Assembly: GCF_023195925.1 (NCBI RefSeq)
Contig: NZ_JALPRE010000007.1
Coordinates: 434,001-498,000, forward strand
Source of the DNA: Aquimarina acroporae
Lineage (GTDB): Bacteria; Bacteroidota; Bacteroidia; Flavobacteriales; Flavobacteriaceae
Direction of reading: 5' to 3'
Length of the DNA stretch: 64,000 nucleotides
The notes under the pieces were generated by a model. It searched no databases, was not told the DNA's origin, and saw only the letters and a list, made by a program, of their open reading frames with translations. Below, one piece after another: positions 1 to 64,000 of the stretch. Position numbers and translations under genes: made by a program. The first letter of the stretch is position 1; the number at the start of each line of letters is the position of its first letter.

Positions 1-452
1 TCATTAACCCCGATGCGATAAAAAGTCTAAGTCTTACCGAGGCAATTACTCTGGAAATAGAACGATTTAATCGTCTTCAATTCATTAAAGCTACCTTAAC
101 CAACAACCAGGAGGTACGAGATATGGATGATAAAGTGGAAATCATTATATTTAGAATATTACAGGAGTTTTTCACCAACACCATAAAACATTCTAAAGCC
201 TCAAACCTTGAAGTTAATGTACACTACGACGAAAACAAATTAGTCATTAATGCAAAAGACGATGGTGTAGGCTTTAATATGAATATCAACAATTCTAAAC
301 AAGGTATTGGGCTTGGAAACATACAAAGTAGAGGCAAGTTGATCGATGCCGAGGTCACTTTAAACTCTGAGGAAGGAAAAGGAACAGCTATTATGCTTAC
401 CTATTACTATGACAAGAAAAATTTAACTGCATTAGATGATATCATCGATTAA
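1..452 (+). CDS. Sensor histidine kinase, C-terminal part (5' end outside window)
   Basis: The reading frame is open from base 3, so the gene begins upstream of the window and about 149 codons are visible. The visible part is a GHKL ATPase domain of the NarL/DegS type: an N box (EFFTNTIKHSKA), a G1 box (DDGVGF) and a G2 region (GIGLGNIQSR, then GKGT). It would autophosphorylate and pass the phosphate to a response regulator, very probably the LuxR-type regulator 121 bp downstream on the same strand. An internal ATG at 123 opens a shorter frame, but the homology runs through it, so it is not the real start. The sensor region cannot be seen and the signal is unknown. Confidence 0.9.
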   Translation, partial: INPDAIKSLSLTEAITLEIERFNRLQFIKATLTNNQEVRDMDDKVEIIIFRILQEFFTNTIKHSKASNLEVNVHYDENKLVINAKDDGVGFNMNINNSKQGIGLGNIQSRGKLIDAEVTLNSEEGKGTAIMLTYYYDKKNLTALDDIID

Positions 453-573
453 GGATGCAGGTGTAAAAATCACACAAATAATAGCAAAGGGACGCATAAA
501 AATGAGTATATATGCAAATCCTAATACACATCCCAACTAAAACAGTGTATCCCTTTTTAAAAAATACATACAG

Positions 574-1212
574 ATGAAATATTCAGTAGTCATTGTAGAA
601 GATCATATCTTATTATCACAAGCATTATCTGGTCTTGTAAATGGATTTGATAAATTTAAGATATTATATATCTGTAAAAATGGAAAAGAACTACTAACCC
701 GTTTTAAGGATCCAAAAAATATTCCCGATGTAGTGCTTATGGATATCAATATGCCTATCATGAATGGCATAGAAACTACCGCTGCACTCAAAGAACAATA
801 CCCACATGTAAAGGTGCTCGCACTTTCTGTTGAGGAAGACGAAAATACCATCCTCAAAATGTTGAGAGCCGGTGCCAAAGGATATCTGCTTAAAGATACC
901 GAAAAAAGCATTTTAGAAAATGCTCTTGTACAAGTTCAGGAAACTGGTTTCTACCACACCAAAGATGTAACCAATCTTTTGCTGGGTTCGCTCAATCCTA
1001 AACAGGAGAAAAGTGTTATGTTAAAAGATAGAGAGCTAGAATTCATTAAGCATGCCTGCACAGAAAAAACGTATAAGGAGATTGCCAATGACATGTGTCT
1101 AAGTCCAAAAACAATAGAAGGATACAGAGATTCTATTTTCGAAAAATTGAGTCTTAAAAACAGAACAGGATTGGTAATTTATGCTATCAAAAACAAAATA
1201 TTTGTGCCTTAG
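574..1212 (+). CDS. LuxR/NarL-family response regulator
   Basis: A 212-residue DNA-binding response regulator. The receiver domain covers residues 1-125, with acidic pocket E9/D10, phosphoacceptor D57 (VLMDINMP), S85 and K107. A LuxR-type helix-turn-helix covers about 150-207 (EKTYKEIANDMCLSPKTIEG). It follows a sensor kinase of the matching subfamily on the same strand, so the two are most likely a two-component pair. Family knowledge: phosphorylation of the Asp promotes dimerisation and promoter binding. The regulon is not evident from the sequence; the next gene, rpoN, is separated by about 210 bp and appears to have its own promoter. Confidence 0.92.
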   Translation: MKYSVVIVEDHILLSQALSGLVNGFDKFKILYICKNGKELLTRFKDPKNIPDVVLMDINMPIMNGIETTAALKEQYPHVKVLALSVEEDENTILKMLRAGAKGYLLKDTEKSILENALVQVQETGFYHTKDVTNLLLGSLNPKQEKSVMLKDRELEFIKHACTEKTYKEIANDMCLSPKTIEGYRDSIFEKLSLKNRTGLVIYAIKNKIFVP

Positions 1213-1390
1213 TTCAACAATTTAACGATTCAAAAAAAAATCAATTTCTACACATTAAAACTGTTTTTGGCCCGTTTATTGATCAAAGCCATGAAAGAAA
1301 ATTATAGCTAAACTAGTTTTTAGGTGTAATTTTACAGCATTTTTCAATAAACTAACCATCTTATACTTCCATAAAAACAGTGTTTTTGTT

Positions 1391-1398
1391 TATTTTTG
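1391..1398 (+). promoter_or_regulatory. Candidate -7 element before rpoN
   Basis: TATTTTTG matches the Bacteroidota -7 consensus TAnnTTTG and ends 26 bp before the ATG at 1425. No convincing -33 TTG stands at 17-23 bp. It lies inside the extended frame that begins with GTG at 1380, which argues that the upstream GTG is not the start of rpoN. Confidence 0.4.
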
Positions 1399-1424
1399 TG
1401 AGTAGAAGAACATTGATTTTTTTT

Positions 1425-2885
1425 ATGCTAAAACAACAATTAAACTTTAAGCTTTCACAAAAACTTTCTCCCCAACAGATTCAATTAATGAAGTTGATTC
1501 AATTACCTACGCAGGCTTTTGAACAACGACTAAAACAGGAAATGGAGGAAAATCCTGCTTTGGATAGTGGCAAAGAAAAAGCTGATGACTTTGATGATGC
1601 GTTTGGCAATGAAAACACAGCAGATGACGACTACGGGACTGAAAAAATTGAAACCGAAATCAATGTAGATGAATACCTAAGTGATGATGAAATTCCTAGC
1701 TACAGACTAAGCTCAAATAACTATAGCTCAGACGATGAGGAAAAAAGCGTACCCTACGCTTCTGGAACTTCATTTCACCAACATTTGGTAAATCAGCTAA
1801 ACACCTACAGACTTAACGAAGAAGAGCGACAAATCGCTGAATTTCTGGTAGGAAGCGTTGATGAAAGCGGATACATAAGAAGATCTTTGTCTGACATACT
1901 CGACGACCTGGCTTTTACACAAAATGTATATACTACCGAAGAAAAAATAGAAAGTGTACTTAAAATTGTACACCAACTAGACCCTGCGGGGGTAGGTGCT
2001 CGAAATTTACAAGAGTGCTTGTGGCTTCAATTAGACAGAAAAGAAACCACTATCCCTATAAAATTAGCTTCAGAAATACTAAAAAAGACTTTTGATCATT
2101 TCAGCAAGAAACATTATGACAAGCTTTTGGTAAAATTTGATATTACCGAAGACCAACTTAAAGAAGCAATAGAAGAGATAGAGCACTTAAACCCTAAACC
2201 AGGGGGTGCTTATGCGGGCAACAATAGAATTATTGAGCATGTAGTGCCCGATTTTACCATTCGAATTGTAGATGGTGAACTAGAACTTACATTGAATGGT
2301 AGAAATGCCCCTGAGCTACATGTATCCCGAGAATACAATAATATGCTACAGGGATATAAGGCCAGCAAAGAAAAATCGAAGTCCCAAAAAGATGCAGTGA
2401 TGTTTATCAAACAGAAATTAGATGCTGCAAAATGGTTTATCGAAGCCGTAAAACAAAGACAACAGACACTTTTTATTACCATGAGTGCAATAATGCACTA
2501 TCAAAAAAGTTATTTCCTTAGTGGTGACGAACGAAATCTTAAACCAATGATCTTAAAAGATATTGCCGATGAGATTGAAATGGACGTTAGTACAGTATCA
2601 CGGGTAGCCAACAGCAAGTATGTTGACACACCTTATGGGACCAAACTCATAAAAGAGTTTTTCTCTGAATCTATGACCAACGATCAAGGTGAAGAGGTTT
2701 CTACTCGTGAGATTAAAAAGATATTGGAAATAACCATAGGCGAAGAGGACAAGAAAAAACCGTTAACCGACGAAAAACTTGCCAAAATCCTAAAGGAAAA
2801 AGGATACCCAATTGCTAGAAGAACTGTCGCTAAGTACAGAGAGCAATTAGATATTCCTGTCGCAAGGTTGCGAAAGAAAATTTGA
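1425..2885 (+). CDS. rpoN: RNA polymerase sigma-54 factor
   Basis: 486 residues from the ATG at 1425. Region I begins at once (LKQQLNFKLSQKLSPQQIQL), followed by an acidic linker, the core-binding domain and the C-terminal RpoN box ARRTVAKYRE, which recognises the -24 element of sigma-54 promoters. Length and domain order are those of the family. An in-frame GTG at 1380 would add 15 hydrophobic residues not expected in RpoN, and a promoter-like element lies in that stretch, so I chose the ATG. The gene overlaps the next one by one base (TGATG). No AAA+ enhancer-binding activator is encoded in the window. Confidence 0.97.
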   Translation: MLKQQLNFKLSQKLSPQQIQLMKLIQLPTQAFEQRLKQEMEENPALDSGKEKADDFDDAFGNENTADDDYGTEKIETEINVDEYLSDDEIPSYRLSSNNYSSDDEEKSVPYASGTSFHQHLVNQLNTYRLNEEERQIAEFLVGSVDESGYIRRSLSDILDDLAFTQNVYTTEEKIESVLKIVHQLDPAGVGARNLQECLWLQLDRKETTIPIKLASEILKKTFDHFSKKHYDKLLVKFDITEDQLKEAIEEIEHLNPKPGGAYAGNNRIIEHVVPDFTIRIVDGELELTLNGRNAPELHVSREYNNMLQGYKASKEKSKSQKDAVMFIKQKLDAAKWFIEAVKQRQQTLFITMSAIMHYQKSYFLSGDERNLKPMILKDIADEIEMDVSTVSRVANSKYVDTPYGTKLIKEFFSESMTNDQGEEVSTREIKKILEITIGEEDKKKPLTDEKLAKILKEKGYPIARRTVAKYREQLDIPVARLRKKI

Positions 2886-3490
2886 TGAACTTTTTTTTAA
2901 AAAGCATTTCTTACATTTTACACCCTTTGCTCATGCCCTTGGCAGGAGCAATCATCTATTTTGTAGCTGCACCAAGGTTTATCCCTGAAGAAATTATAAA
3001 ATCAAAACTATTTGGAGTATTAATACTAACCGTATGTATACCTATAGTTTTATTTTTCTTTTTAAAAAGTCTGGGAATCATAAATTCTATTCATCTAGAA
3101 AATGCTAAACAACGTAAAATACCGCTATTATTACAGACGCTCATTTTAATTGTGGTCATAAAAATGGTTATCGATGTTTATCGATATCCGGAGTTGTATT
3201 TTTTCTTTCTGGGGATATTGTTCTCTATGCTTAGTGCTGTTTTTATGATTTTTTTCAACATTAAAGCCAGCCTTCATATGATAGGTATTAGCGGTATTAC
3301 TATGTTTACTATTGCGCTAAGCATACATTTTGGAATGAATCTCACATTACTTATTGCCGCCTTAATGGTAGCCAATGGACTGGTAGCTACTTCCCGATTA
3401 CATTGCAATGCCCATAGTAATCTTGAACTGGTTCTAGGTTTTTTAATTGGCGTTATCCCCCAACTCACCCTGGTAAATTTCTGGTTATAA
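2885..3490 (+). CDS. Integral membrane protein, PAP2-like
   Basis: 201 residues with about six hydrophobic segments. The ATG at 2885 shares its A with the rpoN stop codon; an in-frame TTG three bases upstream is the alternative. The C-terminal half carries a pattern reminiscent of PAP2-type phosphatases: K-x-S-L-H followed by G-x-x-G, then TSRLHCNAHS with R and H before a Gly-rich membrane helix. This suggests a lipid phosphatase or a relative, but the signature is incomplete and activity is uncertain. It is translationally coupled to rpoN and converges on the PorT-like gene with a 6-bp overlap. Confidence 0.7.
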   Translation: MNFFLKSISYILHPLLMPLAGAIIYFVAAPRFIPEEIIKSKLFGVLILTVCIPIVLFFFLKSLGIINSIHLENAKQRKIPLLLQTLILIVVIKMVIDVYRYPELYFFFLGILFSMLSAVFMIFFNIKASLHMIGISGITMFTIALSIHFGMNLTLLIAALMVANGLVATSRLHCNAHSNLELVLGFLIGVIPQLTLVNFWL

Positions 3491-4192
3491 AATATAAAAG
3501 ATTAGCCCCACTTTTGCAGGGTTTATACCCACTTGTTCACCATCGATAACAGCATCATTGGTGAAAAGAGAATTCAGACTATAGTAAAAGTGAAAATTAA
3601 ACGTATTCCATCCAAAGGTAAATGTTGCGCCAAACCGCCATCTTTCCAGCTCTCCAATATTGGTTCTTTTGACAGAATCTACACCTCTAAAACTAGACCT
3701 AAAGTAATGCATATACCCCATGCGAAGCCCCGTATATATTCTATAAAACTTATGAGATTCTGGCACAGATGTACGCCATCTAAACTCCAAAGGAGCTTCC
3801 ACCAAATGTGTTGTAAACCTATTGGTGTTAAAATCTACTCCTTTTAGGCTAGAAAACTCACTTATACCTGTACTTTGATCCTCCTCCCCTACACGCAAAT
3901 TATGGTTATACACATTAAGTGAATATCCGATTCCCAAAGCAACAGCAACATTACGCCTTTTATTAATAGGCATATCACGTGTAAAACCAAAATGCAATCC
4001 TCCCGCAAATCCCGACTGACTAACATCGTTGGGCCTATTTAAGATAATGTTGTAGGTGAGTCCAACATAAAACTGGTCTTCTCTATACAAAGAATCTACA
4101 ACTATATCTTCTTTAGTCTCGGTCGCAGTTTCCTGCCCAAAAACCAAATACAGATTAAAAAAACAAAAAATGGATAGGACGATGTTTTTCAT
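3485..4192 (-). CDS. PorT/SprT-like outer-membrane beta-barrel protein
   Basis: 235 residues with a signal peptide ending near GQ at residue 20, then alternating polar/aromatic beta-strand segments typical of a small barrel and a C-terminus ending in hydrophobic residues (GLIFYIL). Length and segments such as GFTRDMPINKRRN resemble PorT (SprT in gliding flavobacteria), an accessory of the type IX secretion system. I infer this from recall of the family and cannot exclude another PorT-like barrel. It is convergent with the upstream membrane-protein gene, and the terminator of the exbD operon lies just upstream of its start. Confidence 0.7.
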   Translation of the reverse strand: MKNIVLSIFCFFNLYLVFGQETATETKEDIVVDSLYREDQFYVGLTYNIILNRPNDVSQSGFAGGLHFGFTRDMPINKRRNVAVALGIGYSLNVYNHNLRVGEEDQSTGISEFSSLKGVDFNTNRFTTHLVEAPLEFRWRTSVPESHKFYRIYTGLRMGYMHYFRSSFRGVDSVKRTNIGELERWRFGATFTFGWNTFNFHFYYSLNSLFTNDAVIDGEQVGINPAKVGLIFYIL

Positions 4193-4263
4193 ATGAAATA
4201 CTAAAATAGATTTATTTCTCCAGATAACATATATACTTTATGCAAACAAAACCATAAATCATA

Positions 4264-4291
4264 AAAAACCCCGTTTAATAACGGGGTTTTT
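4264..4291 (-). terminator. Intrinsic terminator of the exbD operon
   Basis: A 12-bp perfect stem (AAAAACCCCGTT / AACGGGGTTTTT) with a TAAT loop. The A tract on the left gives the U tail for minus-strand transcripts leaving exbD (stop at 4323). It is symmetric, so it would also stop plus-strand transcripts. Confidence 0.85.
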
Positions 4292-4322
4292 CGTGTACAC
4301 CTCTTCAGATATACACCATCAG

Positions 4323-4808
4323 TTAATTACTTATGTTTTCTAAGGCGTTCCCTACTCTAGTAGAATAGTTAATTTTAAGCGCCTGTACTTCTCTTAGTTC
4401 TTTCTTTATATCCCCTACGAGCCCCATATTGGTCTTCCCGTCTACTTTTAAAGCTGTGATTAGAGAATTCACCAATTCTTCTCTAGTATCTGCTCTTTCA
4501 GCCAAAATAAAAGGTTTGATATCGCTTAACTCTGCAAACTTATCATTTAACTGAATTCTGGCTTGATTTCCGGCACTTGCCCTGTATCGAGAGCTAGGTT
4601 TACCAGCATAGATATACATAATTAAACCCTTTTTATCCAATTTCTCAACTTGATCTGCTACCGGAAGCCTGTTTTCTATCATCAACGTATTTTGCCGCAT
4701 AACCGTTGCAACCATAAAAAAGAATAATAACATAAATACAATATCAGGAAGAGATGCTGTTGATATTGCAGGTAATTCTCCACTTTTTTTCTTTTTGAAC
4801 TTAGACAT
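4323..4808 (-). CDS. exbD: ExbD/TolR biopolymer transport protein, second-pair copy (short type)
   Basis: 161 residues: a basic cytoplasmic N-terminus, one membrane helix at about 20-38 with the conserved proton-path Asp (D22, in SLPDIVFMLLFF), then a periplasmic domain. With ExbB it converts proton motive force into energy for TonB or Tol-type transporters. It is about 94% identical to the copy at 5776-6252, with roughly ten substitutions over the first 158 residues plus a slightly longer tail, so it comes from a recent tandem duplication. It is the last gene of its unit, 23 bp after its partner exbD, and is followed by a strong terminator. Confidence 0.9.
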   Translation of the reverse strand: MSKFKKKKSGELPAISTASLPDIVFMLLFFFMVATVMRQNTLMIENRLPVADQVEKLDKKGLIMYIYAGKPSSRYRASAGNQARIQLNDKFAELSDIKPFILAERADTREELVNSLITALKVDGKTNMGLVGDIKKELREVQALKINYSTRVGNALENISN

Positions 4809-4831
4809 AAATTTTAGTTTTTAAGTATTAA

Positions 4832-5437
4832 TTAGTTTACAGGATTAGCTTCGGAAAGTTTTTGAGGAAACATTTCTCTGATGTTTACAATTCTTTTTTT
4901 CAGTACTTCTCTTTCTTTTTCCCCTTTGGTTTCTTTTAAGAGTTCTTCCATTTCTACAAATGAAACCCCATACAACCGCCTGGCCTCACGATTTCTTAAT
5001 GTGGTGTATGCACCTATCAATTCATTTTGAACTGCTATATAAGCCTCATAACTTGTTTCTCGACTATTGTTAAGAGAGATAATTGCCGCATTAGGATTAT
5101 CTGAAGAAGTTGCATCATGACTCCCTTTACAATACTCACACAAAAGTTTACCTGTACCCCCTCCATTATCCAAAAATGCTATTGCCGCTTTTTTAAGCCC
5201 ATCTACCTTCATAATTTCACCCTCAACCAGTAATTCATCAAACTGGTTTAACTCTACCTGAAAAAGATTCCTATCCCTGACCACTGCATCTGTTGGTTCT
5301 TGATTTGGAGGTGGTAATTTCCTACTAATACCATAATCGGTTTCTATAGTTGTTGAAACTAAAAAAAAGATGAGTAATAAGAATGCAATATCTGCCATTG
5401 AGCCTGCATTCACCGTTGGTGCTGATCGTCTTGCCAT
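4832..5437 (-). CDS. exbD: ExbD/TolR biopolymer transport protein, second-pair copy (long type)
   Basis: 201 residues. The N-terminus MARRSAPTVN leads into a single membrane helix with D16 (SMADIAFLLLIFFLVSTT). The periplasmic part has a CxxC (CEYC) near residue 100 followed by SSDNP. It pairs with the short exbD downstream and is a diverged duplicate of the gene at 6277-6885: the helix and CxxC are kept while the linkers differ. There is no exbB directly upstream; a 338-bp gap with a terminator separates it from the first pair, so it must use the ExbB at 7467-8267 or one encoded elsewhere. Confidence 0.9.
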   Translation of the reverse strand: MARRSAPTVNAGSMADIAFLLLIFFLVSTTIETDYGISRKLPPPNQEPTDAVVRDRNLFQVELNQFDELLVEGEIMKVDGLKKAAIAFLDNGGGTGKLLCEYCKGSHDATSSDNPNAAIISLNNSRETSYEAYIAVQNELIGAYTTLRNREARRLYGVSFVEMEELLKETKGEKEREVLKKRIVNIREMFPQKLSEANPVN

Positions 5438-5775
5438 AATTCATATATTTAATTAATAATTAGTTACAAAATCGACTAACTGTGTGTGATTAGGCGATAT
5501 GAATTATGTATAAGAGTTCCATCATGAGCATGACGATCTTATGTAGTATTCAATATCAAGTTTGGCGGGTTAGATATTGATATTTTTAAGATTGGAACAT
5601 CACAGTTATACCATTAAAGCGCACAATTGTTATGCCAATCTAAGAGATCTGTATAATGTAATTTTAATATGTGCTATCAGAAGACACCCGATCTATTACC
5701 TATAAAAAGAAAAATCCCGCTCAAAAGCGGGATTTATATCTATAATCTTGCTATAAAAATAGCAGGAAATTACTT
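5438..5775. other. Intergenic gap between the two exbD pairs
   Basis: 338 bp without a credible gene. At its right end is a terminator for the first exbD pair (5712-5735). The rest is probably the promoter and leader of the second pair, but no clear TAnnTTTG element with a TTG at the right distance was found on the minus strand. Such a gap shows that the two pairs are separate transcription units. Confidence 0.6.
5712..5735 (-). terminator. Intrinsic terminator after the first exbD pair
   Basis: A 10-bp perfect stem (AAATCCCGCT / AGCGGGATTT) with a CAAA loop, preceded on the left by an A-rich tract that gives the U tail on the minus strand. It lies 40 bp beyond the stop codon of exbD at 5776. 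Confidence 0.85.
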
Positions 5776-6252
5776 CTAATTATCTAAAGCATTACCTACT
5801 CTAGTTGTGTAATTTATTTTTAAAGCTTGAACTTCTCTTAGCTCCTTTTTGATATCACCTACCAATCCCATATTGGTTTCACCATCTACTTTCAGGGCAG
5901 TGATTAAAGAGTTTACAAGTTCTTCTCTAGCTTCAGCTCTTTCCGCTAAAACGAAAGGCTTAACATCGCTTAAATCTGCGAACTTATCATTCAACTGAAT
6001 TCTAGCTTGATTACCAGCGCTTGATCTATATCTAGAACTTGGTTTACCTGCATATATATACATGATAAGTCCTTTCTTGTCAAGTTTCTCCACTTGGTCT
6101 GCTACAGGAAGTCTGTTTTCTATCATTAGCGTATTTTGACGCATTACCGTAGCAACCATAAAGAAGAACAATAACATAAACACGATATCCGGTAACGAAG
6201 CTGTAGAAATAGCAGGCAAATCACCACTTTTTTTCTTTTTAAACTTAGACAT
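5776..6252 (-). CDS. exbD: ExbD/TolR biopolymer transport protein, first pair (short type)
   Basis: 158 residues with the same architecture as its duplicate at 4323-4808: a KKKK-rich N-terminus, one membrane helix with D22 and a periplasmic domain. It ends the operon exbB - membrane protein - exbD - exbD, lies 24 bp after the long exbD, and is followed by a terminator. Two unlike ExbD subunits per operon are usual in Flavobacteriia and probably form heteromeric stators with ExbB. Confidence 0.92.
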   Translation of the reverse strand: MSKFKKKKSGDLPAISTASLPDIVFMLLFFFMVATVMRQNTLMIENRLPVADQVEKLDKKGLIMYIYAGKPSSRYRSSAGNQARIQLNDKFADLSDVKPFVLAERAEAREELVNSLITALKVDGETNMGLVGDIKKELREVQALKINYTTRVGNALDN

Positions 6253-6276
6253 AAGAATTCTGTTTTATGTTATTAC

Positions 6277-6885
6277 TTATTTCTTTGGTTCTGCTTCAGA
6301 AAGCTTCTCAGGGAAGAAAAATTGTATCTTCTTGATATCCTCTTTAAGCTTTTCCTTATTACCAGAATAATTCACATCTTTTAAATCTTTCTCCATTTGC
6401 ACGAAGGATTTTCCAAAAAGACGTTCTGCTTCTCTGTTACGTAGTGTAGTATATGCTGCCACAAGTTCATTTTGAACCGCGATGTAAGATGCATAATTTG
6501 TTTCTCTATTATTACGTAAAGAGATAACTGCTTTTGTTGGATTATCTGAGGAAGAAGGACTTCTTGCACCTTGACAATAGTTACATGCATCTGCTCCAGA
6601 TCCACCTCCGTTATCCAAAAACTTGATAGCAGCTTCACGTAGGTCTTTCAACTCCATTGGACTTTCTTCTACCAACAAGTCATTATTTTTGTTCAATTCA
6701 ACAACAAAAATATTTTTCTCCTTCAGAATTGGTGGCTCTACATTATCCTCTTGTGGTGGAGGAAGCTTTCGACTAATACCGTTATCGGTTTCAATCGTAG
6801 TAGTCACCAGGAAGAATATAAGAAGTAAGAATGCTATATCTGCCATAGATCCAGCATTTACTTCTGGTGCTGCTCTTCTTGCCAT
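6277..6885 (-). CDS. exbD: ExbD/TolR biopolymer transport protein, first pair (long type)
   Basis: 202 residues: MARRAAPEVN, a helix with D16, then a periplasmic domain with a CNYC motif near residue 100 and a SSDNP element shared with the duplicate at 4832-5437. Only one base separates it from the upstream membrane-protein gene, which indicates co-transcription and probably coupling. Role: the stator partner of ExbB for TonB-dependent uptake. Confidence 0.92.
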   Translation of the reverse strand: MARRAAPEVNAGSMADIAFLLLIFFLVTTTIETDNGISRKLPPPQEDNVEPPILKEKNIFVVELNKNNDLLVEESPMELKDLREAAIKFLDNGGGSGADACNYCQGARSPSSSDNPTKAVISLRNNRETNYASYIAVQNELVAAYTTLRNREAERLFGKSFVQMEKDLKDVNYSGNKEKLKEDIKKIQFFFPEKLSEAEPKK

Positions 6886-6886
6886 A

Positions 6887-7360
6887 TTATTTACCTATTA
6901 ATTTTTTAATACCAGATAAGAACATTAAACCAACAGCTACTGCCGCTAAGAAGTAAAATGTATATAATCCAGCTCCTACCCATTTAGATCCGCTTGCAGA
7001 AAGTACTTCACCATCTTTCATTGGAGTTTCTACTCCATTTGCCATGGCAAAACCAATTCCTACAATTACTAAAAACGCTACAATACCGATTGCAGTATTT
7101 TTAAGACCTGATGGGTTTTTTGCTAATGTTGAAAACACTGTAATTAACGTTGCAATTAACGTTACTACAAAGATGACCAACGTAAGCGCATATAATGGAG
7201 TCACCGCAGGCTCAGCTTCGCCTAGCGCAAGTTCTCTAGCTTCAGAAACACCATTCTGAACCATCAAATCACTTATTGAACTACTCATAACATACCAAAG
7301 GATTGCTCCAAGGATACCTACACCTAGCACAACGTATGATAATATTTTAGAAATTTTCAT
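6887..7360 (-). CDS. Membrane protein between exbB and exbD, function unknown
   Basis: 157 residues with about four hydrophobic segments: residues 8-27, 56-76, 90-107 and 130-150. No catalytic motif or named family was recognised. Its place inside the operon, with exbB 106 bp upstream and exbD one base downstream, suggests an accessory of the ExbB/ExbD energy module. From memory, similar small membrane proteins recur at this position in Flavobacteriia, but I cannot verify that here. Confidence 0.75.
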   Translation of the reverse strand: MKISKILSYVVLGVGILGAILWYVMSSSISDLMVQNGVSEARELALGEAEPAVTPLYALTLVIFVVTLIATLITVFSTLAKNPSGLKNTAIGIVAFLVIVGIGFAMANGVETPMKDGEVLSASGSKWVGAGLYTFYFLAAVAVGLMFLSGIKKLIGK

Positions 7361-7466
7361 TTGTCTATATTTTATTTGGAATGCTCACATGCACTCTGAT
7401 TTAACAAGAGTTATACTCATTTAAGAATAAGTTCTTACTGCTTGAAAGGAAAACCTTTCGCCGTAA

Positions 7467-8267
7467 TTACTTCTTCTTGTAAGCAACTAACATATCGATT
7501 AAAGTAATCGATGCGTCTTCCATATCATTTACGATTCTATCGATCTTAGCTACAATGTAGTTGTAGAATATCTGAAGGATAATCGCAACAATAAGTCCAA
7601 ATACCGTAGTTAAAAGTGCTACTTTAATACCACCCGCTACAAGAGAAGGCTGCATATCTCCAGCTGCTTCAATTTTATCGAATGCCTGGATCATACCAAT
7701 TACCGTACCCATGAACCCAAGCATCGGTGCAAGAGCGATAAATAATGATACCCAAGATACGTTTTTCTCTAATTGACCCATTTGAACACCACCATAAGCT
7801 ACAACAGCTTTTTCAGCAGCATCTATTCCTTCTTCAGCTCTATCAAGTCCTTGATAGTAAATAGAAGCAACAGGCCCTTTTGTGTTTCTACAAACTTCTT
7901 TAGCAGCTTCTACTCCACCACTGTTTAAAGCATCTTCAACATTTTGTTGTAATTTTTTAGTGTTGGTAGTAGAAAGATTTAAAAAGATAATTCTTTCGAT
8001 TGCAATCGCAAGACCTAAGATCAAACATAAAAGTACGATCCCCATAAATTCAGGTCCACCTTCAATAAAACGTTTTTTAAGATTTTGATGAAATGTAAGG
8101 TCGTCTGTGCTATCAGAAGCTACATCATCTTGAACTGTTGTCGTTGTTATAGGAGCAATTAATAATTGCACATTAGTCGTTAATAACTGGGCAGGTGCAG
8201 TGGCTGCTTGTAAGTTTCCAAAAGCCATTACCGCTGTGATTGCCAGAATAGAAAATAATCTTTTCAT
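7467..8267 (-). CDS. exbB: ExbB/TolQ/MotA-family proton channel protein
   Basis: 266 residues. An N-terminal hydrophobic segment (1-20, possibly a signal sequence) precedes an Asp-rich linker. A membrane helix follows at 74-95, then a cytoplasmic domain and two further helices (about 170-198 and 212-240) carrying the MotA/TolQ/ExbB signature (LAPMLGFMGTVIGMIQAF; GLIVAIILQIFYNYI). It forms the inner-membrane ring that surrounds the ExbD helices and powers TonB. It is the first gene of the minus-strand operon running to 5776. Confidence 0.94.
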   Translation of the reverse strand: MKRLFSILAITAVMAFGNLQAATAPAQLLTTNVQLLIAPITTTTVQDDVASDSTDDLTFHQNLKKRFIEGGPEFMGIVLLCLILGLAIAIERIIFLNLSTTNTKKLQQNVEDALNSGGVEAAKEVCRNTKGPVASIYYQGLDRAEEGIDAAEKAVVAYGGVQMGQLEKNVSWVSLFIALAPMLGFMGTVIGMIQAFDKIEAAGDMQPSLVAGGIKVALLTTVFGLIVAIILQIFYNYIVAKIDRIVNDMEDASITLIDMLVAYKKK

Positions 8268-8349
8268 TGCGCTGATTCTTAATTTTAATTAGTTAAAGGG
8301 TTAAAGATATAAAAATATTATAAAATCCATCAAATATTTCAATATATTG

Positions 8350-8437
8350 CAGAGAGGAAGGGATTCGAACCCTCGATACGCTTTTGACGTATACACACTT
8401 TCCAGGCGTGCGCCTTCGACCACTCGGCCACCTCTCT
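8350..8437 (-). tRNA. tRNA-Ser (anticodon GGA)
   Basis: An 88-nt minus-strand gene folding as a class II tRNA: 7-bp acceptor stem AGAGAGG/CCUCUCU, discriminator G, D-arm GGCCGAGUGGUC, anticodon loop CUGGAAA (anticodon GGA), a long variable arm and the T-loop GGUUCGAAUCC. The long variable arm, the G discriminator and the anticodon all agree with serine. CCA is not encoded and would be added by a nucleotidyltransferase. Confidence 0.96.
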
Positions 8438-8502
8438 AGGATTTTCCCAAAAATGGGATGGGCAAATAACAAAAAAAATGTTAACCAATAAAATTTGAGG
8501 CG

Positions 8503-9537
8503 TTAATTTTCTAACATTTCACCCCGCAAAGAGGTTTCATATATGGTTTTAAGCACTTTAAGCGGTAAGTTTTCTCCCAGCAAATACATTAGTTTTGCCA
8601 CCGCAGCCTCTGTAGTAATGTCTTTTCCAGATATTACCCCTATCTTTTTTAGGGCAACACTAGTATCATATTTCCCCATTTCTACACTCCCACCAGAACA
8701 CTGAGTAACGTTTACAATAGGAATTCCTTTTTTTATCACTCCAGACAGCATATCGACAAACCATTTTTTTGTAGTAGTATTCCCGGCGCCATAAGTTTCT
8801 AAGATTACTCCTTTAACCTGCTCCATAGAAAATATACCTTTTAAAATACTCTCATTAATTCCAGGAAACATTTTAACTACTACTATATTATTATCAAAAT
8901 GAGTATGATAAACCATTTTCTTTCTTCGGTTTACCTTCCTTAAAAAAGCAGTATTAATCTTTAGATGCACCCCAGACTCTACTAAAGGAGGGTAATTAAG
9001 TGATTGAAATGCTTCAAAATGCTCAGCATTGATCTTGGTTGTTCTATTGGCCCGTAAGAGCTTATATTCAAAATACAAACCTACTTCGGTAATCTCGGGT
9101 TTTCCCTTTTTCTGAAGAGCAGCAATTTGTACTGCGGTAATAAGATTTTCTTTGGCATCGGTTCTAAGATCACCAATAGGCAATTGCGAACCAGTAAAAA
9201 TGATAGGTTTACTTAGGTTTTCAAACATAAAACTTATAGCCGAAGCAGTATAAGACATAGTATCACTGCCATGTAATACCACAAAGCCATCATAGATATT
9301 GTAATTTTCGTTGATGATATCTCCCAACTCCTTCCATCGTTCTACGTTCATATCTGAAGAATCGATTGGCTCGTCAAAGCTCACAGTACTTATGGTACAG
9401 TCTAGAAGCTTTAACTCAGGAATTTTCAATAACAATTGATCAAAATCAAAAGCCACTAATGCTCCTGTTTCGAAATTCTTAATCATACCAATAGTTCCTC
9501 CGGTATAAATAAGTAATATGTTTGGATTACTGCTCAT
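8503..9537 (-). CDS. ansA: Type I L-asparaginase
   Basis: 344 residues from the ATG at 9537; an in-frame TTG at 9552 would add five residues. It hydrolyses asparagine to aspartate and ammonia. The first threonine site is in IYTGGTIGMI near the N-terminus and the second in VLHGSDTM, with the FTGSQLP and DAKENL segments of the family following. There is no signal peptide, so it is the cytoplasmic type I enzyme. It is next to tatD on the same strand. Confidence 0.95.
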   Translation of the reverse strand: MSSNPNILLIYTGGTIGMIKNFETGALVAFDFDQLLLKIPELKLLDCTISTVSFDEPIDSSDMNVERWKELGDIINENYNIYDGFVVLHGSDTMSYTASAISFMFENLSKPIIFTGSQLPIGDLRTDAKENLITAVQIAALQKKGKPEITEVGLYFEYKLLRANRTTKINAEHFEAFQSLNYPPLVESGVHLKINTAFLRKVNRRKKMVYHTHFDNNIVVVKMFPGINESILKGIFSMEQVKGVILETYGAGNTTTKKWFVDMLSGVIKKGIPIVNVTQCSGGSVEMGKYDTSVALKKIGVISGKDITTEAAVAKLMYLLGENLPLKVLKTIYETSLRGEMLEN

Positions 9538-9576
9538 ACGACAAATGAACAAAATTTAAGTCAAATTCGATTTATT

Positions 9577-10365
9577 TTAAATCCCAAATATATCTTTTGA
9601 ATTTTGGGTAGTAACCGCCGCAATTTCGTCTAATGGTTTTTGATAGATAGTGGCTAACTTTTCTAATACATTGATAATATATGAGCTCTCATTTCTTTTT
9701 CCTCTAAATGGGGTTGGAGCCAAATAAGGTGCATCGGTCTCTACAACAATATGCTCTAGCGGAATTTGGTCTAAAAACTTATCTATTTTACCATTTTTGA
9801 AAGTAACCACTCCGCCAATACCTAGTTTCATATTATATCCAATGGCGCGATGCGCATCTTCGATAGTACCGGTAAAACAATGAAAAATCCCAAAAAGGCC
9901 CTCTCCTTTTTCAGATTCTAAAACCTCAAAAATTTCTTCAAAAGATTCTCTACAATGTATAACAATAGGTAACTGATATTTTTTGGCAAGTCTAATCTGA
10001 TATCTAAAGGCTTCTTTTTGTTGCTCCAAAAAGGTTTTATCCCAATACAAATCGATTCCTATCTCACCTACAGCATAGAATGTTTTACCTGATTCCTGCT
10101 GCAATCGTTTTTCTAATTCTTCCTCAACATGATCTAATTCTTCCTTATAATTCTCTTTTACATGTGTAGGATGCAACCCCATCATCAAAAACACATTTTC
10201 GGGGTATTTTGATTCAATAGCATACATCGCCTGAGTATATGAAGAGTCTATTGCAGGTACAAAAAAACGGGTTACCCCATTTTCAATGGCACGTTGCATC
10301 ATTTCATCTTGATCTTCATCAAAAGATTCACTATAAATATGGGTGTGAGTATCGGTTATTTTCAT
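9577..10365 (-). CDS. tatD: TatD-family metal-dependent DNase/hydrolase
   Basis: 262 residues from the ATG at 10365; an upstream TTG at 10398 adds an unlikely 11-residue tail. The TIM-barrel metal ligands of the family are all visible: DTHTH at the N-terminus, GEIGID (Glu), VIHCRES (His), FHCFTG (His) and ETDAPYLAP (Asp). Family members have Mg-dependent 3'-5' exonuclease activity in DNA repair and quality control. It lies 39 bp upstream of ansA and may be co-transcribed with it. Confidence 0.95.
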   Translation of the reverse strand: MKITDTHTHIYSESFDEDQDEMMQRAIENGVTRFFVPAIDSSYTQAMYAIESKYPENVFLMMGLHPTHVKENYKEELDHVEEELEKRLQQESGKTFYAVGEIGIDLYWDKTFLEQQKEAFRYQIRLAKKYQLPIVIHCRESFEEIFEVLESEKGEGLFGIFHCFTGTIEDAHRAIGYNMKLGIGGVVTFKNGKIDKFLDQIPLEHIVVETDAPYLAPTPFRGKRNESSYIINVLEKLATIYQKPLDEIAAVTTQNSKDIFGI

Positions 10366-10428
10366 GCGGCAAAAGTAACTAAATTTCACCTTTACCAAAC
10401 AGTGACAATGTCAAATTTGAAGTATTAC

Positions 10429-10716
10429 TTATACGATACTAATAATACGACCTAAAGGAATTATGGTAGACTGTTTTAATATGACTGATTTGTCGGTTAT
10501 TCCCCAAATTGTGCTTTCTACCTCTTTAACCCCTTCATCATCAGCAAAAACAATTTTCACTTTCTGCTGTTCCAGATTACCCAATTGCAATCCCCTCGAC
10601 AATTTTCTATACCGATCTCGCTTTGCTTTTTCACTTCTTAGCACCTCTTTTTGTGGAAAGTGCAGAAATTTGATTTCCTCTTTTTCGATACGTTCTACAG
10701 GGTTAATCGCTTCCAT
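10429..10716 (-). CDS. Small conserved flavobacterial protein, function unknown
   Basis: 95 residues, soluble and strongly basic in the first half (KEEIKFLHFPQKEVLRSEKAK...), with a beta-rich C-terminus (WGITDKSVILKQSTIIPLGRI) resembling a small barrel or Sm-like strand pattern, though no family could be named. It has no signal peptide. It lies 63 bp upstream of tatD on the same strand, so it may begin that operon. I believe close homologues are widespread in Flavobacteriia, but this is recall only. Confidence 0.75.
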   Translation of the reverse strand: MEAINPVERIEKEEIKFLHFPQKEVLRSEKAKRDRYRKLSRGLQLGNLEQQKVKIVFADDEGVKEVESTIWGITDKSVILKQSTIIPLGRIISIV

Positions 10717-10770
10717 ATATTTATTTTAAGTTGGTTGTTAAAACACTATTGTGATGTAACTACTTAAAAT

Positions 10771-10790
10771 ACAGTATTTTAAAATACTGT
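10771..10790. repeat. 20-bp perfect palindrome
   Basis: ACAGTATTTTAAAATACTGT is a perfect inverted repeat without a loop, between the end of the anti-sigma gene (10843) and the start of the small gene at 10716. It could be an operator for a dimeric regulator or a weak terminator for the sigma operon. The sequence alone does not decide. Confidence 0.6.
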
Positions 10791-10842
10791 TGCGCTAAAA
10801 TATTGTTAAATAACAATTAACGGTTCAAAAAACGATGGCATA

Positions 10843-11583
10843 TCATTCTAATTTTTTCAAGAGTTTTTGAGCAGTATCGTAGTCTTCAGACTGTTCTGGA
10901 ATACCTTTTAGCAATAACATACACTCTTCATATTTTTCTTGTTTCAACTGGTTTAAAGCTTCAAACCATTGCGCTTTGTATTTGTATGCAGAGTTTCCAT
11001 TAAGCAATGCTCCAAAGACCTGGGTTGCCATATCGAATTTATCTTGCTCCAAAAGTGCTATCCCATAATAATACTGAAACTCTGTATTATTAGCATCTTT
11101 CTTCAATAAACGGTCCAAATATGTCTCCGCTGTAGCAAAATCTTTAGCATTGAAAGCATTTTCGGCTCCTTTAATATCTTCTTCGGCTGTTGCTCTCTCA
11201 ACAATTGACAATTCTGGGATATTTGCAAAATCGGTATATGAAGGATTACCAGGATTTAGAAAATATATTCCAAAAAGAATAGCTACACTAGCTGCTGCGG
11301 CATAGGACCAAACAGGTAGCTTAATCACTTTTGATTTTTTTACAGGTGTAGTGTTTTCAGTATACGTATCTCCAATTTGTTTAAGGTTCTTTTTTAAATT
11401 TGATAGTTCCTGCTCGGCATTAAGGGTCGTATCTAAATGTGAATGCAATTCTTGATACAGCCTAAGCTCTTCCTGAAGCGTTGCATCTTCATTCAACATT
11501 TTATCGAATTCAGTCTTTTCTTCTGCAGAAAGTTCTTCACTGCAATATTTTTCAAATAATTCATATTTTTCTTCTGGGGTCAT
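10843..11583 (-). CDS. TPR-containing anti-sigma factor-like membrane protein
   Basis: 246 residues. The N-terminal 40 residues (MTPEEKYELFEKYCSEELSAEE...) resemble the cytoplasmic sigma-binding part of zinc-finger-type anti-sigma factors, but without the full HxxxCxxC signature. One membrane helix lies at about 94-112. The periplasmic C-terminus (about 130-246) has TPR-like helices (ATAEEDIKGAENAFNAKDFA...YYYGIALLEQDKFDMA). The start overlaps the stop of the ECF sigma gene by four bases (ATGA), so the two are translationally coupled. Inference: it holds the sigma factor at the membrane and releases it on an envelope signal. Confidence 0.8.
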   Translation of the reverse strand: MTPEEKYELFEKYCSEELSAEEKTEFDKMLNEDATLQEELRLYQELHSHLDTTLNAEQELSNLKKNLKQIGDTYTENTTPVKKSKVIKLPVWSYAAAASVAILFGIYFLNPGNPSYTDFANIPELSIVERATAEEDIKGAENAFNAKDFATAETYLDRLLKKDANNTEFQYYYGIALLEQDKFDMATQVFGALLNGNSAYKYKAQWFEALNQLKQEKYEECMLLLKGIPEQSEDYDTAQKLLKKLE

Positions 11584-12167
11584 AACAAATGCTTTAGTTG
11601 ATTAAACTTAGGAGCTTCTTGTACCAACTGTGTTAACTGACCAATACATAAAGACTTCTTTTTACGAACATACCCATAGGATTGTCCTAATTTTTGTGCT
11701 ACTTCCTCCATTGATTTTATCGTAAAAGTAGCTTTCAGCAATTCTTTACAAGCCTTTCCTAATTGATCAAACATTTCGGTAAATAATTCATGTTTCGCTT
11801 CAAACAACGCTGTTTCTTCAGCAAAACGTGCGCTCTCGTCATCTATAGATACAACGCCCTCGTTAATTGTTACCTCATTATTCGATTTTTTTTTCAACTC
11901 ATTGATCCACTTACGTTTACACAACAAAAAGAAATATGCATCAAAAGGACAAGTAAGCTTTAATCCTTTTTCTTTGGCTTGCTTGTACAACACTATTAGC
12001 GTCTCCTGAATAATATCTTTGGCTTGGGTCTCATTTCCACTATTCTTTTTGATATACCCAATTACCTTGGGCGCAAACTTCTGATAAATCTCGGTGAGTA
12101 TAGCCGTATCATTTTGCAGTAATGCATCAATATACTTTTGATCGGCATGTGGTTTGGTATTCCCCAT
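11580..12167 (-). CDS. ECF-type RNA polymerase sigma-70 factor
   Basis: 195 residues with region 2 at about 10-95 (IYQKFAPKVIGYIKK, QAKDIIQETLIVLYK) and a region 4 helix-turn-helix at about 140-190 (SMEEVAQKLGQSYGYVRKKK). It lacks regions 1 and 3, as ECF sigma factors do. It is first in a two-gene operon with its presumed anti-sigma factor. The divergent neighbour at 12274 and the gene at 13471 share a GGGTAAC-N17-GATWTGA motif that is a plausible promoter for this factor. No copy of that motif precedes the sigma gene itself. Confidence 0.9.
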   Translation of the reverse strand: MGNTKPHADQKYIDALLQNDTAILTEIYQKFAPKVIGYIKKNSGNETQAKDIIQETLIVLYKQAKEKGLKLTCPFDAYFFLLCKRKWINELKKKSNNEVTINEGVVSIDDESARFAEETALFEAKHELFTEMFDQLGKACKELLKATFTIKSMEEVAQKLGQSYGYVRKKKSLCIGQLTQLVQEAPKFNQLKHLL

Positions 12168-12213
12168 AAATACTTGGTTAGCGCATCTAATTTAAAAAAA
12201 GTTTCAAGAACTA

Positions 12214-12244
12214 GGGTAACAAAAAAATAAAGCTATTGATATGA
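12214..12244 (+). promoter_or_regulatory. Putative ECF sigma promoter of the first lipoprotein gene
   Basis: GGGTAAC at 12214-12220, 17 bp, then GATATGA at 12238-12244, ending 29 bp before the ATG at 12274. The same two boxes with the same spacing occur before the gene at 13471. GGTAAC-like -35 boxes are common for ECF sigma factors, and one is encoded next door. The assignment is an inference. Confidence 0.55.
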
Positions 12245-12273
12245 TATCATAAAGAACAAAAATTCAAAAAATT

Positions 12274-13314
12274 ATGAAAGCAATGAACATTAGCCTTGCA
12301 TCGCTAAAAAACAGTAAGGATGCAATAAAATTTTTGACCAATTTCCTTTTTTTAACACTTACTACCTTACTACTAATAAGTTGTAAAAATGACGATAATG
12401 AAATTCCGTTTCAAGAAATTATTAATGGTGAAGAATTAGCCCAATCGATAAAAGACCAACGGGAAAACGCAAAACAAACCACAACCATAAGTGCAGCCTC
12501 TGGTGGAGAAGTATACGGTACTGAGGGTACTATACTGTATTTCCCTCCTAATAGTTTTACAGATCAAGATGGAAATCTAGTTACCGGTGCTGTGACCATA
12601 GAACTTATTGAAATCTATGACAAGGCTAAAATGGCACTTACCAAAATGCCGACCAATGGTAAACGCCCCAATGGTGATGTAGAAACCTTGGTTTCTGGTG
12701 GTGAATTTTTTGTAAACGCTCAACAAGATGGGGAACAACTTGAGCTTAACAATCCTTTTCAACTATTTGCTCCTACCGATGAGTTTAATGATCAAATGGC
12801 GCTTTTTACAGGAGCAGATAACGACTGTGATGAGACTGATCTTGACTGCGATGTGGTTTGGGAAGAAGAAGAAGAAGATGGCGACCTGGAAGCTATTCAA
12901 AGAGAAGGTCCTAACGGCATGGGAGTTACCTTCTATATGGGGCTAGCCAGTAATTTTGGATGGACCAATATCGATCGTTGGTATAGTGACCCGAGACCTA
13001 AAACTGTACTTTCTGTAGATCCGCCAGAAGGATACGACAACACCAACTCCAATGTGTATATCTCTTATGATGGAGAGCCAACTGCATTGGCATTATTAGA
13101 CATCTATGATCCTGATACTGGTTTGTTTTCTGAACATTATGGATTAATCCCTATCGGGTTAGAAATACATATCATTTTTGTAACGGTACAAAATGGAGAT
13201 TATCTCTATGCCATTCAACCCGCTACAGTAGAAGAAGATCATATCGAAGTTATTGGAACCACTTCTGTAGCTACCGAAGCGGAACTGGTTGCACTTATCA
13301 ATAATCTACCTTAA
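12274..13314 (+). CDS. Lipoprotein with ZU5-like N-terminal domain, function unknown
   Basis: 346 residues. The signal sequence ends in a lipobox (LLIS-C37), so the protein is probably anchored in the outer membrane. After it comes a beta-rich module (GGEVYGTEGTILYFPPNSF...) that looks like the ZU5-type pattern of a Gly-rich strand followed by a proline turn; this is a weak resemblance. A highly acidic stretch lies at about residues 185-210 (DCDETDLDCDVVWEEEEEDG). No catalytic motif was found. It is divergent from the ECF sigma gene and preceded by a putative ECF promoter. It is probably a target of that regulator. Confidence 0.8.
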   Translation: MKAMNISLASLKNSKDAIKFLTNFLFLTLTTLLLISCKNDDNEIPFQEIINGEELAQSIKDQRENAKQTTTISAASGGEVYGTEGTILYFPPNSFTDQDGNLVTGAVTIELIEIYDKAKMALTKMPTNGKRPNGDVETLVSGGEFFVNAQQDGEQLELNNPFQLFAPTDEFNDQMALFTGADNDCDETDLDCDVVWEEEEEDGDLEAIQREGPNGMGVTFYMGLASNFGWTNIDRWYSDPRPKTVLSVDPPEGYDNTNSNVYISYDGEPTALALLDIYDPDTGLFSEHYGLIPIGLEIHIIFVTVQNGDYLYAIQPATVEEDHIEVIGTTSVATEAELVALINNLP

Positions 13315-13370
13315 AAAATACTGGAATATGTTTATAGGTTAACGGGGGTTACGACATATTCGAGTGTACA

Positions 13371-13402
13371 TTCCGGAAGCATCGTCTTCCGGAATTTTTT
13401 TT
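13371..13402 (+). terminator. Intrinsic terminator after the first lipoprotein gene
   Basis: A 9-bp perfect stem TTCCGGAAG / CTTCCGGAA with a CATCGT loop, followed by eight T. It ends transcription of the gene stopping at 13314 and separates it from the next promoter-like motif at 13421. Confidence 0.9.
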
Positions 13403-13420
13403 GAGAAAATTTCAAAAAAA

Positions 13421-13451
13421 GGGTAACAAAATACTAAGCGAATTGATTTGA
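13421..13451 (+). promoter_or_regulatory. Putative ECF sigma promoter of the serine hydrolase gene
   Basis: GGGTAAC at 13421-13427, 17 bp, then GATTTGA at 13445-13451, ending 19 bp before the ATG at 13471. It matches the motif at 12214-12244 in both boxes and exact spacing, and both copies also share ATT just before GAT and TTTCAA 12-13 bp upstream. Confidence 0.55.
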
Positions 13452-13470
13452 GTATAGAAAAACAAAAATC

Positions 13471-14694
13471 ATGAGAACAAAGAATACAACCATTACATTA
13501 CCAAACAACAGTAGGAATGTAAAACAACGATTACTGATTCACTTATTTTTTTTAACGATTTCAATTCTTGCACTAACCAGTTGCGAGACAGACGACGGCA
13601 TTACCGATATTCAAACCAATACTCCAGTATTTGATCTGGATCAATTTGAACAAAACATCATTAATTATGTTGAAGCAGGAGGTAATAGCCCCGTAGGATG
13701 GGCATACACTATAAGCGTTAATGGAAACCTGGCAAAATCTAATACCTATGGGCAAGCAAGAACCTCAACAGATGGCGCTATGAATTTTTCGTTAAACAAG
13801 GAGATTAATATCGCCAGTGTTTCCAAATTCTATACCGCTATTGGAGTAATGCAATTATTAGAAGCCAATGATTTAACCATAGAAGACAATATTGCAAATT
13901 GGCTACCAGATTCCTGGACTCAAGGACCAGGTGTAGACCAACTTACTTTTAAAGATTTACTAAAACATGAATCGGGATTACAAAGTACCAATAATAATTT
14001 TGACACTACTCTTGGATACGAAGGGCTTAAAGATTGTATCGAAACCGGGGTAGTAAATTCTAAAACTCGTAACTATTTAAATGTGAATTTTGCACTTTTC
14101 CGAGTATTGATTCCTTCTCTATGGAGTGCGATAAGTAATAATGCCATAGATATTGAAAATGACAATAACACTCAATTTATGTACTTGTTATATATGCAAG
14201 AACATATTTTTGACCGTCTTTCTTTACCTCTGGTAGGTTGTTTCCCAGAGGACCGAGAAACATCTACGCTATACTATAATGTAAACGACCCAGACAATAA
14301 TACCGCAGGGCAATATTACGGAAGTTGGAACAACAAAGCTGGTGGTGGCGGTTATTTTATGAGTATTCTTGAAATGGCTAAGGTAAATGCGTTTTTTGAA
14401 CATACAGAAATATTGGTTAACAAAGAACAGCGAGATATTATGAAACTGCACCGTTTAGGAATGGACCGCGCTGATGCTGGAGATGAAATTCATGGAAATT
14501 ACTACGGAAAAGCTGGATCTATTGGTTCCAGTAGTGATCCTTCAATCTCACAAGGCGTGCGCACACAAATGGTAATGTTCCCGGTAAATGGAGTAGATTG
14601 TGTGATCGTCATGAACTCCCAAGGAGTAACCTTACAAAATACAACAAGCTTACGCCAAATGATTTATGATGCTTATAATGATGCGTGGCAATAA
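13471..14694 (+). CDS. Serine hydrolase lipoprotein, beta-lactamase/PBP-like
   Basis: 407 residues. The signal sequence ends in a lipobox (LALTS-C38). The class C beta-lactamase/DD-peptidase fold is marked by S116-V-S-K119 (INIASVSKFYTA), a YLNVNF element near 195-200 that fits the Y-x-N position, a Gly-rich GGGGYF turn and a GKAGS segment in place of K-T/S-G. Members cleave beta-lactams, peptidoglycan peptides or esters; the substrate cannot be predicted. As a lipoprotein it acts in the periplasm or at the cell surface. It sits after a putative ECF promoter. Confidence 0.88.
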   Translation: MRTKNTTITLPNNSRNVKQRLLIHLFFLTISILALTSCETDDGITDIQTNTPVFDLDQFEQNIINYVEAGGNSPVGWAYTISVNGNLAKSNTYGQARTSTDGAMNFSLNKEINIASVSKFYTAIGVMQLLEANDLTIEDNIANWLPDSWTQGPGVDQLTFKDLLKHESGLQSTNNNFDTTLGYEGLKDCIETGVVNSKTRNYLNVNFALFRVLIPSLWSAISNNAIDIENDNNTQFMYLLYMQEHIFDRLSLPLVGCFPEDRETSTLYYNVNDPDNNTAGQYYGSWNNKAGGGGYFMSILEMAKVNAFFEHTEILVNKEQRDIMKLHRLGMDRADAGDEIHGNYYGKAGSIGSSSDPSISQGVRTQMVMFPVNGVDCVIVMNSQGVTLQNTTSLRQMIYDAYNDAWQ

Positions 14695-14716
14695 TTAACA
14701 GATTAACACCAATTAA

Positions 14717-14742
14717 AATCCAGGAGCGCTTTCTCCTGGATT
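14717..14742 (+). terminator. Hairpin after the serine hydrolase gene
   Basis: A 10-bp perfect stem AATCCAGGAG / CTCCTGGATT with a CGCTTT loop, 22 bp past the stop codon. There is no proper T run after it, so termination may be leaky and let transcription into the PKD gene at 14791. Confidence 0.55.
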
Positions 14743-14790
14743 CTAACAGTTTAACTTTTTACTTATCTTTAGTAACTACAAACAAAAATC

Positions 14791-16770
14791 ATGAGGGGTC
14801 TTTTAATGCTTTACATAGGAATTCTAATTTTTCCATTCCTAAGTTTTTCACAGATTCGAACCAACGATACCATTCCCAGAATCGCACCTATATCGTATGA
14901 CATTGATGGAAACCAGGTTACTTTTGGTGCCGAAATGCCTCCGCTCAACCAAATAGCGGGTGCTCCTAAAGCCTTTTACACCTACTATTGGGAGTTTGGA
15001 GATGGTAATTATAGCTTTCAGCAAAACCCAAAACACACCTATACCAAATCAGGAACCTACAACGCCAAACTCTGGTCCACAAACAACTATGACAACGGCA
15101 AACCTCCTGAAAGCCGTCCCAGATCAGTAACCATTGACAATAGCCTAGATGAAGCTTCAACATCATCTACCTCTTTATTTACCGAAGACGAAGATTTATT
15201 AATTCGTCGAAATCGAGAACCGATCCCCGATCAGGAAATGGTATTGGTAACCAGCTATAAAAACAACAACAATTATGTGTCGAGCGGTAAACTTTACTTG
15301 TTTTACAATGACTACCAATTTAAAAATAACAATTTTGTACTGTCCGATACCAGACTTCATCATGGGGAACGTATAGTGCCACTTAATGCGATTTCAGAAG
15401 TACTTCCAGAAAATGATGATCATACCTTATTGGCATCTTCTTCCTCTACATTGCATCGAAACACTCTTTTTGTACAGGACACCACCAAAAGACGAAACCT
15501 TCCGCTCACTTTAGAAGAATCTAAAGCGTTGTACCGAGATTATCAGGTTATCGAATTTAATGATATGCAACCGGGTGAAGAACGTAATATTTTTAGAACA
15601 CTTCGAACCACTCCCGAGATGATAAAAGACACAAGCGCTATCGTCACATTACGAAGTGTTTATGTTCCTGATGACAACTTTGACAACCATACCGTAAAAG
15701 ACACCGAAATGGAGATCGTTACCTCTCATGATCCCAATAAAATGTCGTCTAATGGTTGGTTAATGAATTATCGATTGGTACGTTTTAAACGTCTTAAATT
15801 TAAAGTACGATTTCAGAATAACGGCGAAGGCCCGGCAAATACCATTAGGTTAGAGTCTGATACCCCTGAAATGTTTGATAAATCTACATTACGCATCGAA
15901 GGCATGTACCCAGAATGCCCTATTTGCCCAAAAGAACGGGAAGTAAATTATAGTTGTCTAGATACCATTTTGAAGAAAGATAAAATCATTTTTCAGTTTA
16001 ATAGAATCTACCTTCCTGGCAGCCAGCAAAAAAATGTGGCTGAAATTGATTCTACCAAGGGGTTTGTAAAGTATTCTATGAAATTCGGAAAGGATTTTCA
16101 TAAGAAAAAAACCAGAAGCAAAACCGCAATCTATTTCGATAAAAACGAACCCATTATTACCAATTATGCTGCTACCCGATTTATTCCCGGCATTTCTATT
16201 GGTGCCAAAGCGGGATATATTATCGTTCCCGAACTCGACAACCAACGTGAATACTTTGTAGGCGCGACATTATCGCCGTTTAAATCGTATCGTGCCTACT
16301 ACCAAGCAGAGCTTATGTTTTCATCATCATCTCATGACGAAATACGTAATTTTGAGGGAGTCACGACCAATCCAGACGGATCACAAACGGTAATTCAGTT
16401 TTCAGAATTGAATCAGTTTAACAATATTACCGTATACGCTGTTCCTGGTTCGGTGCGATATAACTTTAATAACTTTTTTGCCATGGGAGCTGGAGCACAA
16501 CTAAAGTTAGATATGAGCAATGCCAATGATCAGGAAACCACGGGTGAGGCTTTTATTAGAGATAATAACGGTATTTTAACCCCTAACCCAGATCTTAATT
16601 CTTTTACTACAGAAGATATAAAAGATAGCTTTGTAAATGCCCAAGCAGGAATATTTGTAGGCTTTAATCTAGGTACAGTACGAATAGGACCCAGTTTAGG
16701 GGTACGATATGTTTATAATTTTGATGCACCCAACTCTCAAATTCAATTGTATGGCATCTGGAAGTTTTAG
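14791..16770 (+). CDS. Exported PKD-domain protein with a beta-rich C-terminal part
   Basis: 659 residues. A signal peptide covers about 1-21. A PKD domain lies at about 50-95 (YYWEFGDGNYSFQQNPKHTY...SGTYNAKLW). A second immunoglobulin-like unit at about 310-370 (HDPNKMSSNGWLMNYRL...FKVRFQNNGEGPANTIRLES) resembles the conserved-repeat modules of large Bacteroidota surface proteins. The last 200 residues are strand-rich with aromatic ends (YVVPGSVRYNFNNFFAMGAG; PSLGVRYVYNF), suggesting an outer-membrane barrel. The stop lies 20 bp inside the CHAT gene, so the two are co-transcribed. No enzymatic motif was found. Confidence 0.8.
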   Translation: MRGLLMLYIGILIFPFLSFSQIRTNDTIPRIAPISYDIDGNQVTFGAEMPPLNQIAGAPKAFYTYYWEFGDGNYSFQQNPKHTYTKSGTYNAKLWSTNNYDNGKPPESRPRSVTIDNSLDEASTSSTSLFTEDEDLLIRRNREPIPDQEMVLVTSYKNNNNYVSSGKLYLFYNDYQFKNNNFVLSDTRLHHGERIVPLNAISEVLPENDDHTLLASSSSTLHRNTLFVQDTTKRRNLPLTLEESKALYRDYQVIEFNDMQPGEERNIFRTLRTTPEMIKDTSAIVTLRSVYVPDDNFDNHTVKDTEMEIVTSHDPNKMSSNGWLMNYRLVRFKRLKFKVRFQNNGEGPANTIRLESDTPEMFDKSTLRIEGMYPECPICPKEREVNYSCLDTILKKDKIIFQFNRIYLPGSQQKNVAEIDSTKGFVKYSMKFGKDFHKKKTRSKTAIYFDKNEPIITNYAATRFIPGISIGAKAGYIIVPELDNQREYFVGATLSPFKSYRAYYQAELMFSSSSHDEIRNFEGVTTNPDGSQTVIQFSELNQFNNITVYAVPGSVRYNFNNFFAMGAGAQLKLDMSNANDQETTGEAFIRDNNGILTPNPDLNSFTTEDIKDSFVNAQAGIFVGFNLGTVRIGPSLGVRYVYNFDAPNSQIQLYGIWKF

Positions 16771-19348
16771 AACATTTCTATGTGCAGTATCTCTTTTTAT
16801 GATCTGCACATTAGGTTTTGGGACACAGCAGCCTACAACAACCTCATCATTTTTATACAAACAATTAGATTATTTTTTACAAAACCCCACCTCATCGGGA
16901 GCATTGCGATTACATAAACTTGCCTATTCAAAAAAGAATTTACTCCACTCCCGTGATGATCAATTGGCATGGGTTATTGTACATTGTAACCTGGGGTACT
17001 ACAACAATCAGTTTGAAGCCACAGCCACAGCTATTTCAAATTATGAAACTGCCTGGAAAAGCTATTATCAACATCGATTATCAGATTATGATATTATTGA
17101 AAACTGTTTGCAACCTCTCGGTAATCTATACATCAAAATAGGAGATCTTCCCAAAGCCGAAAACACCATAAAACAGTATTTATACCTGGCTGAGCAGTCT
17201 CAAGACACCAAAAAAACAGTGTCGGCTATTACTAATCTCTCTATTGCCTACAACAATCTCGGGAATTTCAAAAAAGCAGTACAGCTTCTGGAGCAGGGTA
17301 TTGCCATAGCACCCAACAACCCTAACCTATTGATTAACATCGCTACCAACTATCTAGGGTTAGGCGATATTGAAAGTACTGAAACTACGGCCAGAAAAGT
17401 CATAGCTATCGATAAAAACCAAACCAATGCATACCAAATTTTGGCAGCAGTATATTTAGAAAAGAAAGATTTTGCTGCTGCAAAAAAGTACATTGATCAG
17501 GCAAAACAACAGCTTCTAGATCGCCCAAAATCGACTACACGATCTTTGGCCAAAGTGCAGTTAGCATATATCGATGTACTGCTCAAAAAATCTGCTTTTG
17601 CAGAAGCCCGCAAACACATTACAGAAATATACACACACCTACTCCCCTCGTATTCTATCGACCAGGAATTACCAAAAAAAGAACAGCTTATTGCAGACAG
17701 AGTGCTATTGCAAACACTAGATACTCATGCCTATATTTTGCGACAACTAGATATGCCTTTGCAGGCTATAAAGGTATTTGATTTAGCTTTTACCGTAAAC
17801 TCGAAGTTAAACACGCTATACCCCATGCAGGATACCAGAATCATACAACACGGGGCAAATCGCAATCGCACTGAAAGGTATATCGCTGTACTTGTTTCAC
17901 TATACAAAGACACCCAACAAAAATCTTATCTCGAAAAAGCCTTTTGGGCAGCAGAACGCTCTAAGTCACCTTTTATTTTACAGGCGTTATGGTCTAAACA
18001 AGTACTCACGAAATACGAAAATGATACTCTTGTACAACAAAAAAACAAACTAAATCAGGAACTTGCCCATTATGAAACGCTGATTCTAAAAGAAAAACTG
18101 AAAGGAGATCAGGCAAATATCAATACTATTCAAGAATGGACAAAAGAGTATGACAGCAAATCAATCCTATTCAAAGAACTTACTACTACTCTTCAAGACA
18201 CCTATCCCGAACTGAACCAAACACAAAAAGAACATGCCCTAGAGGAACTTCAGCAAAAATTAAAAAAAGATAACCTAACCTTGTTAGAATATTTTTACGG
18301 AAATAAACACATATATGTCTTTAACGTACAAGCAAATGACATCACTGTTAAAAAGCTAGGCACTACAGCTGCTATGCATCAAAAAGTGATCAATTATATT
18401 GCATATTACAACTCTTCTTCTGCTATTTTAAATAATGTGGCTCAATTTACGAAAGATGCTTATGAGCTATACCAACTTTTAGAAATTCCAGAACAATCGC
18501 ATTTGCTTATTGTGCCCGATGGTTTATTAAATTTTGTTCCTTTCGAAACCCTGTTAACTCAAAAAACCAATATGCTACGTTTCCAAAACATGCCTTTTTT
18601 GCTTGCATCTACTCAGATCACTTATGATCTTTCTGCCAGTAAATACCTTAGAAACGCTTCACCCAAATCGCCAACATCCGTTTTGGGTATGTTTCCTGTT
18701 TTTGAAAACACAGATTTGGCACTACCTTTTTCATTAGAAGAAAGTACATCGATACAACGCTATTTTGACGGAGCGTTTCTTGAAAAGAAAACTGCAACTT
18801 ATGATCGATTTATGCAGGATGCTGTCAACCATGATATACTACATTTATCTACGCATGCTGTTTCGGGTAGCTTTTCACGCCCGCCTGCCATACGGTTTTA
18901 TGATAGAGACATGTTAGTGAATGAACTATATGGCATGCAACTCGATGCCGATTTGGTGGTGTTGAGCGCCTGTGAAACCGGAGTAGGTAAACTAGCCAAA
19001 GGAGAAGGCCCTTTGAGTATTGGTCGTGGATTTCAATATGCCGGAGTAGAAAATGTGCTCTTTTCCCTATGGAAAGTGAATGACAAAACCACTGCGACCC
19101 TCATGCAAGATTTTTATAAGCATCTTGGCCGCTCAAAAAGTGAAGCCTTGCATATCGCAAAGCTAGAGTATCTGGCTCAGGAGAACATATCGAACACTCA
19201 AAAATCACCCTATTACTGGGCCGCGTTTGTCTATTATGGTGGTGTAAACCATAGCACGACCACCAATTATAGTTGGTATGCACTTTTGGTGCTTGTTTTC
19301 ATTATAATTGTGCTACTTTTACGCCAGTATATGCGATCACAAACATGA
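16751..19348 (+). CDS. Exported TPR-CHAT protein (caspase-like protease)
   Basis: 865 residues from the ATG at 16751; an upstream in-frame ATG at 16709 would place charged residues before the signal sequence. A signal peptide (about 8-25) is followed by TPR repeats (about 85-330), a coiled linker and a CHAT domain (about 560-820) with the clan CD dyad H702 (LHLSTHA) and C741 (VVLSACETGVG), then a C-terminal membrane helix (YALLVLVFIIIVLLL) and a short basic tail. The layout puts the protease in the periplasm, anchored in the inner membrane. The gene overlaps the PKD gene by 20 bp and the retropepsin gene by 4 bp. Substrates are unknown. Confidence 0.92.
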   Translation: MASGSFRTFLCAVSLFMICTLGFGTQQPTTTSSFLYKQLDYFLQNPTSSGALRLHKLAYSKKNLLHSRDDQLAWVIVHCNLGYYNNQFEATATAISNYETAWKSYYQHRLSDYDIIENCLQPLGNLYIKIGDLPKAENTIKQYLYLAEQSQDTKKTVSAITNLSIAYNNLGNFKKAVQLLEQGIAIAPNNPNLLINIATNYLGLGDIESTETTARKVIAIDKNQTNAYQILAAVYLEKKDFAAAKKYIDQAKQQLLDRPKSTTRSLAKVQLAYIDVLLKKSAFAEARKHITEIYTHLLPSYSIDQELPKKEQLIADRVLLQTLDTHAYILRQLDMPLQAIKVFDLAFTVNSKLNTLYPMQDTRIIQHGANRNRTERYIAVLVSLYKDTQQKSYLEKAFWAAERSKSPFILQALWSKQVLTKYENDTLVQQKNKLNQELAHYETLILKEKLKGDQANINTIQEWTKEYDSKSILFKELTTTLQDTYPELNQTQKEHALEELQQKLKKDNLTLLEYFYGNKHIYVFNVQANDITVKKLGTTAAMHQKVINYIAYYNSSSAILNNVAQFTKDAYELYQLLEIPEQSHLLIVPDGLLNFVPFETLLTQKTNMLRFQNMPFLLASTQITYDLSASKYLRNASPKSPTSVLGMFPVFENTDLALPFSLEESTSIQRYFDGAFLEKKTATYDRFMQDAVNHDILHLSTHAVSGSFSRPPAIRFYDRDMLVNELYGMQLDADLVVLSACETGVGKLAKGEGPLSIGRGFQYAGVENVLFSLWKVNDKTTATLMQDFYKHLGRSKSEALHIAKLEYLAQENISNTQKSPYYWAAFVYYGGVNHSTTTNYSWYALLVLVFIIIVLLLRQYMRSQT

Positions 19349-19782
19349 GTACCTTAAGACAGTTTTTAAAACAAAAAGATTTTCATAGAATCCCCTTAAC
19401 CTTTACCAAGACCCAGCACTTTGAGATACAAGCCGTTTTAAATGGTATTGAGGGTAATTTTATTGTCGATACCGGAGCATCTAATTCTTGCGTGGGTTTT
19501 GAAGCGGTAGAAAAATTTAGACTTCTTACACAAGATAGCGATGTAAAAGCCGCAGGTGCCGGTGCCTCCGACATGACTACGCAACTCTCTAAACGCAACG
19601 AAATACAAATAGGTAGTTGGTCAAAAAAAAGTATCTCTTTAATTCTTTTTGATTTGCAGCATGTGAATACGGCTTTGATCGCTCACGACGCCGAACCGGT
19701 AGATGGTATTATTGGCGCCGATATCTTAAAAAAAGGAAAGGCTATTATCGACTATGATAAAAAGTGTATGTATTTGAAATAA
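19345..19782 (+). CDS. Retropepsin-like aspartic protease
   Basis: 145 residues from the ATG at 19345, which overlaps the CHAT stop codon (ATGA). The retroviral-type active site D42-T-G-A-S lies in NFIVDTGASNSCV, followed by a flap-like Gly/Ala-rich region (AAGAGASD) and the second signature GIIGADILKK. Such single-domain enzymes act as dimers. No signal peptide is seen, so it is probably cytoplasmic, whereas the CHAT protein is exported. Tight coupling to a second protease suggests that one processes the other or that they share a pathway. This is an inference. Confidence 0.9.
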   Translation: MSTLRQFLKQKDFHRIPLTFTKTQHFEIQAVLNGIEGNFIVDTGASNSCVGFEAVEKFRLLTQDSDVKAAGAGASDMTTQLSKRNEIQIGSWSKKSISLILFDLQHVNTALIAHDAEPVDGIIGADILKKGKAIIDYDKKCMYLK

Positions 19783-19815
19783 ATCCATTTTTTAAGCTGA
19801 AAAAAACTTTTCTCA

Positions 19816-20484
19816 ATGAAAAATAAATTACCTCTACTATTATTGCTTATAAGTCTCTTAGCTCAATCTCAACAAAAAGATTGGCAAAACATAATAGATT
19901 ACGATCTTAAGTTTAAAATACCTAAAGGATATAAAGTTGTAGACACGTTTGGACTAAAGATATATTCTTATGTCGATGATTCAAAAATCGTATCTGTCAA
20001 TATTTCGGAAGATGGGATTCACTCTGATATAGAACTGGAAAGTAAAAGTGATCTTTTAAAACATTATAAAGGTTTTATTAAGGGGTATGCTTCAAAAATG
20101 AATTATGAGATATTAGATTCAGAAAATTTTCAAAACAAAAAATTAACTTTTCAGAAAAGTAGATTAAAGGTTATCTATGATGATGGATTTATAAATTACC
20201 TTGACCTTCACCTCCTATTTCTTAATGATAAAACCTACCTCATTTCTTTTCAATATCCCGAAGACCCAGAAGAAGAAGTGTTAGAAGCAAAAGAGTATTT
20301 GTTTAACTCTTTATCATTTAGTGATTCACATACCCTTAAAAACCAATTCTCTGACATTGCAGAAGAAAACTCAACAGCATACAAATTAGGTGAAGCGATG
20401 GGAGCATGGTTAGCTAAGTTTACAATATTTGGTATTATAGGTATCGCAATTTATTTAGTAACCAAAAGACGTAAGAAGAAATAA
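19816..20484 (+). CDS. Exported membrane-anchored protein, function unknown
   Basis: 222 residues. A signal sequence (1-18, LPLLLLLISLLAQSQ) precedes a predicted periplasmic domain of about 165 residues with alternating strands and helices (PKGYKVVDTFGLKIYSY...). One C-terminal membrane helix (about 195-216) and a basic KRRKKK tail follow. No family was recognised. It follows the retropepsin gene by 33 bp on the same strand and may be the last gene of the ECF-linked cluster. Its DNA is more AT-rich than that of the preceding genes. Confidence 0.75.
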   Translation: MKNKLPLLLLLISLLAQSQQKDWQNIIDYDLKFKIPKGYKVVDTFGLKIYSYVDDSKIVSVNISEDGIHSDIELESKSDLLKHYKGFIKGYASKMNYEILDSENFQNKKLTFQKSRLKVIYDDGFINYLDLHLLFLNDKTYLISFQYPEDPEEEVLEAKEYLFNSLSFSDSHTLKNQFSDIAEENSTAYKLGEAMGAWLAKFTIFGIIGIAIYLVTKRRKKK

Positions 20485-20572
20485 TTCTTGTCGATCTTTA
20501 TTTAAAATGAACCTTAAAACGAGCACTTACATAAAAGTTATGTTTTGATTTTAAAACCCTGAAAACACTAAC

Positions 20573-20832
20573 ATTCCCATTCACCGAAAGAAAACATAGG
20601 TTTGGTCGAAGACGAATGGTATCTCGGCAGCAGTACTCCCTTATTCTATTTTCTGCGTGCTACTTTTACACTGTAGTTGTTAATAAAGTAATCGATTTAT
20701 GAAACATAAAGTAAGTAGCAAAGGCTGCCTCTAAAAAGAAACATAAAAGAACATCGATAAAAAAATAAAGTACCCCAAAACTTGCATATCGTCATAAACA
20801 AAAAGCTATATCACCCCAATATAGCTTTTGTT
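20573..20832 (+). repeat. 260-bp dispersed direct repeat, copy A
   Basis: It matches 42766-43026 with about five substitutions and one single-base indel (about 98% identity), in the same orientation. The unit begins near ATTCCCATTCACCG, contains the promoter-like TAGGTTTG (20597-20604) and an 11-codon frame MKHKVSSKGCL, and ends with a terminator-like hairpin (11-bp stem AAAAGCTATAT/ATATAGCTTTT, T-rich tail). It encodes no sizeable protein. It may be a small-RNA gene or a miniature mobile repeat. Confidence 0.92.
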
Positions 20833-20838
20833 TTTTTA
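20806..20838 (+). terminator. Terminator-like hairpin at the end of repeat copy A
   Basis: An 11-bp stem AAAAGCTATAT / ATATAGCTTTT closes a CACCCCA loop and is followed by GTTTTTTT. The same hairpin ends repeat copy B near 43026. Confidence 0.7.
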
Positions 20839-20980
20839 TGATGTTTTTTGATAGCACGGAAAACATTTACACGCTATTATGTCCTAGTGATCGGGTTTAT
20901 TAAATTTGTTATTGAAAATCTAATTTATCATCCTAAGGCGATAGGGTTGATATTAGAAAATTCATAGACATTTGCAATAT

Positions 20981-21223
20981 CCCCTGCTGCCGCTAGTTTG
21001 CAACTAGTGTGCCACACAAAACTAAACCAACAATCTAAAAATACAACAAGCCAGTTTCGTTTTTTGAAACCGGCTTGTTCTTATATTGCTTACTCAAACC
21101 GCCACTAGTCACAGACTAGCGGGAGCGGGGGAGAATTTGTTTTCGCATGGATTACAAATCCGCTATATCATATCCGAGCGATCAGGTTCTGCCTCTTATA
21201 ATCACAGAATAGCGGGTGCGGGG
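20981..21223. repeat. REP-like hairpins with CTAG cores and GCGGG motifs
   Basis: Three related elements. The first is at 20981-21007, with stem CTAGTT/AACTAG and its GCGG-type end read on the minus strand. The second is at 21099-21130, with stem CTAGTC-ACA-GACTAG followed by CGGGAGCGGGG. The third is at 21160-21223, with stem CCGCTAT/ATAGCGG followed by GTGCGGGG. Such units resemble the REP elements mobilised by Y1 (RAYT) transposases in Bacteroidota, but no transposase gene is in the window. Confidence 0.6.
21045..21079 (-). terminator. Hairpin downstream of the RHS operon
   Basis: A 14-bp stem with one mismatch (AACAAGCCAGTTTC / GAAACCGGCTTGTT) around a GTTTTTT loop, 145 bp past the end of the minus-strand operon. 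Its core CCAGTTTC-N7-GAAAC is almost the same as the leader hairpin before the pseudopilin gene at 42569-42587. Confidence 0.55.
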
Positions 21224-21913
21224 CTATTGAGCATAACTAGCTATTTCCTCAAGTGATAATTTTGCTCTATAGCTTGGAGAAAAAGTTCTGATTATACCTA
21301 TATCTCCGCTCATCAAAGATATTTGATCCTCGTTAATATTAATATTTAAAGAATTAGCATCTCTTTCAAATTGCTGTAATTTAAAATCTAATCTTTTTCT
21401 TATTATAACCTGATTTTTATTAAGTACAAATTTAAAGTCTTTATATTCAATAAACCTATTAAGACCATTAAACAAAACTTTAAATCCAAAAAAACCGATA
21501 ACTAAAAGCAAACCATTCAAGATCAGTATTAAAAGGTTTTTTTGGATATCGGAATAAAAATAATTAAACGTACCTGATAGACCATAAACACCGATAATAA
21601 AAAAAATCAACCCAACAAAAATCGCTATAAAATCCCCGATAGTAGCTTTTATTGACCTTGTTATTTCGAAAGATTTATTCTCGTTAAACCAACTAACATT
21701 AAAGCCAATATCGGTTAAGAATTTAAGTTCCTTAACTTCTTCCATTTCCTTTATAATCTGATCATTCAAACCTATAAAATATGGAGTATTCAAACCAAGA
21801 TTTCTTTTAAGAAGCTCTTTTTTTAATTCAATTTTTGCTATAAAGGTCAATGAATTGTAATTGTAAAGAACCTGTAATAGCTCTGTATTTGAATATTTAA
21901 TATAATTAGCCAT
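21224..21913 (-). CDS. Two-helix membrane protein, candidate immunity protein
   Basis: 229 residues: about 90 cytoplasmic residues, two membrane helices (about 91-112 and 125-148), then a 75-residue soluble tail. There is no signal peptide and no recognised family. It sits 71 bp after the RHS core protein, whose unique C-terminal tail is where polymorphic toxins carry their toxic domain, and it is clearly more AT-rich than the RHS genes; both are usual for immunity genes. A membrane protein in this role would suggest a membrane-acting toxin. It could also be an unrelated membrane protein; no pairing can be proved from sequence. Confidence 0.6.
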   Translation of the reverse strand: MANYIKYSNTELLQVLYNYNSLTFIAKIELKKELLKRNLGLNTPYFIGLNDQIIKEMEEVKELKFLTDIGFNVSWFNENKSFEITRSIKATIGDFIAIFVGLIFFIIGVYGLSGTFNYFYSDIQKNLLILILNGLLLVIGFFGFKVLFNGLNRFIEYKDFKFVLNKNQVIIRKRLDFKLQQFERDANSLNININEDQISLMSGDIGIIRTFSPSYRAKLSLEEIASYAQ

Positions 21914-21984
21914 TCAACAAAATTTTGTTCAAAAATAATATATCTCTAAATATTAATATGTTATTTTTTTCTAAAACATCTATA

Positions 21985-24900
21985 TTATTGTTCCTGATTA
22001 AAAATAATTCTTAATCCTAGTTTTAATTCCCCAGATATTGAATTACCATTAACATTTGGAGTAGAAGCATTGGCTTTTACTCCAACTTCTGCATTGTCTG
22101 ACCCGTTTTCAGAGGTCGAACCAGAAACATATACTCCATTACCTTTTACTCCTAAGGTCCCAGAGGCATTAACTGATTTTTCCTTTGTAAATACGTCTGT
22201 TTTTTGAGCTCCAGATAAAGTTACTCCCCCAACAGGTGAAATTGGCACAGATACTTTAAGTGAATTTTCAGTATAAACTTCTTTTTTTACTTTCCCCTTA
22301 AACACGGGATCATTAAAGCTAACATACCCTTCATTGTTTACACTATAGTTGGTAAAAACTTTCTCCAAATTTAATCCCCCTTCTGCAGTAATTTTAGTTT
22401 TCACTGCGGAAGATTGTGATTGAGTATCATCACCAGTTTTTTGAACTTCTTGGGAAGCTATTCCCGAAGCGCTTATAAATAATTGGTCAAAAAACGCTCC
22501 AATTTTAGCCAATCCAGCCAACGCTTCTCTACTCATCTCAGCATATACCGCTTGTTCATCAGAAACAACATCTCCAAAATCAACTTTTTCAAGCCCTTCC
22601 AGTTCAACACCCATTCCCATCTTATTCTCCTGAAAAGCATAAGTAGAATTATATATATAATCTTCTGCCAAAGGATCTATCTGCCAAAACCTACCAATAC
22701 TACGATCACTCATTCTGTATCGCCATTCATGAATGTTTAACCCTAACTCTTCTGTTAGCTCTTGACCTTGATATGTTTTTAAGTTATTCTTAGCATGCCT
22801 AATAGTAGCATTAATACCTTCCCATTGCATCCCAAAAGGATAATGGTTTTGCTCCCTACGTATTTCAGAAGCTTCTATACTACCATTGTTGTTATCATCT
22901 GCATAGGTAATTCTGGTGTTTTTCCAGATATCTTTATGCTGATATACATAAGTAAATGAGCCATCACTCTCCTTTTCAATATAGCCTTCAGGATGTGTAA
23001 TAGATTTCAAAGAACCATTCTCGTATACAAAATTACCATTATATTCGACATTAGTCACATTTCCGTTATCAGTAGCCGTCTTTTTTAACTTGATACCGTT
23101 AGCATCATAGACATATTGTATGTTTCCACTATGTTCTGGATTGGTAACATCAACCCGGGTAGGGAAGTTATGGTGGTTATAACTTACATTAGTAATTCCT
23201 TTATTCTTATCGATTAAAAGATTTCCATTTGCATCATAAGAATAATCATTACCCGTTGTATTTCTGTCTTTAAAACCATAAGAGGTATTTCCAGAGTCAG
23301 TAACACTTAATAGTTTATTTCCACTATCATATTGGTATGCTAATACATCAAGATTGGTATAGTTGGATGAGTTTTGCCAACCATTTCGAGTTAAACTCTC
23401 CAGATTCCCCATCTTGTCATAAACAATATTGCTTACATCATAGTTACCATCATGACTTGTAGCACTTAAAATACGCTCAAACCCATCATACTCATAAGCA
23501 TACCATCTCTTAACGTTGTCATTTGCTGTTTTCCATTCTACTTCTCCTAAATTGTACTTATACTGTGGCGTAGCGTTATGAGTTGGATTATTATATGCAA
23601 TTATAAATGAGAATAAATCATCCCCCAGATTATCAACATCATTAATCCCTTTAAGCCAACCATGAACATTGTAGGTGTAGTCTACCTCCTGCAATCCACC
23701 ACCAACATTCTTAGATTTTAATTGCCCTAAAGCGTCATAACTATTGCTAGCAATAAGCTCCTCATCTTGGCTATTAATCTTTTGGGTTTGCTGAGTCACT
23801 CTACCCATATGATCATACTTAAATGTATCTATCGTAACGATAGCGGCATTACTGCCTTTGGTATGGCTCGTTTTGGTTTGTAATACTCTACCTGTAAAAT
23901 CAAGTTCGGTTTCTATAATATCAGTGGTGTGTAGGTATTCATTTTCACTGGCTATATAGATCGGCCTTCCTTTGGCATCGTAATAGGTGACGGTAGTAAT
24001 CCAATCATCAGTACCCAATACCCGTACTTTGGTTCCTGTAGGGAGTGATTTGGCGTTGGTCGTTACGGCTTGCCCGAATACTGTGGTTGGAGTAGCTAAC
24101 GAACCTTTGTCAAATTCATAATCATCATAATAGTTGATAGTGTATACTGCATCAAACCTTGTAGGATATGCATTTTTACTGTAATACACAGGAGTACCTA
24201 CATACATATTTGCCGAACTGGTTTTACTCACAAATTGACGATAAGCTGCATCAGCTTCGGCTTGTATTTCTATTCTTGTTTTGCTATTACCTGTATCTTT
24301 ACCCGTATAGGTTACACGACCAAAAGCATCATAAAGTGTAAATAACCATTCACTTTTGTTTTTTTGATTTGTATCCTGAGTCATAATGGGCTGATCTAAT
24401 TTGTTATAAACAATATATTCCCATCCTTTTCCTGGTATTTTCTTTTCAACAAGGCGGTTACGTCCATCATAGATATATTGGTAACAGAGTTCGGCTAGCT
24501 CGGTAGCAGAAACCCCATCATTAACAGTTACCTTGGGAGGAATGACATAGGTGAGATTCCCAAAGTCATCATAGACATAATAGGTGTCATGTGCTATACT
24601 CTCATTGTATGTGCGTTTAAGAATAACCTGCCCTTGTTTGTTGGTGTATTCTTTGGTGGTATGGTTATTCCCATCTGCCACAGTCCAGTTTTCATCTTTG
24701 GTAGTGGTGACCATAAGCTCTCCTGCTCCATAATGATTGTTTTTTGCCAGACTTGGGGCTTCGGTATCGGCAGGATTGGCAAAAGCTACCTCAAAACGTA
24801 CTACCTCATTGGCTGTATTGGCCTCCCAACCAAATTTAATGGTGTGATCGCTATCGCTAGTAGGATTAGCTTTCCAGGCTGTTCCTGGTGCACCTTGTTT

Positions 24901-25374
24901 TAGTACCCTACCCAGTGGAGAGTCTTCATAGATACTTTCAGAATACGCATTGATATTAGCAGTAGCTACGCCTGTAAAATCATCGGCATAGGTGTTTTTA
25001 TAATAGGTATTAATATCATTGGTGATATTTACTGTAGTATATCCTCCCACTGCTGCATTCGACTCAAAGGGTAAATATTCTTTGGTTTGTCTACCCAGAT
25101 CATCATAGGTAATATGGGTAACAATATCCTTTTCATTAGGCGATGCTTTTATGGCTCTTTGTTGTATGGGTCTTCCCAGTCCATCAAAATAGGTGACTGA
25201 TTCTATATACTCCCCATCGAGTGTGGTACAGTTAGGACTTTCTAACTCACCTACCGTTATAGGTTGCTGGGGAATATTAGAATACACATAATTCTTGTCT
25301 GATAATGTGGTTTGGGCCTGCAACTGCATTCCCAAACACATTACAATAATGATATATATGATGTTTTTATTCAT
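21985..25374 (-). CDS. RHS/YD-repeat protein with RHS core and variable C-terminal tail (DUF6443 type)
   Basis: 1129 residues. A signal peptide (1-20) is followed by a DUF6443-like start (SVTYFDGLGRPIQQRA; YDDLGRQTKEYLPF), many YD repeats (NKLDQPIMTQD; YDAFGRVTYTG; YDSGNKLLSVTD) and the RHS-associated core near 905-930 (DRSIGRFWQIDPLAEDY). The last 205 residues after ELEGLE are unlike the core: Gly/Ser/Val-rich alternating strands (VSVPISPVGGVTLSGAQ). YD repeats form a shell that encloses a C-terminal cargo, in known polymorphic toxins a toxic domain. The tail matches no toxin I know and looks membrane- or surface-directed. It is 21 bp after the larger RHS gene and before the putative immunity gene. 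Confidence 0.92.
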   Translation of the reverse strand: MNKNIIYIIIVMCLGMQLQAQTTLSDKNYVYSNIPQQPITVGELESPNCTTLDGEYIESVTYFDGLGRPIQQRAIKASPNEKDIVTHITYDDLGRQTKEYLPFESNAAVGGYTTVNITNDINTYYKNTYADDFTGVATANINAYSESIYEDSPLGRVLKQGAPGTAWKANPTSDSDHTIKFGWEANTANEVVRFEVAFANPADTEAPSLAKNNHYGAGELMVTTTKDENWTVADGNNHTTKEYTNKQGQVILKRTYNESIAHDTYYVYDDFGNLTYVIPPKVTVNDGVSATELAELCYQYIYDGRNRLVEKKIPGKGWEYIVYNKLDQPIMTQDTNQKNKSEWLFTLYDAFGRVTYTGKDTGNSKTRIEIQAEADAAYRQFVSKTSSANMYVGTPVYYSKNAYPTRFDAVYTINYYDDYEFDKGSLATPTTVFGQAVTTNAKSLPTGTKVRVLGTDDWITTVTYYDAKGRPIYIASENEYLHTTDIIETELDFTGRVLQTKTSHTKGSNAAIVTIDTFKYDHMGRVTQQTQKINSQDEELIASNSYDALGQLKSKNVGGGLQEVDYTYNVHGWLKGINDVDNLGDDLFSFIIAYNNPTHNATPQYKYNLGEVEWKTANDNVKRWYAYEYDGFERILSATSHDGNYDVSNIVYDKMGNLESLTRNGWQNSSNYTNLDVLAYQYDSGNKLLSVTDSGNTSYGFKDRNTTGNDYSYDANGNLLIDKNKGITNVSYNHHNFPTRVDVTNPEHSGNIQYVYDANGIKLKKTATDNGNVTNVEYNGNFVYENGSLKSITHPEGYIEKESDGSFTYVYQHKDIWKNTRITYADDNNNGSIEASEIRREQNHYPFGMQWEGINATIRHAKNNLKTYQGQELTEELGLNIHEWRYRMSDRSIGRFWQIDPLAEDYIYNSTYAFQENKMGMGVELEGLEKVDFGDVVSDEQAVYAEMSREALAGLAKIGAFFDQLFISASGIASQEVQKTGDDTQSQSSAVKTKITAEGGLNLEKVFTNYSVNNEGYVSFNDPVFKGKVKKEVYTENSLKVSVPISPVGGVTLSGAQKTDVFTKEKSVNASGTLGVKGNGVYVSGSTSENGSDNAEVGVKANASTPNVNGNSISGELKLGLRIIFNQEQ

Positions 25375-25395
25375 GATTGTTTTTGTATTGTAAGA

Positions 25396-28300
25396 TTAAA
25401 ATCCACCACCAAATCCTTTGATGACAATTATTGCAGAAGTTTTAGTTTTCTTTTGCCCGGTTCTGGTATCGGTCACCTCGACATCTATTTCATACTCTCC
25501 ACTTACATTTTCGGCAAAGGTCAAACTGGTTCCCGAACCACCACTATATTGTGTGGCAGGGCTGGAGATTCTGCGTATGGTCCATCTTTGCGTAAAACTT
25601 CCCGATCCTCCACTTCTATTTAAACTAAAGGTTACACTTGGTTCGGTGTCGGTAATCACTGCATTGGCCGGAGTGGTACTTATCGATAATGGGTTATAAG
25701 AATATACAGTACGTGTATTTGAACTCCATTTTGTATGTGTAGGCTGTATATTATTGTCGATTACTCTAAATTTGACAGTATAGGTACCCGCAGAAGGGAA
25801 ATTGTAGGAGAAACTGGTCCCCGTACCGCTCTGCTTTACATTGTTAATATACCATTCGTATCGACGGCTACCTGATCCTCCACCAATACCCGAGGCACTA
25901 AAACTCACACTAGTACCTTTTACAATATAACTTTTGGAAGCACTAATCGATGGAGTGCTCAATGGGTTACGAGAATATACCGTTACACTACGCTCACGAA
26001 CCAATCCTGAAATGTTATTATCGATCACTCTAAATTTGATAGTATAGGTACCCGCACTAGAGAAGGTTTTTACAAACCTGGTCCCGGTATATGATTGTTT
26101 TGTATTGTTGATATACCACTCATATCTACGGCTACCCGATCCTCCAGATATTCCAGAAGTATTAAAAGTAATCTGTGATCCTTTTAGGAAATCGCTACCT
26201 AAACTTGGGGATACATTTGGTGTATTCAACGTATTATAAGAGCGTACTGTTCGGGTATTACTCCATACGGCATGTGATGGAATGGTAGTATCGACTACTT
26301 TAAACCTTACAGAATATGTGGTCGCCGAAGGGAAATTGTATGAGAAGGTAGTTCCTGTAGCACTTTGCTTTACGTTATTGACATACCATTCATATCTTCT
26401 GTTTCCAGATCCTCCACCAATACCAGAGGCACTAAAACTTACGCTAGTTCCTTTTACAATATGACTTTTGGAAGCACTTATAGCAGGTGTACTTAAAGGG
26501 TTATAGATACGTAACACCCTGTTTGCAGTACTTCTTGTAGCTCCCGTAGTAGTATCAACAATTTTAAAATAGATCGTATACGTTCCTGTAGCACTAGTAT
26601 TTGCGCTAAACGTACTGCTGGTTGTACTCTGTTTTACATTATTTACATACCATTCATAGCTTAGGTTTCCAGACCCGCCTCCTATTCCTGAAGCGGTATA
26701 GCTTACCGATGCTCCTTTTACAATATAGGTATTGGCAGCACCGCTAATTGATGGAGTTTGCAATGCCGGATATGTCGCCGTAATCGTTTTTGAACTACTT
26801 GCGCTAAGTTTGGCTTGCGTATCATGAGCTAATAAAGAGATAGTATATGAATCTTCACTATTAAAGGTTTTGGTAAACGTTGTACTTGTAGCACACTGTT
26901 CTGTGGCACCATTTACCTTCCATGAATATAATATCTGACCTGCATTACCTCCTGTCGCGTTGGCAGTAAAGGTCACTGCTTGCCCAGGAACCACTGCAGT
27001 ATCACCTGGGTTAGTTATAGTAACATCGGTAATACCACCGCTTCCTGCTTGTTGCCCCTCATAGTTGTATCTATTTTGTTGTACAACATGCGCATCATCA
27101 TCTAAAGCATAGGCTAATCGATTAAATTCATCGTAGGTATAGAATGTCGTATACCCTCTTGGATCGGTCATCGAGGTAACTCCCACTAGTGGATCGAAGG
27201 TGTACGAGGTAATCTGAGCATTTTCAAAATAACTTTGCGCTCGTAAGTCATCGGCCAAATCTCGCATGGTTTGCTCTTCGGCAGCGGTGTTTTCGTTATT
27301 TGAAGCTGCTTTTAGACTATTGATAATGTTGGTTACCGCTGTAGGCATACCGGTATAACTGGCATTGCTAATTTTGGCAATTGGGTAATTGTTATTATAC
27401 CCCCAGATATAAATTATTGATGTGCCTTTTGCCTGTTTTACTTCTAGTGGGTTTCCTTTACTGTCGTAGGCTAGATACTCTACTCGATTATCGAGATTGG
27501 CTCCGGCTTTTGCAGTTTGTATATCGCCAGGTAGCGCCACACCATTCCAAATTTTATAATTGGTACGTTGGGTGTTCATTTGCTGGCCATCAACCCAGCT
27601 CTCCTGTTCGATTACTTCTCCAATACGATGGGCGGTTTTTAGATTCCCAATAGCAGTATAAGCTTCTGTAGAAAGCGCTTTCCCTAAAGAAGTTGTAGAG
27701 GTAATATCTCCAGGATAAAATGTTTTGGTAATCACCGTCTCTCCCAAACTATTGGTTGTTGTAGTTTGGGTAGGCATGGTTCTACCATTATATCCTGTAT
27801 CATAGGTATATTGACTAGTTGTTTTTACATTCCCCGATGGATAATATGTGGTTTTTTCGGTACTTGATGGTAAGTAGCGTTCACTTATATTGTCATAACG
27901 CTGGGCTTCATTCAAATCTCCAACCTTACCCATCATTAAGCTTTCGGTTCTAAGGTCATTGGCTGGTATAAAATTATTCTTGGTTTTTTCAATTAGGGTG
28001 AAACTACCTGATGATGTTTCATAGGCATAATGCTTTTGTTCTACCAATTGGCCTCTACGATGGGAATAATCGGTTGCAGGAATCATCAATTGACCGATAC
28101 CATCAAACTCATTGGATGCGCTAATCGCTCCATCAGAGGCATAGCTATACGTATATTCTGTCTTTCCGTTTTCTTCTCCTATATTATATTCGGTAACATT
28201 AAGGTAATTTACATGTGAGCCTCCTTGTCCATTTAATGGAAAGATTGCATTTGATCGTAAAACATCCTGACTGCAATTGGTAAAAGGGATTTTTTTAGAG

Positions 28301-30237
28301 ATAAAAATAGGTGGATTTAATGCTCTTCCACTAGATACCAACGCATTATCAAATTGCTGATAATCATATTTTTTGCTATTAATCATAGAATTATCTTGAT
28401 CCAAGTACTGGATTTCTTTTACTCGCAATCCTCCAACAATGGCTTCATTGGCAGTATTTGTATTAAAAGCTACTTTTCTGGTGGTCATAATATCAACGTA
28501 ATTCCTTCCTTGAAAAGGACCATTTTCTATTTTGATGGTATAGGTACCAGCACTTAAACGTTGAATGCCTGAATAATCCTTAGTTTCCCATGGAGTAACC
28601 AAAGTACTTCCTTTATACAACTCTATTTTAGGACAGTCAAGATCCGTACCTGTACAAGAAACTTCTACATCAACCTTATAATAAACATCTGTCAGTTCAT
28701 TAAGTGTAAAAGTTGTCTCAAAAGTTGTACCCGGAGCCTCTGGTTCATTTTGTAGTTGCCCTCCAGGAATTAACTCATCCTTCATCTTGGTTCCAACAAA
28801 AAAGTCTTGATTTCCCGATAAGGTATTCGATTCAAATATAAATTTGGTTTTACCTCCTGTAGGGTAGGTGATCTCCTCTAACAATAATGCTTTGGTATGC
28901 GCTTCACTAACAGTTCTATTGGCTCCATTTACTTGTATAGGAGTTGTATATGGTACATATACGATCTTGGGATATAACTTAGAATTATTAGCACCATTAT
29001 AATACCCCCAAAAATCTTGTGAAAACGAAAAACGTTCTGGTAATTGATGTGTTTGGTTATAGGTAAAACGATGTACTTTGTTAGATTTACTCCCTTTTTG
29101 CTGTGTCACACTTTTTAGATATAGTCTATGTGTACGTTGATTGGCTGTACCATCTTCTAGCAATCGCTCTAAGCCATTAGGAGCTACAAAATAACCATGA
29201 TCCAACTCATAACGATCAATAAGGGCATTGTTATAATCTAACAACTTTACAGCGGTAAGTGCCTTATCATGCTGAAGATCGGTTCGGTTATGGTTGTATT
29301 CTAATACAATACTCCCCCCAGTAGTGGTAATTGAGTTTAAATAAATAGGCTTGTAAATATCTTCACTCATGGAAATAGGCTCAACATTATTTAAACTACA
29401 ACCAGAACCATTGCCCAACAAATTTTTACTCTGCCCGGTAATGTTCCAATAATTAACTGCGGTTGCACCTTGAGAATAGTTGAAATTGATATGATTGCCA
29501 TTATAATCTGAAATTTGTGTCAAATACCAGCCTGTAGTATTTATATATCCATCTGGCAGATTCGTAGTAGATGTATGAAACCGGGTTTCTTTAATTTCAT
29601 GTACCTTTTGATTGGTACCTGGTACTACTCCAAAAATATATTGTATACCCATCGGGGTGGTGACCTGCCACCCTGAAATGGTAATCCCATCACGAAGGGC
29701 AACAATTTTTAAATCACTTTTTTGGTGCACCACAATGGTGCCATCCTGATTAAAAAAGAACTTACCAGCCAGACCTGCTACATTAATATGATACATATCG
29801 GATTCATAGTCTTGCTGTCGTTGCATTGCTAAATCAAAAAGAGTACTTCTATTATTAGCATTTTGAGCAAAATAGTGATCGATAGTATTACTAGTATTGA
29901 TGAATCCTTCTTGATGATCATCGGCAATACCTCGTACCTGTCGGGAGATCATCCCTCCTGCATTTAAGGCCCAACCCAGGCCCACTCGCGAAGCCATTTC
30001 GCTTACTCGTATTCCTGAAGCATGGTAGCTCAAACTTACCGAGGCGTTTAACCCTCCTTCAGAAATACTGGTAAGTGGAACAGAAATGTTTGGGGTACCC
30101 GTGTTTAAACTCATAGGTACATCTAAATATTTTCCCATGGCTGCCACCTCTGGTGTGGGTGGTGCCAAATCTGGTACCTCCTGGCTATACCCATAGCCAA
30201 CTAAACATACCAAAACAAAAAACAATTGTTTTCTCAT
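25396..30237 (-). CDS. Giant exported RHS-family protein with six PKD-like repeats
   Basis: 1613 residues. A signal peptide (about 1-18) precedes an N-terminal region typical of Bacteroidota RHS partners (TPEVAAMGKYLDVPMSLNTG; SLSYHASGIRVSEMASRVG), YD-type repeats (about 720-1060, ending YTTFYTYDEFNRLAYALDDD), then six PKD/Ig-like repeats from about 1067 to the end (each GxGxGxxRYEWYxNNxKQS plus a strand pattern). It lacks the RHS-associated core, which is in the next gene, so the two together may form one shell. The gene is preceded by a 452-bp leader region whose promoter is homologous to that of the pseudopilin operon. Nothing suggests a frameshift between the two RHS genes: each has its own signal peptide. 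Confidence 0.9.
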   Translation of the reverse strand: MRKQLFFVLVCLVGYGYSQEVPDLAPPTPEVAAMGKYLDVPMSLNTGTPNISVPLTSISEGGLNASVSLSYHASGIRVSEMASRVGLGWALNAGGMISRQVRGIADDHQEGFINTSNTIDHYFAQNANNRSTLFDLAMQRQQDYESDMYHINVAGLAGKFFFNQDGTIVVHQKSDLKIVALRDGITISGWQVTTPMGIQYIFGVVPGTNQKVHEIKETRFHTSTTNLPDGYINTTGWYLTQISDYNGNHINFNYSQGATAVNYWNITGQSKNLLGNGSGCSLNNVEPISMSEDIYKPIYLNSITTTGGSIVLEYNHNRTDLQHDKALTAVKLLDYNNALIDRYELDHGYFVAPNGLERLLEDGTANQRTHRLYLKSVTQQKGSKSNKVHRFTYNQTHQLPERFSFSQDFWGYYNGANNSKLYPKIVYVPYTTPIQVNGANRTVSEAHTKALLLEEITYPTGGKTKFIFESNTLSGNQDFFVGTKMKDELIPGGQLQNEPEAPGTTFETTFTLNELTDVYYKVDVEVSCTGTDLDCPKIELYKGSTLVTPWETKDYSGIQRLSAGTYTIKIENGPFQGRNYVDIMTTRKVAFNTNTANEAIVGGLRVKEIQYLDQDNSMINSKKYDYQQFDNALVSSGRALNPPIFISKKIPFTNCSQDVLRSNAIFPLNGQGGSHVNYLNVTEYNIGEENGKTEYTYSYASDGAISASNEFDGIGQLMIPATDYSHRRGQLVEQKHYAYETSSGSFTLIEKTKNNFIPANDLRTESLMMGKVGDLNEAQRYDNISERYLPSSTEKTTYYPSGNVKTTSQYTYDTGYNGRTMPTQTTTTNSLGETVITKTFYPGDITSTTSLGKALSTEAYTAIGNLKTAHRIGEVIEQESWVDGQQMNTQRTNYKIWNGVALPGDIQTAKAGANLDNRVEYLAYDSKGNPLEVKQAKGTSIIYIWGYNNNYPIAKISNASYTGMPTAVTNIINSLKAASNNENTAAEEQTMRDLADDLRAQSYFENAQITSYTFDPLVGVTSMTDPRGYTTFYTYDEFNRLAYALDDDAHVVQQNRYNYEGQQAGSGGITDVTITNPGDTAVVPGQAVTFTANATGGNAGQILYSWKVNGATEQCATSTTFTKTFNSEDSYTISLLAHDTQAKLSASSSKTITATYPALQTPSISGAANTYIVKGASVSYTASGIGGGSGNLSYEWYVNNVKQSTTSSTFSANTSATGTYTIYFKIVDTTTGATRSTANRVLRIYNPLSTPAISASKSHIVKGTSVSFSASGIGGGSGNRRYEWYVNNVKQSATGTTFSYNFPSATTYSVRFKVVDTTIPSHAVWSNTRTVRSYNTLNTPNVSPSLGSDFLKGSQITFNTSGISGGSGSRRYEWYINNTKQSYTGTRFVKTFSSAGTYTIKFRVIDNNISGLVRERSVTVYSRNPLSTPSISASKSYIVKGTSVSFSASGIGGGSGSRRYEWYINNVKQSGTGTSFSYNFPSAGTYTVKFRVIDNNIQPTHTKWSSNTRTVYSYNPLSISTTPANAVITDTEPSVTFSLNRSGGSGSFTQRWTIRRISSPATQYSGGSGTSLTFAENVSGEYEIDVEVTDTRTGQKKTKTSAIIVIKGFGGGF
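25640..27040 (-). repeat. Tandem coding repeats (PKD-like units) in the giant RHS gene
   Basis: Six units of about 240-290 bp. Units 3 and 5 (near 26450-26180 and 25920-25690) are nearly identical in nucleotide sequence, and the others are more diverged. Recombination between them could change the number of units. Confidence 0.75.
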
Positions 30238-30450
30238 AAAACTGTCTTTAATTGATTATTTGTGATTTTTCCTTTTTTTGTAATCCAACCTCATTTGGCA
30301 TTTGTGCTTGTGAATCTTAAGGGGTAAGAAGAGAATTCTTCTCTTTTTGTGCCTACTCCTATAAAAACTTAACCCCTTCGATTCACAACCTAAACACAAC
30401 TATTTTATAAAAACGAGCTTGACTAACTCGATGCAATATTAAGGTATGCC

Positions 30451-30469
30451 AGTTTCAAAAAATGAAACT
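30451..30469 (-). promoter_or_regulatory. Leader hairpin/dyad of the RHS operon
   Basis: AGTTTCA-N5-TGAAACT, a perfect 7-bp dyad with a five-base spacer, about 55-70 nt after the predicted transcription start. The same dyad, with T5 instead of A5 between the arms, stands at 42569-42587 in the pseudopilin operon leader. It could act as RNA hairpin or protein binding site. Confidence 0.55.
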
Positions 30470-30525
30470 CAAACATTCCCAAATGTTAAAATTTTGTTGC
30501 TGTGTGATGCCAAAAAAAATCGAAG

Positions 30526-30572
30526 CAAAACTATAGGTTGAAAAGGTGTTATGCATACAGAAATCTGTACTT
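30526..30572 (-). promoter_or_regulatory. Promoter region of the RHS operon (paralogous to the pseudopilin promoter)
   Basis: On the minus strand TAGTTTTG (30526-30533) matches the Bacteroidota -7 consensus TAnnTTTG. Upstream is a dyad TACAGA-N2-TCTGTA (within 30553-30572). Box sequence and 27-bp offset are the same as at 42643-42689. No -33 TTG stands at the usual place; the dyad covers that region, suggesting activator or repressor control. Confidence 0.6.
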
Positions 30573-30689
30573 ACAAACACTATTTTTAAATGGTTTTGGA
30601 AAATCTTGATTTCACATTAGAAGTCTATCCGAGAGCACGCATAATTGCACCTAAGAAATGATCAAACAACACTAAAAACATCTATAAAA

Positions 30690-31820
30690 TCACCCAATAA
30701 CACTGCTCAATCTAAACATTGGTAGATACATCGCGATAAGGATAACGCCCACGATAAGGCCTACAAAAATGGTAAGTGCCGGGTTAAGGACATTTGAAAT
30801 AAGTTGCGACTGGTATTTTACTTGTTGGTTATATTGCTCGTTCAGTTTTTGAAAAATAAATTCGGTTTGGTTGGTTTCTTCGGCAACACGAATCATAGCA
30901 ATCATTTTTTTATCAAAAATCTTACTTCTAGCAAACGAAGTACTCAATTTATCTCCTGCAATTACTGCCTCATTTGTTTTATGCAATCCTTCTTGCAAAG
31001 GATAAAAATTAATCATATTCTTTACCAGGTCGATACTGTCTACCATGGGTATTTTGGCAGAAGTTAAGAGTGAAAGTGCCTGCGTAAACTGGGCCATGTA
31101 GATTCTTCGGAAATAATTTCCTAAAATGGGTAATCGCAACTGAATTTTACCCCAAATTTTTCGATACCATAATTTTTTGGAAACGAATACCAATGTTGTT
31201 ATTCCCAAACCAATCCCCAAAAGGATGAAAAGTCCATGATCACTTACAAAATTCGAGAAGTTAATGATCGCCTCTGTAATATCTGGGAGATCAACTTTGT
31301 TTTGTTTAAAAATATCTACAAACATAGGCACCACATACCTCAACATGAAGAAAATCACGATTAAAGCGGTACATAATACAATGATAGGATAGGTAAGCGC
31401 CGAAATAATTTCACGTTTAAGGTCATTTTTCCTTTTATAAAATTCACTCAACTCTAAGGTGATTTGTGGAAGTTGCCCTGTTTGTTCTCCAATTTTAATG
31501 GCATAATATTCATAATCACTAAAATTATTGTTGTGGTGTATTATTTCTGAAAACGAACTTCCATCTACCAGATCATCTACCATGAAATTCATCAATTTTT
31601 GATCTTTTTCCTTTTTCTGAGTTTCTGCTAATAGTTCTAATCCGTTTTTAAGATCGATCCCCGATTTCAGTAATACACTAAGCTCTGCATACCATTGTTC
31701 TTTTTTCTTTGCGCTAAATGCGTATCCAAACAAGGATATTTCCCGAGTTAGAATTTCAGAAACATCAAAAGAATTATTTTTCTTCTTTGGCTTGTTTGTA
31801 TTTGCAATTTTAATACCCAT
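30690..31820 (-). CDS. gspF: GspF/PilC-like inner-membrane platform protein
   Basis: 376 residues with two GspF domains (about 55-175 and 240-370; FGYAFSAKKKEQWYAELSVLLKSGIDL and YMAQFTQALSLLTSAKIPMVDSI) and three membrane helices (about 145-170, 195-215, 345-370). It is the platform that the assembly ATPase drives to polymerise pseudopilins. It is the last gene of the secretion operon, two bases after the preceding pseudopilin. Length is typical of the family (about 400). Confidence 0.93.
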   Translation of the reverse strand: MGIKIANTNKPKKKNNSFDVSEILTREISLFGYAFSAKKKEQWYAELSVLLKSGIDLKNGLELLAETQKKEKDQKLMNFMVDDLVDGSSFSEIIHHNNNFSDYEYYAIKIGEQTGQLPQITLELSEFYKRKNDLKREIISALTYPIIVLCTALIVIFFMLRYVVPMFVDIFKQNKVDLPDITEAIINFSNFVSDHGLFILLGIGLGITTLVFVSKKLWYRKIWGKIQLRLPILGNYFRRIYMAQFTQALSLLTSAKIPMVDSIDLVKNMINFYPLQEGLHKTNEAVIAGDKLSTSFARSKIFDKKMIAMIRVAEETNQTEFIFQKLNEQYNQQVKYQSQLISNVLNPALTIFVGLIVGVILIAMYLPMFRLSSVIG

Positions 31821-31822
31821 AC

Positions 31823-32284
31823 TTAAAAATGTATCGTAGGATCGTTGTGCTTAAACACAAAAATGCGATGTAATTCTGTTGTTTTATCGAAGGTTAATTT
31901 TACGGCATCAATTTGCCCTGTTTGCACCTCATTACCTTCAAAATAAAAGGCCTTTGTTTTTGTAGTGACTAAAAACTTATCATCTCCAGAAAATATACTA
32001 TCTGTAGAAAACGTATACTTTTTTTCTGCTATAGGCGATGACAAAATAAGCTGGTTGTCTACTTCGCTCCATTGCGCCGTTGTGTGTTTATTGATATCTA
32101 TAGTAAGTGCCACTTCAAGAGATTGCAATTGTGATCTGTATTCGTAATTACCCGCTATGCCTTGCATATTTTTTTGTACTATTCCCAAAATAGAAAATGC
32201 AAGGCCCGCGACTATTGCCGAAAGAACAATAACCACCATAACTTCGGTAAGTGTAAATGCTTTTATTTTTGTATTTAATCTCAT
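31823..32284 (-). CDS. Type II secretion/type IV pilus pseudopilin
   Basis: 153 residues with a class III signal: KIKA before F-T-L-T-E, then a hydrophobic helix (VMVVIVLSAIVAGLAFSIL). The residue before the cleavage site is Ala, not the usual Gly; the +5 Glu needed for assembly is present. The C-terminal part is beta-rich. It corresponds to a minor pseudopilin such as GspH/I/J. It is 3 bp after the preceding pseudopilin gene and 2 bp before gspF. Confidence 0.85.
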   Translation of the reverse strand: MRLNTKIKAFTLTEVMVVIVLSAIVAGLAFSILGIVQKNMQGIAGNYEYRSQLQSLEVALTIDINKHTTAQWSEVDNQLILSSPIAEKKYTFSTDSIFSGDDKFLVTTKTKAFYFEGNEVQTGQIDAVKLTFDKTTELHRIFVFKHNDPTIHF

Positions 32285-32287
32285 GTG

Positions 32288-32596
32288 CTAGTATACTATT
32301 TTTTGGTGTTCTTTTTCGTCTTTACTATACGTTATGCGTGCCCCTTCTTTCTGTGCAGTTATAAAAACATCCCATCCTGCAAAATCTTCACTATAGGGCA
32401 ACACTATCTTTTGGTGAATAACCCTGTATTCTAGCTCTTTGACACGATTTTCAATCGCTTTCTGATCTCGTTTTACATGGGTATTAAAAATATTGTTGAA
32501 ACTCAAACTAGCGATCATAAATACAATAATAATCAATACCGACGCTGTTAGCGTTTCGATAAGTGTGGCTCCTTTTATTTTTTTTAATATAACCAT
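32288..32596 (-). CDS. Small minor pseudopilin
   Basis: 102 residues. The prepilin signal is canonical: KKIKG, then A-T-L-I-E and a hydrophobic helix (TLTASVLIIIVFMIASLSF), with Gly at -1 and Glu at +5. The globular part is only about 65 residues, short even for a minor pseudopilin. It resembles GspI/PilV-type subunits and overlaps the beta-helix protein gene by 13 bp. Confidence 0.85.
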   Translation of the reverse strand: MVILKKIKGATLIETLTASVLIIIVFMIASLSFNNIFNTHVKRDQKAIENRVKELEYRVIHQKIVLPYSEDFAGWDVFITAQKEGARITYSKDEKEHQKIVY

Positions 32597-33852
32597 TGTG
32601 CCACTGTATTTTCTGAATCCTGAAAAAGCAAACCTGCATAATTAGGTATGGGATTCGTTAACACTTTACCATTATAAATATGGTTAAGATATATAGAGCC
32701 AGATTGATTGGCAACAAAACGTTTTGCATATACAGAACCTCGTATTATTCCCTGAAAGTCCATATTCCCTTGGCAATATACCTCGCCAATCACTTCTGAT
32801 CCCGATGCCATTTTAAGGTGTGTTTGTATTCGGTTTTGCTGTTCAGGATATTTTTCTAAAAACACAACTCCCCCCTCTATCTTGGTATTGTTACCGATTA
32901 CAAAATCAACAACATTATTCTGGAGATTCCCTGCTGCAGCATTAGCTGGTTTTGTTTGATCATATAACACTATAGATGATGGATATGACAGATAGCAGTT
33001 TTTTCCAATACTTATTTTTTTACTGGCAACGATTTGCATACTACCTTTTACATTGTCTTTTATTGTCACCTCTGGAGCAACGAGCATTACATTTTGCAAT
33101 TGAGAAGCATTTTCGACAATAATTCTGGAACCTGATTGCACTATTACATTTCCCGCTATTTTTTCATCACCCAAAATGATCGTGGCAGGATCGTAAATGA
33201 TCTGATAGTGATCATAAAAGCTATTTTTAATATCCTTTGATGCAACAATACTATTAGACTCATCAACCAATATCCCTCTTCCTAGAGATTCAAGGTACGA
33301 TATCCAATCTGGAGACAGAGGCGGGAGTGTTTTCTTACTTTCCAACACCCTACCATAATACAAACTGGATCCTTGATAATAATTCCCAGAAATATTTCCT
33401 GCTTTCATTCCTTGTTTTGGCACATAACTATTTCCTTCTATTCGTGTGTTACCAACCACCACTAAAGGAGAATTTGTGTCTACCAGATATAGATTCGGTG
33501 AGACATTATCTCCTAATGATCCCACCAAAGCCGTTTTTGAAATTGCTCTGTTATGAATAGTGATTTCAGAAAACACTTTCATCCAGGCTCCATGAAAGGT
33601 AGCATGCAACTTCTTTATTCTTCCTTCTTTTTCTTGCCGCACCGTATCTTTTGTGACTACAATCTTTTGAAACGGTTCAAGAATTTGCTGATTAGACAAA
33701 GTACTTGCCTCCAGTAATTCATTAGATTTTATATTGAAAAAAGACTGTACATGTGTGAGTAACAAAAATGCGCTCAAAATTAAGGCAACAATTACCGAAA
33801 TTAGCAATGCAAATTGCATAGCCTGTGCTTTTATTTTGGTAAAAGGTTTCAA
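32584..33852 (-). CDS. Pseudopilin-like protein with a beta-helix (bactofilin-like) domain
   Basis: 422 residues. The N-terminus (KIKAQAMQFALLISVIVALILSAFLLL) looks like the membrane helix of GspK/PilX subunits but lacks a clear cleavage site and +5 Glu. The remaining 380 residues show short repeating strands with I/V-x-G-N/D turns (GNVIVQSGSRIIVE; SKKISIGKNCYLS; VIGNNTKIEGGVVF; GIIRGSVYAKRFV), the pattern of polymer-forming or bactofilin-like beta-helices. It may be the tip of the pseudopilus or an extracellular cap. It overlaps the PilP-like gene by 4 bp and the small pseudopilin by 13 bp. Confidence 0.75.
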   Translation of the reverse strand: MKPFTKIKAQAMQFALLISVIVALILSAFLLLTHVQSFFNIKSNELLEASTLSNQQILEPFQKIVVTKDTVRQEKEGRIKKLHATFHGAWMKVFSEITIHNRAISKTALVGSLGDNVSPNLYLVDTNSPLVVVGNTRIEGNSYVPKQGMKAGNISGNYYQGSSLYYGRVLESKKTLPPLSPDWISYLESLGRGILVDESNSIVASKDIKNSFYDHYQIIYDPATIILGDEKIAGNVIVQSGSRIIVENASQLQNVMLVAPEVTIKDNVKGSMQIVASKKISIGKNCYLSYPSSIVLYDQTKPANAAAGNLQNNVVDFVIGNNTKIEGGVVFLEKYPEQQNRIQTHLKMASGSEVIGEVYCQGNMDFQGIIRGSVYAKRFVANQSGSIYLNHIYNGKVLTNPIPNYAGLLFQDSENTVAQWLY

Positions 33853-34319
33853 TTCAAAATATCAAATCGCTTCGTTTTTCCTTTATATCTTAGTTGCACC
33901 CATGAATTGGTTCCTTTGGTCAATCTTACTTCTGAAACTTCATCATTTCTCTTCATTAACTGGTCGACACCATTAATCTCGATCAAATAAATAGCCGTAG
34001 CTCCTTGTCCACCTGTCACCAAACCTTTATATCGAATAGTTGGCCAATTTATTTCTGGTGGTTTTGGTCTAGTAACTTTTGGTTGTACCAGTTCTTTTTT
34101 AGGGATATACATCGTACCTAAAAAAGGATCTCTTTCTGCAGCAGAAATGGTAAACACCTCTCTTTCTTTTCCTTCTATTTTAGAAAATGTGACCGCAGAG
34201 GTATTCACAAGTACAGGATCATCATCAGAAAAGGCGTCGGTTACCTGATAGATAATCGCCCCCCATATACCTAATACAAGTGGTAACAATACATATAATG
34301 CTTTTTTACCTTTTAACAT
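33849..34319 (-). CDS. PilP/GspC-like inner-membrane assembly protein
   Basis: 156 residues: a cytoplasmic stub, one membrane helix (about 7-25), a Pro-rich linker (KVTRPKPPEINWP) and a small C-terminal beta domain (IRYKGLVTGGQGATAIYLIEING...VQLRYKGKTKRFDIL) with the strand order of the homology region of PilP/GspC, which docks to the secretin N-domains. The RDPFLG segment before the linker is also usual in PilP. It lies six bases after the FN3 lipoprotein gene. Assignment is by pattern and position. Confidence 0.7.
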   Translation of the reverse strand: MLKGKKALYVLLPLVLGIWGAIIYQVTDAFSDDDPVLVNTSAVTFSKIEGKEREVFTISAAERDPFLGTMYIPKKELVQPKVTRPKPPEINWPTIRYKGLVTGGQGATAIYLIEINGVDQLMKRNDEVSEVRLTKGTNSWVQLRYKGKTKRFDILN

Positions 34320-34325
34320 CGATGT

Positions 34326-35255
34326 TTAATTTATGTCAAAACTTTGCGTGGTACTTGCATCACTTTCATTATTTGCGGCATCAAATGCTTTTAAAAACCA
34401 ATAATATGTTTTACTGGCTTCTAAAGTAATTTCTGAAGGCGAAGTAACTCTATCTTTGGTTACCAGCCGGGTAAGTACCTCGTCTTCATAGACATAAACA
34501 CTATCAAACTCTGCAGTACCTTCTATTGCTTCCCGGGTCCAACTAAAAGAAACAGTCGTATCGGTTAAAGTAGCTTCATTTGCAGGTGTAACTGCCGAAG
34601 GCGTATTCGGTTTCATAGTATCCACAGTGAGTGTCCTCATAGTATATAAGGTGTTTTGAGTTGCATTTTCTGCCCGTACCTGCCATTTACTACCTCCTTC
34701 GGGAAAAGTAATTTCAAAAGTGGTTGTATTTGTTGTTTCTTCCTGTACTACCTCATCACTACTATTTAAAATTTGTAATCTATAGGTATTTGCATTGGGA
34801 ACCACTTGCCATTCTAAAGTCACAGTAGGTTCACTAGTAATCAAATCATTTGCAGGCGACGTTAACAATACCTCTCTGGAAGCAAAATCAACCGGTTCTA
34901 TTACCGATAACTTGGCTGAAGCATAAGCCGTAGAAGATCCCGAGTTCTGTGCTCTAACCCTCCATTCATAAGAATTCTTAGTTAAGGTGGTTCTAAAACT
35001 TGTTGATGATACTGTGGTATCCTCTACAATCTGGGCCGCATTTTCAAAGTCGGGTCTAGCAATTTGTAAACGATATGAAGTAGCCTGATCCACACCTTCC
35101 CAACTAAAATTTATCGAAGTTTCATCGATCTGACTCCCATCAAGAGGTGCAATAATAGAGATAACTGCCTCGGTTAAATCTTCTTCTATGAACGCTTCCT
35201 CACACCCTATAAAAACCAGAGTTAAAGAAAGACAATATAACATATATTTTTTCAC
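34326..35255 (-). CDS. Lipoprotein with three FN3/Ig-like repeats
   Basis: 309 residues if translation starts at GTG 35255 (VKKYMLYCLSLTLVFIGC); an ATG at 35243 and a GTG at 35318 are alternatives, the last giving an unlikely long N-terminus. The lipobox is VFIG-C. Three fibronectin-III-like units follow, each with an SW/EW strand, a Y-R-L-Q-I strand and a W-R-V-R-A strand (units near 45-125, 130-215, 220-305). It is inside the secretion operon but has no counterpart in classical T2SS or T4P. It may be a pilotin-like, surface or substrate-binding component. Confidence 0.75.
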   Translation of the reverse strand: MKKYMLYCLSLTLVFIGCEEAFIEEDLTEAVISIIAPLDGSQIDETSINFSWEGVDQATSYRLQIARPDFENAAQIVEDTTVSSTSFRTTLTKNSYEWRVRAQNSGSSTAYASAKLSVIEPVDFASREVLLTSPANDLITSEPTVTLEWQVVPNANTYRLQILNSSDEVVQEETTNTTTFEITFPEGGSKWQVRAENATQNTLYTMRTLTVDTMKPNTPSAVTPANEATLTDTTVSFSWTREAIEGTAEFDSVYVYEDEVLTRLVTKDRVTSPSEITLEASKTYYWFLKAFDAANNESDASTTQSFDIN

Positions 35256-35300
35256 ACGTTTAAATTTTAGTAATTGTCTAAATAAATTAATGATAAAATT

Positions 35301-35327
35301 GAGAACGTATGTTACCACTTCGTTCTC
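35301..35327 (-). terminator. Weak hairpin inside the secretion operon
   Basis: The arms GAGAACG and CGTTCTC are separated by 13 bases within the 197-bp gap between the two lipoprotein genes, and on the minus strand AATTTT follows. It could be an attenuator or processing site that lowers expression of the distal genes. Support is limited. Confidence 0.3.
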
Positions 35328-35515
35328 CTATTAAGAATTTTAAAACATTCTCGTTGGTGAAATAATTTTTAAATTTCTTGATGTTCGATTCATATATCGA
35401 TACTATTATTTTTTAATTGTAAGCTAGAATTACGCAACACTCAGTGATCTTTATTTCTTCTCTTCATTGAGCTCTTTGTTCAATTCCTTACACTATTTTT
35501 TTGGTTTTCTTTTTA

Positions 35516-36262
35516 TTACAACTTAAAATAATCCATTTTTTCCTGAGCCTTACTGGCGTCTCGATAAGCATCATTCCCACAAGTTCCTGTTTTGTCTACA
35601 ATACCTGATAGCACTACTTTTCTTTTCCCATTTATTTTCCAGCAAAAATAAGATTGTTGATACCCAAAAATGGAGGTAGCAGCAAAATCGATTGTTTTAT
35701 AGGTTTTACCACCTCTCACCAAAGCAATTTGATACTGTTTATATTTTTGATTTTCTAAAAAAACAGCTTCAGCTATTAGAATTTCCCGTATTATTTGTTG
35801 TGGTAATGCCAGCGAAACCGCTGTTACTACACCAGCATTTTTTTGGTTTTTGAGATATTGTATGACATGATCATTTTCTTCATTTTTCATTTCAGAAAGC
35901 AACGTGATTTGGTCAAGGATTTCTAATTTTAAAAAGCCTGGTTTTGCTTTCACTGAATCGACATATTTTACATGCTGCTTATTATTTTGAGATACTTTTA
36001 GATAGGCTTTATAGGTACTTTCATTAAAATCGGTTGAAGTGACTCCTACGCGAATAGCATTATTATAGGTTGGCAATGCAGTTTCCTTAAAATCGGATGA
36101 AAGAATATCAGTATTTTGAACACCTATTACCCCTAATGCAATGGGAGGAGTAACTGCCGTTTGCATTTTAGAATTCTTTACATTAATACTCTTACAGCAT
36201 ACCAATGTAAAGCTGATGAATATCAACATAAAATGTTTTCTATATATATACATGTTTTTCAT
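35516..36262 (-). CDS. Lipoprotein of the secretion operon, function unknown
   Basis: 248 residues. The signal sequence ends in LVCC, an imperfect lipobox with two adjacent cysteines. The mature part has an N-terminal region rich in Thr/Val and a helical middle (LLSEMKNEENDHVIQYLKNQK), then a strand-rich end with FGYQQSYFCWKINGKRK. No family was recognised. It lies 10 bp after the PilO-like gene. Position suggests a role like that of a pilotin, which guides the secretin to the outer membrane; this is inference only. Confidence 0.7.
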   Translation of the reverse strand: MKNMYIYRKHFMLIFISFTLVCCKSINVKNSKMQTAVTPPIALGVIGVQNTDILSSDFKETALPTYNNAIRVGVTSTDFNESTYKAYLKVSQNNKQHVKYVDSVKAKPGFLKLEILDQITLLSEMKNEENDHVIQYLKNQKNAGVVTAVSLALPQQIIREILIAEAVFLENQKYKQYQIALVRGGKTYKTIDFAATSIFGYQQSYFCWKINGKRKVVLSGIVDKTGTCGNDAYRDASKAQEKMDYFKL

Positions 36263-36272
36263 AGTTGTTTTT

Positions 36273-36791
36273 TTAATTCAAACGTTGCAACAAAATGTTA
36301 CACTGTAAATACGTTTTCCTAGTTCTAAAGTTTTTTTTCTTTTCAAAACTCATTTGTATGACATTCCCAAAACTATATTTTTGTTCAAGTGCATACACCA
36401 CATTAATTAGTGATTGGTAGTCACCTTGTATTGTAAAATTATAGGTTGTTGTAGTTTTTTCACTTCCTTCATCGGTAAAAACATGTGGTTCTTCAAAGCC
36501 TACCAAAGTAAACCCAGAATCGCTAGACAATGTATTCAGGGTTCTTAAAATATTGTTCTGCAAAGAACTCCCTTCAACATTGTTTTTCTGGAGAATTTCG
36601 TTTAGTTGTTTTTCTTTATTTGCCAAAGCAGCTAACTGTACCGGAGCAGATTGATACGCCTCCTTCTGTTGCTCAAGTTTGGTAACTTCATTGCTCACCG
36701 CAAAAGTTTTGGCAAATCCAAAACGATAGGCGAAAAGGAACACCAATAACAACCCTATGATCAGAATAATATTTTTATTTCTTTGTGTCAT
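36273..36791 (-). CDS. PilO/GspM-like inner-membrane protein
   Basis: 172 residues: one membrane helix (about 8-25), a coiled coil (about 30-75, VTKLEQQKEAYQSAP...LANKEKQLNEILQKN) and a small ferredoxin-like domain (about 80-172, with the strand TYNFTIQGDYQSLINVVYALEQK). This is the layout of PilO and GspM, which dimerise with PilN/GspL in the alignment complex. It overlaps the PilM/PilN-like gene by 17 bp. Confidence 0.8.
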   Translation of the reverse strand: MTQRNKNIILIIGLLLVFLFAYRFGFAKTFAVSNEVTKLEQQKEAYQSAPVQLAALANKEKQLNEILQKNNVEGSSLQNNILRTLNTLSSDSGFTLVGFEEPHVFTDEGSEKTTTTYNFTIQGDYQSLINVVYALEQKYSFGNVIQMSFEKKKNFRTRKTYLQCNILLQRLN

Positions 36792-37983
36792 GGGCTAATT
36801 GTATTATAAGTTCAAAACTTGACGTATTTTTTTTATCTACGCCATAACTAGCAATGGTAACTCTGGTTACAAAATCTAAATTTTCGATAGCATTTAACCA
36901 CGAAGTAAAATCTTTTTTATCGATAGAATTTCCCGTAACAGATATCACATGGTTTTTAATTTGAATGGGTTTATCATTGCGAATAGTTTTTGCCAAAGGC
37001 TGATATACAAAAGAAGAAAGCAATATTGTGGTTGGCTGCAAGGCAATAATTCTATCTGCATATAAGGAGCTTTTAGAAAACCCAGTAGTTAAAATACTAT
37101 TGACGATAGCTTCTTTACCCGCAACAATGGTTTGTTGTCTTTTGATACTTTCATTTTGACTGGTGTATACTTGAATCTCTTCTTGTAACCCTTGCCACTT
37201 CTTATACTTCGAATTAAACACAAAGAAATTAATAAGAAGTGTAATCAATAAAAACCCGACACCATATTGCAATGCTTTTTTAAAAAAAGTAACCTCTTTG
37301 TATTGCTCCCGTAGATGCTGATTGAGATCTGCTACATTTCCACTAATTTTAGCTTGGTGAGAAAAAGAATCTAATGTCATTGCTAATGGAAGTACATGCG
37401 AACTCCCTACACCTAAACCTTGTATTTCATAATGCTTAGATAATTCGGTGCTCCGATTAATTGCAGTCACTTGAGTATTGTGCAATGTAATACTCGAAGT
37501 ATGCGTTAACAATTCATCAGTATCAATAAAAGAGGTTAAGCTAGCTGCTTTAAGATTCCCTAAAGCCACTTCGGTAATTATAATTTTTTCCTTTCTATAT
37601 GCATTTATGATTTCATCTACCTTAGACTTTCGGCAAATAGCTATAAAGGATTTAGCATCTGTTTTGAGAATCTCATAGTAAAAATCATCGAGATTTAAAT
37701 TTGGATACGCTTTTGATAAAACCTCATGATCTGCACCAATTGTATCTACTTCTTTGGTAAGTAAACTACCATTAGTAATAGCAATACCAACTCTTGGAAT
37801 AGTTTTCACTTCATCTGCCACATCCTGAATTTGATGCACCGTAAAAGTATGAGAGATATCGAGTTCTTCTTTTTTCAACTGGATTTGAAGGCCTAAGATG
37901 ATCTGCTCGTTATCATTCCCAGAATGTTCGAGTGTGACATAGGTTTTACCCATAGGGTTATATGAAGAGAACTTTGTACCCAT
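36775..37983 (-). CDS. PilM-PilN/GspL-like assembly protein
   Basis: 402 residues. A cytoplasmic actin-like part (about 1-230; RVGIAITNGSLLTK, ALGNLKAAS) resembles PilM or the cytoplasmic domain of GspL. Then come one membrane helix (about 240-260, YGVGFLLITLLINFFVF), a coiled coil (about 265-300) and a PilN-like periplasmic domain ending near 400. Having both parts in one chain resembles GspL rather than separate PilM and PilN. It starts at the last base of the secretin stop codon (1-bp overlap). It links the ATPase to the periplasmic PilO-like protein. Confidence 0.75.
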   Translation of the reverse strand: MGTKFSSYNPMGKTYVTLEHSGNDNEQIILGLQIQLKKEELDISHTFTVHQIQDVADEVKTIPRVGIAITNGSLLTKEVDTIGADHEVLSKAYPNLNLDDFYYEILKTDAKSFIAICRKSKVDEIINAYRKEKIIITEVALGNLKAASLTSFIDTDELLTHTSSITLHNTQVTAINRSTELSKHYEIQGLGVGSSHVLPLAMTLDSFSHQAKISGNVADLNQHLREQYKEVTFFKKALQYGVGFLLITLLINFFVFNSKYKKWQGLQEEIQVYTSQNESIKRQQTIVAGKEAIVNSILTTGFSKSSLYADRIIALQPTTILLSSFVYQPLAKTIRNDKPIQIKNHVISVTGNSIDKKDFTSWLNAIENLDFVTRVTIASYGVDKKNTSSFELIIQLAHDTKK

Positions 37984-40187
37984 TAATAAAATACAGTAGG
38001 TTTTATAATTACATTAAGTCTTCGTTTTGAATCTTCTCTTACTCTTTTACTGAACAACCATTTTATGATCGGAATACGAGATAGTAAAGGCACTCCCGAA
38101 CCAGAATCGTTTTTCACTTTTTGTTCAATGCCTCCTAATATTGCTACATCATTCGCCTGCATGCGCATGATAGACGAAAACCTTCTACTATTGATATCTG
38201 GTGGTGCATTTTCAGCAATACGTTCGCCACTAAAATTAGATTGAATTACCTGGATATCGAGTGTTATTTGCCCATCTCCAGAAACAAAAGGCTTAAACTC
38301 TAATGCTAGTTCAGCATCTATAGGCTGATAATTTACGATCTCAGAGGTTTGTGGATTCTGAGACCCGAAAATATTCTGACTAGTAACTGCATAATAGGTA
38401 GTTTGTCCACTAGACAAATAGGCTTTATGGCCATTTAATGTACTTAACTTAGGTGTAGAAAGAATCTTTACATTACCGTTGGTCTCCATTGCCTTGATAT
38501 CCATGTAAAAGTTAGGAACCACATTCCCAAGGTTTAAAGATCCAAAACCATCAAAACCACCAATAATTCGATTAATGGTTTGTGCACCTAGGGTTATATT
38601 GGCATTTGGAAAAGCTACTCCTTCATCGTTTACAGGTTCTTTACCTAACCCAAACTCTACTCCTGTTTCTACGGTAGCAGATCGATTGACTTCCAAAATC
38701 ATAACTTCGATAAGAATAAGAGGAACTGGCTTATCCACATATTTTACGAAGTTTTTGAATTTTTCGACCTTTGCCCCCGAACCACTAACAACAAAACTAT
38801 TAAGTTCTGTATCTATCTTAATATCTAAACCCTGAGTAACACTAAGTGGAAATATATCTGAAATAGATCCTGCTTCATTACTTTGTGAGGAACCTGTTCT
38901 TGAGAAATTATTTCCTGAATTAATTCGATTTCTTGAATTGAGCCCTCCTTGGTTTAAACCGTTATTTTGGTTACTACCAAAATAACTAGTTCCTCCTGTA
39001 ACAAAATTGTTATTATTGAAGCTATTTCCGTAAGAAGTAGATGGATTGGCATCTCCTAACATAGCTATAGATCTATGCATCATCTGCACCAATTCAATTT
39101 TTTTAATAGAAAGCTGATCTTCCGTTCCAAAATAATAGATATTTCCTTCTTTTTTAAAGGTGAAATTTCCAGAATTATTTGAAGTGCCAGTTTGAAAATT
39201 TTGAGAAGTAGTATTATTGGGCGTACTCAAATTTGAACTATTATTGGAAGCAGTCGAAGAACTTTTACTCTCAAAAATCTTAATTAATAAATCGTCGAAA
39301 CTTATAGCTTCTGCCTTTACAGTAACAGAACCAGCATTTTCTAAAGGAGAAGCTGTAAAGACATCTAGATCCAAATCCTCGGTAATATTATATACCACAT
39401 CTGAAATAGGTGTATTTTTGAGATCTACTGAAATTACTTTATTGATAGAATCTACTACTTTGTAGTAAAAGTTTCTGCGGTTTCTAAATGGCCTCCCGGT
39501 GCCACCTGAAGTATCACCCCCTTCTAAACTATCGAACTCATAAAACCCATCTCTCGTTTTATTAAAATCGAGATTATTCGCTTCTGCCAATTTTCTTAAA
39601 GCGATATCAACAGGAACATCGCTAATAAAAAGAGTAACCATTTTGTTATTCAAACTTGGAGAAAACAATAAGTTCTTTCCCGAGATCTCGGTAATTTTTC
39701 TAAATACTTTTGGCAACGGATCATTGCTAAAATCTGTAGATAACGTCTCCCTGCTCACATCGTAAGATGCTATCATTTCTTTTTCAACCGGGGTCTGAAC
39801 TGGAGGAACATATTTTCGTATTGATAAAATATTTCCAATAAAATCGATATCTAATTTATATTCCTTCGTTAAAAAAAGTAATAATTCCTGAACACTAACA
39901 TTGTTAAATCCATTTATAATTGTAATACTATTCAACTCTTCGGAAACATTAATATTAATTTTGTGAACTTGGGCTACCGCTCTCAAAAAATTAAGTAAAC
40001 TAGTATTGGATAGGTTGATATTTACCTTTTGAGTTAATGCAGGAACATCTACACTTAACAACTGCAGCTTATTTTCGATTGTAGCAATCCTGTTTTTTTC
40101 ATTGGCCATGTCTTGCAAGGAACCCTGGGCGAGGGATACCCATGCAAAACCAAAAAAGAAACCAAGTATTATTATATATTTTTTCAT
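37983..40187 (-). CDS. gspD: Secretin (GspD/PilQ-like outer-membrane channel)
   Basis: 734 residues. A signal peptide (about 1-20) is followed by an STN/N0-like domain (about 50-120, NLSNTSLLNFLRAVAQVHKI), a second N-domain (about 145-215), a third (about 245-310), a long Asn/Ser/Gly-rich linker (about 310-440) and the secretin domain (about 470-734; VPLILIEVMILEVNR, NVKILSTPKLSTLNG, VPLLSRIPIIKWLFSKR). Secretins form the 12-15-mer outer-membrane gate of T2SS and T4P. The Asn-rich linker is unusually long. The gene is 33 bp after the ATPase gene. Confidence 0.94.
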   Translation of the reverse strand: MKKYIIILGFFFGFAWVSLAQGSLQDMANEKNRIATIENKLQLLSVDVPALTQKVNINLSNTSLLNFLRAVAQVHKININVSEELNSITIINGFNNVSVQELLLFLTKEYKLDIDFIGNILSIRKYVPPVQTPVEKEMIASYDVSRETLSTDFSNDPLPKVFRKITEISGKNLLFSPSLNNKMVTLFISDVPVDIALRKLAEANNLDFNKTRDGFYEFDSLEGGDTSGGTGRPFRNRRNFYYKVVDSINKVISVDLKNTPISDVVYNITEDLDLDVFTASPLENAGSVTVKAEAISFDDLLIKIFESKSSSTASNNSSNLSTPNNTTSQNFQTGTSNNSGNFTFKKEGNIYYFGTEDQLSIKKIELVQMMHRSIAMLGDANPSTSYGNSFNNNNFVTGGTSYFGSNQNNGLNQGGLNSRNRINSGNNFSRTGSSQSNEAGSISDIFPLSVTQGLDIKIDTELNSFVVSGSGAKVEKFKNFVKYVDKPVPLILIEVMILEVNRSATVETGVEFGLGKEPVNDEGVAFPNANITLGAQTINRIIGGFDGFGSLNLGNVVPNFYMDIKAMETNGNVKILSTPKLSTLNGHKAYLSSGQTTYYAVTSQNIFGSQNPQTSEIVNYQPIDAELALEFKPFVSGDGQITLDIQVIQSNFSGERIAENAPPDINSRRFSSIMRMQANDVAILGGIEQKVKNDSGSGVPLLSRIPIIKWLFSKRVREDSKRRLNVIIKPTVFY

Positions 40188-40220
40188 CTAATTATTATAT
40201 TATTTTACAGGCCCCAGACC

Positions 40221-41633
40221 TTAATGGGTAGCCAAAAGTGCATAGACTTCTTCTACCGAAGTAAGCCCCTCAACGACCAGTCGTATTGCGTTTGTTTTTA
40301 ATGTTTTAATATTATTTTGGGTGATATAGTCATCTATTTGCAATTCATTATGCCGTATAGTTGTTTCTAATTCTTTCGTGATCGGTAATATTTCATAGAT
40401 TGCTTTTCGTCCTAAATATCCAGTTTGATAGCAGTGATTGCATCCTTTTGCTACATAGTGCTTGTTTAATTCTTCAGGAATCTCAAAACCTAAAGGAAAG
40501 TCTTTGATTTCCGATTTTTTTTCCTTTTTACAATGATGACAAAGTTTACGCACCAATCGTTGAGCGATACTCATGGTTAATGTACTAGCCAACAAAAATG
40601 AAGGCACTTTCATATCAATAAGTCTTGATATGGTTGCCCAGGCAGAATTAGTATGTATTGTAGATAATACCAAGTGGCCTGTTAGCGCCGCTTTAATTGC
40701 CATATTCGCAGTTTTGTCATCTCGTATCTCACCAACCATGATTACATCTGGGTCCTGTCGCAAAAAAGCTCTTAACGCTGCAGGAAAATCGAACTCGATA
40801 TCTTCTCGCAACTGCACTTGATTTACTCCTTCTAGGGTATATTCTATAGGATCTTCTATGGTTAAAATATTAGAAACCTCTTTATTTAGCTCTTTTAGTG
40901 TTGCATATAAGGTGGTGGTTTTTCCCGAACCCGTAGGACCAGAAATCAAAATAATACCTTGTGGCTTTTTAATGGCTTCACGATATAATTCTAGTTCCTG
41001 TTCTGTAAACCCCAGATCATCAAGCTGCACCTGTTGTGTATCCCGATTTAAAAGTCTCAATACAATTTTTTCACCATACAGTGTTGGCATTGTAGATACA
41101 CGAATATCAAATTCTTCTCCTCCACTTTTAAATGTAATTCGACCATCCTGAGCCAAACGTTTTTGAGAAATATCTAAGCCTGATTGAATTTTGATTTGAT
41201 TTACCAACTGGGGGAATTCTTTCTTGGTAATCGTATACATCTCCTTTAGCTTTCCATCTAACCTAAAACGTACCCTGCAAAACTTCTCATAAGACTCCAT
41301 ATGAATATCACTACTACCAAAATCTTTTGCTGTAGTAATGAGTTTTTGCAAAAAATTGTCTTCGTAATGAAGTTTTTCATTAGAAGTACTTGATTTTCGA
41401 TAATTGAGAGTAAGATAAGATTGTATATTGTCTGATGTCTCAGAAACCAATACGATATCTTGGTTTAATATAATAGAAAGTTCTTTTTGCAAACTTTCCT
41501 GATCAAGAGTATCCGTTTTAAAATGAACAGTATTATCTTCTTTTTCAACCGGTATAATTCTATAATGAAATGCCTGGTTAGAGGTAATTAACTGTTTTAA
41601 CTGAACTGGTATTTCAAAAGTATCTGCACTCAT
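40221..41633 (-). CDS. gspE: GspE/PilB-like assembly ATPase
   Basis: 470 residues. N-terminal domain about 1-90, then the ATPase core with the Walker A motif at 232-240 (GPTGSGKTT), the Asp box (IEDPIEY), Walker B (DPDVIMVGEIRD), the His box (GHLVLSTIHTN) and a tetracysteine zinc site (LCHHC...CNHC) near 375-410. It is the hexameric motor for pseudopilus assembly. Its start overlaps the peptidase stop by one base. No PilT-like retraction ATPase is present, which fits a T2SS-like rather than a retractile pilus system. Confidence 0.95.
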   Translation of the reverse strand: MSADTFEIPVQLKQLITSNQAFHYRIIPVEKEDNTVHFKTDTLDQESLQKELSIILNQDIVLVSETSDNIQSYLTLNYRKSSTSNEKLHYEDNFLQKLITTAKDFGSSDIHMESYEKFCRVRFRLDGKLKEMYTITKKEFPQLVNQIKIQSGLDISQKRLAQDGRITFKSGGEEFDIRVSTMPTLYGEKIVLRLLNRDTQQVQLDDLGFTEQELELYREAIKKPQGIILISGPTGSGKTTTLYATLKELNKEVSNILTIEDPIEYTLEGVNQVQLREDIEFDFPAALRAFLRQDPDVIMVGEIRDDKTANMAIKAALTGHLVLSTIHTNSAWATISRLIDMKVPSFLLASTLTMSIAQRLVRKLCHHCKKEKKSEIKDFPLGFEIPEELNKHYVAKGCNHCYQTGYLGRKAIYEILPITKELETTIRHNELQIDDYITQNNIKTLKTNAIRLVVEGLTSVEEVYALLATH

Positions 41634-42115
41634 TATATTAGATATAAGTTTATTGTATTCGACATCCAGTTTGCAATAAATATCAGAAGTAAAAAAGCGG
41701 CCATATACCCTGCCAAAGGTGTACCCTCATGATGACTTTTATGTTTCATCAGTAACCAAACCAATAATGAAAAGATCAAAGAAAACACAAAGATGATCAC
41801 AAAAGTTACCGATGGGAAAGCTACAGCTAATGCCAAAAAATACAGACCATCAGCAAATCCAAATACTTCTTTAAAAAACGGCCTCTTAATAATGAGCCAA
41901 GCATATAGGTATAATATCCCGAGGATCAACCCTACTAAACTTACATTTATTGCTATTGCATTAAAAAAATGAAGTCTTAATACATTGGTAAAATGCAAAT
42001 ACCCTAATAGAAAGATAAGTGCAGGCAGCAAAAACCAATACACTTCTCTGCTTCTAAGGTCTTGATATGTTATATATCCCAAATTCAAAACTATAAGTCC
42101 TTTTACCAAAAGCAT
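41633..42115 (-). CDS. Short prepilin peptidase (GxGD aspartic protease, A24 family)
   Basis: 160 residues from the ATG at 42115, two bases after the pseudopilin stop; a longer frame from 42199 would overlap the pilin gene. It has about five membrane helices. The two catalytic aspartates are in TYQDLRSREV near the N-terminus and in GFADGLYFL in the middle, the variant of the GxGD motif. It lacks the N-terminal methyltransferase domain with the CxxC pair found in PilD/GspO, so it resembles TadV or archaeal enzymes. It would cleave the four pseudopilins of the operon. Confidence 0.85.
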   Translation of the reverse strand: MLLVKGLIVLNLGYITYQDLRSREVYWFLLPALIFLLGYLHFTNVLRLHFFNAIAINVSLVGLILGILYLYAWLIIKRPFFKEVFGFADGLYFLALAVAFPSVTFVIIFVFSLIFSLLVWLLMKHKSHHEGTPLAGYMAAFLLLIFIANWMSNTINLYLI

Positions 42116-42116
42116 A

Positions 42117-42524
42117 TTAATCTTGTACGATCTGTTTTGGGCTTCCTTTTTCGTCAATTTCCCAAACATTAAATACCCCGTCACCATCAAAATCGACAAC
42201 TGCAGTAGCTCTCGCCTTAAAATTAGAGATAGAAGCTTCTATAATTTCATAGCTGTAGTTTGCAACACCACCACCTTTTACTGTAACCGGTGCCTCATAA
42301 TTAATTTCGGTAAAGTCTAAAGAATATTTAGAATTTAAAAATCTATACTGTGTTTGCATATTGCTTATAGTCTTCAACTGTATTTTTGCCTCTTGCGCCT
42401 TTGTTTGAGCAATAAGAGGTAAGAAATTAGGCAATGCAATTAACAGTAAAATCCCTATGATAGCCAGTACCAATAGCATTTCCTGAAGATTAAAAGCTTT
42501 GAGCTTATATATTTTCAAACGCAT
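42117..42524 (-). CDS. gspG: Major pseudopilin, GspG-like
   Basis: 135 residues. Class III signal: KLKA before F-N-L-Q-E-M, then the hydrophobic helix (LLVLAIIGILLLIALPNFL). Ala stands at -1 in place of Gly; Glu is at +5. The globular part ends with FDGDGVFNVWEID, a stretch like the calcium-binding loop of GspG proteins, which points to the major pseudopilin. It is the first gene of the operon, with its promoter 120 bp upstream. Confidence 0.9.
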   Translation of the reverse strand: MRLKIYKLKAFNLQEMLLVLAIIGILLLIALPNFLPLIAQTKAQEAKIQLKTISNMQTQYRFLNSKYSLDFTEINYEAPVTVKGGGVANYSYEIIEASISNFKARATAVVDFDGDGVFNVWEIDEKGSPKQIVQD

Positions 42525-42568
42525 AAATAGTTTTGTTTATGAAAGACCGTGCAATACTAATTAATACC

Positions 42569-42587
42569 AGTTTCATTTTTTGAAACT
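42569..42587 (-). promoter_or_regulatory. Leader hairpin/dyad of the secretion operon
   Basis: AGTTTCA-N5-TGAAACT with a T5 spacer, in the predicted 5' leader about 45 bp before the gspG start codon. It is the counterpart of the dyad at 30451-30469. In both places CC precedes the left arm and the surrounding 150 bp align, with shared GCAATA.TAA and GTTAAA.TTT stretches. Confidence 0.55.
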
Positions 42588-42642
42588 GAAACATCAATAA
42601 TTGTTAAATTTTATAGATTTTAAACTTGGTCGAAATCCGGAA

Positions 42643-42689
42643 CAAAACTATAATGTGATAATTCTTTTCGCATACAGAAATCTATATTT
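42643..42689 (-). promoter_or_regulatory. Promoter region of the secretion operon
   Basis: Minus-strand TAGTTTTG (42643-42650) fits TAnnTTTG. The dyad-like segment GCATACAGAAATCT (42670-42683) begins 27 bp from the -7 box, exactly as in the RHS promoter at 30526-30572. One arm is imperfect here (TCTATA instead of TCTGTA). The predicted leader to gspG is about 110 nt. Confidence 0.6.
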
Positions 42690-42765
42690 TCCTTACTTAT
42701 TTTTTAAAGCATCGAACTAATAAGTAACAAATATCATAATTCAAATTGTTCTACTATCAGTAACT

Positions 42766-43026
42766 ATTCCCATTCACCGAAAGAAAACATAGGTTTGGTC
42801 GTAGACGAATGGTGTCTCGACAGCAGTACTCCCTTATTCTATTTTCTGCATGCTACTTTTACACTGTAGTTGTTAATAAAGTAATCGATTTTATGAAACA
42901 TAAAGTAAGTAGCAAAGGCTGCCTCTAAAAAGAAACATAAAAGAACATCGTTAAAAAAATAAAGTACCCCAAAACTTGCATATCGTCATAAACAAAAAGC
43001 TATATCACCCCAATATAGCTTTTGTT
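42766..43026 (+). repeat. 260-bp dispersed direct repeat, copy B
   Basis: Direct-orientation partner of 20573-20832 (about 98% identical). It keeps the TAGGTTTG box (42790-42797), the 11-codon frame MKHKVSSKGCL and the terminal hairpin with CACCCCA loop. The sequences outside the two units do not match, so the unit boundaries are clear. Copies A and B bracket the RHS/secretion block. Confidence 0.92.
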
Positions 43027-43160
43027 GTTTATAGCATCTTTTAAAAAGATAAATACTAGTAAATTTTAATTTATTTTATAGAAGTTACAAATCCTACGGA
43101 TTCCCATAACATTGCTTAAAAAAAGTTTCAGAAATTCAACTAAGGAAAAAATTTTATGTT

Positions 43161-43436
43161 ATGGAAAACTTATTCATCAAGTACAAAGAAATTCTCTTTA
43201 AAGGAGACATGGGAATCTTAAAAAAGAATAATTTATTAAACAACTCCAAGAAAACGTATCGAGTTCGTGGTAGAAGTAAATACGGCACCCTCATTCATGA
43301 TGAGTTTCTTAATTCAAAAAACGAACCTATTTATAACATTGAGTATTTTATCTCCTACGACAACTCATACCGATACATATTCATTCAAGATTTAAAGAAG
43401 TCGGTTAATTACGAGGAAGAAGAACTTCTAAATTAA
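43161..43436 (+). CDS. Small hypothetical protein
   Basis: 91 residues, soluble, mixed charge, Lys/Asn-rich at the start and ending in EEEELLN. No signal peptide or known domain (KTYRVRGRSKYGTLIHDEF...NIEYFISYDNSYRYIFIQD). Composition and strand pattern look like a real small protein rather than a chance frame, but there is no homologue I can name. It is a lone plus-strand gene just outside the repeat-bounded block. Confidence 0.5.
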   Translation: MENLFIKYKEILFKGDMGILKKNNLLNNSKKTYRVRGRSKYGTLIHDEFLNSKNEPIYNIEYFISYDNSYRYIFIQDLKKSVNYEEEELLN

Positions 43437-43639
43437 TGGCAAAAATTCTTTATTTTTACACTTAATCGATAAAAAACGTGTTTTATCGTGTTTTTATAAT
43501 GAATCAAAGTACTAAAGTTAATAAAAACTCTGTTTGAATGTATATTTGAATTGTGAGTAAAAAACAACGTCTATTTTTAATCAAATAGTCTGTCAAAATT
43601 TAATTAGCCCTAGAATTACCCTGAATTTAAAACACTTAA

Positions 43640-43670
43640 AAAAAACCTCTTCATAATGAAGAGGTTTTTT
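43640..43670. terminator. Bidirectional intrinsic terminator
   Basis: A 14-bp perfect stem AAAAAACCTCTTCA / TGAAGAGGTTTTTT with a three-base loop, with A and T tracts on both sides, between the convergent genes ending at 43436 and 43693. Confidence 0.9.
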
Positions 43671-43692
43671 ATGAACATTATATAAATCTCTT

Positions 43693-44235
43693 TTAAACTG
43701 ATTTTTGGTAAGCTTCAAAAATCCAACGTTTCAATTCTTCGTCTACTTCATCTATTGCAGAAATTCGAACTCTATGAGTACACATAGTTCCAAATGGCCC
43801 CGAATTTTCAAGTCTATCTGTGGTGGGTTTATCTTTTAGTTTAAATCCTAAATCAATTCTTGTTTTGGTTGCTGGTTTAATTAAAACAAATTGCCTTTTC
43901 CGAATAACACTCACACTTCCCTTTTTGGGGGTAATGGTTACATCCTGACCCAAAGACGATACATAATCAATTAGTTCTTTATAGATAGGAATTAAGTTTT
44001 CTTTGCCCTTATACTGCAATGTTACTAAATCATCTGGGGCATGACTTTCCTCTTTAGACAACGTGACAATAGTATTGGCAAACCCGTGAGATACATTAAA
44101 TTCAGTCTTCAAGTATTTAACACCTTCAGAATGTTTAGCAAAAGCTTTGTCTTTAAGAATAGATTTCCATTCATCTAGTGATTTACCAGTTTTTTCGGGC
44201 ATATTGGCAATCATCGTTTGCAAAGCCTTGTCCAT
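43693..44235 (-). CDS. DUF4287/DUF5655 domain protein
   Basis: 180 residues. The N-terminal part (MIANMPEKTGKSLDEWKSIL...GVKYLKTEFNVSHGFANTIV) fits DUF4287, and the rest (IYKELIDYVSSLGQDVTITPKKGSVSVIRKRQFVLIKP...GPFGTMCTHRVRI) fits DUF5655. The biochemical function of both is unknown; DUF5655 shows a fold-like pattern of a small alpha/beta transport- or nucleic acid-binding module. Cytoplasmic, single gene with its own terminator. Confidence 0.85.
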   Translation of the reverse strand: MDKALQTMIANMPEKTGKSLDEWKSILKDKAFAKHSEGVKYLKTEFNVSHGFANTIVTLSKEESHAPDDLVTLQYKGKENLIPIYKELIDYVSSLGQDVTITPKKGSVSVIRKRQFVLIKPATKTRIDLGFKLKDKPTTDRLENSGPFGTMCTHRVRISAIDEVDEELKRWIFEAYQKSV

Positions 44236-44471
44236 GTCTAATGAATTATTTAATTAACTACAACTTTTGATAGAAGATAAAGAATATATCATATTAATAT
44301 CCCTTGACTACTAATGTAACAAAATTGTAACAAACTCCTTATTATGAAAAATGATTCCATTTGCCATAATTATTGCAATGTTTAATAATTAATGTCTCAA
44401 TAAAACAAAATGTTGCTTCATTCTTGGTTTTGTAGTCGCTTATAAATCTTGGTAAGTTACTAAAACAAGTT

Positions 44472-45725
44472 TTACATCCCTGTTCTGATAGCTTCTACCG
44501 GATCAAGTTTAGAAGCTGAAATTGCCGGCAGAATTCCCGAGATCAAACCTATAAATGACGAAACTATAGTTCCTAATAAAATATTTATTGGTGAGAGTAT
44601 AAACTCAAAATCACCGGTAAATTGCGAAGCCAATAGCGAGACCAACCATACAAGAATAAGACCAATAAGCCCTCCTATTAAAGACAAGATCACGGCTTCA
44701 AACAGAAATTGAAATAAGATAAATTTGTTTTTAGCCCCCAAAGACTTTTGTATTCCTATCAAGTTTGTTCGTTCTTTTACACTTACAAACATAATATTGG
44801 CTATACCAAATCCCCCAACTAATAGTGAAAAACCGCTTATAATAAGACCAATAACGCTCATTTGCCCGGTGATGTTATCAATAAAATCTGTAAATCCCTG
44901 CAATTGATTGATAAAAAAGTTATCGATCTCATCTGGTTTTAAACCTCGATAAGCTCTTAGTTTTTGTTTGAGAGCAGCTACAAATTCGGGTACATCGATA
45001 CCTGATTCTGGTTTTATTACGATACCTGGGAAAGAAGCTTTGTTATTATTCCCATAAATACGGCGCACCAAATTTGCAGGTACCATTACCATAGTGTCTT
45101 TAGACCCACCAAACAATCCAGAACCTTCCTTTTTCAGCACCCCAATTACAGTAAATTTTCTCCCATACAATCGTACTCTTTTACCTATAGGATCTGCACT
45201 ACCAAATAAACTATTGGCAATTTCATCACCCATTACAATTACTGGAGCTCCAGAGAGTGATTCTTGCTCATTATAAAACCTACCATTAACCACTTGTAAT
45301 TCTTCAATATCATAATAATCATTGGTCACAGGAGCCACTTGCACGTTACTCACAGTTTCGTCTTGATATTTTATGGTTTCAGGCCCTACGTTTAATGCAA
45401 ATGCCGCCGCTTTTACATCGGGCAACGTACGCTTAATATATTGATACTCTTCAAAAGTTACATCAGGAAACTGTTCCCTCTTCCATTGTGGTACATCGGT
45501 AGGGCCAAACGAAAAACGCATTAAATATATAGTACTATTATCTAGTGAACTTATACTTCCTTTTATTTCCTGTTTTAATGAATCGACAGCAGCCAAAACA
45601 CCTATAATAGAAAAGATCCCTATTGTTACCCCAAGTAACGACAAGAAGGTTCTAAGTTTATTATTGATCAAGGCATTTACAGCAAAGTAAAAACTCTCTT
45701 TAAGTACTCGAAGATAGATTAGCAT
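44472..45725 (-). CDS. MacB/FtsX-type ABC transporter permease
   Basis: 417 residues. An N-terminal membrane helix (about 20-42, RTFLSLLGVTIGIFSIIGVLAA), a large periplasmic MacB core (about 45-275), and three C-terminal helices (about 285-310, 335-360, 375-400) in an FtsX domain with GIQKSLGAKNKFILFQFLFE. It works with a separate ATPase in mechanotransmission rather than classic transport, for example in lipoprotein handling or export of small molecules. No cognate ATPase gene is adjacent in the window, so the partner is encoded elsewhere. Confidence 0.92.
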   Translation of the reverse strand: MLIYLRVLKESFYFAVNALINNKLRTFLSLLGVTIGIFSIIGVLAAVDSLKQEIKGSISSLDNSTIYLMRFSFGPTDVPQWKREQFPDVTFEEYQYIKRTLPDVKAAAFALNVGPETIKYQDETVSNVQVAPVTNDYYDIEELQVVNGRFYNEQESLSGAPVIVMGDEIANSLFGSADPIGKRVRLYGRKFTVIGVLKKEGSGLFGGSKDTMVMVPANLVRRIYGNNNKASFPGIVIKPESGIDVPEFVAALKQKLRAYRGLKPDEIDNFFINQLQGFTDFIDNITGQMSVIGLIISGFSLLVGGFGIANIMFVSVKERTNLIGIQKSLGAKNKFILFQFLFEAVILSLIGGLIGLILVWLVSLLASQFTGDFEFILSPINILLGTIVSSFIGLISGILPAISASKLDPVEAIRTGM

Positions 45726-45821
45726 ATGCGATGTATTGCGTCAAATTTTGAATCATCTAAAGATAGGACGTTTTCCTTAGAATTTTGTTACAAATTCTTG
45801 CAAACAATTATACATAATTGA

Positions 45822-45853
45822 TTGTCTAATTGGTAAGTAAATTGCTACTTTTG
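45822..45853 (+). promoter_or_regulatory. Bacteroidota-type promoter of purH
   Basis: TACTTTTG (45846-45853) matches TAnnTTTG exactly and a TTG (45822-45824) stands 21 bp upstream, within the usual 17-23. The start codon is 24 bp downstream of the -7 box. Confidence 0.7.
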
Positions 45854-45876
45854 CGTTTTACTAACTAAAATTACCC

Positions 45877-47409
45877 ATGAGCAACACAAAAACGGCGAAA
45901 TCTGCATTAATTTCTGTATTTAGTAAAGACGGATTAGCACCTATCGTAAAAAAATTAGACGAACTTAACGTAACAATTTATTCAACCGGAGGGACCGAAA
46001 AATTTATAAGAGATTTAGGAATCGATGTAGTTCCTGTAGAAGATATTACCTCTTACCCTTCTATTTTGGGTGGTCGTGTAAAAACATTACACCCTAAAGT
46101 ATTTGGTGGAATTCTAAATCGTCAAAACAATGATAGCGATGTTGCCGAATTAGAGCAGTATGAAATCCCGCAGATCGATATTGTAATCGTAGATTTATAT
46201 CCATTCGAAAAAACTGTAGCTTCGGGAGCTTCAGAACAAGATATTATTGAAAAAATCGATATTGGCGGTATTTCTCTCATTAGAGCAGCTGCCAAAAACT
46301 TTGCCGATGTTACTTGTGTAGCCTCTGTAGATGATTATGCTGAGTTTTTGGATATCATTTCTGAAGGAAACGGAAGTATTTCACTTGCAGATCGTAAACG
46401 TTTTGCCGCTAAAGCTTTTAATGTATCTTCTCACTATGACACAGCTATTTTCAACTACTTTAATGGAGATCAGGAAATTGCAGCACTTAAGGTGAGCGAA
46501 ACAAAAGGAAAAACGTTACGTTATGGCGAGAACCCTCATCAAAAAGGATTCTTTTTTGGTGATTTTGATGCTATGTTTGACAAACTACATGGTAAAGAGC
46601 TTTCTTATAATAACCTACTCGATGTAGATGCTGCTGTAAACTTAATGAGTGAATTTAAAGGAGAAGCGCCAACCTTTGCTATTTTAAAACACAATAACGC
46701 TTGTGGTCTTGCTCAACGAGATACCGTTTTACAATCATATGTAGACGCATTGGCTGGAGATCCAATTTCTGCTTTTGGAGGCATTTTAATTAGTAACTCT
46801 GAAATTGATAAAGCGACGGCAGAAGAAATACATAAATTATTTTGTGAAGTAGTAATTGCACCTTCTTTTACCGAGGATGCACTAGAGATCCTGAAAGGAA
46901 AGAAAAATAGAATTCTACTCATACAGAAAGACATTGAACTACCGCAAACCCAAGTGCGTACATGCTTAAATGGTGCTTTGGTACAAGATAAAGATTTAAA
47001 GACTGATGCAACTGAAGATTTAACAACTGTAACCAAGGCAGCACCAACAACTGCACAAATTGAAGACCTTTTATTTGCGTCGAAAATCTGTAAGCATACC
47101 AAATCAAATACCATAGTATTTGCAAAAGATAAACAATTATTCGCTAGCGGAACAGGACAAACCTCTAGAGTAGATGCGTTGAAACAATCTGTAGAAAAAG
47201 CAAAATCATTTAACTTTGATTTGAATGGAGCGGTAATGGCAAGTGATGCTTTTTTCCCGTTTCCAGACTGTGTAGAATTGGCAGATAAAGTAGGAATAAA
47301 AGCAGTGATTCAACCTGGTGGTTCAATCAAAGATCAATTAAGTATAGATTACTGTGACGAAAATGGAATTGCAATGGTTATGACCGGAACTCGCCATTTT
47401 AAACATTAA
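45877..47409 (+). CDS. purH: Bifunctional AICAR formyltransferase/IMP cyclohydrolase
   Basis: 510 residues, full length. The N-terminal MGS-like IMP cyclohydrolase domain (about 1-195; LISVFSKDGLAPIVKKL, YSTGGTEKFI, YPFEKTVA) is followed by the AICAR transformylase domain (RYGENPHQKG, LKHNNACGLA, ASDAFFPFPD, QPGGSIKDQ, MTGTRHFKH). It performs the last two steps of de novo IMP synthesis in the cytoplasm. It is preceded by its own promoter and 43 bp upstream of mreB. Confidence 0.98.
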   Translation: MSNTKTAKSALISVFSKDGLAPIVKKLDELNVTIYSTGGTEKFIRDLGIDVVPVEDITSYPSILGGRVKTLHPKVFGGILNRQNNDSDVAELEQYEIPQIDIVIVDLYPFEKTVASGASEQDIIEKIDIGGISLIRAAAKNFADVTCVASVDDYAEFLDIISEGNGSISLADRKRFAAKAFNVSSHYDTAIFNYFNGDQEIAALKVSETKGKTLRYGENPHQKGFFFGDFDAMFDKLHGKELSYNNLLDVDAAVNLMSEFKGEAPTFAILKHNNACGLAQRDTVLQSYVDALAGDPISAFGGILISNSEIDKATAEEIHKLFCEVVIAPSFTEDALEILKGKKNRILLIQKDIELPQTQVRTCLNGALVQDKDLKTDATEDLTTVTKAAPTTAQIEDLLFASKICKHTKSNTIVFAKDKQLFASGTGQTSRVDALKQSVEKAKSFNFDLNGAVMASDAFFPFPDCVELADKVGIKAVIQPGGSIKDQLSIDYCDENGIAMVMTGTRHFKH

Positions 47410-47452
47410 TTTTATTACATTTACGAAATTTTAACCCCTTTTTCGAATTTTT

Positions 47453-48481
47453 ATGGGATTTTTTGACTTCTTTACCGAAGAGATCGCAATAGACTTAGGT
47501 ACCGCTAATACCTTAGTAATTCACAATGACAAAGTAGTGGTAGATAGCCCATCTATTGTAGCTAGAGATATTATGTCTGGTAAAATTATCGCAGCGGGAA
47601 AAGAAGCTGCCATGATGCAAGGAAAAACCCACGAAAACATCAAGACCATCAGACCTCTTAAGGATGGAGTAATTGCAGATTTTGATGCTAGTGAAAAAAT
47701 GATAAGCATGTTTATCAAAGATATCCCTGCATTAAAGAAAAAGCTATTTGCTCCCGCTTTACGTATGGTGATCTGTATTCCATCTGGAATTACCGAAGTA
47801 GAGATGCGCGCGGTAAAAGAAAGTGCTGAGCGTGTAAATGGAAAAGAGGTATACCTTATTCATGAACCAATGGCTGCAGCAATTGGTATTGGTGTAGATA
47901 TCATGCAGCCCAAAGGAAACATGATCGTAGATATAGGTGGAGGTACTACCGAAATTGCAGTAATTGCTTTGGGTGGTATTGTATGCGACAAATCTGTAAA
48001 AATTGCAGGTGATGTATTTACCAACGATATCATCTATTATATGCGAACCCAACACAATCTTTATGTTGGAGAGCGTACTGCAGAAAAAATAAAAATTCAG
48101 ATTGGTGCTGCTACCGAAGACCTTGAACTTCCACCAGAAGAAATGAATGTACAAGGACGGGATTTATTAACAGGAAAACCAAAACAAGTACAGATTTCTT
48201 TTAGGGAAATGGCGAAAGCACTGGATAAATCTATTTTACGAATTGAAGATGCCGTAATGGAAACACTATCGCAAACACCTCCAGAACTCGCTGCAGATAT
48301 TTATAATACGGGTATATATCTTGCTGGAGGAGGATCGATGCTTAGAGGATTAGACAAAAGATTATCTCAAAAAACAGATCTACCAGTATATATTGCAGAA
48401 GACCCTTTGAGAGCTGTGGTACGAGGTACAGGAATTACACTAAAAAATCTGAATAGATACAAAAGCGTATTGATAAAATAG
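47453..48481 (+). CDS. mreB: Rod shape-determining actin homologue MreB
   Basis: 342 residues. Actin-fold motifs are clear: DLGTANTLV (phosphate 1), EPMAAAIG, DIGGGTTEIAVIALGG (phosphate 2) and GIYLAGGGSMLRG (adenosine loop). It polymerises under the inner membrane and directs the elongasome. First gene of the mreB-mreC-mreD-mrdA-rodA cluster; 127 bp separate it from mreC. Confidence 0.98.
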   Translation: MGFFDFFTEEIAIDLGTANTLVIHNDKVVVDSPSIVARDIMSGKIIAAGKEAAMMQGKTHENIKTIRPLKDGVIADFDASEKMISMFIKDIPALKKKLFAPALRMVICIPSGITEVEMRAVKESAERVNGKEVYLIHEPMAAAIGIGVDIMQPKGNMIVDIGGGTTEIAVIALGGIVCDKSVKIAGDVFTNDIIYYMRTQHNLYVGERTAEKIKIQIGAATEDLELPPEEMNVQGRDLLTGKPKQVQISFREMAKALDKSILRIEDAVMETLSQTPPELAADIYNTGIYLAGGGSMLRGLDKRLSQKTDLPVYIAEDPLRAVVRGTGITLKNLNRYKSVLIK

Positions 48482-48608
48482 TGTAAAAAAACATATTCCT
48501 AGTATACCTAAATTTTCGATTTTACGTTATCCTGCTTTGGCACCTTATTATGAGTATTCATTAAGGTACATAATAAACGTTGAACAAAACAAATAACGAC
48601 ACCTAAGC

Positions 48609-49433
48609 ATGCAGCAGATTATTAATTTTTTAATACGAAATAAGCATTCGCTGCTTTTCCTTCTGTTGCTTTTATTATCATTTGTTTTTACGATACAATC
48701 ACATTCGTATCACAAAAGCAAGTTTGTGAGTTCTACTAACTTTCTTAGCGGTGGGATGTATACCTGGCAAAACTCCATAAGTGACTATTTTAATCTGAAA
48801 TCTGAAAACAAAAGACTTTTAGAAGAAAACGAAAGACTGTATAATCAACTTAGCGCTTTGGGAGTCGATTCGGTAACTGTTCAAAAAATAGATACCTCAT
48901 CTTTTAATGCTCCATATACCTTTACTAAAGCCAGAGTAATCAAAAATGATTACAGTAAGATTGACAATTATATTCTTATCAATAAAGGAGAGAACGATAG
49001 TATACAACCTGACATGGGAGTTATTACAGACAAAGGTATCGTAGGTATCATAGAAAACACATCTAAAAATTACAGCAGAGTGATTTCGATATTAAATAGC
49101 AATTCCCGAATTAATGCTGGGCTTAAAAAGTCAAATCAATACGGATCATTAGTCTGGAACGGAAAAGATCCCAATATTGTGCAGCTTGAAACTGTACCTC
49201 GACAAGCCGAATTAACAGAAGGAGATACCATTATCACCCATGGTAGATCAACAATTTTCCCCAGAGGTATAGGTATAGGCACTATTCTTAACTACAATCT
49301 TGATGAAAGCAAAAGCTACTACGAAATTGACGTGAAACTATTTAATGATATGACCAATATTGGATTCGTATATACCATAAAAAACAGAGATCTCGAAGAG
49401 ATTAAAAGTATAGAAGCCCCAACTAATGAATAA
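48609..49433 (+). CDS. mreC: Rod shape-determining protein MreC
   Basis: 274 residues: a short cytoplasmic start, one membrane helix (about 12-30), a coiled coil (about 60-85, LKSENKRLLEENERLYNQL) and the beta-barrel MreC domain with GENDSIQPDMGVITDKGIVG and TIITHGRSTIFPRGIGIGT. It links MreB to PBP2 in the periplasm. It overlaps mreD by 8 bp. Confidence 0.96.
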   Translation: MQQIINFLIRNKHSLLFLLLLLLSFVFTIQSHSYHKSKFVSSTNFLSGGMYTWQNSISDYFNLKSENKRLLEENERLYNQLSALGVDSVTVQKIDTSSFNAPYTFTKARVIKNDYSKIDNYILINKGENDSIQPDMGVITDKGIVGIIENTSKNYSRVISILNSNSRINAGLKKSNQYGSLVWNGKDPNIVQLETVPRQAELTEGDTIITHGRSTIFPRGIGIGTILNYNLDESKSYYEIDVKLFNDMTNIGFVYTIKNRDLEEIKSIEAPTNE

Positions 49434-49932
49434 AGAAGTAGTTGCAAATATCGGACGGTTTGTTATTCTCATTTTGGTGCAGGTTTTAGTACTAAATCAT
49501 GTGAATTTTATGGGGTATCTTAATCCTTATATCTATATTATTTTTATTCTGCTTGCTCCAATAAACATTAATAAGAGTTTGTTTCTTCTTATCAGTTTTA
49601 TTTTAGGACTCACCATAGACATGTTTGGAGACTCCGGAGGAGTACATGCGGCAGCAAGTTTGGTAATTGCTTTTTTCAGACCGATAGCACTACGATCGGT
49701 ATTTGGATTAAGTTATGAGTTTCAAACAGTAAAATTGAGCAACATCAGTTTTGGAGAAAAATTAGGATATGTAATTCTTATGGTTTTAACGCATCATATT
49801 GTGCTTTTTTCCCTAGAAATTTTTAACTTCTCACACATACTATTAATAGCAAAAAAAACGTTATTTTCTAGTTTGTTCACTATAGTGATCACTATGCTAG
49901 TTTTGGTATTGTTTAGAAGAAACGATTCATGA
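49426..49932 (+). CDS. mreD: Rod shape-determining protein MreD
   Basis: 168 residues with about five membrane helices. It matches the position and hydrophobicity pattern of MreD, with the GLTIDMFGDSGGVHAAASLVIAF region typical of the family in Bacteroidota. It overlaps mreC by 8 bp and mrdA by 4 bp, so translation is coupled. Role: membrane component of the elongasome. Confidence 0.93.
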   Translation: MNKEVVANIGRFVILILVQVLVLNHVNFMGYLNPYIYIIFILLAPININKSLFLLISFILGLTIDMFGDSGGVHAAASLVIAFFRPIALRSVFGLSYEFQTVKLSNISFGEKLGYVILMVLTHHIVLFSLEIFNFSHILLIAKKTLFSSLFTIVITMLVLVLFRRNDS

Positions 49933-51800
49933 GAAAATTACTCCTATATTTAATCATTGTAACAACTGGTTTTGTTTTTATTGCTAGGCTTTTTTACTTG
50001 CAAATTTACAACACCTCTTTTGCTTCACTTTCTGAAGACAATGCGATCAAGGTAATTTATGATTATCCACAAAGAGGAGCCATTTATGATCGAAATGGGA
50101 GATTGCTAGTCACCAACCAACCATCATATGATGTTATGGTAATTCCTCGGGAACTAAAACCATTTGACACTTTAGAGTTTTGCTCAATACTTAATATAAC
50201 CAAAGACAAACTCGTTAAACGATTAGATAGAGCAAGAATATACTCTCCAAGAGTACCATCGATTGTGATCCCACAGCTCACCAAAGACGAATATGCCTAT
50301 CTTCAGGAAAAAATGAGAAAGTTTGAAGGATTTTATATTCAAAAACGTTCTCTTAGAGATTACCAAACTATTCACGCTGCTAATGTTTTAGGATATATTG
50401 GAGAGGTAAACGAGGCCTTAATAAAAAAAGACCCCTACTATCTTTCTGGAGACCTTATTGGTATTGATGGTGTCGAAAAACAATATGAAAAAGAGTTACG
50501 AGGCATAAAAGGGGTAAAGAGAATACAAAAAGATCGATTTAACAGAGATATCGGTCCGTATAAAAATGGTAAATTCGACACCTTACCTGTTAACGGGAAA
50601 GATCTTACTATAACTCTTGACGCTAAGCTTCAGGCTTATGGTCAAAAACTAATGGAAAATAAACGCGGCGGTATCGTTGCTCTAGAACCATCGACAGGAG
50701 AAATACTGGCACTCATTACTGCACCGAGTTACAAACCAGAATTATTAGTAGGCAGAAAAAGATCTCCTAATTTTACAAAGCTATATTATGATACCATTGC
50801 AAAACCTTTATTCGATAGAGGTTTACAAGGAGAGTACCCTCCTGGATCTCCCTTTAAAACTATCAATGCCCTTATAGGTTTACAAGAAAATGTGATCGAC
50901 ACCAAAGAAACAGTACCTTGTAGAATGGGATATTACTACGGAAGAAGAGGACAAAAATTAGGTTGTCATTATCATCGAAGTCCACTGAGTATGATCCCTG
51001 GTATTGCCAACTCTTGTAATGCATACTTCGCTACGGTATACAAAAGAATTATTGAAAAATATGATTCTCCACAAGAAGGAATAGACAAATGGAGAAAGCA
51101 TGTTCAAAGTTTTGGGTTGGGGAACTATCTGGGTAACGATTTATCTGCAGGTAGACCAGGAAAAGTACCGAACTCTGAATACTATAACAAAGTTTACCAA
51201 TACCCGAAATACAAATGGTATGCCACAGGAACCATTTCAAATTCTATAGGACAAGGTGAAGTATTGGCAACCCCCATACAGTTAGCCAATATGACTGCCG
51301 CTATTGCCAATAGAGGGTTTTATTTTACGCCACATATTATCAAAGCTGTAGATGGACAACCAATAGAAATCGAAAACTATACTAAGCCTAAATATACTAC
51401 TATAGATAAAGAACATTTTGAACCCGTAATTGAAGGAATGCATGAGGTATACACCAAAGGAACTGCTAATTTTTTGCAAGTAGAAGGTATTGATATTTGT
51501 GGAAAAACAGGAACAGCAGAAAACTATACCAAAATTGATGGTGTAAAGACCCAACTTACCGATCACTCTGTTTTTGTAGCTTTTGCCCCAAAAGAAAACC
51601 CTAAAATTGTACTGGCAGTATTTGTAGAAAATGGGTATTGGGGAGCAAGATACGCAGGAAGAATTGCATCTTTAATGATAGAAAAACACTTAAGAGACGA
51701 TATTTCTAGAAAGGATCTGGAACAGTGGATTCTAACCCATAGTCTTGAAGAAGAATATGCAAAACCTTATAGTGGTGAACCTTTTAAAATAAATCAATAA
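49929..51800 (+). CDS. mrdA: Penicillin-binding protein 2
   Basis: 623 residues. An N-terminal membrane helix (about 3-22), the PBP dimerisation domain (YPQRGAIYDRNGRLLVTNQPSYDV) and the transpeptidase domain with S-x-x-K in YPPGSPFKTI, S-x-N in ANSCNAYF and K-T-G in CGKTGTAEN. It crosslinks peptidoglycan during cell elongation together with RodA. It overlaps mreD by 4 bp and rodA by 1 bp. Confidence 0.97.
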   Translation: MRKLLLYLIIVTTGFVFIARLFYLQIYNTSFASLSEDNAIKVIYDYPQRGAIYDRNGRLLVTNQPSYDVMVIPRELKPFDTLEFCSILNITKDKLVKRLDRARIYSPRVPSIVIPQLTKDEYAYLQEKMRKFEGFYIQKRSLRDYQTIHAANVLGYIGEVNEALIKKDPYYLSGDLIGIDGVEKQYEKELRGIKGVKRIQKDRFNRDIGPYKNGKFDTLPVNGKDLTITLDAKLQAYGQKLMENKRGGIVALEPSTGEILALITAPSYKPELLVGRKRSPNFTKLYYDTIAKPLFDRGLQGEYPPGSPFKTINALIGLQENVIDTKETVPCRMGYYYGRRGQKLGCHYHRSPLSMIPGIANSCNAYFATVYKRIIEKYDSPQEGIDKWRKHVQSFGLGNYLGNDLSAGRPGKVPNSEYYNKVYQYPKYKWYATGTISNSIGQGEVLATPIQLANMTAAIANRGFYFTPHIIKAVDGQPIEIENYTKPKYTTIDKEHFEPVIEGMHEVYTKGTANFLQVEGIDICGKTGTAENYTKIDGVKTQLTDHSVFVAFAPKENPKIVLAVFVENGYWGARYAGRIASLMIEKHLRDDISRKDLEQWILTHSLEEEYAKPYSGEPFKINQ

Positions 51801-53053
51801 TGGCAAAATCCAGTGTCGCTGCTATAGATTGGATCACCGTTTTATTATTTGTTCTACTCGTCGGATTTGGATGGGGTAACATCTACTCAGCATCTTATGA
51901 AAATGAAGCTTTTTCACTTACCGATTTCTCGCAAGTATACATAAAACAAGGATACTGGATTCTTTTCAGCATTGTCATTATTATAATTATACAAGCCATA
52001 GAAGCCAAATTTTATGAACGGTTTGCGGGCCTTATTTACATAATCTCACTTGTATCGCTTTTAGGGCTTTTTGTTTTAGGAAAAAACGTGAATGGAGCAA
52101 CCTCATGGTACGCTTTTGGGCCTGTAGGATTACAACCATCAGAATTTGCCAAAGCTGCTACTGCATTGGCACTAGCTAAGTTTTTGAGCGATATGCAGAC
52201 CAATATCAAGCATCTGAAGTACCAGGTAAGAGCATTCTTAATTATTGCCATTCCTGCATTACTAATAGTCCCTCAACCAGATCCAGGTAGTGCGTTGGTA
52301 TATGCTGCTTTCTTTTTCCCTTTATACAGAGAAGGGCTAGCTGCAATTTATTTAATAGTTGGGGTTTCTGCAGCAGTTTTATTTGTATTGACGTTGCTTT
52401 TTAATCCTTTATGGGTGGTACTAGCAATTGCTACAGTTATGATATTTATTCTAATTCGCAAAAGGAAACAAAAACCCAAATACTCCAGATATTTGCTTAC
52501 CCTCGTGGTAATAACTGCCTTTTGCTTCTCGGTAAATTACATTTTTAACAATGTTTTTGAGCAACGTCACAGAGACAGGTTCAACATTGTATTAGGAAAA
52601 GAAGTCGACTCTAAAGGAATTGGATATAACACGAATCAAAGTCAAATAGCTATCGGTAGTGGTAGTTGGACCGGGAAAGGCTGGAAAGAAGGAACCCAAA
52701 CCAAAGGAGGGTTTGTTCCTGAGCAATCTACAGATTATATTTTTAGTACAGTTGGCGAAGAATGGGGATTTCTAGGAGCTGCTTTAATTATTACTCTTTT
52801 TGTTTTACTCCTGTTGCGACTCATTCATCTAGCAGAGCGACAAAAAAACCAGTTTAGCAGGGTATATGGATACAGCGTTGTGGGTATTCTCTTTATTCAT
52901 TTTGCTATCAACATTGGAATGGTAACAGGATTAATACCAACCATTGGTATCCCTCTTCCATTTTTTAGTTATGGAGGTTCAGGATTATGGGGCTTTACTA
53001 TTCTATTATTTATTTTTATAAAGCTTGATGCCAATCGAGTGAATGAATGGTAA
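51800..53053 (+). CDS. rodA: SEDS glycosyltransferase RodA
   Basis: 417 residues with about ten membrane helices. SEDS signatures are visible: PQPDPGSALVY with the conserved Asp region, the extracellular loop FVPEQSTDYIFSTVGEEWGF, and IPTIGIPLPFFSYGGSG. It polymerises glycan chains for PBP2. It begins on the last base of the mrdA stop codon and ends the operon. Confidence 0.97.
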   Translation: MAKSSVAAIDWITVLLFVLLVGFGWGNIYSASYENEAFSLTDFSQVYIKQGYWILFSIVIIIIIQAIEAKFYERFAGLIYIISLVSLLGLFVLGKNVNGATSWYAFGPVGLQPSEFAKAATALALAKFLSDMQTNIKHLKYQVRAFLIIAIPALLIVPQPDPGSALVYAAFFFPLYREGLAAIYLIVGVSAAVLFVLTLLFNPLWVVLAIATVMIFILIRKRKQKPKYSRYLLTLVVITAFCFSVNYIFNNVFEQRHRDRFNIVLGKEVDSKGIGYNTNQSQIAIGSGSWTGKGWKEGTQTKGGFVPEQSTDYIFSTVGEEWGFLGAALIITLFVLLLLRLIHLAERQKNQFSRVYGYSVVGILFIHFAINIGMVTGLIPTIGIPLPFFSYGGSGLWGFTILLFIFIKLDANRVNEW

Positions 53054-53056
53054 TTC

Positions 53057-53857
53057 TTACCAAAATCTCCAACCACTTGTACTAGAAGATGCTTCTAACC
53101 TATCTTCTATAGCGTCGTCTAATTTTGGAAAAAAATCAATCCCTGTTAATTTTTCAATCTCATCAGTCGAAACGACAAATTCTTTCAAAGATTTATCTGA
53201 ATCCTCGTGAGGCATTAGAAAAGCAATCATTTTTGGGTCGTCTGAAGAATGATCATACACTATTTTATAGAAGTACTTGGGAACCGAAACCGCTTCGTAG
53301 CCAATAGATTTCAAATCATCAGATAATACACCTCCTGTTACTACATAAACACCATTATACTTTTTTGCCCAATACCTTACTTTTTTTTCAAGCTCATTCC
53401 AAATACCACTATTAAACTTATGGTTCTGCGGACTTATATTAGACGTTTTAAATGTTTCTTCAAACGCGTCGTAATCAAACCTGCGATCTCCTGCAGGGCA
53501 AAGGTGACCACGATCATAACCAGATTTTCTATAATTACGCCAATCGGCAGATGTTGATCCTACTTTTCGATCTTTCTGAAAATACGGACGCTTAAACTCA
53601 TTATCGGATAAATGTTCTCTTTTTAGATGATAAGCTACCCATTCTGCCTGCTCATGTTTTTCAGCATAAGACAAAGTATAGTGATTATGTGTAATCACTG
53701 AACCCGTTGTGGAGGTTGGCAAGTAATAAAAGTTCATCTTCGTATCATCATGCACTTCTTCAGAAGTAGTATTGCTTCCATCAAAATTTTCCTCGAAGTA
53801 ATAAAAGCCAATGGTGACTAGAATAATTAATGCCGGATAAATATATTTTCTATTCAA
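53057..53857 (-). CDS. DNA/RNA non-specific endonuclease (His-Me finger)
   Basis: 266 residues, starting with TTG at 53855-53857; no in-frame ATG lies between there and the membrane-targeting segment. An N-terminal signal or anchor (about 5-20, YPALIILVTIGFYYF) exports it. The NUC1 motif D115-R-G-H118 (SGYDRGHLCPAGDR) contains the catalytic His, and the metal-binding Asn is in NISPQNHKFNSGIW. It would degrade extracellular or periplasmic nucleic acid, for nutrition or defence. It converges on rodA with 3 bp between stop codons. Confidence 0.93.
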   Translation of the reverse strand: MNRKYIYPALIILVTIGFYYFEENFDGSNTTSEEVHDDTKMNFYYLPTSTTGSVITHNHYTLSYAEKHEQAEWVAYHLKREHLSDNEFKRPYFQKDRKVGSTSADWRNYRKSGYDRGHLCPAGDRRFDYDAFEETFKTSNISPQNHKFNSGIWNELEKKVRYWAKKYNGVYVVTGGVLSDDLKSIGYEAVSVPKYFYKIVYDHSSDDPKMIAFLMPHEDSDKSLKEFVVSTDEIEKLTGIDFFPKLDDAIEDRLEASSSTSGWRFW

Positions 53858-54046
53858 AATTCTAAGTTTCGTAAAATGAATCGCAAAAATAATGAAATAT
53901 TATGGGTAACTATTCTTTATTTTCTACACATTATAATGTTAACTCATAACAGGAACCCCAGTAAAAATTGTAATAATCATAAAAACTTTCCTATTTTTAA
54001 TGTACTATTTACACTCAATACTCACCACAATTCATCTTAAGACCCA

Positions 54047-55639
54047 ATGGAACATAAAATCGTAAAAATTGTTGAGCACGTTTTAATCCAGAATAAAATA
54101 CGGGACTATAATAAAAAGGATTTAGAACTTCAGCTTCAGATACACCCAAACTACCCAAGTTTTCAATCGATAACAGATACTCTAGATTATTTTGACATAG
54201 ATAATATTGCTGTTGAAGTCCCTCTGGAAGCACTTGACCAACTCCCCAATAGTTTCATATCATTAGTAAAAACTGAAAAAGGTGAAGAGATCGTCTCGGT
54301 AAAGAAAAAGAATGATGTTATACGTATTAAACAGTCTAGTCTAAAACAGCATAAATATACCCTTGATGAATTTAAAACTATTTGGGAACCAAAAGTAATT
54401 GCTGTAGAATATAATGAGACACAAAAACTAACCTCAAACCAATCTTTTCTTCAAAACTTATTACTATTTGCTTTAGGAATAAGCCTCGTATTTATATTTA
54501 TAGATAGATCTTGGAGTGTTGCTCAAGTTTTATTTTTAACAACTTCTTTAGCTGGTGCTATATTTAGTTTTTTTGCTTTACGAGAAAGTTTAGGATTTCA
54601 ATCGCAAGCCATCCATCAATTTTGTACTTCTGTAGGAAATTCGAATTGTGGTGATGTGATAAACAACGCAAGTGGTAAACTATTTAAGAACTTATCTCTA
54701 GCTGATGCAGGAGTTTTATTTTTTGGATCTCTTCTCTTGTATCAAATATTTTATGGGTTTCAAAGTGTACTTTTGATACCGTCTCTTATTGGTGTTCCTT
54801 TTGTGATTTATTCATTATACTCTCAGGCTTTTATTATTAAAAAGTGGTGCGCTATTTGCCTTGCCATTAGTGTGGTATCAATTGCTACCACCATAATCGC
54901 AATAAGGAGTTTTTCGTTTACTTTTGAGGCGTCACTGATTCCTGGTTTTTTATTAATTACCACTGTATTTGCTCTGTCGTATCTATTTATTAAAGAAAGA
55001 ATAAAAGAAAATAAAACCTACAGAACAGAGAATCTTAGATTGAATCAATTCAAAAGAGACAGTGAAATATTTAGTTATTTATTAAGTATTTCTGAAAAAA
55101 TACTAGATAATAGAACCATTGACAATGAAATTGTATTAGGAAATCCCAATTCGACCTTTAAAATTATAAGCCTTACCAATCCTATGTGTGGATATTGTAA
55201 GGATGCTTTTAATGCATATGCAAAAGTCATAAAGGCAATGGGAAGCAATCTACAAATTGTAATTAGGTTAAATCTTAATCTGGAAGACCCTTCTACCGAA
55301 GTTAACCAAATAGGCTTACGTCTTTTTGAGATTTATCATGATCAAGGACAAGAAGAATTTATAAATGCCTACAGCACCTGGTTTGAAGATAGAACCTATA
55401 CCAACTGGATAAAAAAATTCGGACAATCTTCTACTAATCCTAAATATATCCAAATACTAAACGAACAATCTAGTTGGGCAAAAACCAATAATCTGATGTA
55501 TACCCCCGCATCACTAGTTAATCAATCTTTATACCCCAAAAAATATAGTTATCATGAATTTTTCTATTTCATAAGTATCTTACTTGAAAATTATACTGAT
55601 GAAATTTCTGAGCAAACACAAGCCGTCGCAATGCCATAG
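54047..55639 (+). CDS. C39-like/VKOR/thioredoxin fusion protein (peptide disulfide maturation)
   Basis: 530 residues in three parts. Residues 1-120 resemble the peptidase C39 domain that recognises double-glycine leaders (IHPNYPSFQSITDTLDYFDIDNIAVEV), but contain no cysteine, so cleavage is not expected. Residues 135-315 are a five-helix vitamin K epoxide reductase domain with pairs C193/C201 and C268-A-I-C271. Residues 365-510 are a DsbA/DsbG-like thioredoxin domain with C381-G-Y-C384. VKOR re-oxidises the thioredoxin domain, which forms disulfides in exported peptides. The next gene, 35 bp on, is a 63-residue cysteine peptide with a GG leader, the probable client. Confidence 0.9.
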   Translation: MEHKIVKIVEHVLIQNKIRDYNKKDLELQLQIHPNYPSFQSITDTLDYFDIDNIAVEVPLEALDQLPNSFISLVKTEKGEEIVSVKKKNDVIRIKQSSLKQHKYTLDEFKTIWEPKVIAVEYNETQKLTSNQSFLQNLLLFALGISLVFIFIDRSWSVAQVLFLTTSLAGAIFSFFALRESLGFQSQAIHQFCTSVGNSNCGDVINNASGKLFKNLSLADAGVLFFGSLLLYQIFYGFQSVLLIPSLIGVPFVIYSLYSQAFIIKKWCAICLAISVVSIATTIIAIRSFSFTFEASLIPGFLLITTVFALSYLFIKERIKENKTYRTENLRLNQFKRDSEIFSYLLSISEKILDNRTIDNEIVLGNPNSTFKIISLTNPMCGYCKDAFNAYAKVIKAMGSNLQIVIRLNLNLEDPSTEVNQIGLRLFEIYHDQGQEEFINAYSTWFEDRTYTNWIKKFGQSSTNPKYIQILNEQSSWAKTNNLMYTPASLVNQSLYPKKYSYHEFFYFISILLENYTDEISEQTQAVAMP

Positions 55640-55674
55640 ATAATAATGTATACTCTAACCTAAAAATAAGTATT

Positions 55675-55866
55675 ATGTTAACAAAAATTCTAAATGTAAA
55701 CGGCGCCCAAGAACTCAAAAAGAACCAACAACGTTTTATCACAGGAGGCCGTATGCCTACCGTATTTGAGTTTTGTTGCGGACCTCGCTCTCAAGGCTGG
55801 TGGATTGAACGATATCCTGAAATTGCCGGAGATCCGTTCTACAACTGTAGTACGGTTTCTTGCTAA
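55675..55866 (+). CDS. Cysteine-containing double-glycine-leader peptide (bacteriocin-like)
   Basis: 63 residues. The leader (1-25) ends with the double-glycine site ITGG (G24-G25), preceded by a KKNQQRF stretch typical of bacteriocin-type leaders. The predicted core is residues 26-63 with four cysteines at 34, 35, 58 and 63, enough for two disulfides, and a WW pair at 42-43. Core length and pattern fit no named class I know. It follows the C39-like/VKOR/thioredoxin gene in the same orientation. No dedicated ABC exporter is in the window. It may be an antimicrobial or signalling peptide. Confidence 0.8.
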   Translation: MLTKILNVNGAQELKKNQQRFITGGRMPTVFEFCCGPRSQGWWIERYPEIAGDPFYNCSTVSC

Positions 55867-55881
55867 AAAATTAAAACTCAT

Positions 55882-55915
55882 AAAGTTCCTTTAAGTGATC
55901 ACTTAAAGGAGCTTT
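55882..55915 (+). terminator. Terminator of the peptide unit
   Basis: A long palindrome, TTCCTTTAAGTGA / TCACTTAAAGGA extended by AAAG/CTTT with one wobble pair, followed by T-rich sequence. It ends the maturase-peptide transcript 16 bp after the stop codon and could also act on the convergent permease gene. Confidence 0.8.
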
Positions 55916-55931
55916 TGATTTTTACAGCTAA

Positions 55932-57044
55932 CTACCCTTTTACATCCAATGCATCTCTCAAAGCATTCCCTATAAGCATAAAAGCCATTACCAAACTCAT
56001 GATGCCAAGCCCAGGAATAATTGCCAGGTACGCCTTACCAAGTATAATATAAGAATAGTGGTCTTTAATCATTGCTCCCCAACTGGGTATGGGTGGTTGC
56101 GCTCCAATTCCTAAAAAACTAAGTCCACTTTCTATCAAAATCGCGGATGCAAAATTTGCCGCTGCAATTACAATAACTGGCGCTAAACTATTTGGCAACA
56201 CATGCTTGGTGATAATTCTAAAATGAGTATATCCTAATGCTTTGGCCGCGGTAACATATTGCATTTGTTTCACACTCAAAACTTGCCCTCTAACCACTCT
56301 GGCTACTTCTACCCACATCGTTAGTCCCACTGCAATAAACACTTGCCAAAATCCTTTCCCTAGCGCCAAAGTAATTGCTATCACCAATAACAAGGTAGGA
56401 ATGGACCAAGTAACGTTTATTAACCACATGATGAGCGCATCTACCTTCCCTCCAAAATAACCTGCAATAGCTCCCAAAGTGATTCCCAAAAGCAAAGAAA
56501 TTAATACCGCCACAAACCCAATAGAAAAAGAAATTCGAATCCCAACTAGCATTCTACTTAACAAATCTCTTCCATATTTATCGGTTCCTAAAATGAAAGT
56601 TTTGGTCTGTATAAATTCCTTTTCTACTTGTTTTATATTTAAACCTTTGGGAAAATTCTCTAAAGATATTTGTTTAGAAATACCAACAACCTCTCCTTCA
56701 CTATATGGATAAATTTTTACGCCATTTTCTACTAGGTCATAGTTATCTATTGGAATTTCACTATCGGTGTTTTTTACTCCAAAAAAGAACTTGGCCAACC
56801 CAGATCGATCTGAAGTATCCTGAGAAGGGATAATAAGCATTTTCACCTTGAACCCTGGAGGTTTAGAGTGAATAGACAAATGCATCTGGTTTGCATTTTG
56901 AGAGTTATCTGGAGCTAGTAAATATGCAAAAACAGCTATAAAAGCACACAAAACAATAAAATAAAAACTCAAAACGCCCCAAAAATTCTTCTTGAATTTT
57001 CGGAGCGCTATTTTACTTAAAGAGTTTGATTTTATATCTGGCAT
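55932..57044 (-). CDS. Oligopeptide/dipeptide ABC transporter permease (OppC/DppC-like)
   Basis: 370 residues. An N-terminal membrane helix with a long periplasmic insertion (about 45-150) and a C-terminal BPD_transp_1 domain with five helices and the EAA-like loop (AKALGYTHFRIITKHVLPNSLAP). The early part resembles the OppC N-terminal domain (KIALRKFKKNFWGVLSFYFIVL). It imports peptides or related substrates with an OppB-type permease, ATPases and a binding protein, none of which is in the window. It is separated from the next gene by 6 bp. Confidence 0.93.
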   Translation of the reverse strand: MPDIKSNSLSKIALRKFKKNFWGVLSFYFIVLCAFIAVFAYLLAPDNSQNANQMHLSIHSKPPGFKVKMLIIPSQDTSDRSGLAKFFFGVKNTDSEIPIDNYDLVENGVKIYPYSEGEVVGISKQISLENFPKGLNIKQVEKEFIQTKTFILGTDKYGRDLLSRMLVGIRISFSIGFVAVLISLLLGITLGAIAGYFGGKVDALIMWLINVTWSIPTLLLVIAITLALGKGFWQVFIAVGLTMWVEVARVVRGQVLSVKQMQYVTAAKALGYTHFRIITKHVLPNSLAPVIVIAAANFASAILIESGLSFLGIGAQPPIPSWGAMIKDHYSYIILGKAYLAIIPGLGIMSLVMAFMLIGNALRDALDVKG

Positions 57045-57050
57045 TAATGC

Positions 57051-59186
57051 TTAATTCTTCAGCGAGAGAGGATTTTTAGATCTTCTAATATTATTTATTT
57101 TCATATCCTCTAGCACACTAATCGCTTCTTCAACATATACATCTTTGCTAAGACTTTGATGCCATCTTTTTCTTTTCTCAGCTAAAATTGTATCCTTTTT
57201 AATTAATTCCTTCTCATAGGGAAGCGATTCAAAAGTAAGATTCGTAGTATAATCATTTATAGCATCAAAACGTTTTGCTTGCTGCTCATTTTGCTCAATA
57301 TTTGCTTTATACTTATCGTATTTAAGAGAATACACGTTTACATCTCTTTTTTGCCTTACCCATTTTGCGTTTTCATCAATTAATTTTAATTGATCGTTTT
57401 TAGACATTCTATCTTTACTATTGGCAATGGTTTGATCGAAATCTATATATCCATCCCAAAGTTTGTAATCTGCTGCTGCAATTTTATCCCAAGGAAGAGG
57501 ATTTTCCTGATCTTTTTCTCCTATATCAATATAGCTATAACGGTCTGGTACGACAACATCACTCTTTACTCCTTCTAATTGAGTAGAACCTCCATTTACT
57601 CTATAAAACTTTTGCGTTGTAAGTTTTAGAGCTCCTAGGTCACCAAAATCATTACTTCTCATCCAGCGATTAAGATCCATTACGTTTTGCACCGTACCTT
57701 TACCATAGGTCTGTTTACTTCCTATGATAATTGCTCTTTTATAGTCTTGCATAGCAGCCGCCAAAATCTCAGAAGCCGAAGCAGATAATTCATTAACCAA
57801 TATTACTAAAGGACCATCCCATAAAATATTTCTATCCTTATCACTAAGTACTTCTGGGGTCTCTCCCTTCGTTCTTACTTGAACGATAGGTCCTTTTTCT
57901 ATAAACAATCCAGCAATATCAACTACAGTTTGTAATGATCCTCCTCCATTATCTCTAAGATCAACAACTAAACCATCCATATCTTGTTCTTTCAAACGAA
58001 CGATTTCCTGTTTCACATCTTTTGCAGCATTTCTTTGATTGTAATCCTGCATGTTGAAATAAAATTTTGGAAGATTAATTACTCCAAATGTTTTGTCATT
58101 CTTCTTAATTACTGAAGATTTTGCATAGGTTTCTTCTAGCTCAACTACATCTCTTACAATTTCAACGATCTCTGTTCTTCCATCTACCTTTTTAACGGTA
58201 AGTATAACCTTAGTTCCTTTAGGTCCTTTAATTAAGCCAACCGCGTCATCCAATCGCATTCCTACAATGCTTACAGGCTCCTCTTCTTCTTCCTGCTTCA
58301 CTTTCATGATAAAGTCCCCAACTTCGACTTTATTACCTCTCCAAGCTGGGCCACCAGAAATAATTTCTATAATCTTTACATTGTCATTTTTCTTTTGAAG
58401 TCTTGCTCCTATTCCTTCTAATTTACCAGACATCGCGATATCGAATCTATCCTTATCCTGAGGTGCAAAGTAATATGTGTGCGGATCAAATTCTTCAACG
58501 ATTGAATTGATATATATAGAAAACCAATCTTTTCTCTCTAGATCATCTGCAAATTCAAAATATTCTTGTAGAGATGACTTTGTAATATCTCTTGCTTCTT
58601 CTTCTAAAGCCATAGAAGTTTTTCTCTCATAGCTTTTATTCTCTGTTAAAGAGTCTATTTGTTCTTCTACCTTATCGTAATAACTTGAAAGCGCATTAAA
58701 TTTAAGCTGCAATCTCCAACGATCTCTCATCTCTTTTTTATCCTTGGCATAAGGTAGCTTTTCATATTCAGTATTAATCTTTTCATCCTTATCAAAATTG
58801 AAAGGTGTACTTAGAATATCCTGATATAGCGTTCTAGCTTCAGTCATTCTCTGTTGCAAACGTCTATAAGTTAAATTAAAAAAGGTGATTTCCTTATTTC
58901 TAATTTCATCATCGATAAGTTCTTCATACTTTTTAAACTCTTCGATATCACTTTGGTAGAAATAACGTTTCAAAGGATCTAAAGCATCTACATAATCTGA
59001 AAAAACCTCCCTGGAGAAATCATCATTGATATCTTTTGCATCATAATGCCCTTTTCCTAACACATAACTAATTAAATCAATTAGTAACTTATCCTTATCG
59101 GGGTCATTCTCAACTTTGGTAGTAAAACTGCAAGAAGCCGCAGAAACGATCACGGTAAGCATCAAAATCAAAAAACTCTTTTTCAT
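57051..59186 (-). CDS. prc: Tail-specific C-terminal processing peptidase (S41)
   Basis: 711 residues. The signal sequence ends in a lipobox (SAAS-C19). It then has the N-terminal helical region, a PDZ domain (about 240-345; GIGARLQKKNDNVKIIEIISGGPAW), and the S41 protease core (about 350-560) with NELSASASEILAAAMQDYKRA and the Lys of GSKQTYGKGTVQ, the Ser/Lys dyad region, then the C-terminal DUF3340-like part. Prc cuts C-terminal tails of periplasmic proteins. It is 6 bp upstream of the ABC permease. Confidence 0.95.
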   Translation of the reverse strand: MKKSFLILMLTVIVSAASCSFTTKVENDPDKDKLLIDLISYVLGKGHYDAKDINDDFSREVFSDYVDALDPLKRYFYQSDIEEFKKYEELIDDEIRNKEITFFNLTYRRLQQRMTEARTLYQDILSTPFNFDKDEKINTEYEKLPYAKDKKEMRDRWRLQLKFNALSSYYDKVEEQIDSLTENKSYERKTSMALEEEARDITKSSLQEYFEFADDLERKDWFSIYINSIVEEFDPHTYYFAPQDKDRFDIAMSGKLEGIGARLQKKNDNVKIIEIISGGPAWRGNKVEVGDFIMKVKQEEEEEPVSIVGMRLDDAVGLIKGPKGTKVILTVKKVDGRTEIVEIVRDVVELEETYAKSSVIKKNDKTFGVINLPKFYFNMQDYNQRNAAKDVKQEIVRLKEQDMDGLVVDLRDNGGGSLQTVVDIAGLFIEKGPIVQVRTKGETPEVLSDKDRNILWDGPLVILVNELSASASEILAAAMQDYKRAIIIGSKQTYGKGTVQNVMDLNRWMRSNDFGDLGALKLTTQKFYRVNGGSTQLEGVKSDVVVPDRYSYIDIGEKDQENPLPWDKIAAADYKLWDGYIDFDQTIANSKDRMSKNDQLKLIDENAKWVRQKRDVNVYSLKYDKYKANIEQNEQQAKRFDAINDYTTNLTFESLPYEKELIKKDTILAEKRKRWHQSLSKDVYVEEAISVLEDMKINNIRRSKNPLSLKN

Positions 59187-59359
59187 ACGCTTAAAATAAA
59201 ATTTAGGGGTTTTCTAGGCAAAATACATTAAAAATCGTGCCAATAACAGGTAATAATACTAAATTTTTCTTAAATGAACTAATATTATCTGTTACTCTTT
59301 TCATATCTGATTTTTCGTACAAAAAAAGTGTATTTTTACGATCACAAAAATACAGCACT

Positions 59360-60142
59360 ATGACCCAAAAAAAACCTCTTATTCTGGTAACCAATGACGA
59401 CGGAATTACGGCCCCTGGCATTCGCGCTTTGATAAGTGTGATGAATGAGATTGGAGATGTTTTTGTTGTTGCCCCTGACAGCCCACAGAGTGGAATGGGT
59501 CATGCCATCACAGTTAACAGTACTTTGTATTGCGACCCTATAGTCGTTGACAAAAACGCACCGCAAAAAGAATATAGCTGCTCGGGAACTCCTGCAGATT
59601 GTGTTAAAATGGCATCACGCCAGATACTTGACAGAATGCCCGATCTATGTGTTAGTGGTATTAATCATGGATCAAACTCTGCGATAAATGTTATTTATTC
59701 TGGTACGATGAGTGCTGCTGTAGAGGCCGGTATAGAAGGTATTCCTGCCATTGGATTTTCATTATGTGATTATGGAATGGATGCCAATTTTGAACCTTCC
59801 AAAAAGTACGTAAGAACTATAGTAAAAAATGTACTTAAAAACGGACTCCCAAAAGGAATTGTGCTTAATGTGAACGTTCCAAGATTGCCTGAAGATGAAA
59901 TCAAAGGCATCAAAATTTGTCGTCAAGCTAACGCTCATTGGGTAGAAGAATTTGACAAAAGAACAAACCCTATGGGAAGACAATATTACTGGCTCTCAGG
60001 AAAATTTATAAACGAAGATAAGGGCGAGGATACAGATGAATGGGCATTACGTAACGGATATGTTTCTGTAGTTCCCACACAGTTTGATCTTACCGCACAT
60101 CACTATATACAAGAATTAAACAATTGGTCTCTTCATGATTAA
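59360..60142 (+). CDS. surE: 5'/3'-nucleotidase SurE
   Basis: 260 residues from the ATG at 59360; an earlier ATG at 59237 gives a non-homologous 41-residue extension. The metal site is formed by VTNDDGI (two Asp), S of PDSPQSGMG and N of ISGINHGSN; a GTPADCVKMA segment follows. It removes phosphate from nucleoside monophosphates under stress. It overlaps the small membrane-protein gene by 8 bp. Promoter-like TATTTTTA lies shortly upstream, but its match is imperfect. Confidence 0.97.
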   Translation: MTQKKPLILVTNDDGITAPGIRALISVMNEIGDVFVVAPDSPQSGMGHAITVNSTLYCDPIVVDKNAPQKEYSCSGTPADCVKMASRQILDRMPDLCVSGINHGSNSAINVIYSGTMSAAVEAGIEGIPAIGFSLCDYGMDANFEPSKKYVRTIVKNVLKNGLPKGIVLNVNVPRLPEDEIKGIKICRQANAHWVEEFDKRTNPMGRQYYWLSGKFINEDKGEDTDEWALRNGYVSVVPTQFDLTAHHYIQELNNWSLHD

Positions 60143-60431
60143 AAAAGAAATAGCCATAGGCCTACTTATAGGTCTTATAGTAAATTGCATTGGATTCATA
60201 ATTTGCGTTTTTATTTTTTCTGCAATTGCTTCTCAGAATTTAAGTTTTTCTGAAACCATAGAAGCTTCTATAAAAAACGACTCTTTTGGAAGCCTCATTG
60301 TTCTTGGAGCAATTCCGAACTTGTTTGTTTTCTTTTCATTTATCAAGAAAAATAACATTTATAAAGCTCGTGGCGTACTTCTTGCAACGCTTATTGCAGC
60401 AATTTGTATAGCAATTAGTAAATTTGGTTAA
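60135..60431 (+). CDS. Small membrane protein between surE and lpxB
   Basis: 98 residues with three membrane helices (about 7-28, 51-70, 78-95). No family was recognised. It starts within surE (8-bp overlap) and ends 40 bp before lpxB, so it is co-transcribed with both. A similar small protein may stand at this place in related genomes; I recall this only vaguely. Function unknown. Confidence 0.7.
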   Translation: MIKKEIAIGLLIGLIVNCIGFIICVFIFSAIASQNLSFSETIEASIKNDSFGSLIVLGAIPNLFVFFSFIKKNNIYKARGVLLATLIAAICIAISKFG

Positions 60432-60471
60432 CCTATGATTATAATCTTTACCCCTTTGACGAAATAAGCAG

Positions 60472-61584
60472 ATGAAATATTATCTAATAGCAGGAGAGGC
60501 ATCTGGTGATTTACATGGTGCAAACTTAATGAAAGCAATTCGAATTGAAGATCCCGAAGCCGAATTTAGATTTTGGGGAGGAGATCTTATGCAAAGCGTT
60601 GGTGGAACACTGGTGAAGCACTACAAAGAACGTTCTTTTATGGGGTTTATCGAAATTCTTTTAAATCTACCCAAAATACTTGGTTTCATCAGATTCTGTA
60701 AAAAGGATATAAAAAAATTTGATCCAGACCTTGTAATTCTAATCGATAATTCGGGATTTAATCTACCAATAGCTAAATGGGCAAAAATTAATGGATACAC
60801 CACACATTATTACATAAGTCCGCAAATTTGGGCATCTCGTGAAGGTCGAATCAAAACCATTAAAGCTTATGTTGATTATATGTATGTGGTTCTTCCGTTT
60901 GTAAAAGAGTTTTATGAAAACAAACATGATTTTCCTGTTCATTTTGTGGGTCATCCTCTAATTGATGCCATAGCAGATCACGAGCAAATTGCTCCTGAGC
61001 TATTTAAAAAACAACATAACTTGGATGACAGACCTATAATTGCTATTCTACCAGGCAGCAGAAAACAAGAAATTCGAAAAATGTTGGAGGTAATGCTTAC
61101 CGTGGTAGATGATTTCCCAGAATATCAATTTATCATTGCAGGAGCTCCAAGTCAAGAAGCCGCCTTTTACACCCCATTTATCAAAAAAGAAGGCGTGCGT
61201 TTAGTAATGAATCAAACCTACGATTTGTTAAGCTTAAGCAGTGCTGCATTGGTTACCTCTGGAACTGCAACTCTTGAAACCGCGTTGTTTAAAGTGCCTC
61301 AAGTGGTTTGTTATAAAGGAAGTACCATCTCTTACCATATTGCCAAAAGAATTATTAATCTTGAGTATATCTCTCTAGTTAATCTCATAATGGATAAACC
61401 CGTTGTTACAGAGTTAATTCAAGGAGATTTTAATACCGAAAGATTAAAAGAAGAGCTCTCTCAAATTATCGATAAATATAAAAGGGCAGTGATGTTTCTT
61501 GATTATTATGATCTCGAAAAAGAATTGGGAGGAAAAGGAGCTAATCAAAAAGCAGCCCGACTTATTGTAGAATCGTTAACCTAA
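60472..61584 (+). CDS. lpxB: Lipid-A-disaccharide synthase
   Basis: 370 residues, full length. GT-B-like LpxB motifs are clear: MKYYLIAGEASGDLHGA at the N-terminus, YYISPQIWASREGR, VGHPLIDAI and ILPGSRKQEIRKML (substrate-binding), then SSAALVTSGTATLE near the C-terminus. It joins UDP-2,3-diacylglucosamine and lipid X to make the lipid A disaccharide at the inner membrane. Confidence 0.98.
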   Translation: MKYYLIAGEASGDLHGANLMKAIRIEDPEAEFRFWGGDLMQSVGGTLVKHYKERSFMGFIEILLNLPKILGFIRFCKKDIKKFDPDLVILIDNSGFNLPIAKWAKINGYTTHYYISPQIWASREGRIKTIKAYVDYMYVVLPFVKEFYENKHDFPVHFVGHPLIDAIADHEQIAPELFKKQHNLDDRPIIAILPGSRKQEIRKMLEVMLTVVDDFPEYQFIIAGAPSQEAAFYTPFIKKEGVRLVMNQTYDLLSLSSAALVTSGTATLETALFKVPQVVCYKGSTISYHIAKRIINLEYISLVNLIMDKPVVTELIQGDFNTERLKEELSQIIDKYKRAVMFLDYYDLEKELGGKGANQKAARLIVESLT

Positions 61585-61591
61585 GCCCCAA

Positions 61592-62107
61592 ATGAAAAAA
61601 ATTACTCCCTATATTCTACCAATTCTTTTAAGTTTTTTAATCACTTCTTGTGGAGGTTCTTCAAAAAAAAGAGCTGTAATTTCTAGTCCTACTAAAAAAA
61701 CTAAATCATATAGCAACCCTACTAATAAAAAGATTAAGAGCATTATTGCACACGCAAAAACTTTTAGCGGTACAAAATACAAATATGGTGGTACCACCAA
61801 AAAGGGGATGGATTGCTCTGGACTTATTTATACTTCTTTCAAAAGGGAAAATGTGATTCTACCTCGTACATCAAAAACTATGGCAACACAAGGGAAACCA
61901 GTTTCTTTAAAAAAAGTTGCTGTTGGGGATTTACTATTTTTTAAAACCAATAAACGAAAAAATGTAATTTCTCATGTAGGCCTAGTCGTTGAAACAAAAG
62001 GAGCTATAAAATTTATTCATGCATCTACTTCTCGTGGAGTAATTGTATCGAGTTTAAATGAAACCTACTGGAACAAGGCCTTTACTAGCGCAAGAAGGGT
62101 TCTTTAA
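61592..62107 (+). CDS. NlpC/P60-family lipoprotein (peptidoglycan hydrolase)
   Basis: 171 residues. A lipobox (FLITS-C20) after a short signal. The NlpC/P60 domain (about 50-170) has the catalytic Cys in GMDCSGLIYTSF, His in VISHVGLVVE and a third polar residue after FIHAST. It cleaves D-Glu-meso-DAP type bonds in peptidoglycan stem peptides, or related links. It is seven bases after lpxB, so they are probably in one transcript. Confidence 0.94.
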   Translation: MKKITPYILPILLSFLITSCGGSSKKRAVISSPTKKTKSYSNPTNKKIKSIIAHAKTFSGTKYKYGGTTKKGMDCSGLIYTSFKRENVILPRTSKTMATQGKPVSLKKVAVGDLLFFKTNKRKNVISHVGLVVETKGAIKFIHASTSRGVIVSSLNETYWNKAFTSARRVL

Positions 62108-62223
62108 AAACACACATTAAGCGTCACAATTTATTACATCAAGCTTTTACGAAAAACTGAGTTTTAAAAAATGAAACTGTGATCTACTATAATTGCATAG
62201 TTCACCTATGTAAAACTTAAATA

Positions 62224-64000
62224 GTGGCTCAAACAAAGTTTATCAACGTACCTTTTATCATTATTACCCTTTGCACGGTTATAGGTATTTGCATTAGCGA
62301 CTATTTTCTGGTAGATCGATATGCGCTTTTAGGAGGTTTACTGTGTTCAATTTGTGTTCTTGGTTTTTTTCTAAGGCGTGCAAACCAAATATTTAATAAA
62401 AGCATTGGGTTTACGATAAGTATGATTATAGTATTCCTATTATTTGGAGTTACTCTTACTAAGGTACATGATCCTACCTTAAGACCATCTCATTATTCGA
62501 ATATCATCACGATAGAAAAACTAGATCAAAAACCTGTTCTCCTGCATTTTAGTATTCAAAAAAGATTAAAACCAACATCATACTATCAAAAATATATCGT
62601 TTCAATACATCATGTTGAAGAAAATAGTGTTTTTGGAAAGTTGTTACTACAAATTCCAAAAGATAGTGTTCAAAAGATATTTACCATAGGTGATGTATAC
62701 ACCTCCAAAGCAGTGATAAAACCAATTCCCAAACCTATGAACCTTGATCAATTTGATTATGCGCTCCACCTAAAACGGGAATATGTCTATCACAAAATTA
62801 CTACTCCTGCCTCTACACTCATTCATTATCAGAAATCAATACCATCTATCTATCGCATTTCCGATCAATTCAGGCAGCTAATAAACTCAAAACTCTCTCG
62901 ATATACTTTTACTCAAAAACAGCTTGCAGTTATGAATGCATTGCTTCTGGGTCAAAAACAGGATATAGATTCAGATACCTTTGCTCAATATAGAGATGCT
63001 GGAGCAATACACATTTTGGCAGTTTCGGGGTTACATGTGGGTATTATCTTACACATCATCAATCTTATTCTAAAACCACTCACAAACCTTGGAAAATTAG
63101 GAAAAACGATAAAGTTGACTCTATCTATTACACTACTGTGGGGGTTCGCTATAGTTGCGGGATTATCACCATCGGTTCTAAGAGCAGTGACTATGTTTTC
63201 TTTTCTTGCCATAGGCTTACAAATTGGAACTCGAAGTAGCATCTATAACTCATTATTTACTTCTATGTTCATTTTGCTCTGCTTTCAACCTTTACTAGTC
63301 TTTTCTGTTGGATTTCAGCTTAGCTACCTTGCTGTTTTTGCTATTGTTTGGATGCAACCTATTCTAGTTACCATGTATTCTCCCAAATATTATATAGCCC
63401 ATAAAATTTGGGAAACATTTACTGTGACTTTAACTGCTCAACTGGGATTACTACCTCTTACTTTGTTTTATTTTCATCAATTTCCTTTACTCTTTTTTAT
63501 TTCTAACCTTATCATCATTCCTTTTTTAGGAGTAATATTAGGGTTTGGAATACTTGTAATTACCCTTGTCGGTATAGATATGTTACCAGGTTTTATTGCG
63601 ATTATTTTTGGCTATGCAATAGACTTTATAAATACTGTGGTGGCTTGGGTAGCTGCAAAAGATAAATTTTTTATTACCGAAATTCCATTTTCTTTGAATA
63701 TGCTAATCCTCTCTTACGTTTTGCTTATTATACTAGTAATTACATTTCAAAAGTTCACACGAAAAAGACTCTACGCCTTAATCGCTAGTATCATCACTAT
63801 TATAAGTGTCATGATATATGAACAACAAAGCACTTATAACAATGAAGAATTTGTAATCTATCACAACCATAGAAACACGACCTTAAGCATACTGAAGCAT
63901 CAAAAATTAAAAGTGTATAGCACCACCGATTTAGCTAAAAAAACGCAATCTTTTCTATTTAGTAATTATAAAATGCAACATCATGCAAAGTTAATTGGCA
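62224..64000 (+). CDS. comEC: ComEC/Rec2 competence protein, N-terminal part (3' end outside window)
   Basis: 592 codons are visible to the window end with no stop; translation most likely begins with GTG at 62224, directly after an in-frame stop at 62218, as no ATG occurs in the first 60 codons. Hydrophobic N-terminus, a DUF4131-like periplasmic domain (about 95-215), then the Competence domain with ALLLGQKQDIDSDTFAQYRDAG and IHILAVSGLHVGIILH, and about eight membrane helices. The start of the C-terminal metallo-beta-lactamase-like domain is cut off. It moves single-stranded DNA across the inner membrane. Confidence 0.93.
   Translation, partial: MAQTKFINVPFIIITLCTVIGICISDYFLVDRYALLGGLLCSICVLGFFLRRANQIFNKSIGFTISMIIVFLLFGVTLTKVHDPTLRPSHYSNIITIEKLDQKPVLLHFSIQKRLKPTSYYQKYIVSIHHVEENSVFGKLLLQIPKDSVQKIFTIGDVYTSKAVIKPIPKPMNLDQFDYALHLKREYVYHKITTPASTLIHYQKSIPSIYRISDQFRQLINSKLSRYTFTQKQLAVMNALLLGQKQDIDSDTFAQYRDAGAIHILAVSGLHVGIILHIINLILKPLTNLGKLGKTIKLTLSITLLWGFAIVAGLSPSVLRAVTMFSFLAIGLQIGTRSSIYNSLFTSMFILLCFQPLLVFSVGFQLSYLAVFAIVWMQPILVTMYSPKYYIAHKIWETFTVTLTAQLGLLPLTLFYFHQFPLLFFISNLIIIPFLGVILGFGILVITLVGIDMLPGFIAIIFGYAIDFINTVVAWVAAKDKFFITEIPFSLNMLILSYVLLIILVITFQKFTRKRLYALIASIITIISVMIYEQQSTYNNEEFVIYHNHRNTTLSILKHQKLKVYSTTDLAKKTQSFLFSNYKMQHHAKLIG

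What the first reader, a model, noticed from the sequence alone, without database searches (positions are those of the whole stretch)
21224..42524. Complete T2SS/T4P-like operon joined to a two-gene RHS module
A 12-kb minus-strand operon encodes a pseudopilin, GxGD peptidase, ATPase, secretin, PilM/N-, PilO- and PilP-like proteins, minor pseudopilins, GspF and two lipoproteins (seen in sequence). Two large RHS/YD-repeat proteins with signal peptides and a membrane protein follow directly. Bacteroidota normally export large surface proteins by type IX secretion, and classical T2SS is unusual in this phylum, so this machine is a plausible route to the surface for the RHS shell or its cargo. The RHS proteins show no obvious type IX C-terminal domain. 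Export of RHS proteins by this machine is an inference.
Basis: partly seen in the sequence, partly recalled or inferred. Interest (0 to 1): 0.8.

Follow-up and report, generated by a model that had tools for sequence, protein, structure and literature searches.

The report
Pilus-like exporter paired with shell toxins
A bacterial genome carries a pilus-derived secretion machine next to genes for two halves of a hollow toxin shell; in a sample of 299 related genomes each one with the machine also had such shell genes, so the machine may be their dedicated exporter.

Summary
Window 30690-42524 (minus) encodes a 13-gene T2SS/T4P-like machine; 452 bp on come RHSA, RHSB and a membrane protein. Of 299 family genomes, 61 have a secretin and all 61 have RHSA or DUF6443 RHS genes, against 10 of the other 238; RHS lies within 30 kb of 54 of 64 secretin places. 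Within one genus 14 of 15 secretin genomes have DUF6443. The rule runs one way: 36 of the 50 DUF6443 genomes there lack a secretin; and outside the class 147 of 166 secretin genomes lack DUF6443. RHSA and RHSB models tile the two halves of the Tc-toxin B/C shell. The paralogue of RHSB in this genome shares 945 residues, then tip and next gene differ. No type IX tail in 65 linked or 96 other C-termini. A second RHSA type is nearly machine-bound (37 of 40 genomes) and travels with an OmpH/Skp gene. Export of RHS by the machine is the best explanation, not shown. One 2018 paper noted such a cluster in one fish-pathogen lineage; nine searches found no general account.

The parts
42117..42524 (-). 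major pseudopilin-like protein, 135 aa
   Evidence: NCBIfam prepilin N-terminal motif TIGR02532 22.6 bits over cut-off 16.3; GspG and PilA models below cut-off
41633..42199 (-). prepilin peptidase (A24), 188 aa by first start; overlaps the pilin, true start may be further in
   Evidence: Pfam Peptidase_A24 E 9e-5, 23.3 bits, just under cut-off 26.5
40221..41633 (-). assembly ATPase (PilB/GspE type), the only T2SSE-family match of the genome
   Evidence: PF00437 E 4e-128; single genome match
37983..40187 (-). secretin, the only one of the genome
   Evidence: PF00263 E 3e-38; single genome match; nearest solved chains PilQ
36775..37983 (-). PilM/PilN (GspL)-like inner-membrane protein
   Evidence: position and conservation next to secretin; Pfam PilN only E 0.09; no solved relative found
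36273..36791 (-). PilO/GspM-like protein
   Evidence: NCBIfam GspM_XpsM E 2e-4, under cut-off
35516..36262 (-). lipoprotein 1, 248 aa
   Evidence: lipobox by eye; homologues in 11 ORFs of the compared loci
34326..35318 (-). Ig-like lipoprotein, 330 aa by first start
   Evidence: Ig-like domain E 2.5e-5 under cut-off; lipobox by eye
33849..34319 (-). PilP/GspC-like protein
   Evidence: profile of 15 relatives matches GspC of solved chain 2lnv, E 0.003
32584..33852 (-). membrane-anchored (by eye) bactofilin-like protein, 422 aa, conserved component
   Evidence: Bactofilin E 0.003 under cut-off; alignment of 14
32288..32596 (-). minor pseudopilin-like, 102 aa
   Evidence: sequence; conserved place in the block
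31823..32284 (-). minor pseudopilin, 153 aa
   Evidence: Pfam N_methyl E 3e-5 over cut-off
30690..31820 (-). GspF/PilC platform protein
   Evidence: PF00482 E 5e-45
30290..30400 (-). strong hairpin in the 452-bp gap before RHSA, leader or terminator
   Evidence: fold z -3.6, 0 of 200 shuffles as stable
25396..30237 (-). RHSA, TcB-like half of an RHS shell (SpvB-like N-terminus, PKD repeats at C-terminus), type 1
21985..25374 (-). RHSB, TcC-like half of the shell (DUF6443, RHS core) with a variable C-terminal tip
21985..22539 (-). RHSB C-terminal tip after residue 945 (candidate toxin part, no family match)
   Evidence: similarity to the paralogue ends at residue 945; no Pfam match in the last 300 residues
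21224..21913 (-). membrane protein, candidate immunity protein
   Evidence: place directly after the tip; no homologue in the compared ORFs and the paralogue has another protein there
21036..21186 (-). two short stretches shared with the DNA after the paralogue's downstream gene: possible cassette border
   Evidence: 54 bp at 88.9% (21133-21186) and a 39-column match at 87.2% (21036-21072)

Best explanation
The locus is one example of a recurrent module of Bacteroidota: a pilus-derived, T2SS-like envelope machine serving a polymorphic toxin made as two half-shells. RHSA (TcB-like base) and RHSB (TcC-like cap with a replaceable toxin tip) enter the periplasm by signal peptides, the ATPase-driven pseudopilus and secretin pass the shell or its unfolded chains through the outer membrane, and the membrane protein beside the tip protects the producer. 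Shown: gene content, linkage, co-occurrence in the family, shell likeness of the models, tip swapping, absence of type IX tails. Inferred: that the RHS proteins are the cargo, their direction of travel, toxicity and immunity.
For: 61 of 61 secretin genomes of the family sample carry RHSA or DUF6443, 10 of 238 others do (Fisher 1.6e-53). RHS within 30 kb of 54 of 64 secretin places; for DUF6443 alone 36 of 64 against 2.2 expected if placed at random in 4-Mb genomes. Within one genus 14 of 15 against 36 of 135 (p 6e-7). Leaving out genomes with type-2 RHSA, all 24 secretin genomes have RHS, 23 within 30 kb, against 7 of 235. Order and strand of the blocks vary while they stay close; RHSA types 1 and 2 are spread over the secretin tree with 12-13 changes, hardly fewer than shuffled. 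The long RHSA form matches one secretin clade, 10 of 10. Type-2 RHSA is in 40 family genomes, 37 with secretin. OmpH/Skp genes (Pfam OmpH over cut-off in 3 of 3 tried) and a lipoprotein gene sit beside type-2 RHSA, none in 80 type-1 loci. Own genome: one secretin, one T2SSE ATPase, one RHSA, two RHSB. No type IX tails in 65 + 96 C-termini. Some tips in the linked set match toxin families such as AHH, Cytotoxic and Toxin-JAB1.
Against: DUF6443 RHS genes often lack the machine: 36 of 50 genomes of one genus, 27 of 40 in the class sample; only about 10 of 80 named RHSA loci show machine genes in the fetched flanks (my reading). Outside the class 147 of 166 secretin genomes have no DUF6443. The window's RHSA is the common type 1, and its nearest relatives on the tree show no machine in their flanks, although for L114 one probably lies just outside. 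The window lacks the OmpH/Skp and type-2 lipoprotein genes. A 452-bp gap with hairpin separates machine from RHS. Three genomes have type-2 RHSA but no secretin. A folded Tc-type shell may be too wide for known secretin channels (recalled). Genomes are related, so the p values overstate.
Confidence: 0.6

Rival explanations
1. The machine takes up DNA (competence pilus) and the RHS toxins kill neighbours to release it; the two are linked by function, not by cargo.
For: The machine is nearest to T4aP by secretin (PilQ rows first) and in print Bacteroidetes systems branch with T4aP (PMC6668835, passages). ComGC and ComGE models match the pilin below cut-off.
Against: No second (PilT-type) ATPase in the genome, though uptake need not always have one (recalled). 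RHSA and RHSB have signal peptides by eye and no type IX tail. The OmpH/Skp gene beside type-2 RHSA points to handling of periplasmic clients. comEC was not searched for.
Confidence: 0.12
2. The machine exports other cargo (enzymes, as reported for Cytophaga cellulose use) and shares a genomic hot spot with RHS toxins.
For: A Bacteroidetes system of this kind is linked to cellulose use (PMC5553014, passages); RHS genes also live without the machine.
Against: A hot spot explains closeness, not presence in 61 of 61 genomes, including those where RHS was not found near, nor linkage outside the class in genomes that hold a second secretin lying elsewhere, with G429 an exception.
Confidence: 0.15
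3. The RHS proteins do not leave by the machine but decorate or cap it, or are surface structures assembled on the pseudopilus for contact-dependent delivery.
For: PKD repeats on RHSA, an Ig-like lipoprotein and a bactofilin-like protein among the conserved genes; shell width against secretin width (recalled).
Against: RHSA-RHSB loci without machine genes near are common, so the shell seems not to need it as a scaffold.
Confidence: 0.1

Closest known systems
Bacteroidetes 'T2SS' of Cytophaga hutchinsonii and its T4aP-like placing by Denise et al. 2019
   Same: Secretin, ATPase, GspF, peptidase, pilins, PilM/N/O/P-like genes; Denise et al. raise the possibility of a novel secretion system derived from T4aP independently of T2SS (PMC6668835, passages; PMC5553014, passages)
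   Different: No RHS cargo is named in the passages seen ('RHS' does not occur in PMC5553014); here RHS is constant in the family sample
F. psychrophilum CC-ST10 35-kb cluster (PMC5808330, passages)
   Same: Two T2S loci, two proteins with ABC-toxin domains and an OmpH/Skp gene in one cluster, much as in the type-2 loci here
   Different: Reported for one lineage and read as possible virulence; the passages state no general rule, tip swapping or shell pairing
Tc (ABC) toxin B and C subunits
   Same: RHSA and RHSB models cover about 18-1266 and 1315-2161 of fused TcdB2-TccC3 chains in most rows
   Different: Signal peptides by eye, PKD repeats, DUF6443; none of the 20 window proteins scanned matched a TcA family
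Rhs effectors of T6SS
   Different: Two chains, signal peptides by eye, no PAAR or VgrG part found by Pfam
Polymorphic toxin systems (PMC3482391, table passages)
   Same: RHS repeats, tips such as AHH; the table lists T2SS among the export labels of RHS-bearing toxin families that occur in Bacteroidetes
   Different: I did not read how 'T2SS' is defined there; the passages seen tie it to no particular machine

Membership tests
Type II secretion system | secretin, ATPase, GspF, pseudopilins and prepilin peptidase in one locus | tested here: met
   the peptidase is just under Pfam's cut-off
Type II secretion system | proteins pass the curated GspD/GspE/GspF/GspG equivalog cut-offs | tested here: not met
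   GspD 142 of 351, GspE 478 of 630, GspF 226 of 424, GspG 32 of 89 bits
Type II secretion system | GspC-like periplasmic protein | tested here: inconclusive
   profile to GspC 2lnv E 0.003
Type IV-A pilus | PilB passes curated cut-off | tested here: not met
   491 of 676 bits
Type IV-A pilus | PilT retraction ATPase in the genome | tested here: not met
   one T2SSE match only, genome 100% complete by the tool's table
Type IV-A pilus | secretin closest to PilQ | tested here: met
   PilQ rows first; TIGR02515 best but 161 of 284 bits
Tc toxin B/C shell | SpvB-like N-domain and RHS shell in B | tested here: met
Tc toxin B/C shell | RHS core and variable tip in C | tested here: met
   the window core is a weak NCBIfam match, 29.1 bits under 32.5
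Tc toxin B/C shell | TcA injector partner | not tested
   genome was not searched for TcA
Polymorphic toxin | conserved body with swapped tip and adjacent different small gene | tested here: met
   orphan RHSB fragments in relatives
Polymorphic toxin | tip toxic, neighbour protective | not testable with these tools
   needs expression tests
Type IX secretion cargo | C-terminal sorting domain (TIGR04183 or TIGR04131, names recalled) | tested here: not met
   none listed for window RHSA, RHSB, 65 linked or 96 other C-termini

The most novel reading that the evidence does not exclude
Bacteroidota own a dedicated polymorphic-toxin exporter that arose from type IV pili independently of T2SS. It moves two-part, Tc-like RHS shells, with an OmpH/Skp holdase and a lipoprotein as client factors in the type-2 form. 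One RHSA base serves several RHSB caps in trans: here a single RHSA in the genome for two RHSB with different tips.
Probability: 0.4. Interest if true: 0.9.

Novelty: new variant of a known kind. Interest (0 to 1): 0.78.

Why it matters
How RHS toxins with signal peptides cross the Bacteroidota outer membrane is, to my knowledge, open, and so is the main cargo of the T4P-derived 'T2SS' of this phylum. The rule found here joins the two questions and makes both testable with one deletion. If right, it adds a secretion route for polymorphic toxins beside T5SS, T6SS and T7SS, and would make a 2018 observation in one fish-pathogen lineage a case of a general system.

Tried and rejected
Type IX export of RHS by a sorting tail: rejected for lack of any tail. 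RHSA as a purely machine-bound family: rejected, type 1 is widespread without machine genes near. A Bacteroidetes promoter consensus (recalled) before RHSA: no match there, and the pattern is no rarer than chance. PilM/N identity by solved structures: no match. Membership by NCBIfam equivalogs: none reached. The tip of RHSB and the 229-aa membrane protein have no family match; the tip is modelled with low confidence, so no fold is claimed. A motif from one hairpin arm found no copy in the fetched loci. In the fold searches no TcA row appears; that says nothing about its absence.

Limits and results against: rows weaker than about E 1.7e-6 were not listed, so DUF6443 linkage counts are lower bounds. 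Outside the class 147 of 166 secretin genomes lack DUF6443. The 19 outside-class secretins were chosen by me from the best rows; family f18, which scores as high, was left out by hand (shorter frames, DUF6443 in one genome at E 5.5e-4), so 12 of 19 is not an unbiased rate. In-frame stops are listed in type-2 RHSA of G130 but also in six genomes that have a secretin, so a stop alone is no sign of decay. Maps cover 46 of the 64 family secretin places (and the window). The 80 named loci were found with a type-1 RHSA query, and the type-2 rows of the RHSA tree all come from machine loci, so that the type-2 clade is machine-only in that tree is by design; the unbiased figure is 37 of 40. In the RHSA tree the RHSA of L115, L127 and L160 and partial ones were dropped. 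RHS type labels for the secretin tree were set by hand from maps, and 17 of 65 rows left unlabelled. Trees used the quick method. Nine literature searches found no paper on the general link; only open-licence PMC papers are held, and I saw listings and passages, no whole paper.
Full report
What is there. The minus strand from 42524 to 30690 encodes a pilus-type secretion machine of 13 genes: pseudopilin, prepilin peptidase, ATPase, secretin, PilM/N-, PilO- and PilP-like proteins, two lipoproteins, a bactofilin-like protein, two minor pseudopilins and GspF. Then come, after 452 bp, RHSA (1613 aa), 21 bp further RHSB (1129 aa), and a 229-aa membrane protein. The gap holds a strong hairpin and a terminator-like site, so a single transcript is not assured. 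The window lies in a 5.18-Mb genome of 53 contigs. Its best RHSA relatives are Aquimarina and Poritiphilus, so it is probably a marine Flavobacteriaceae genome; that is inference.

Own genome. It has one secretin, one T2SSE-type ATPase and hence no PilT, one RHSA and two DUF6443 RHSB genes. The second RHSB lies on another contig with no RHSA in the 9.5 kb held before it. It shares 66% of amino acids over the first 945 residues with the window's RHSB, and 85.5% of DNA over about 1.8 kb; then a different tip and a different small membrane-anchored protein follow, and just after both small genes short DNA stretches match again (54 bp at 89%, 39 columns at 87%). This is the pattern of a toxin tip and immunity gene replaced as a cassette, and the lone RHSA could serve both caps.

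Does the machine go with RHS? In 299 genomes of the family, a secretin (PF00263) is in 61, DUF6443 in 64, both in 55 (Fisher 2e-43). An RHSA profile (A6, E up to 1e-8) adds the rest: all 61 secretin genomes have RHSA or DUF6443, against 10 of 238 without secretin (1.6e-53). RHSA or DUF6443 lies within 30 kb of 54 of the 64 secretin places, 52 within 20 kb; three of the other ten places sit on contigs of 3.5, 12 and 26 kb. Leaving out genomes with type-2 RHSA, 24 of 24 secretin genomes have RHS, 23 within 30 kb, against 7 of 235 others. In one genus, 150 genomes: secretin 15, DUF6443 50, both 14 (p 6e-7). In the class part of a 395-genome phylum sample all 13 secretin genomes have DUF6443. Outside the class 19 of 166 secretin genomes have DUF6443 and 147 have not; of 19 high-scoring secretins that I picked there, 12 have DUF6443 6.6-13.9 kb away, and several of those genomes hold a further, lower-scoring secretin elsewhere (in G429 it lies near). 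So the link belongs to one kind of secretin. These tests treat genomes as independent; the family sample holds 236 genera, and the one-genus sample is a partial control.

The converse fails. 36 of 50 DUF6443 genomes of that genus and 27 of 40 in the class have no secretin. Of 80 named RHSA loci, 57 hold an RHSB, within two ORFs of RHSA in 54, and machine genes are in the fetched flanks of about 10 (the script flagged 11; I set aside L115, L127 and L160 as single weak hits and added L128 and L164, which hold the second block). This undercounts: L114's contig has the same length as G211 contig C13, where a machine block lies just outside L114; that they are the same contig is inference from length.

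Shape of the module. Maps of 56 composite stretches (this includes the window and the second RHSB place) show two blocks, [lipoproteins-PilP-bactofilin-like-minor pilins-GspF] and [pilin-peptidase-ATPase-secretin-PilMN-PilO], with RHSA-RHSB before, between or after them and on either strand. RHSA has two types. Type 2 (about 1500-2100 aa) is in 40 family genomes, 37 with secretin, and forms one clade (support 100; its rows in that tree all come from machine loci by design). It is accompanied by an OmpH/Skp gene (Pfam OmpH over cut-off in 3 of 3 tried) and a lipoprotein gene, found in 13 and 12 of the first loci, in further loci, and in none of the 80 type-1 loci. Of the three genomes with type 2 but no secretin, G130 keeps a 155-aa GspF frame, short of the usual 375 or so, and lists a stop in a type-2 RHSA, which may be decay; but six secretin genomes list such stops too, and no GspF match was found in the other two. 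The long form of type 2 goes with one secretin clade (10 of 10); elsewhere types 1 and 2 are spread with 12-13 changes, against 13.6-16.2 for shuffled labels. So the cargo-like genes seem to have been exchanged many times while staying near the machine, which favours a functional tie over shared descent. Type 1, the window's type, is scattered over linked and unlinked loci.

Mechanism. Most likely the RHS chains cross the inner membrane by signal peptides (by eye), are held or half-assembled in the periplasm, and leave through the secretin driven by the pseudopilus. The OmpH/Skp gene of the type-2 loci fits clients kept unfolded, which would also answer the worry, recalled from general knowledge, that a closed shell is wide for a secretin. 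The window lacks that gene. None of these steps is shown. Rivals are DNA uptake fed by killing, unrelated cargo with a shared hot spot, and RHS as a structure assembled on the machine.

What is known. Denise et al. 2019 (PMC6668835; passages) place the so-called T2SS of Bacteroidetes with T4aP and raise the possibility of a novel secretion system. Wang et al. 2017 (PMC5553014; passages) link it to cellulose use in Cytophaga and list relatives in Flavobacterium, Pedobacter and Odoribacter. The F. psychrophilum genome study of 2018 (PMC5808330; passages) describes, for one lineage, two T2S loci with two proteins bearing ABC-toxin domains and an OmpH/Skp gene, and suggests a dedicated role in translocation. 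The polymorphic-toxin survey of 2012 (PMC3482391; table passages) lists T2SS among export labels for many RHS toxins. The neighbourhood is thus in print for one case. The general one-way rule, the two RHSA types, the TcB/TcC tiling and the shared base were not found in the nine searches made, which cover open-licence papers only.

Verdict. I rate export of RHS by this machine at 0.6.

Noticed in passing
30290-30400 (minus): Strong hairpin just before RHSA; no copy of a motif from one arm in the 212 fetched loci.
   Followed up: partly
G000 contig C3, L112:9522-13534: Second RHSB without RHSA nearby, with a different tip and a 135-aa membrane-anchored protein whose start overlaps its stop.
   Followed up: yes
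L034:11891-12586 and T2SS loci: A gene of about 225 aa often stands next to the pilin gene; the one in L034 is response-regulator-like (Pfam 27.4 bits, just under cut-off). Its loose similarity cluster reaches 18 machine loci and 23 others. A family of proteins with 'NVGIGTTNP' repeats often stands beside RHSA, 15 machine loci and 15 others.
   Followed up: partly
L041, L042 (G017): RHSB fragments repeated in tandem with the same set of ORFs (176, 296, 310, 527 aa), like an array of orphan toxin tips or a repeated element.
   Followed up: no
genus sample, (for example G719, G765, G777, G783): Giant DUF6443 frames of about 3270-3310 aa in genomes without a listed secretin, a distinct size class whose export is unexplained.
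   Followed up: no
16709-19348 (plus): CHAT-domain protein with TPR repeats near the module.
   Followed up: no
phylum sample, family f18: A family with high-scoring secretins, in some genomes two or three, yet DUF6443 in only one listed genome: probably a different secretin system.
   Followed up: no
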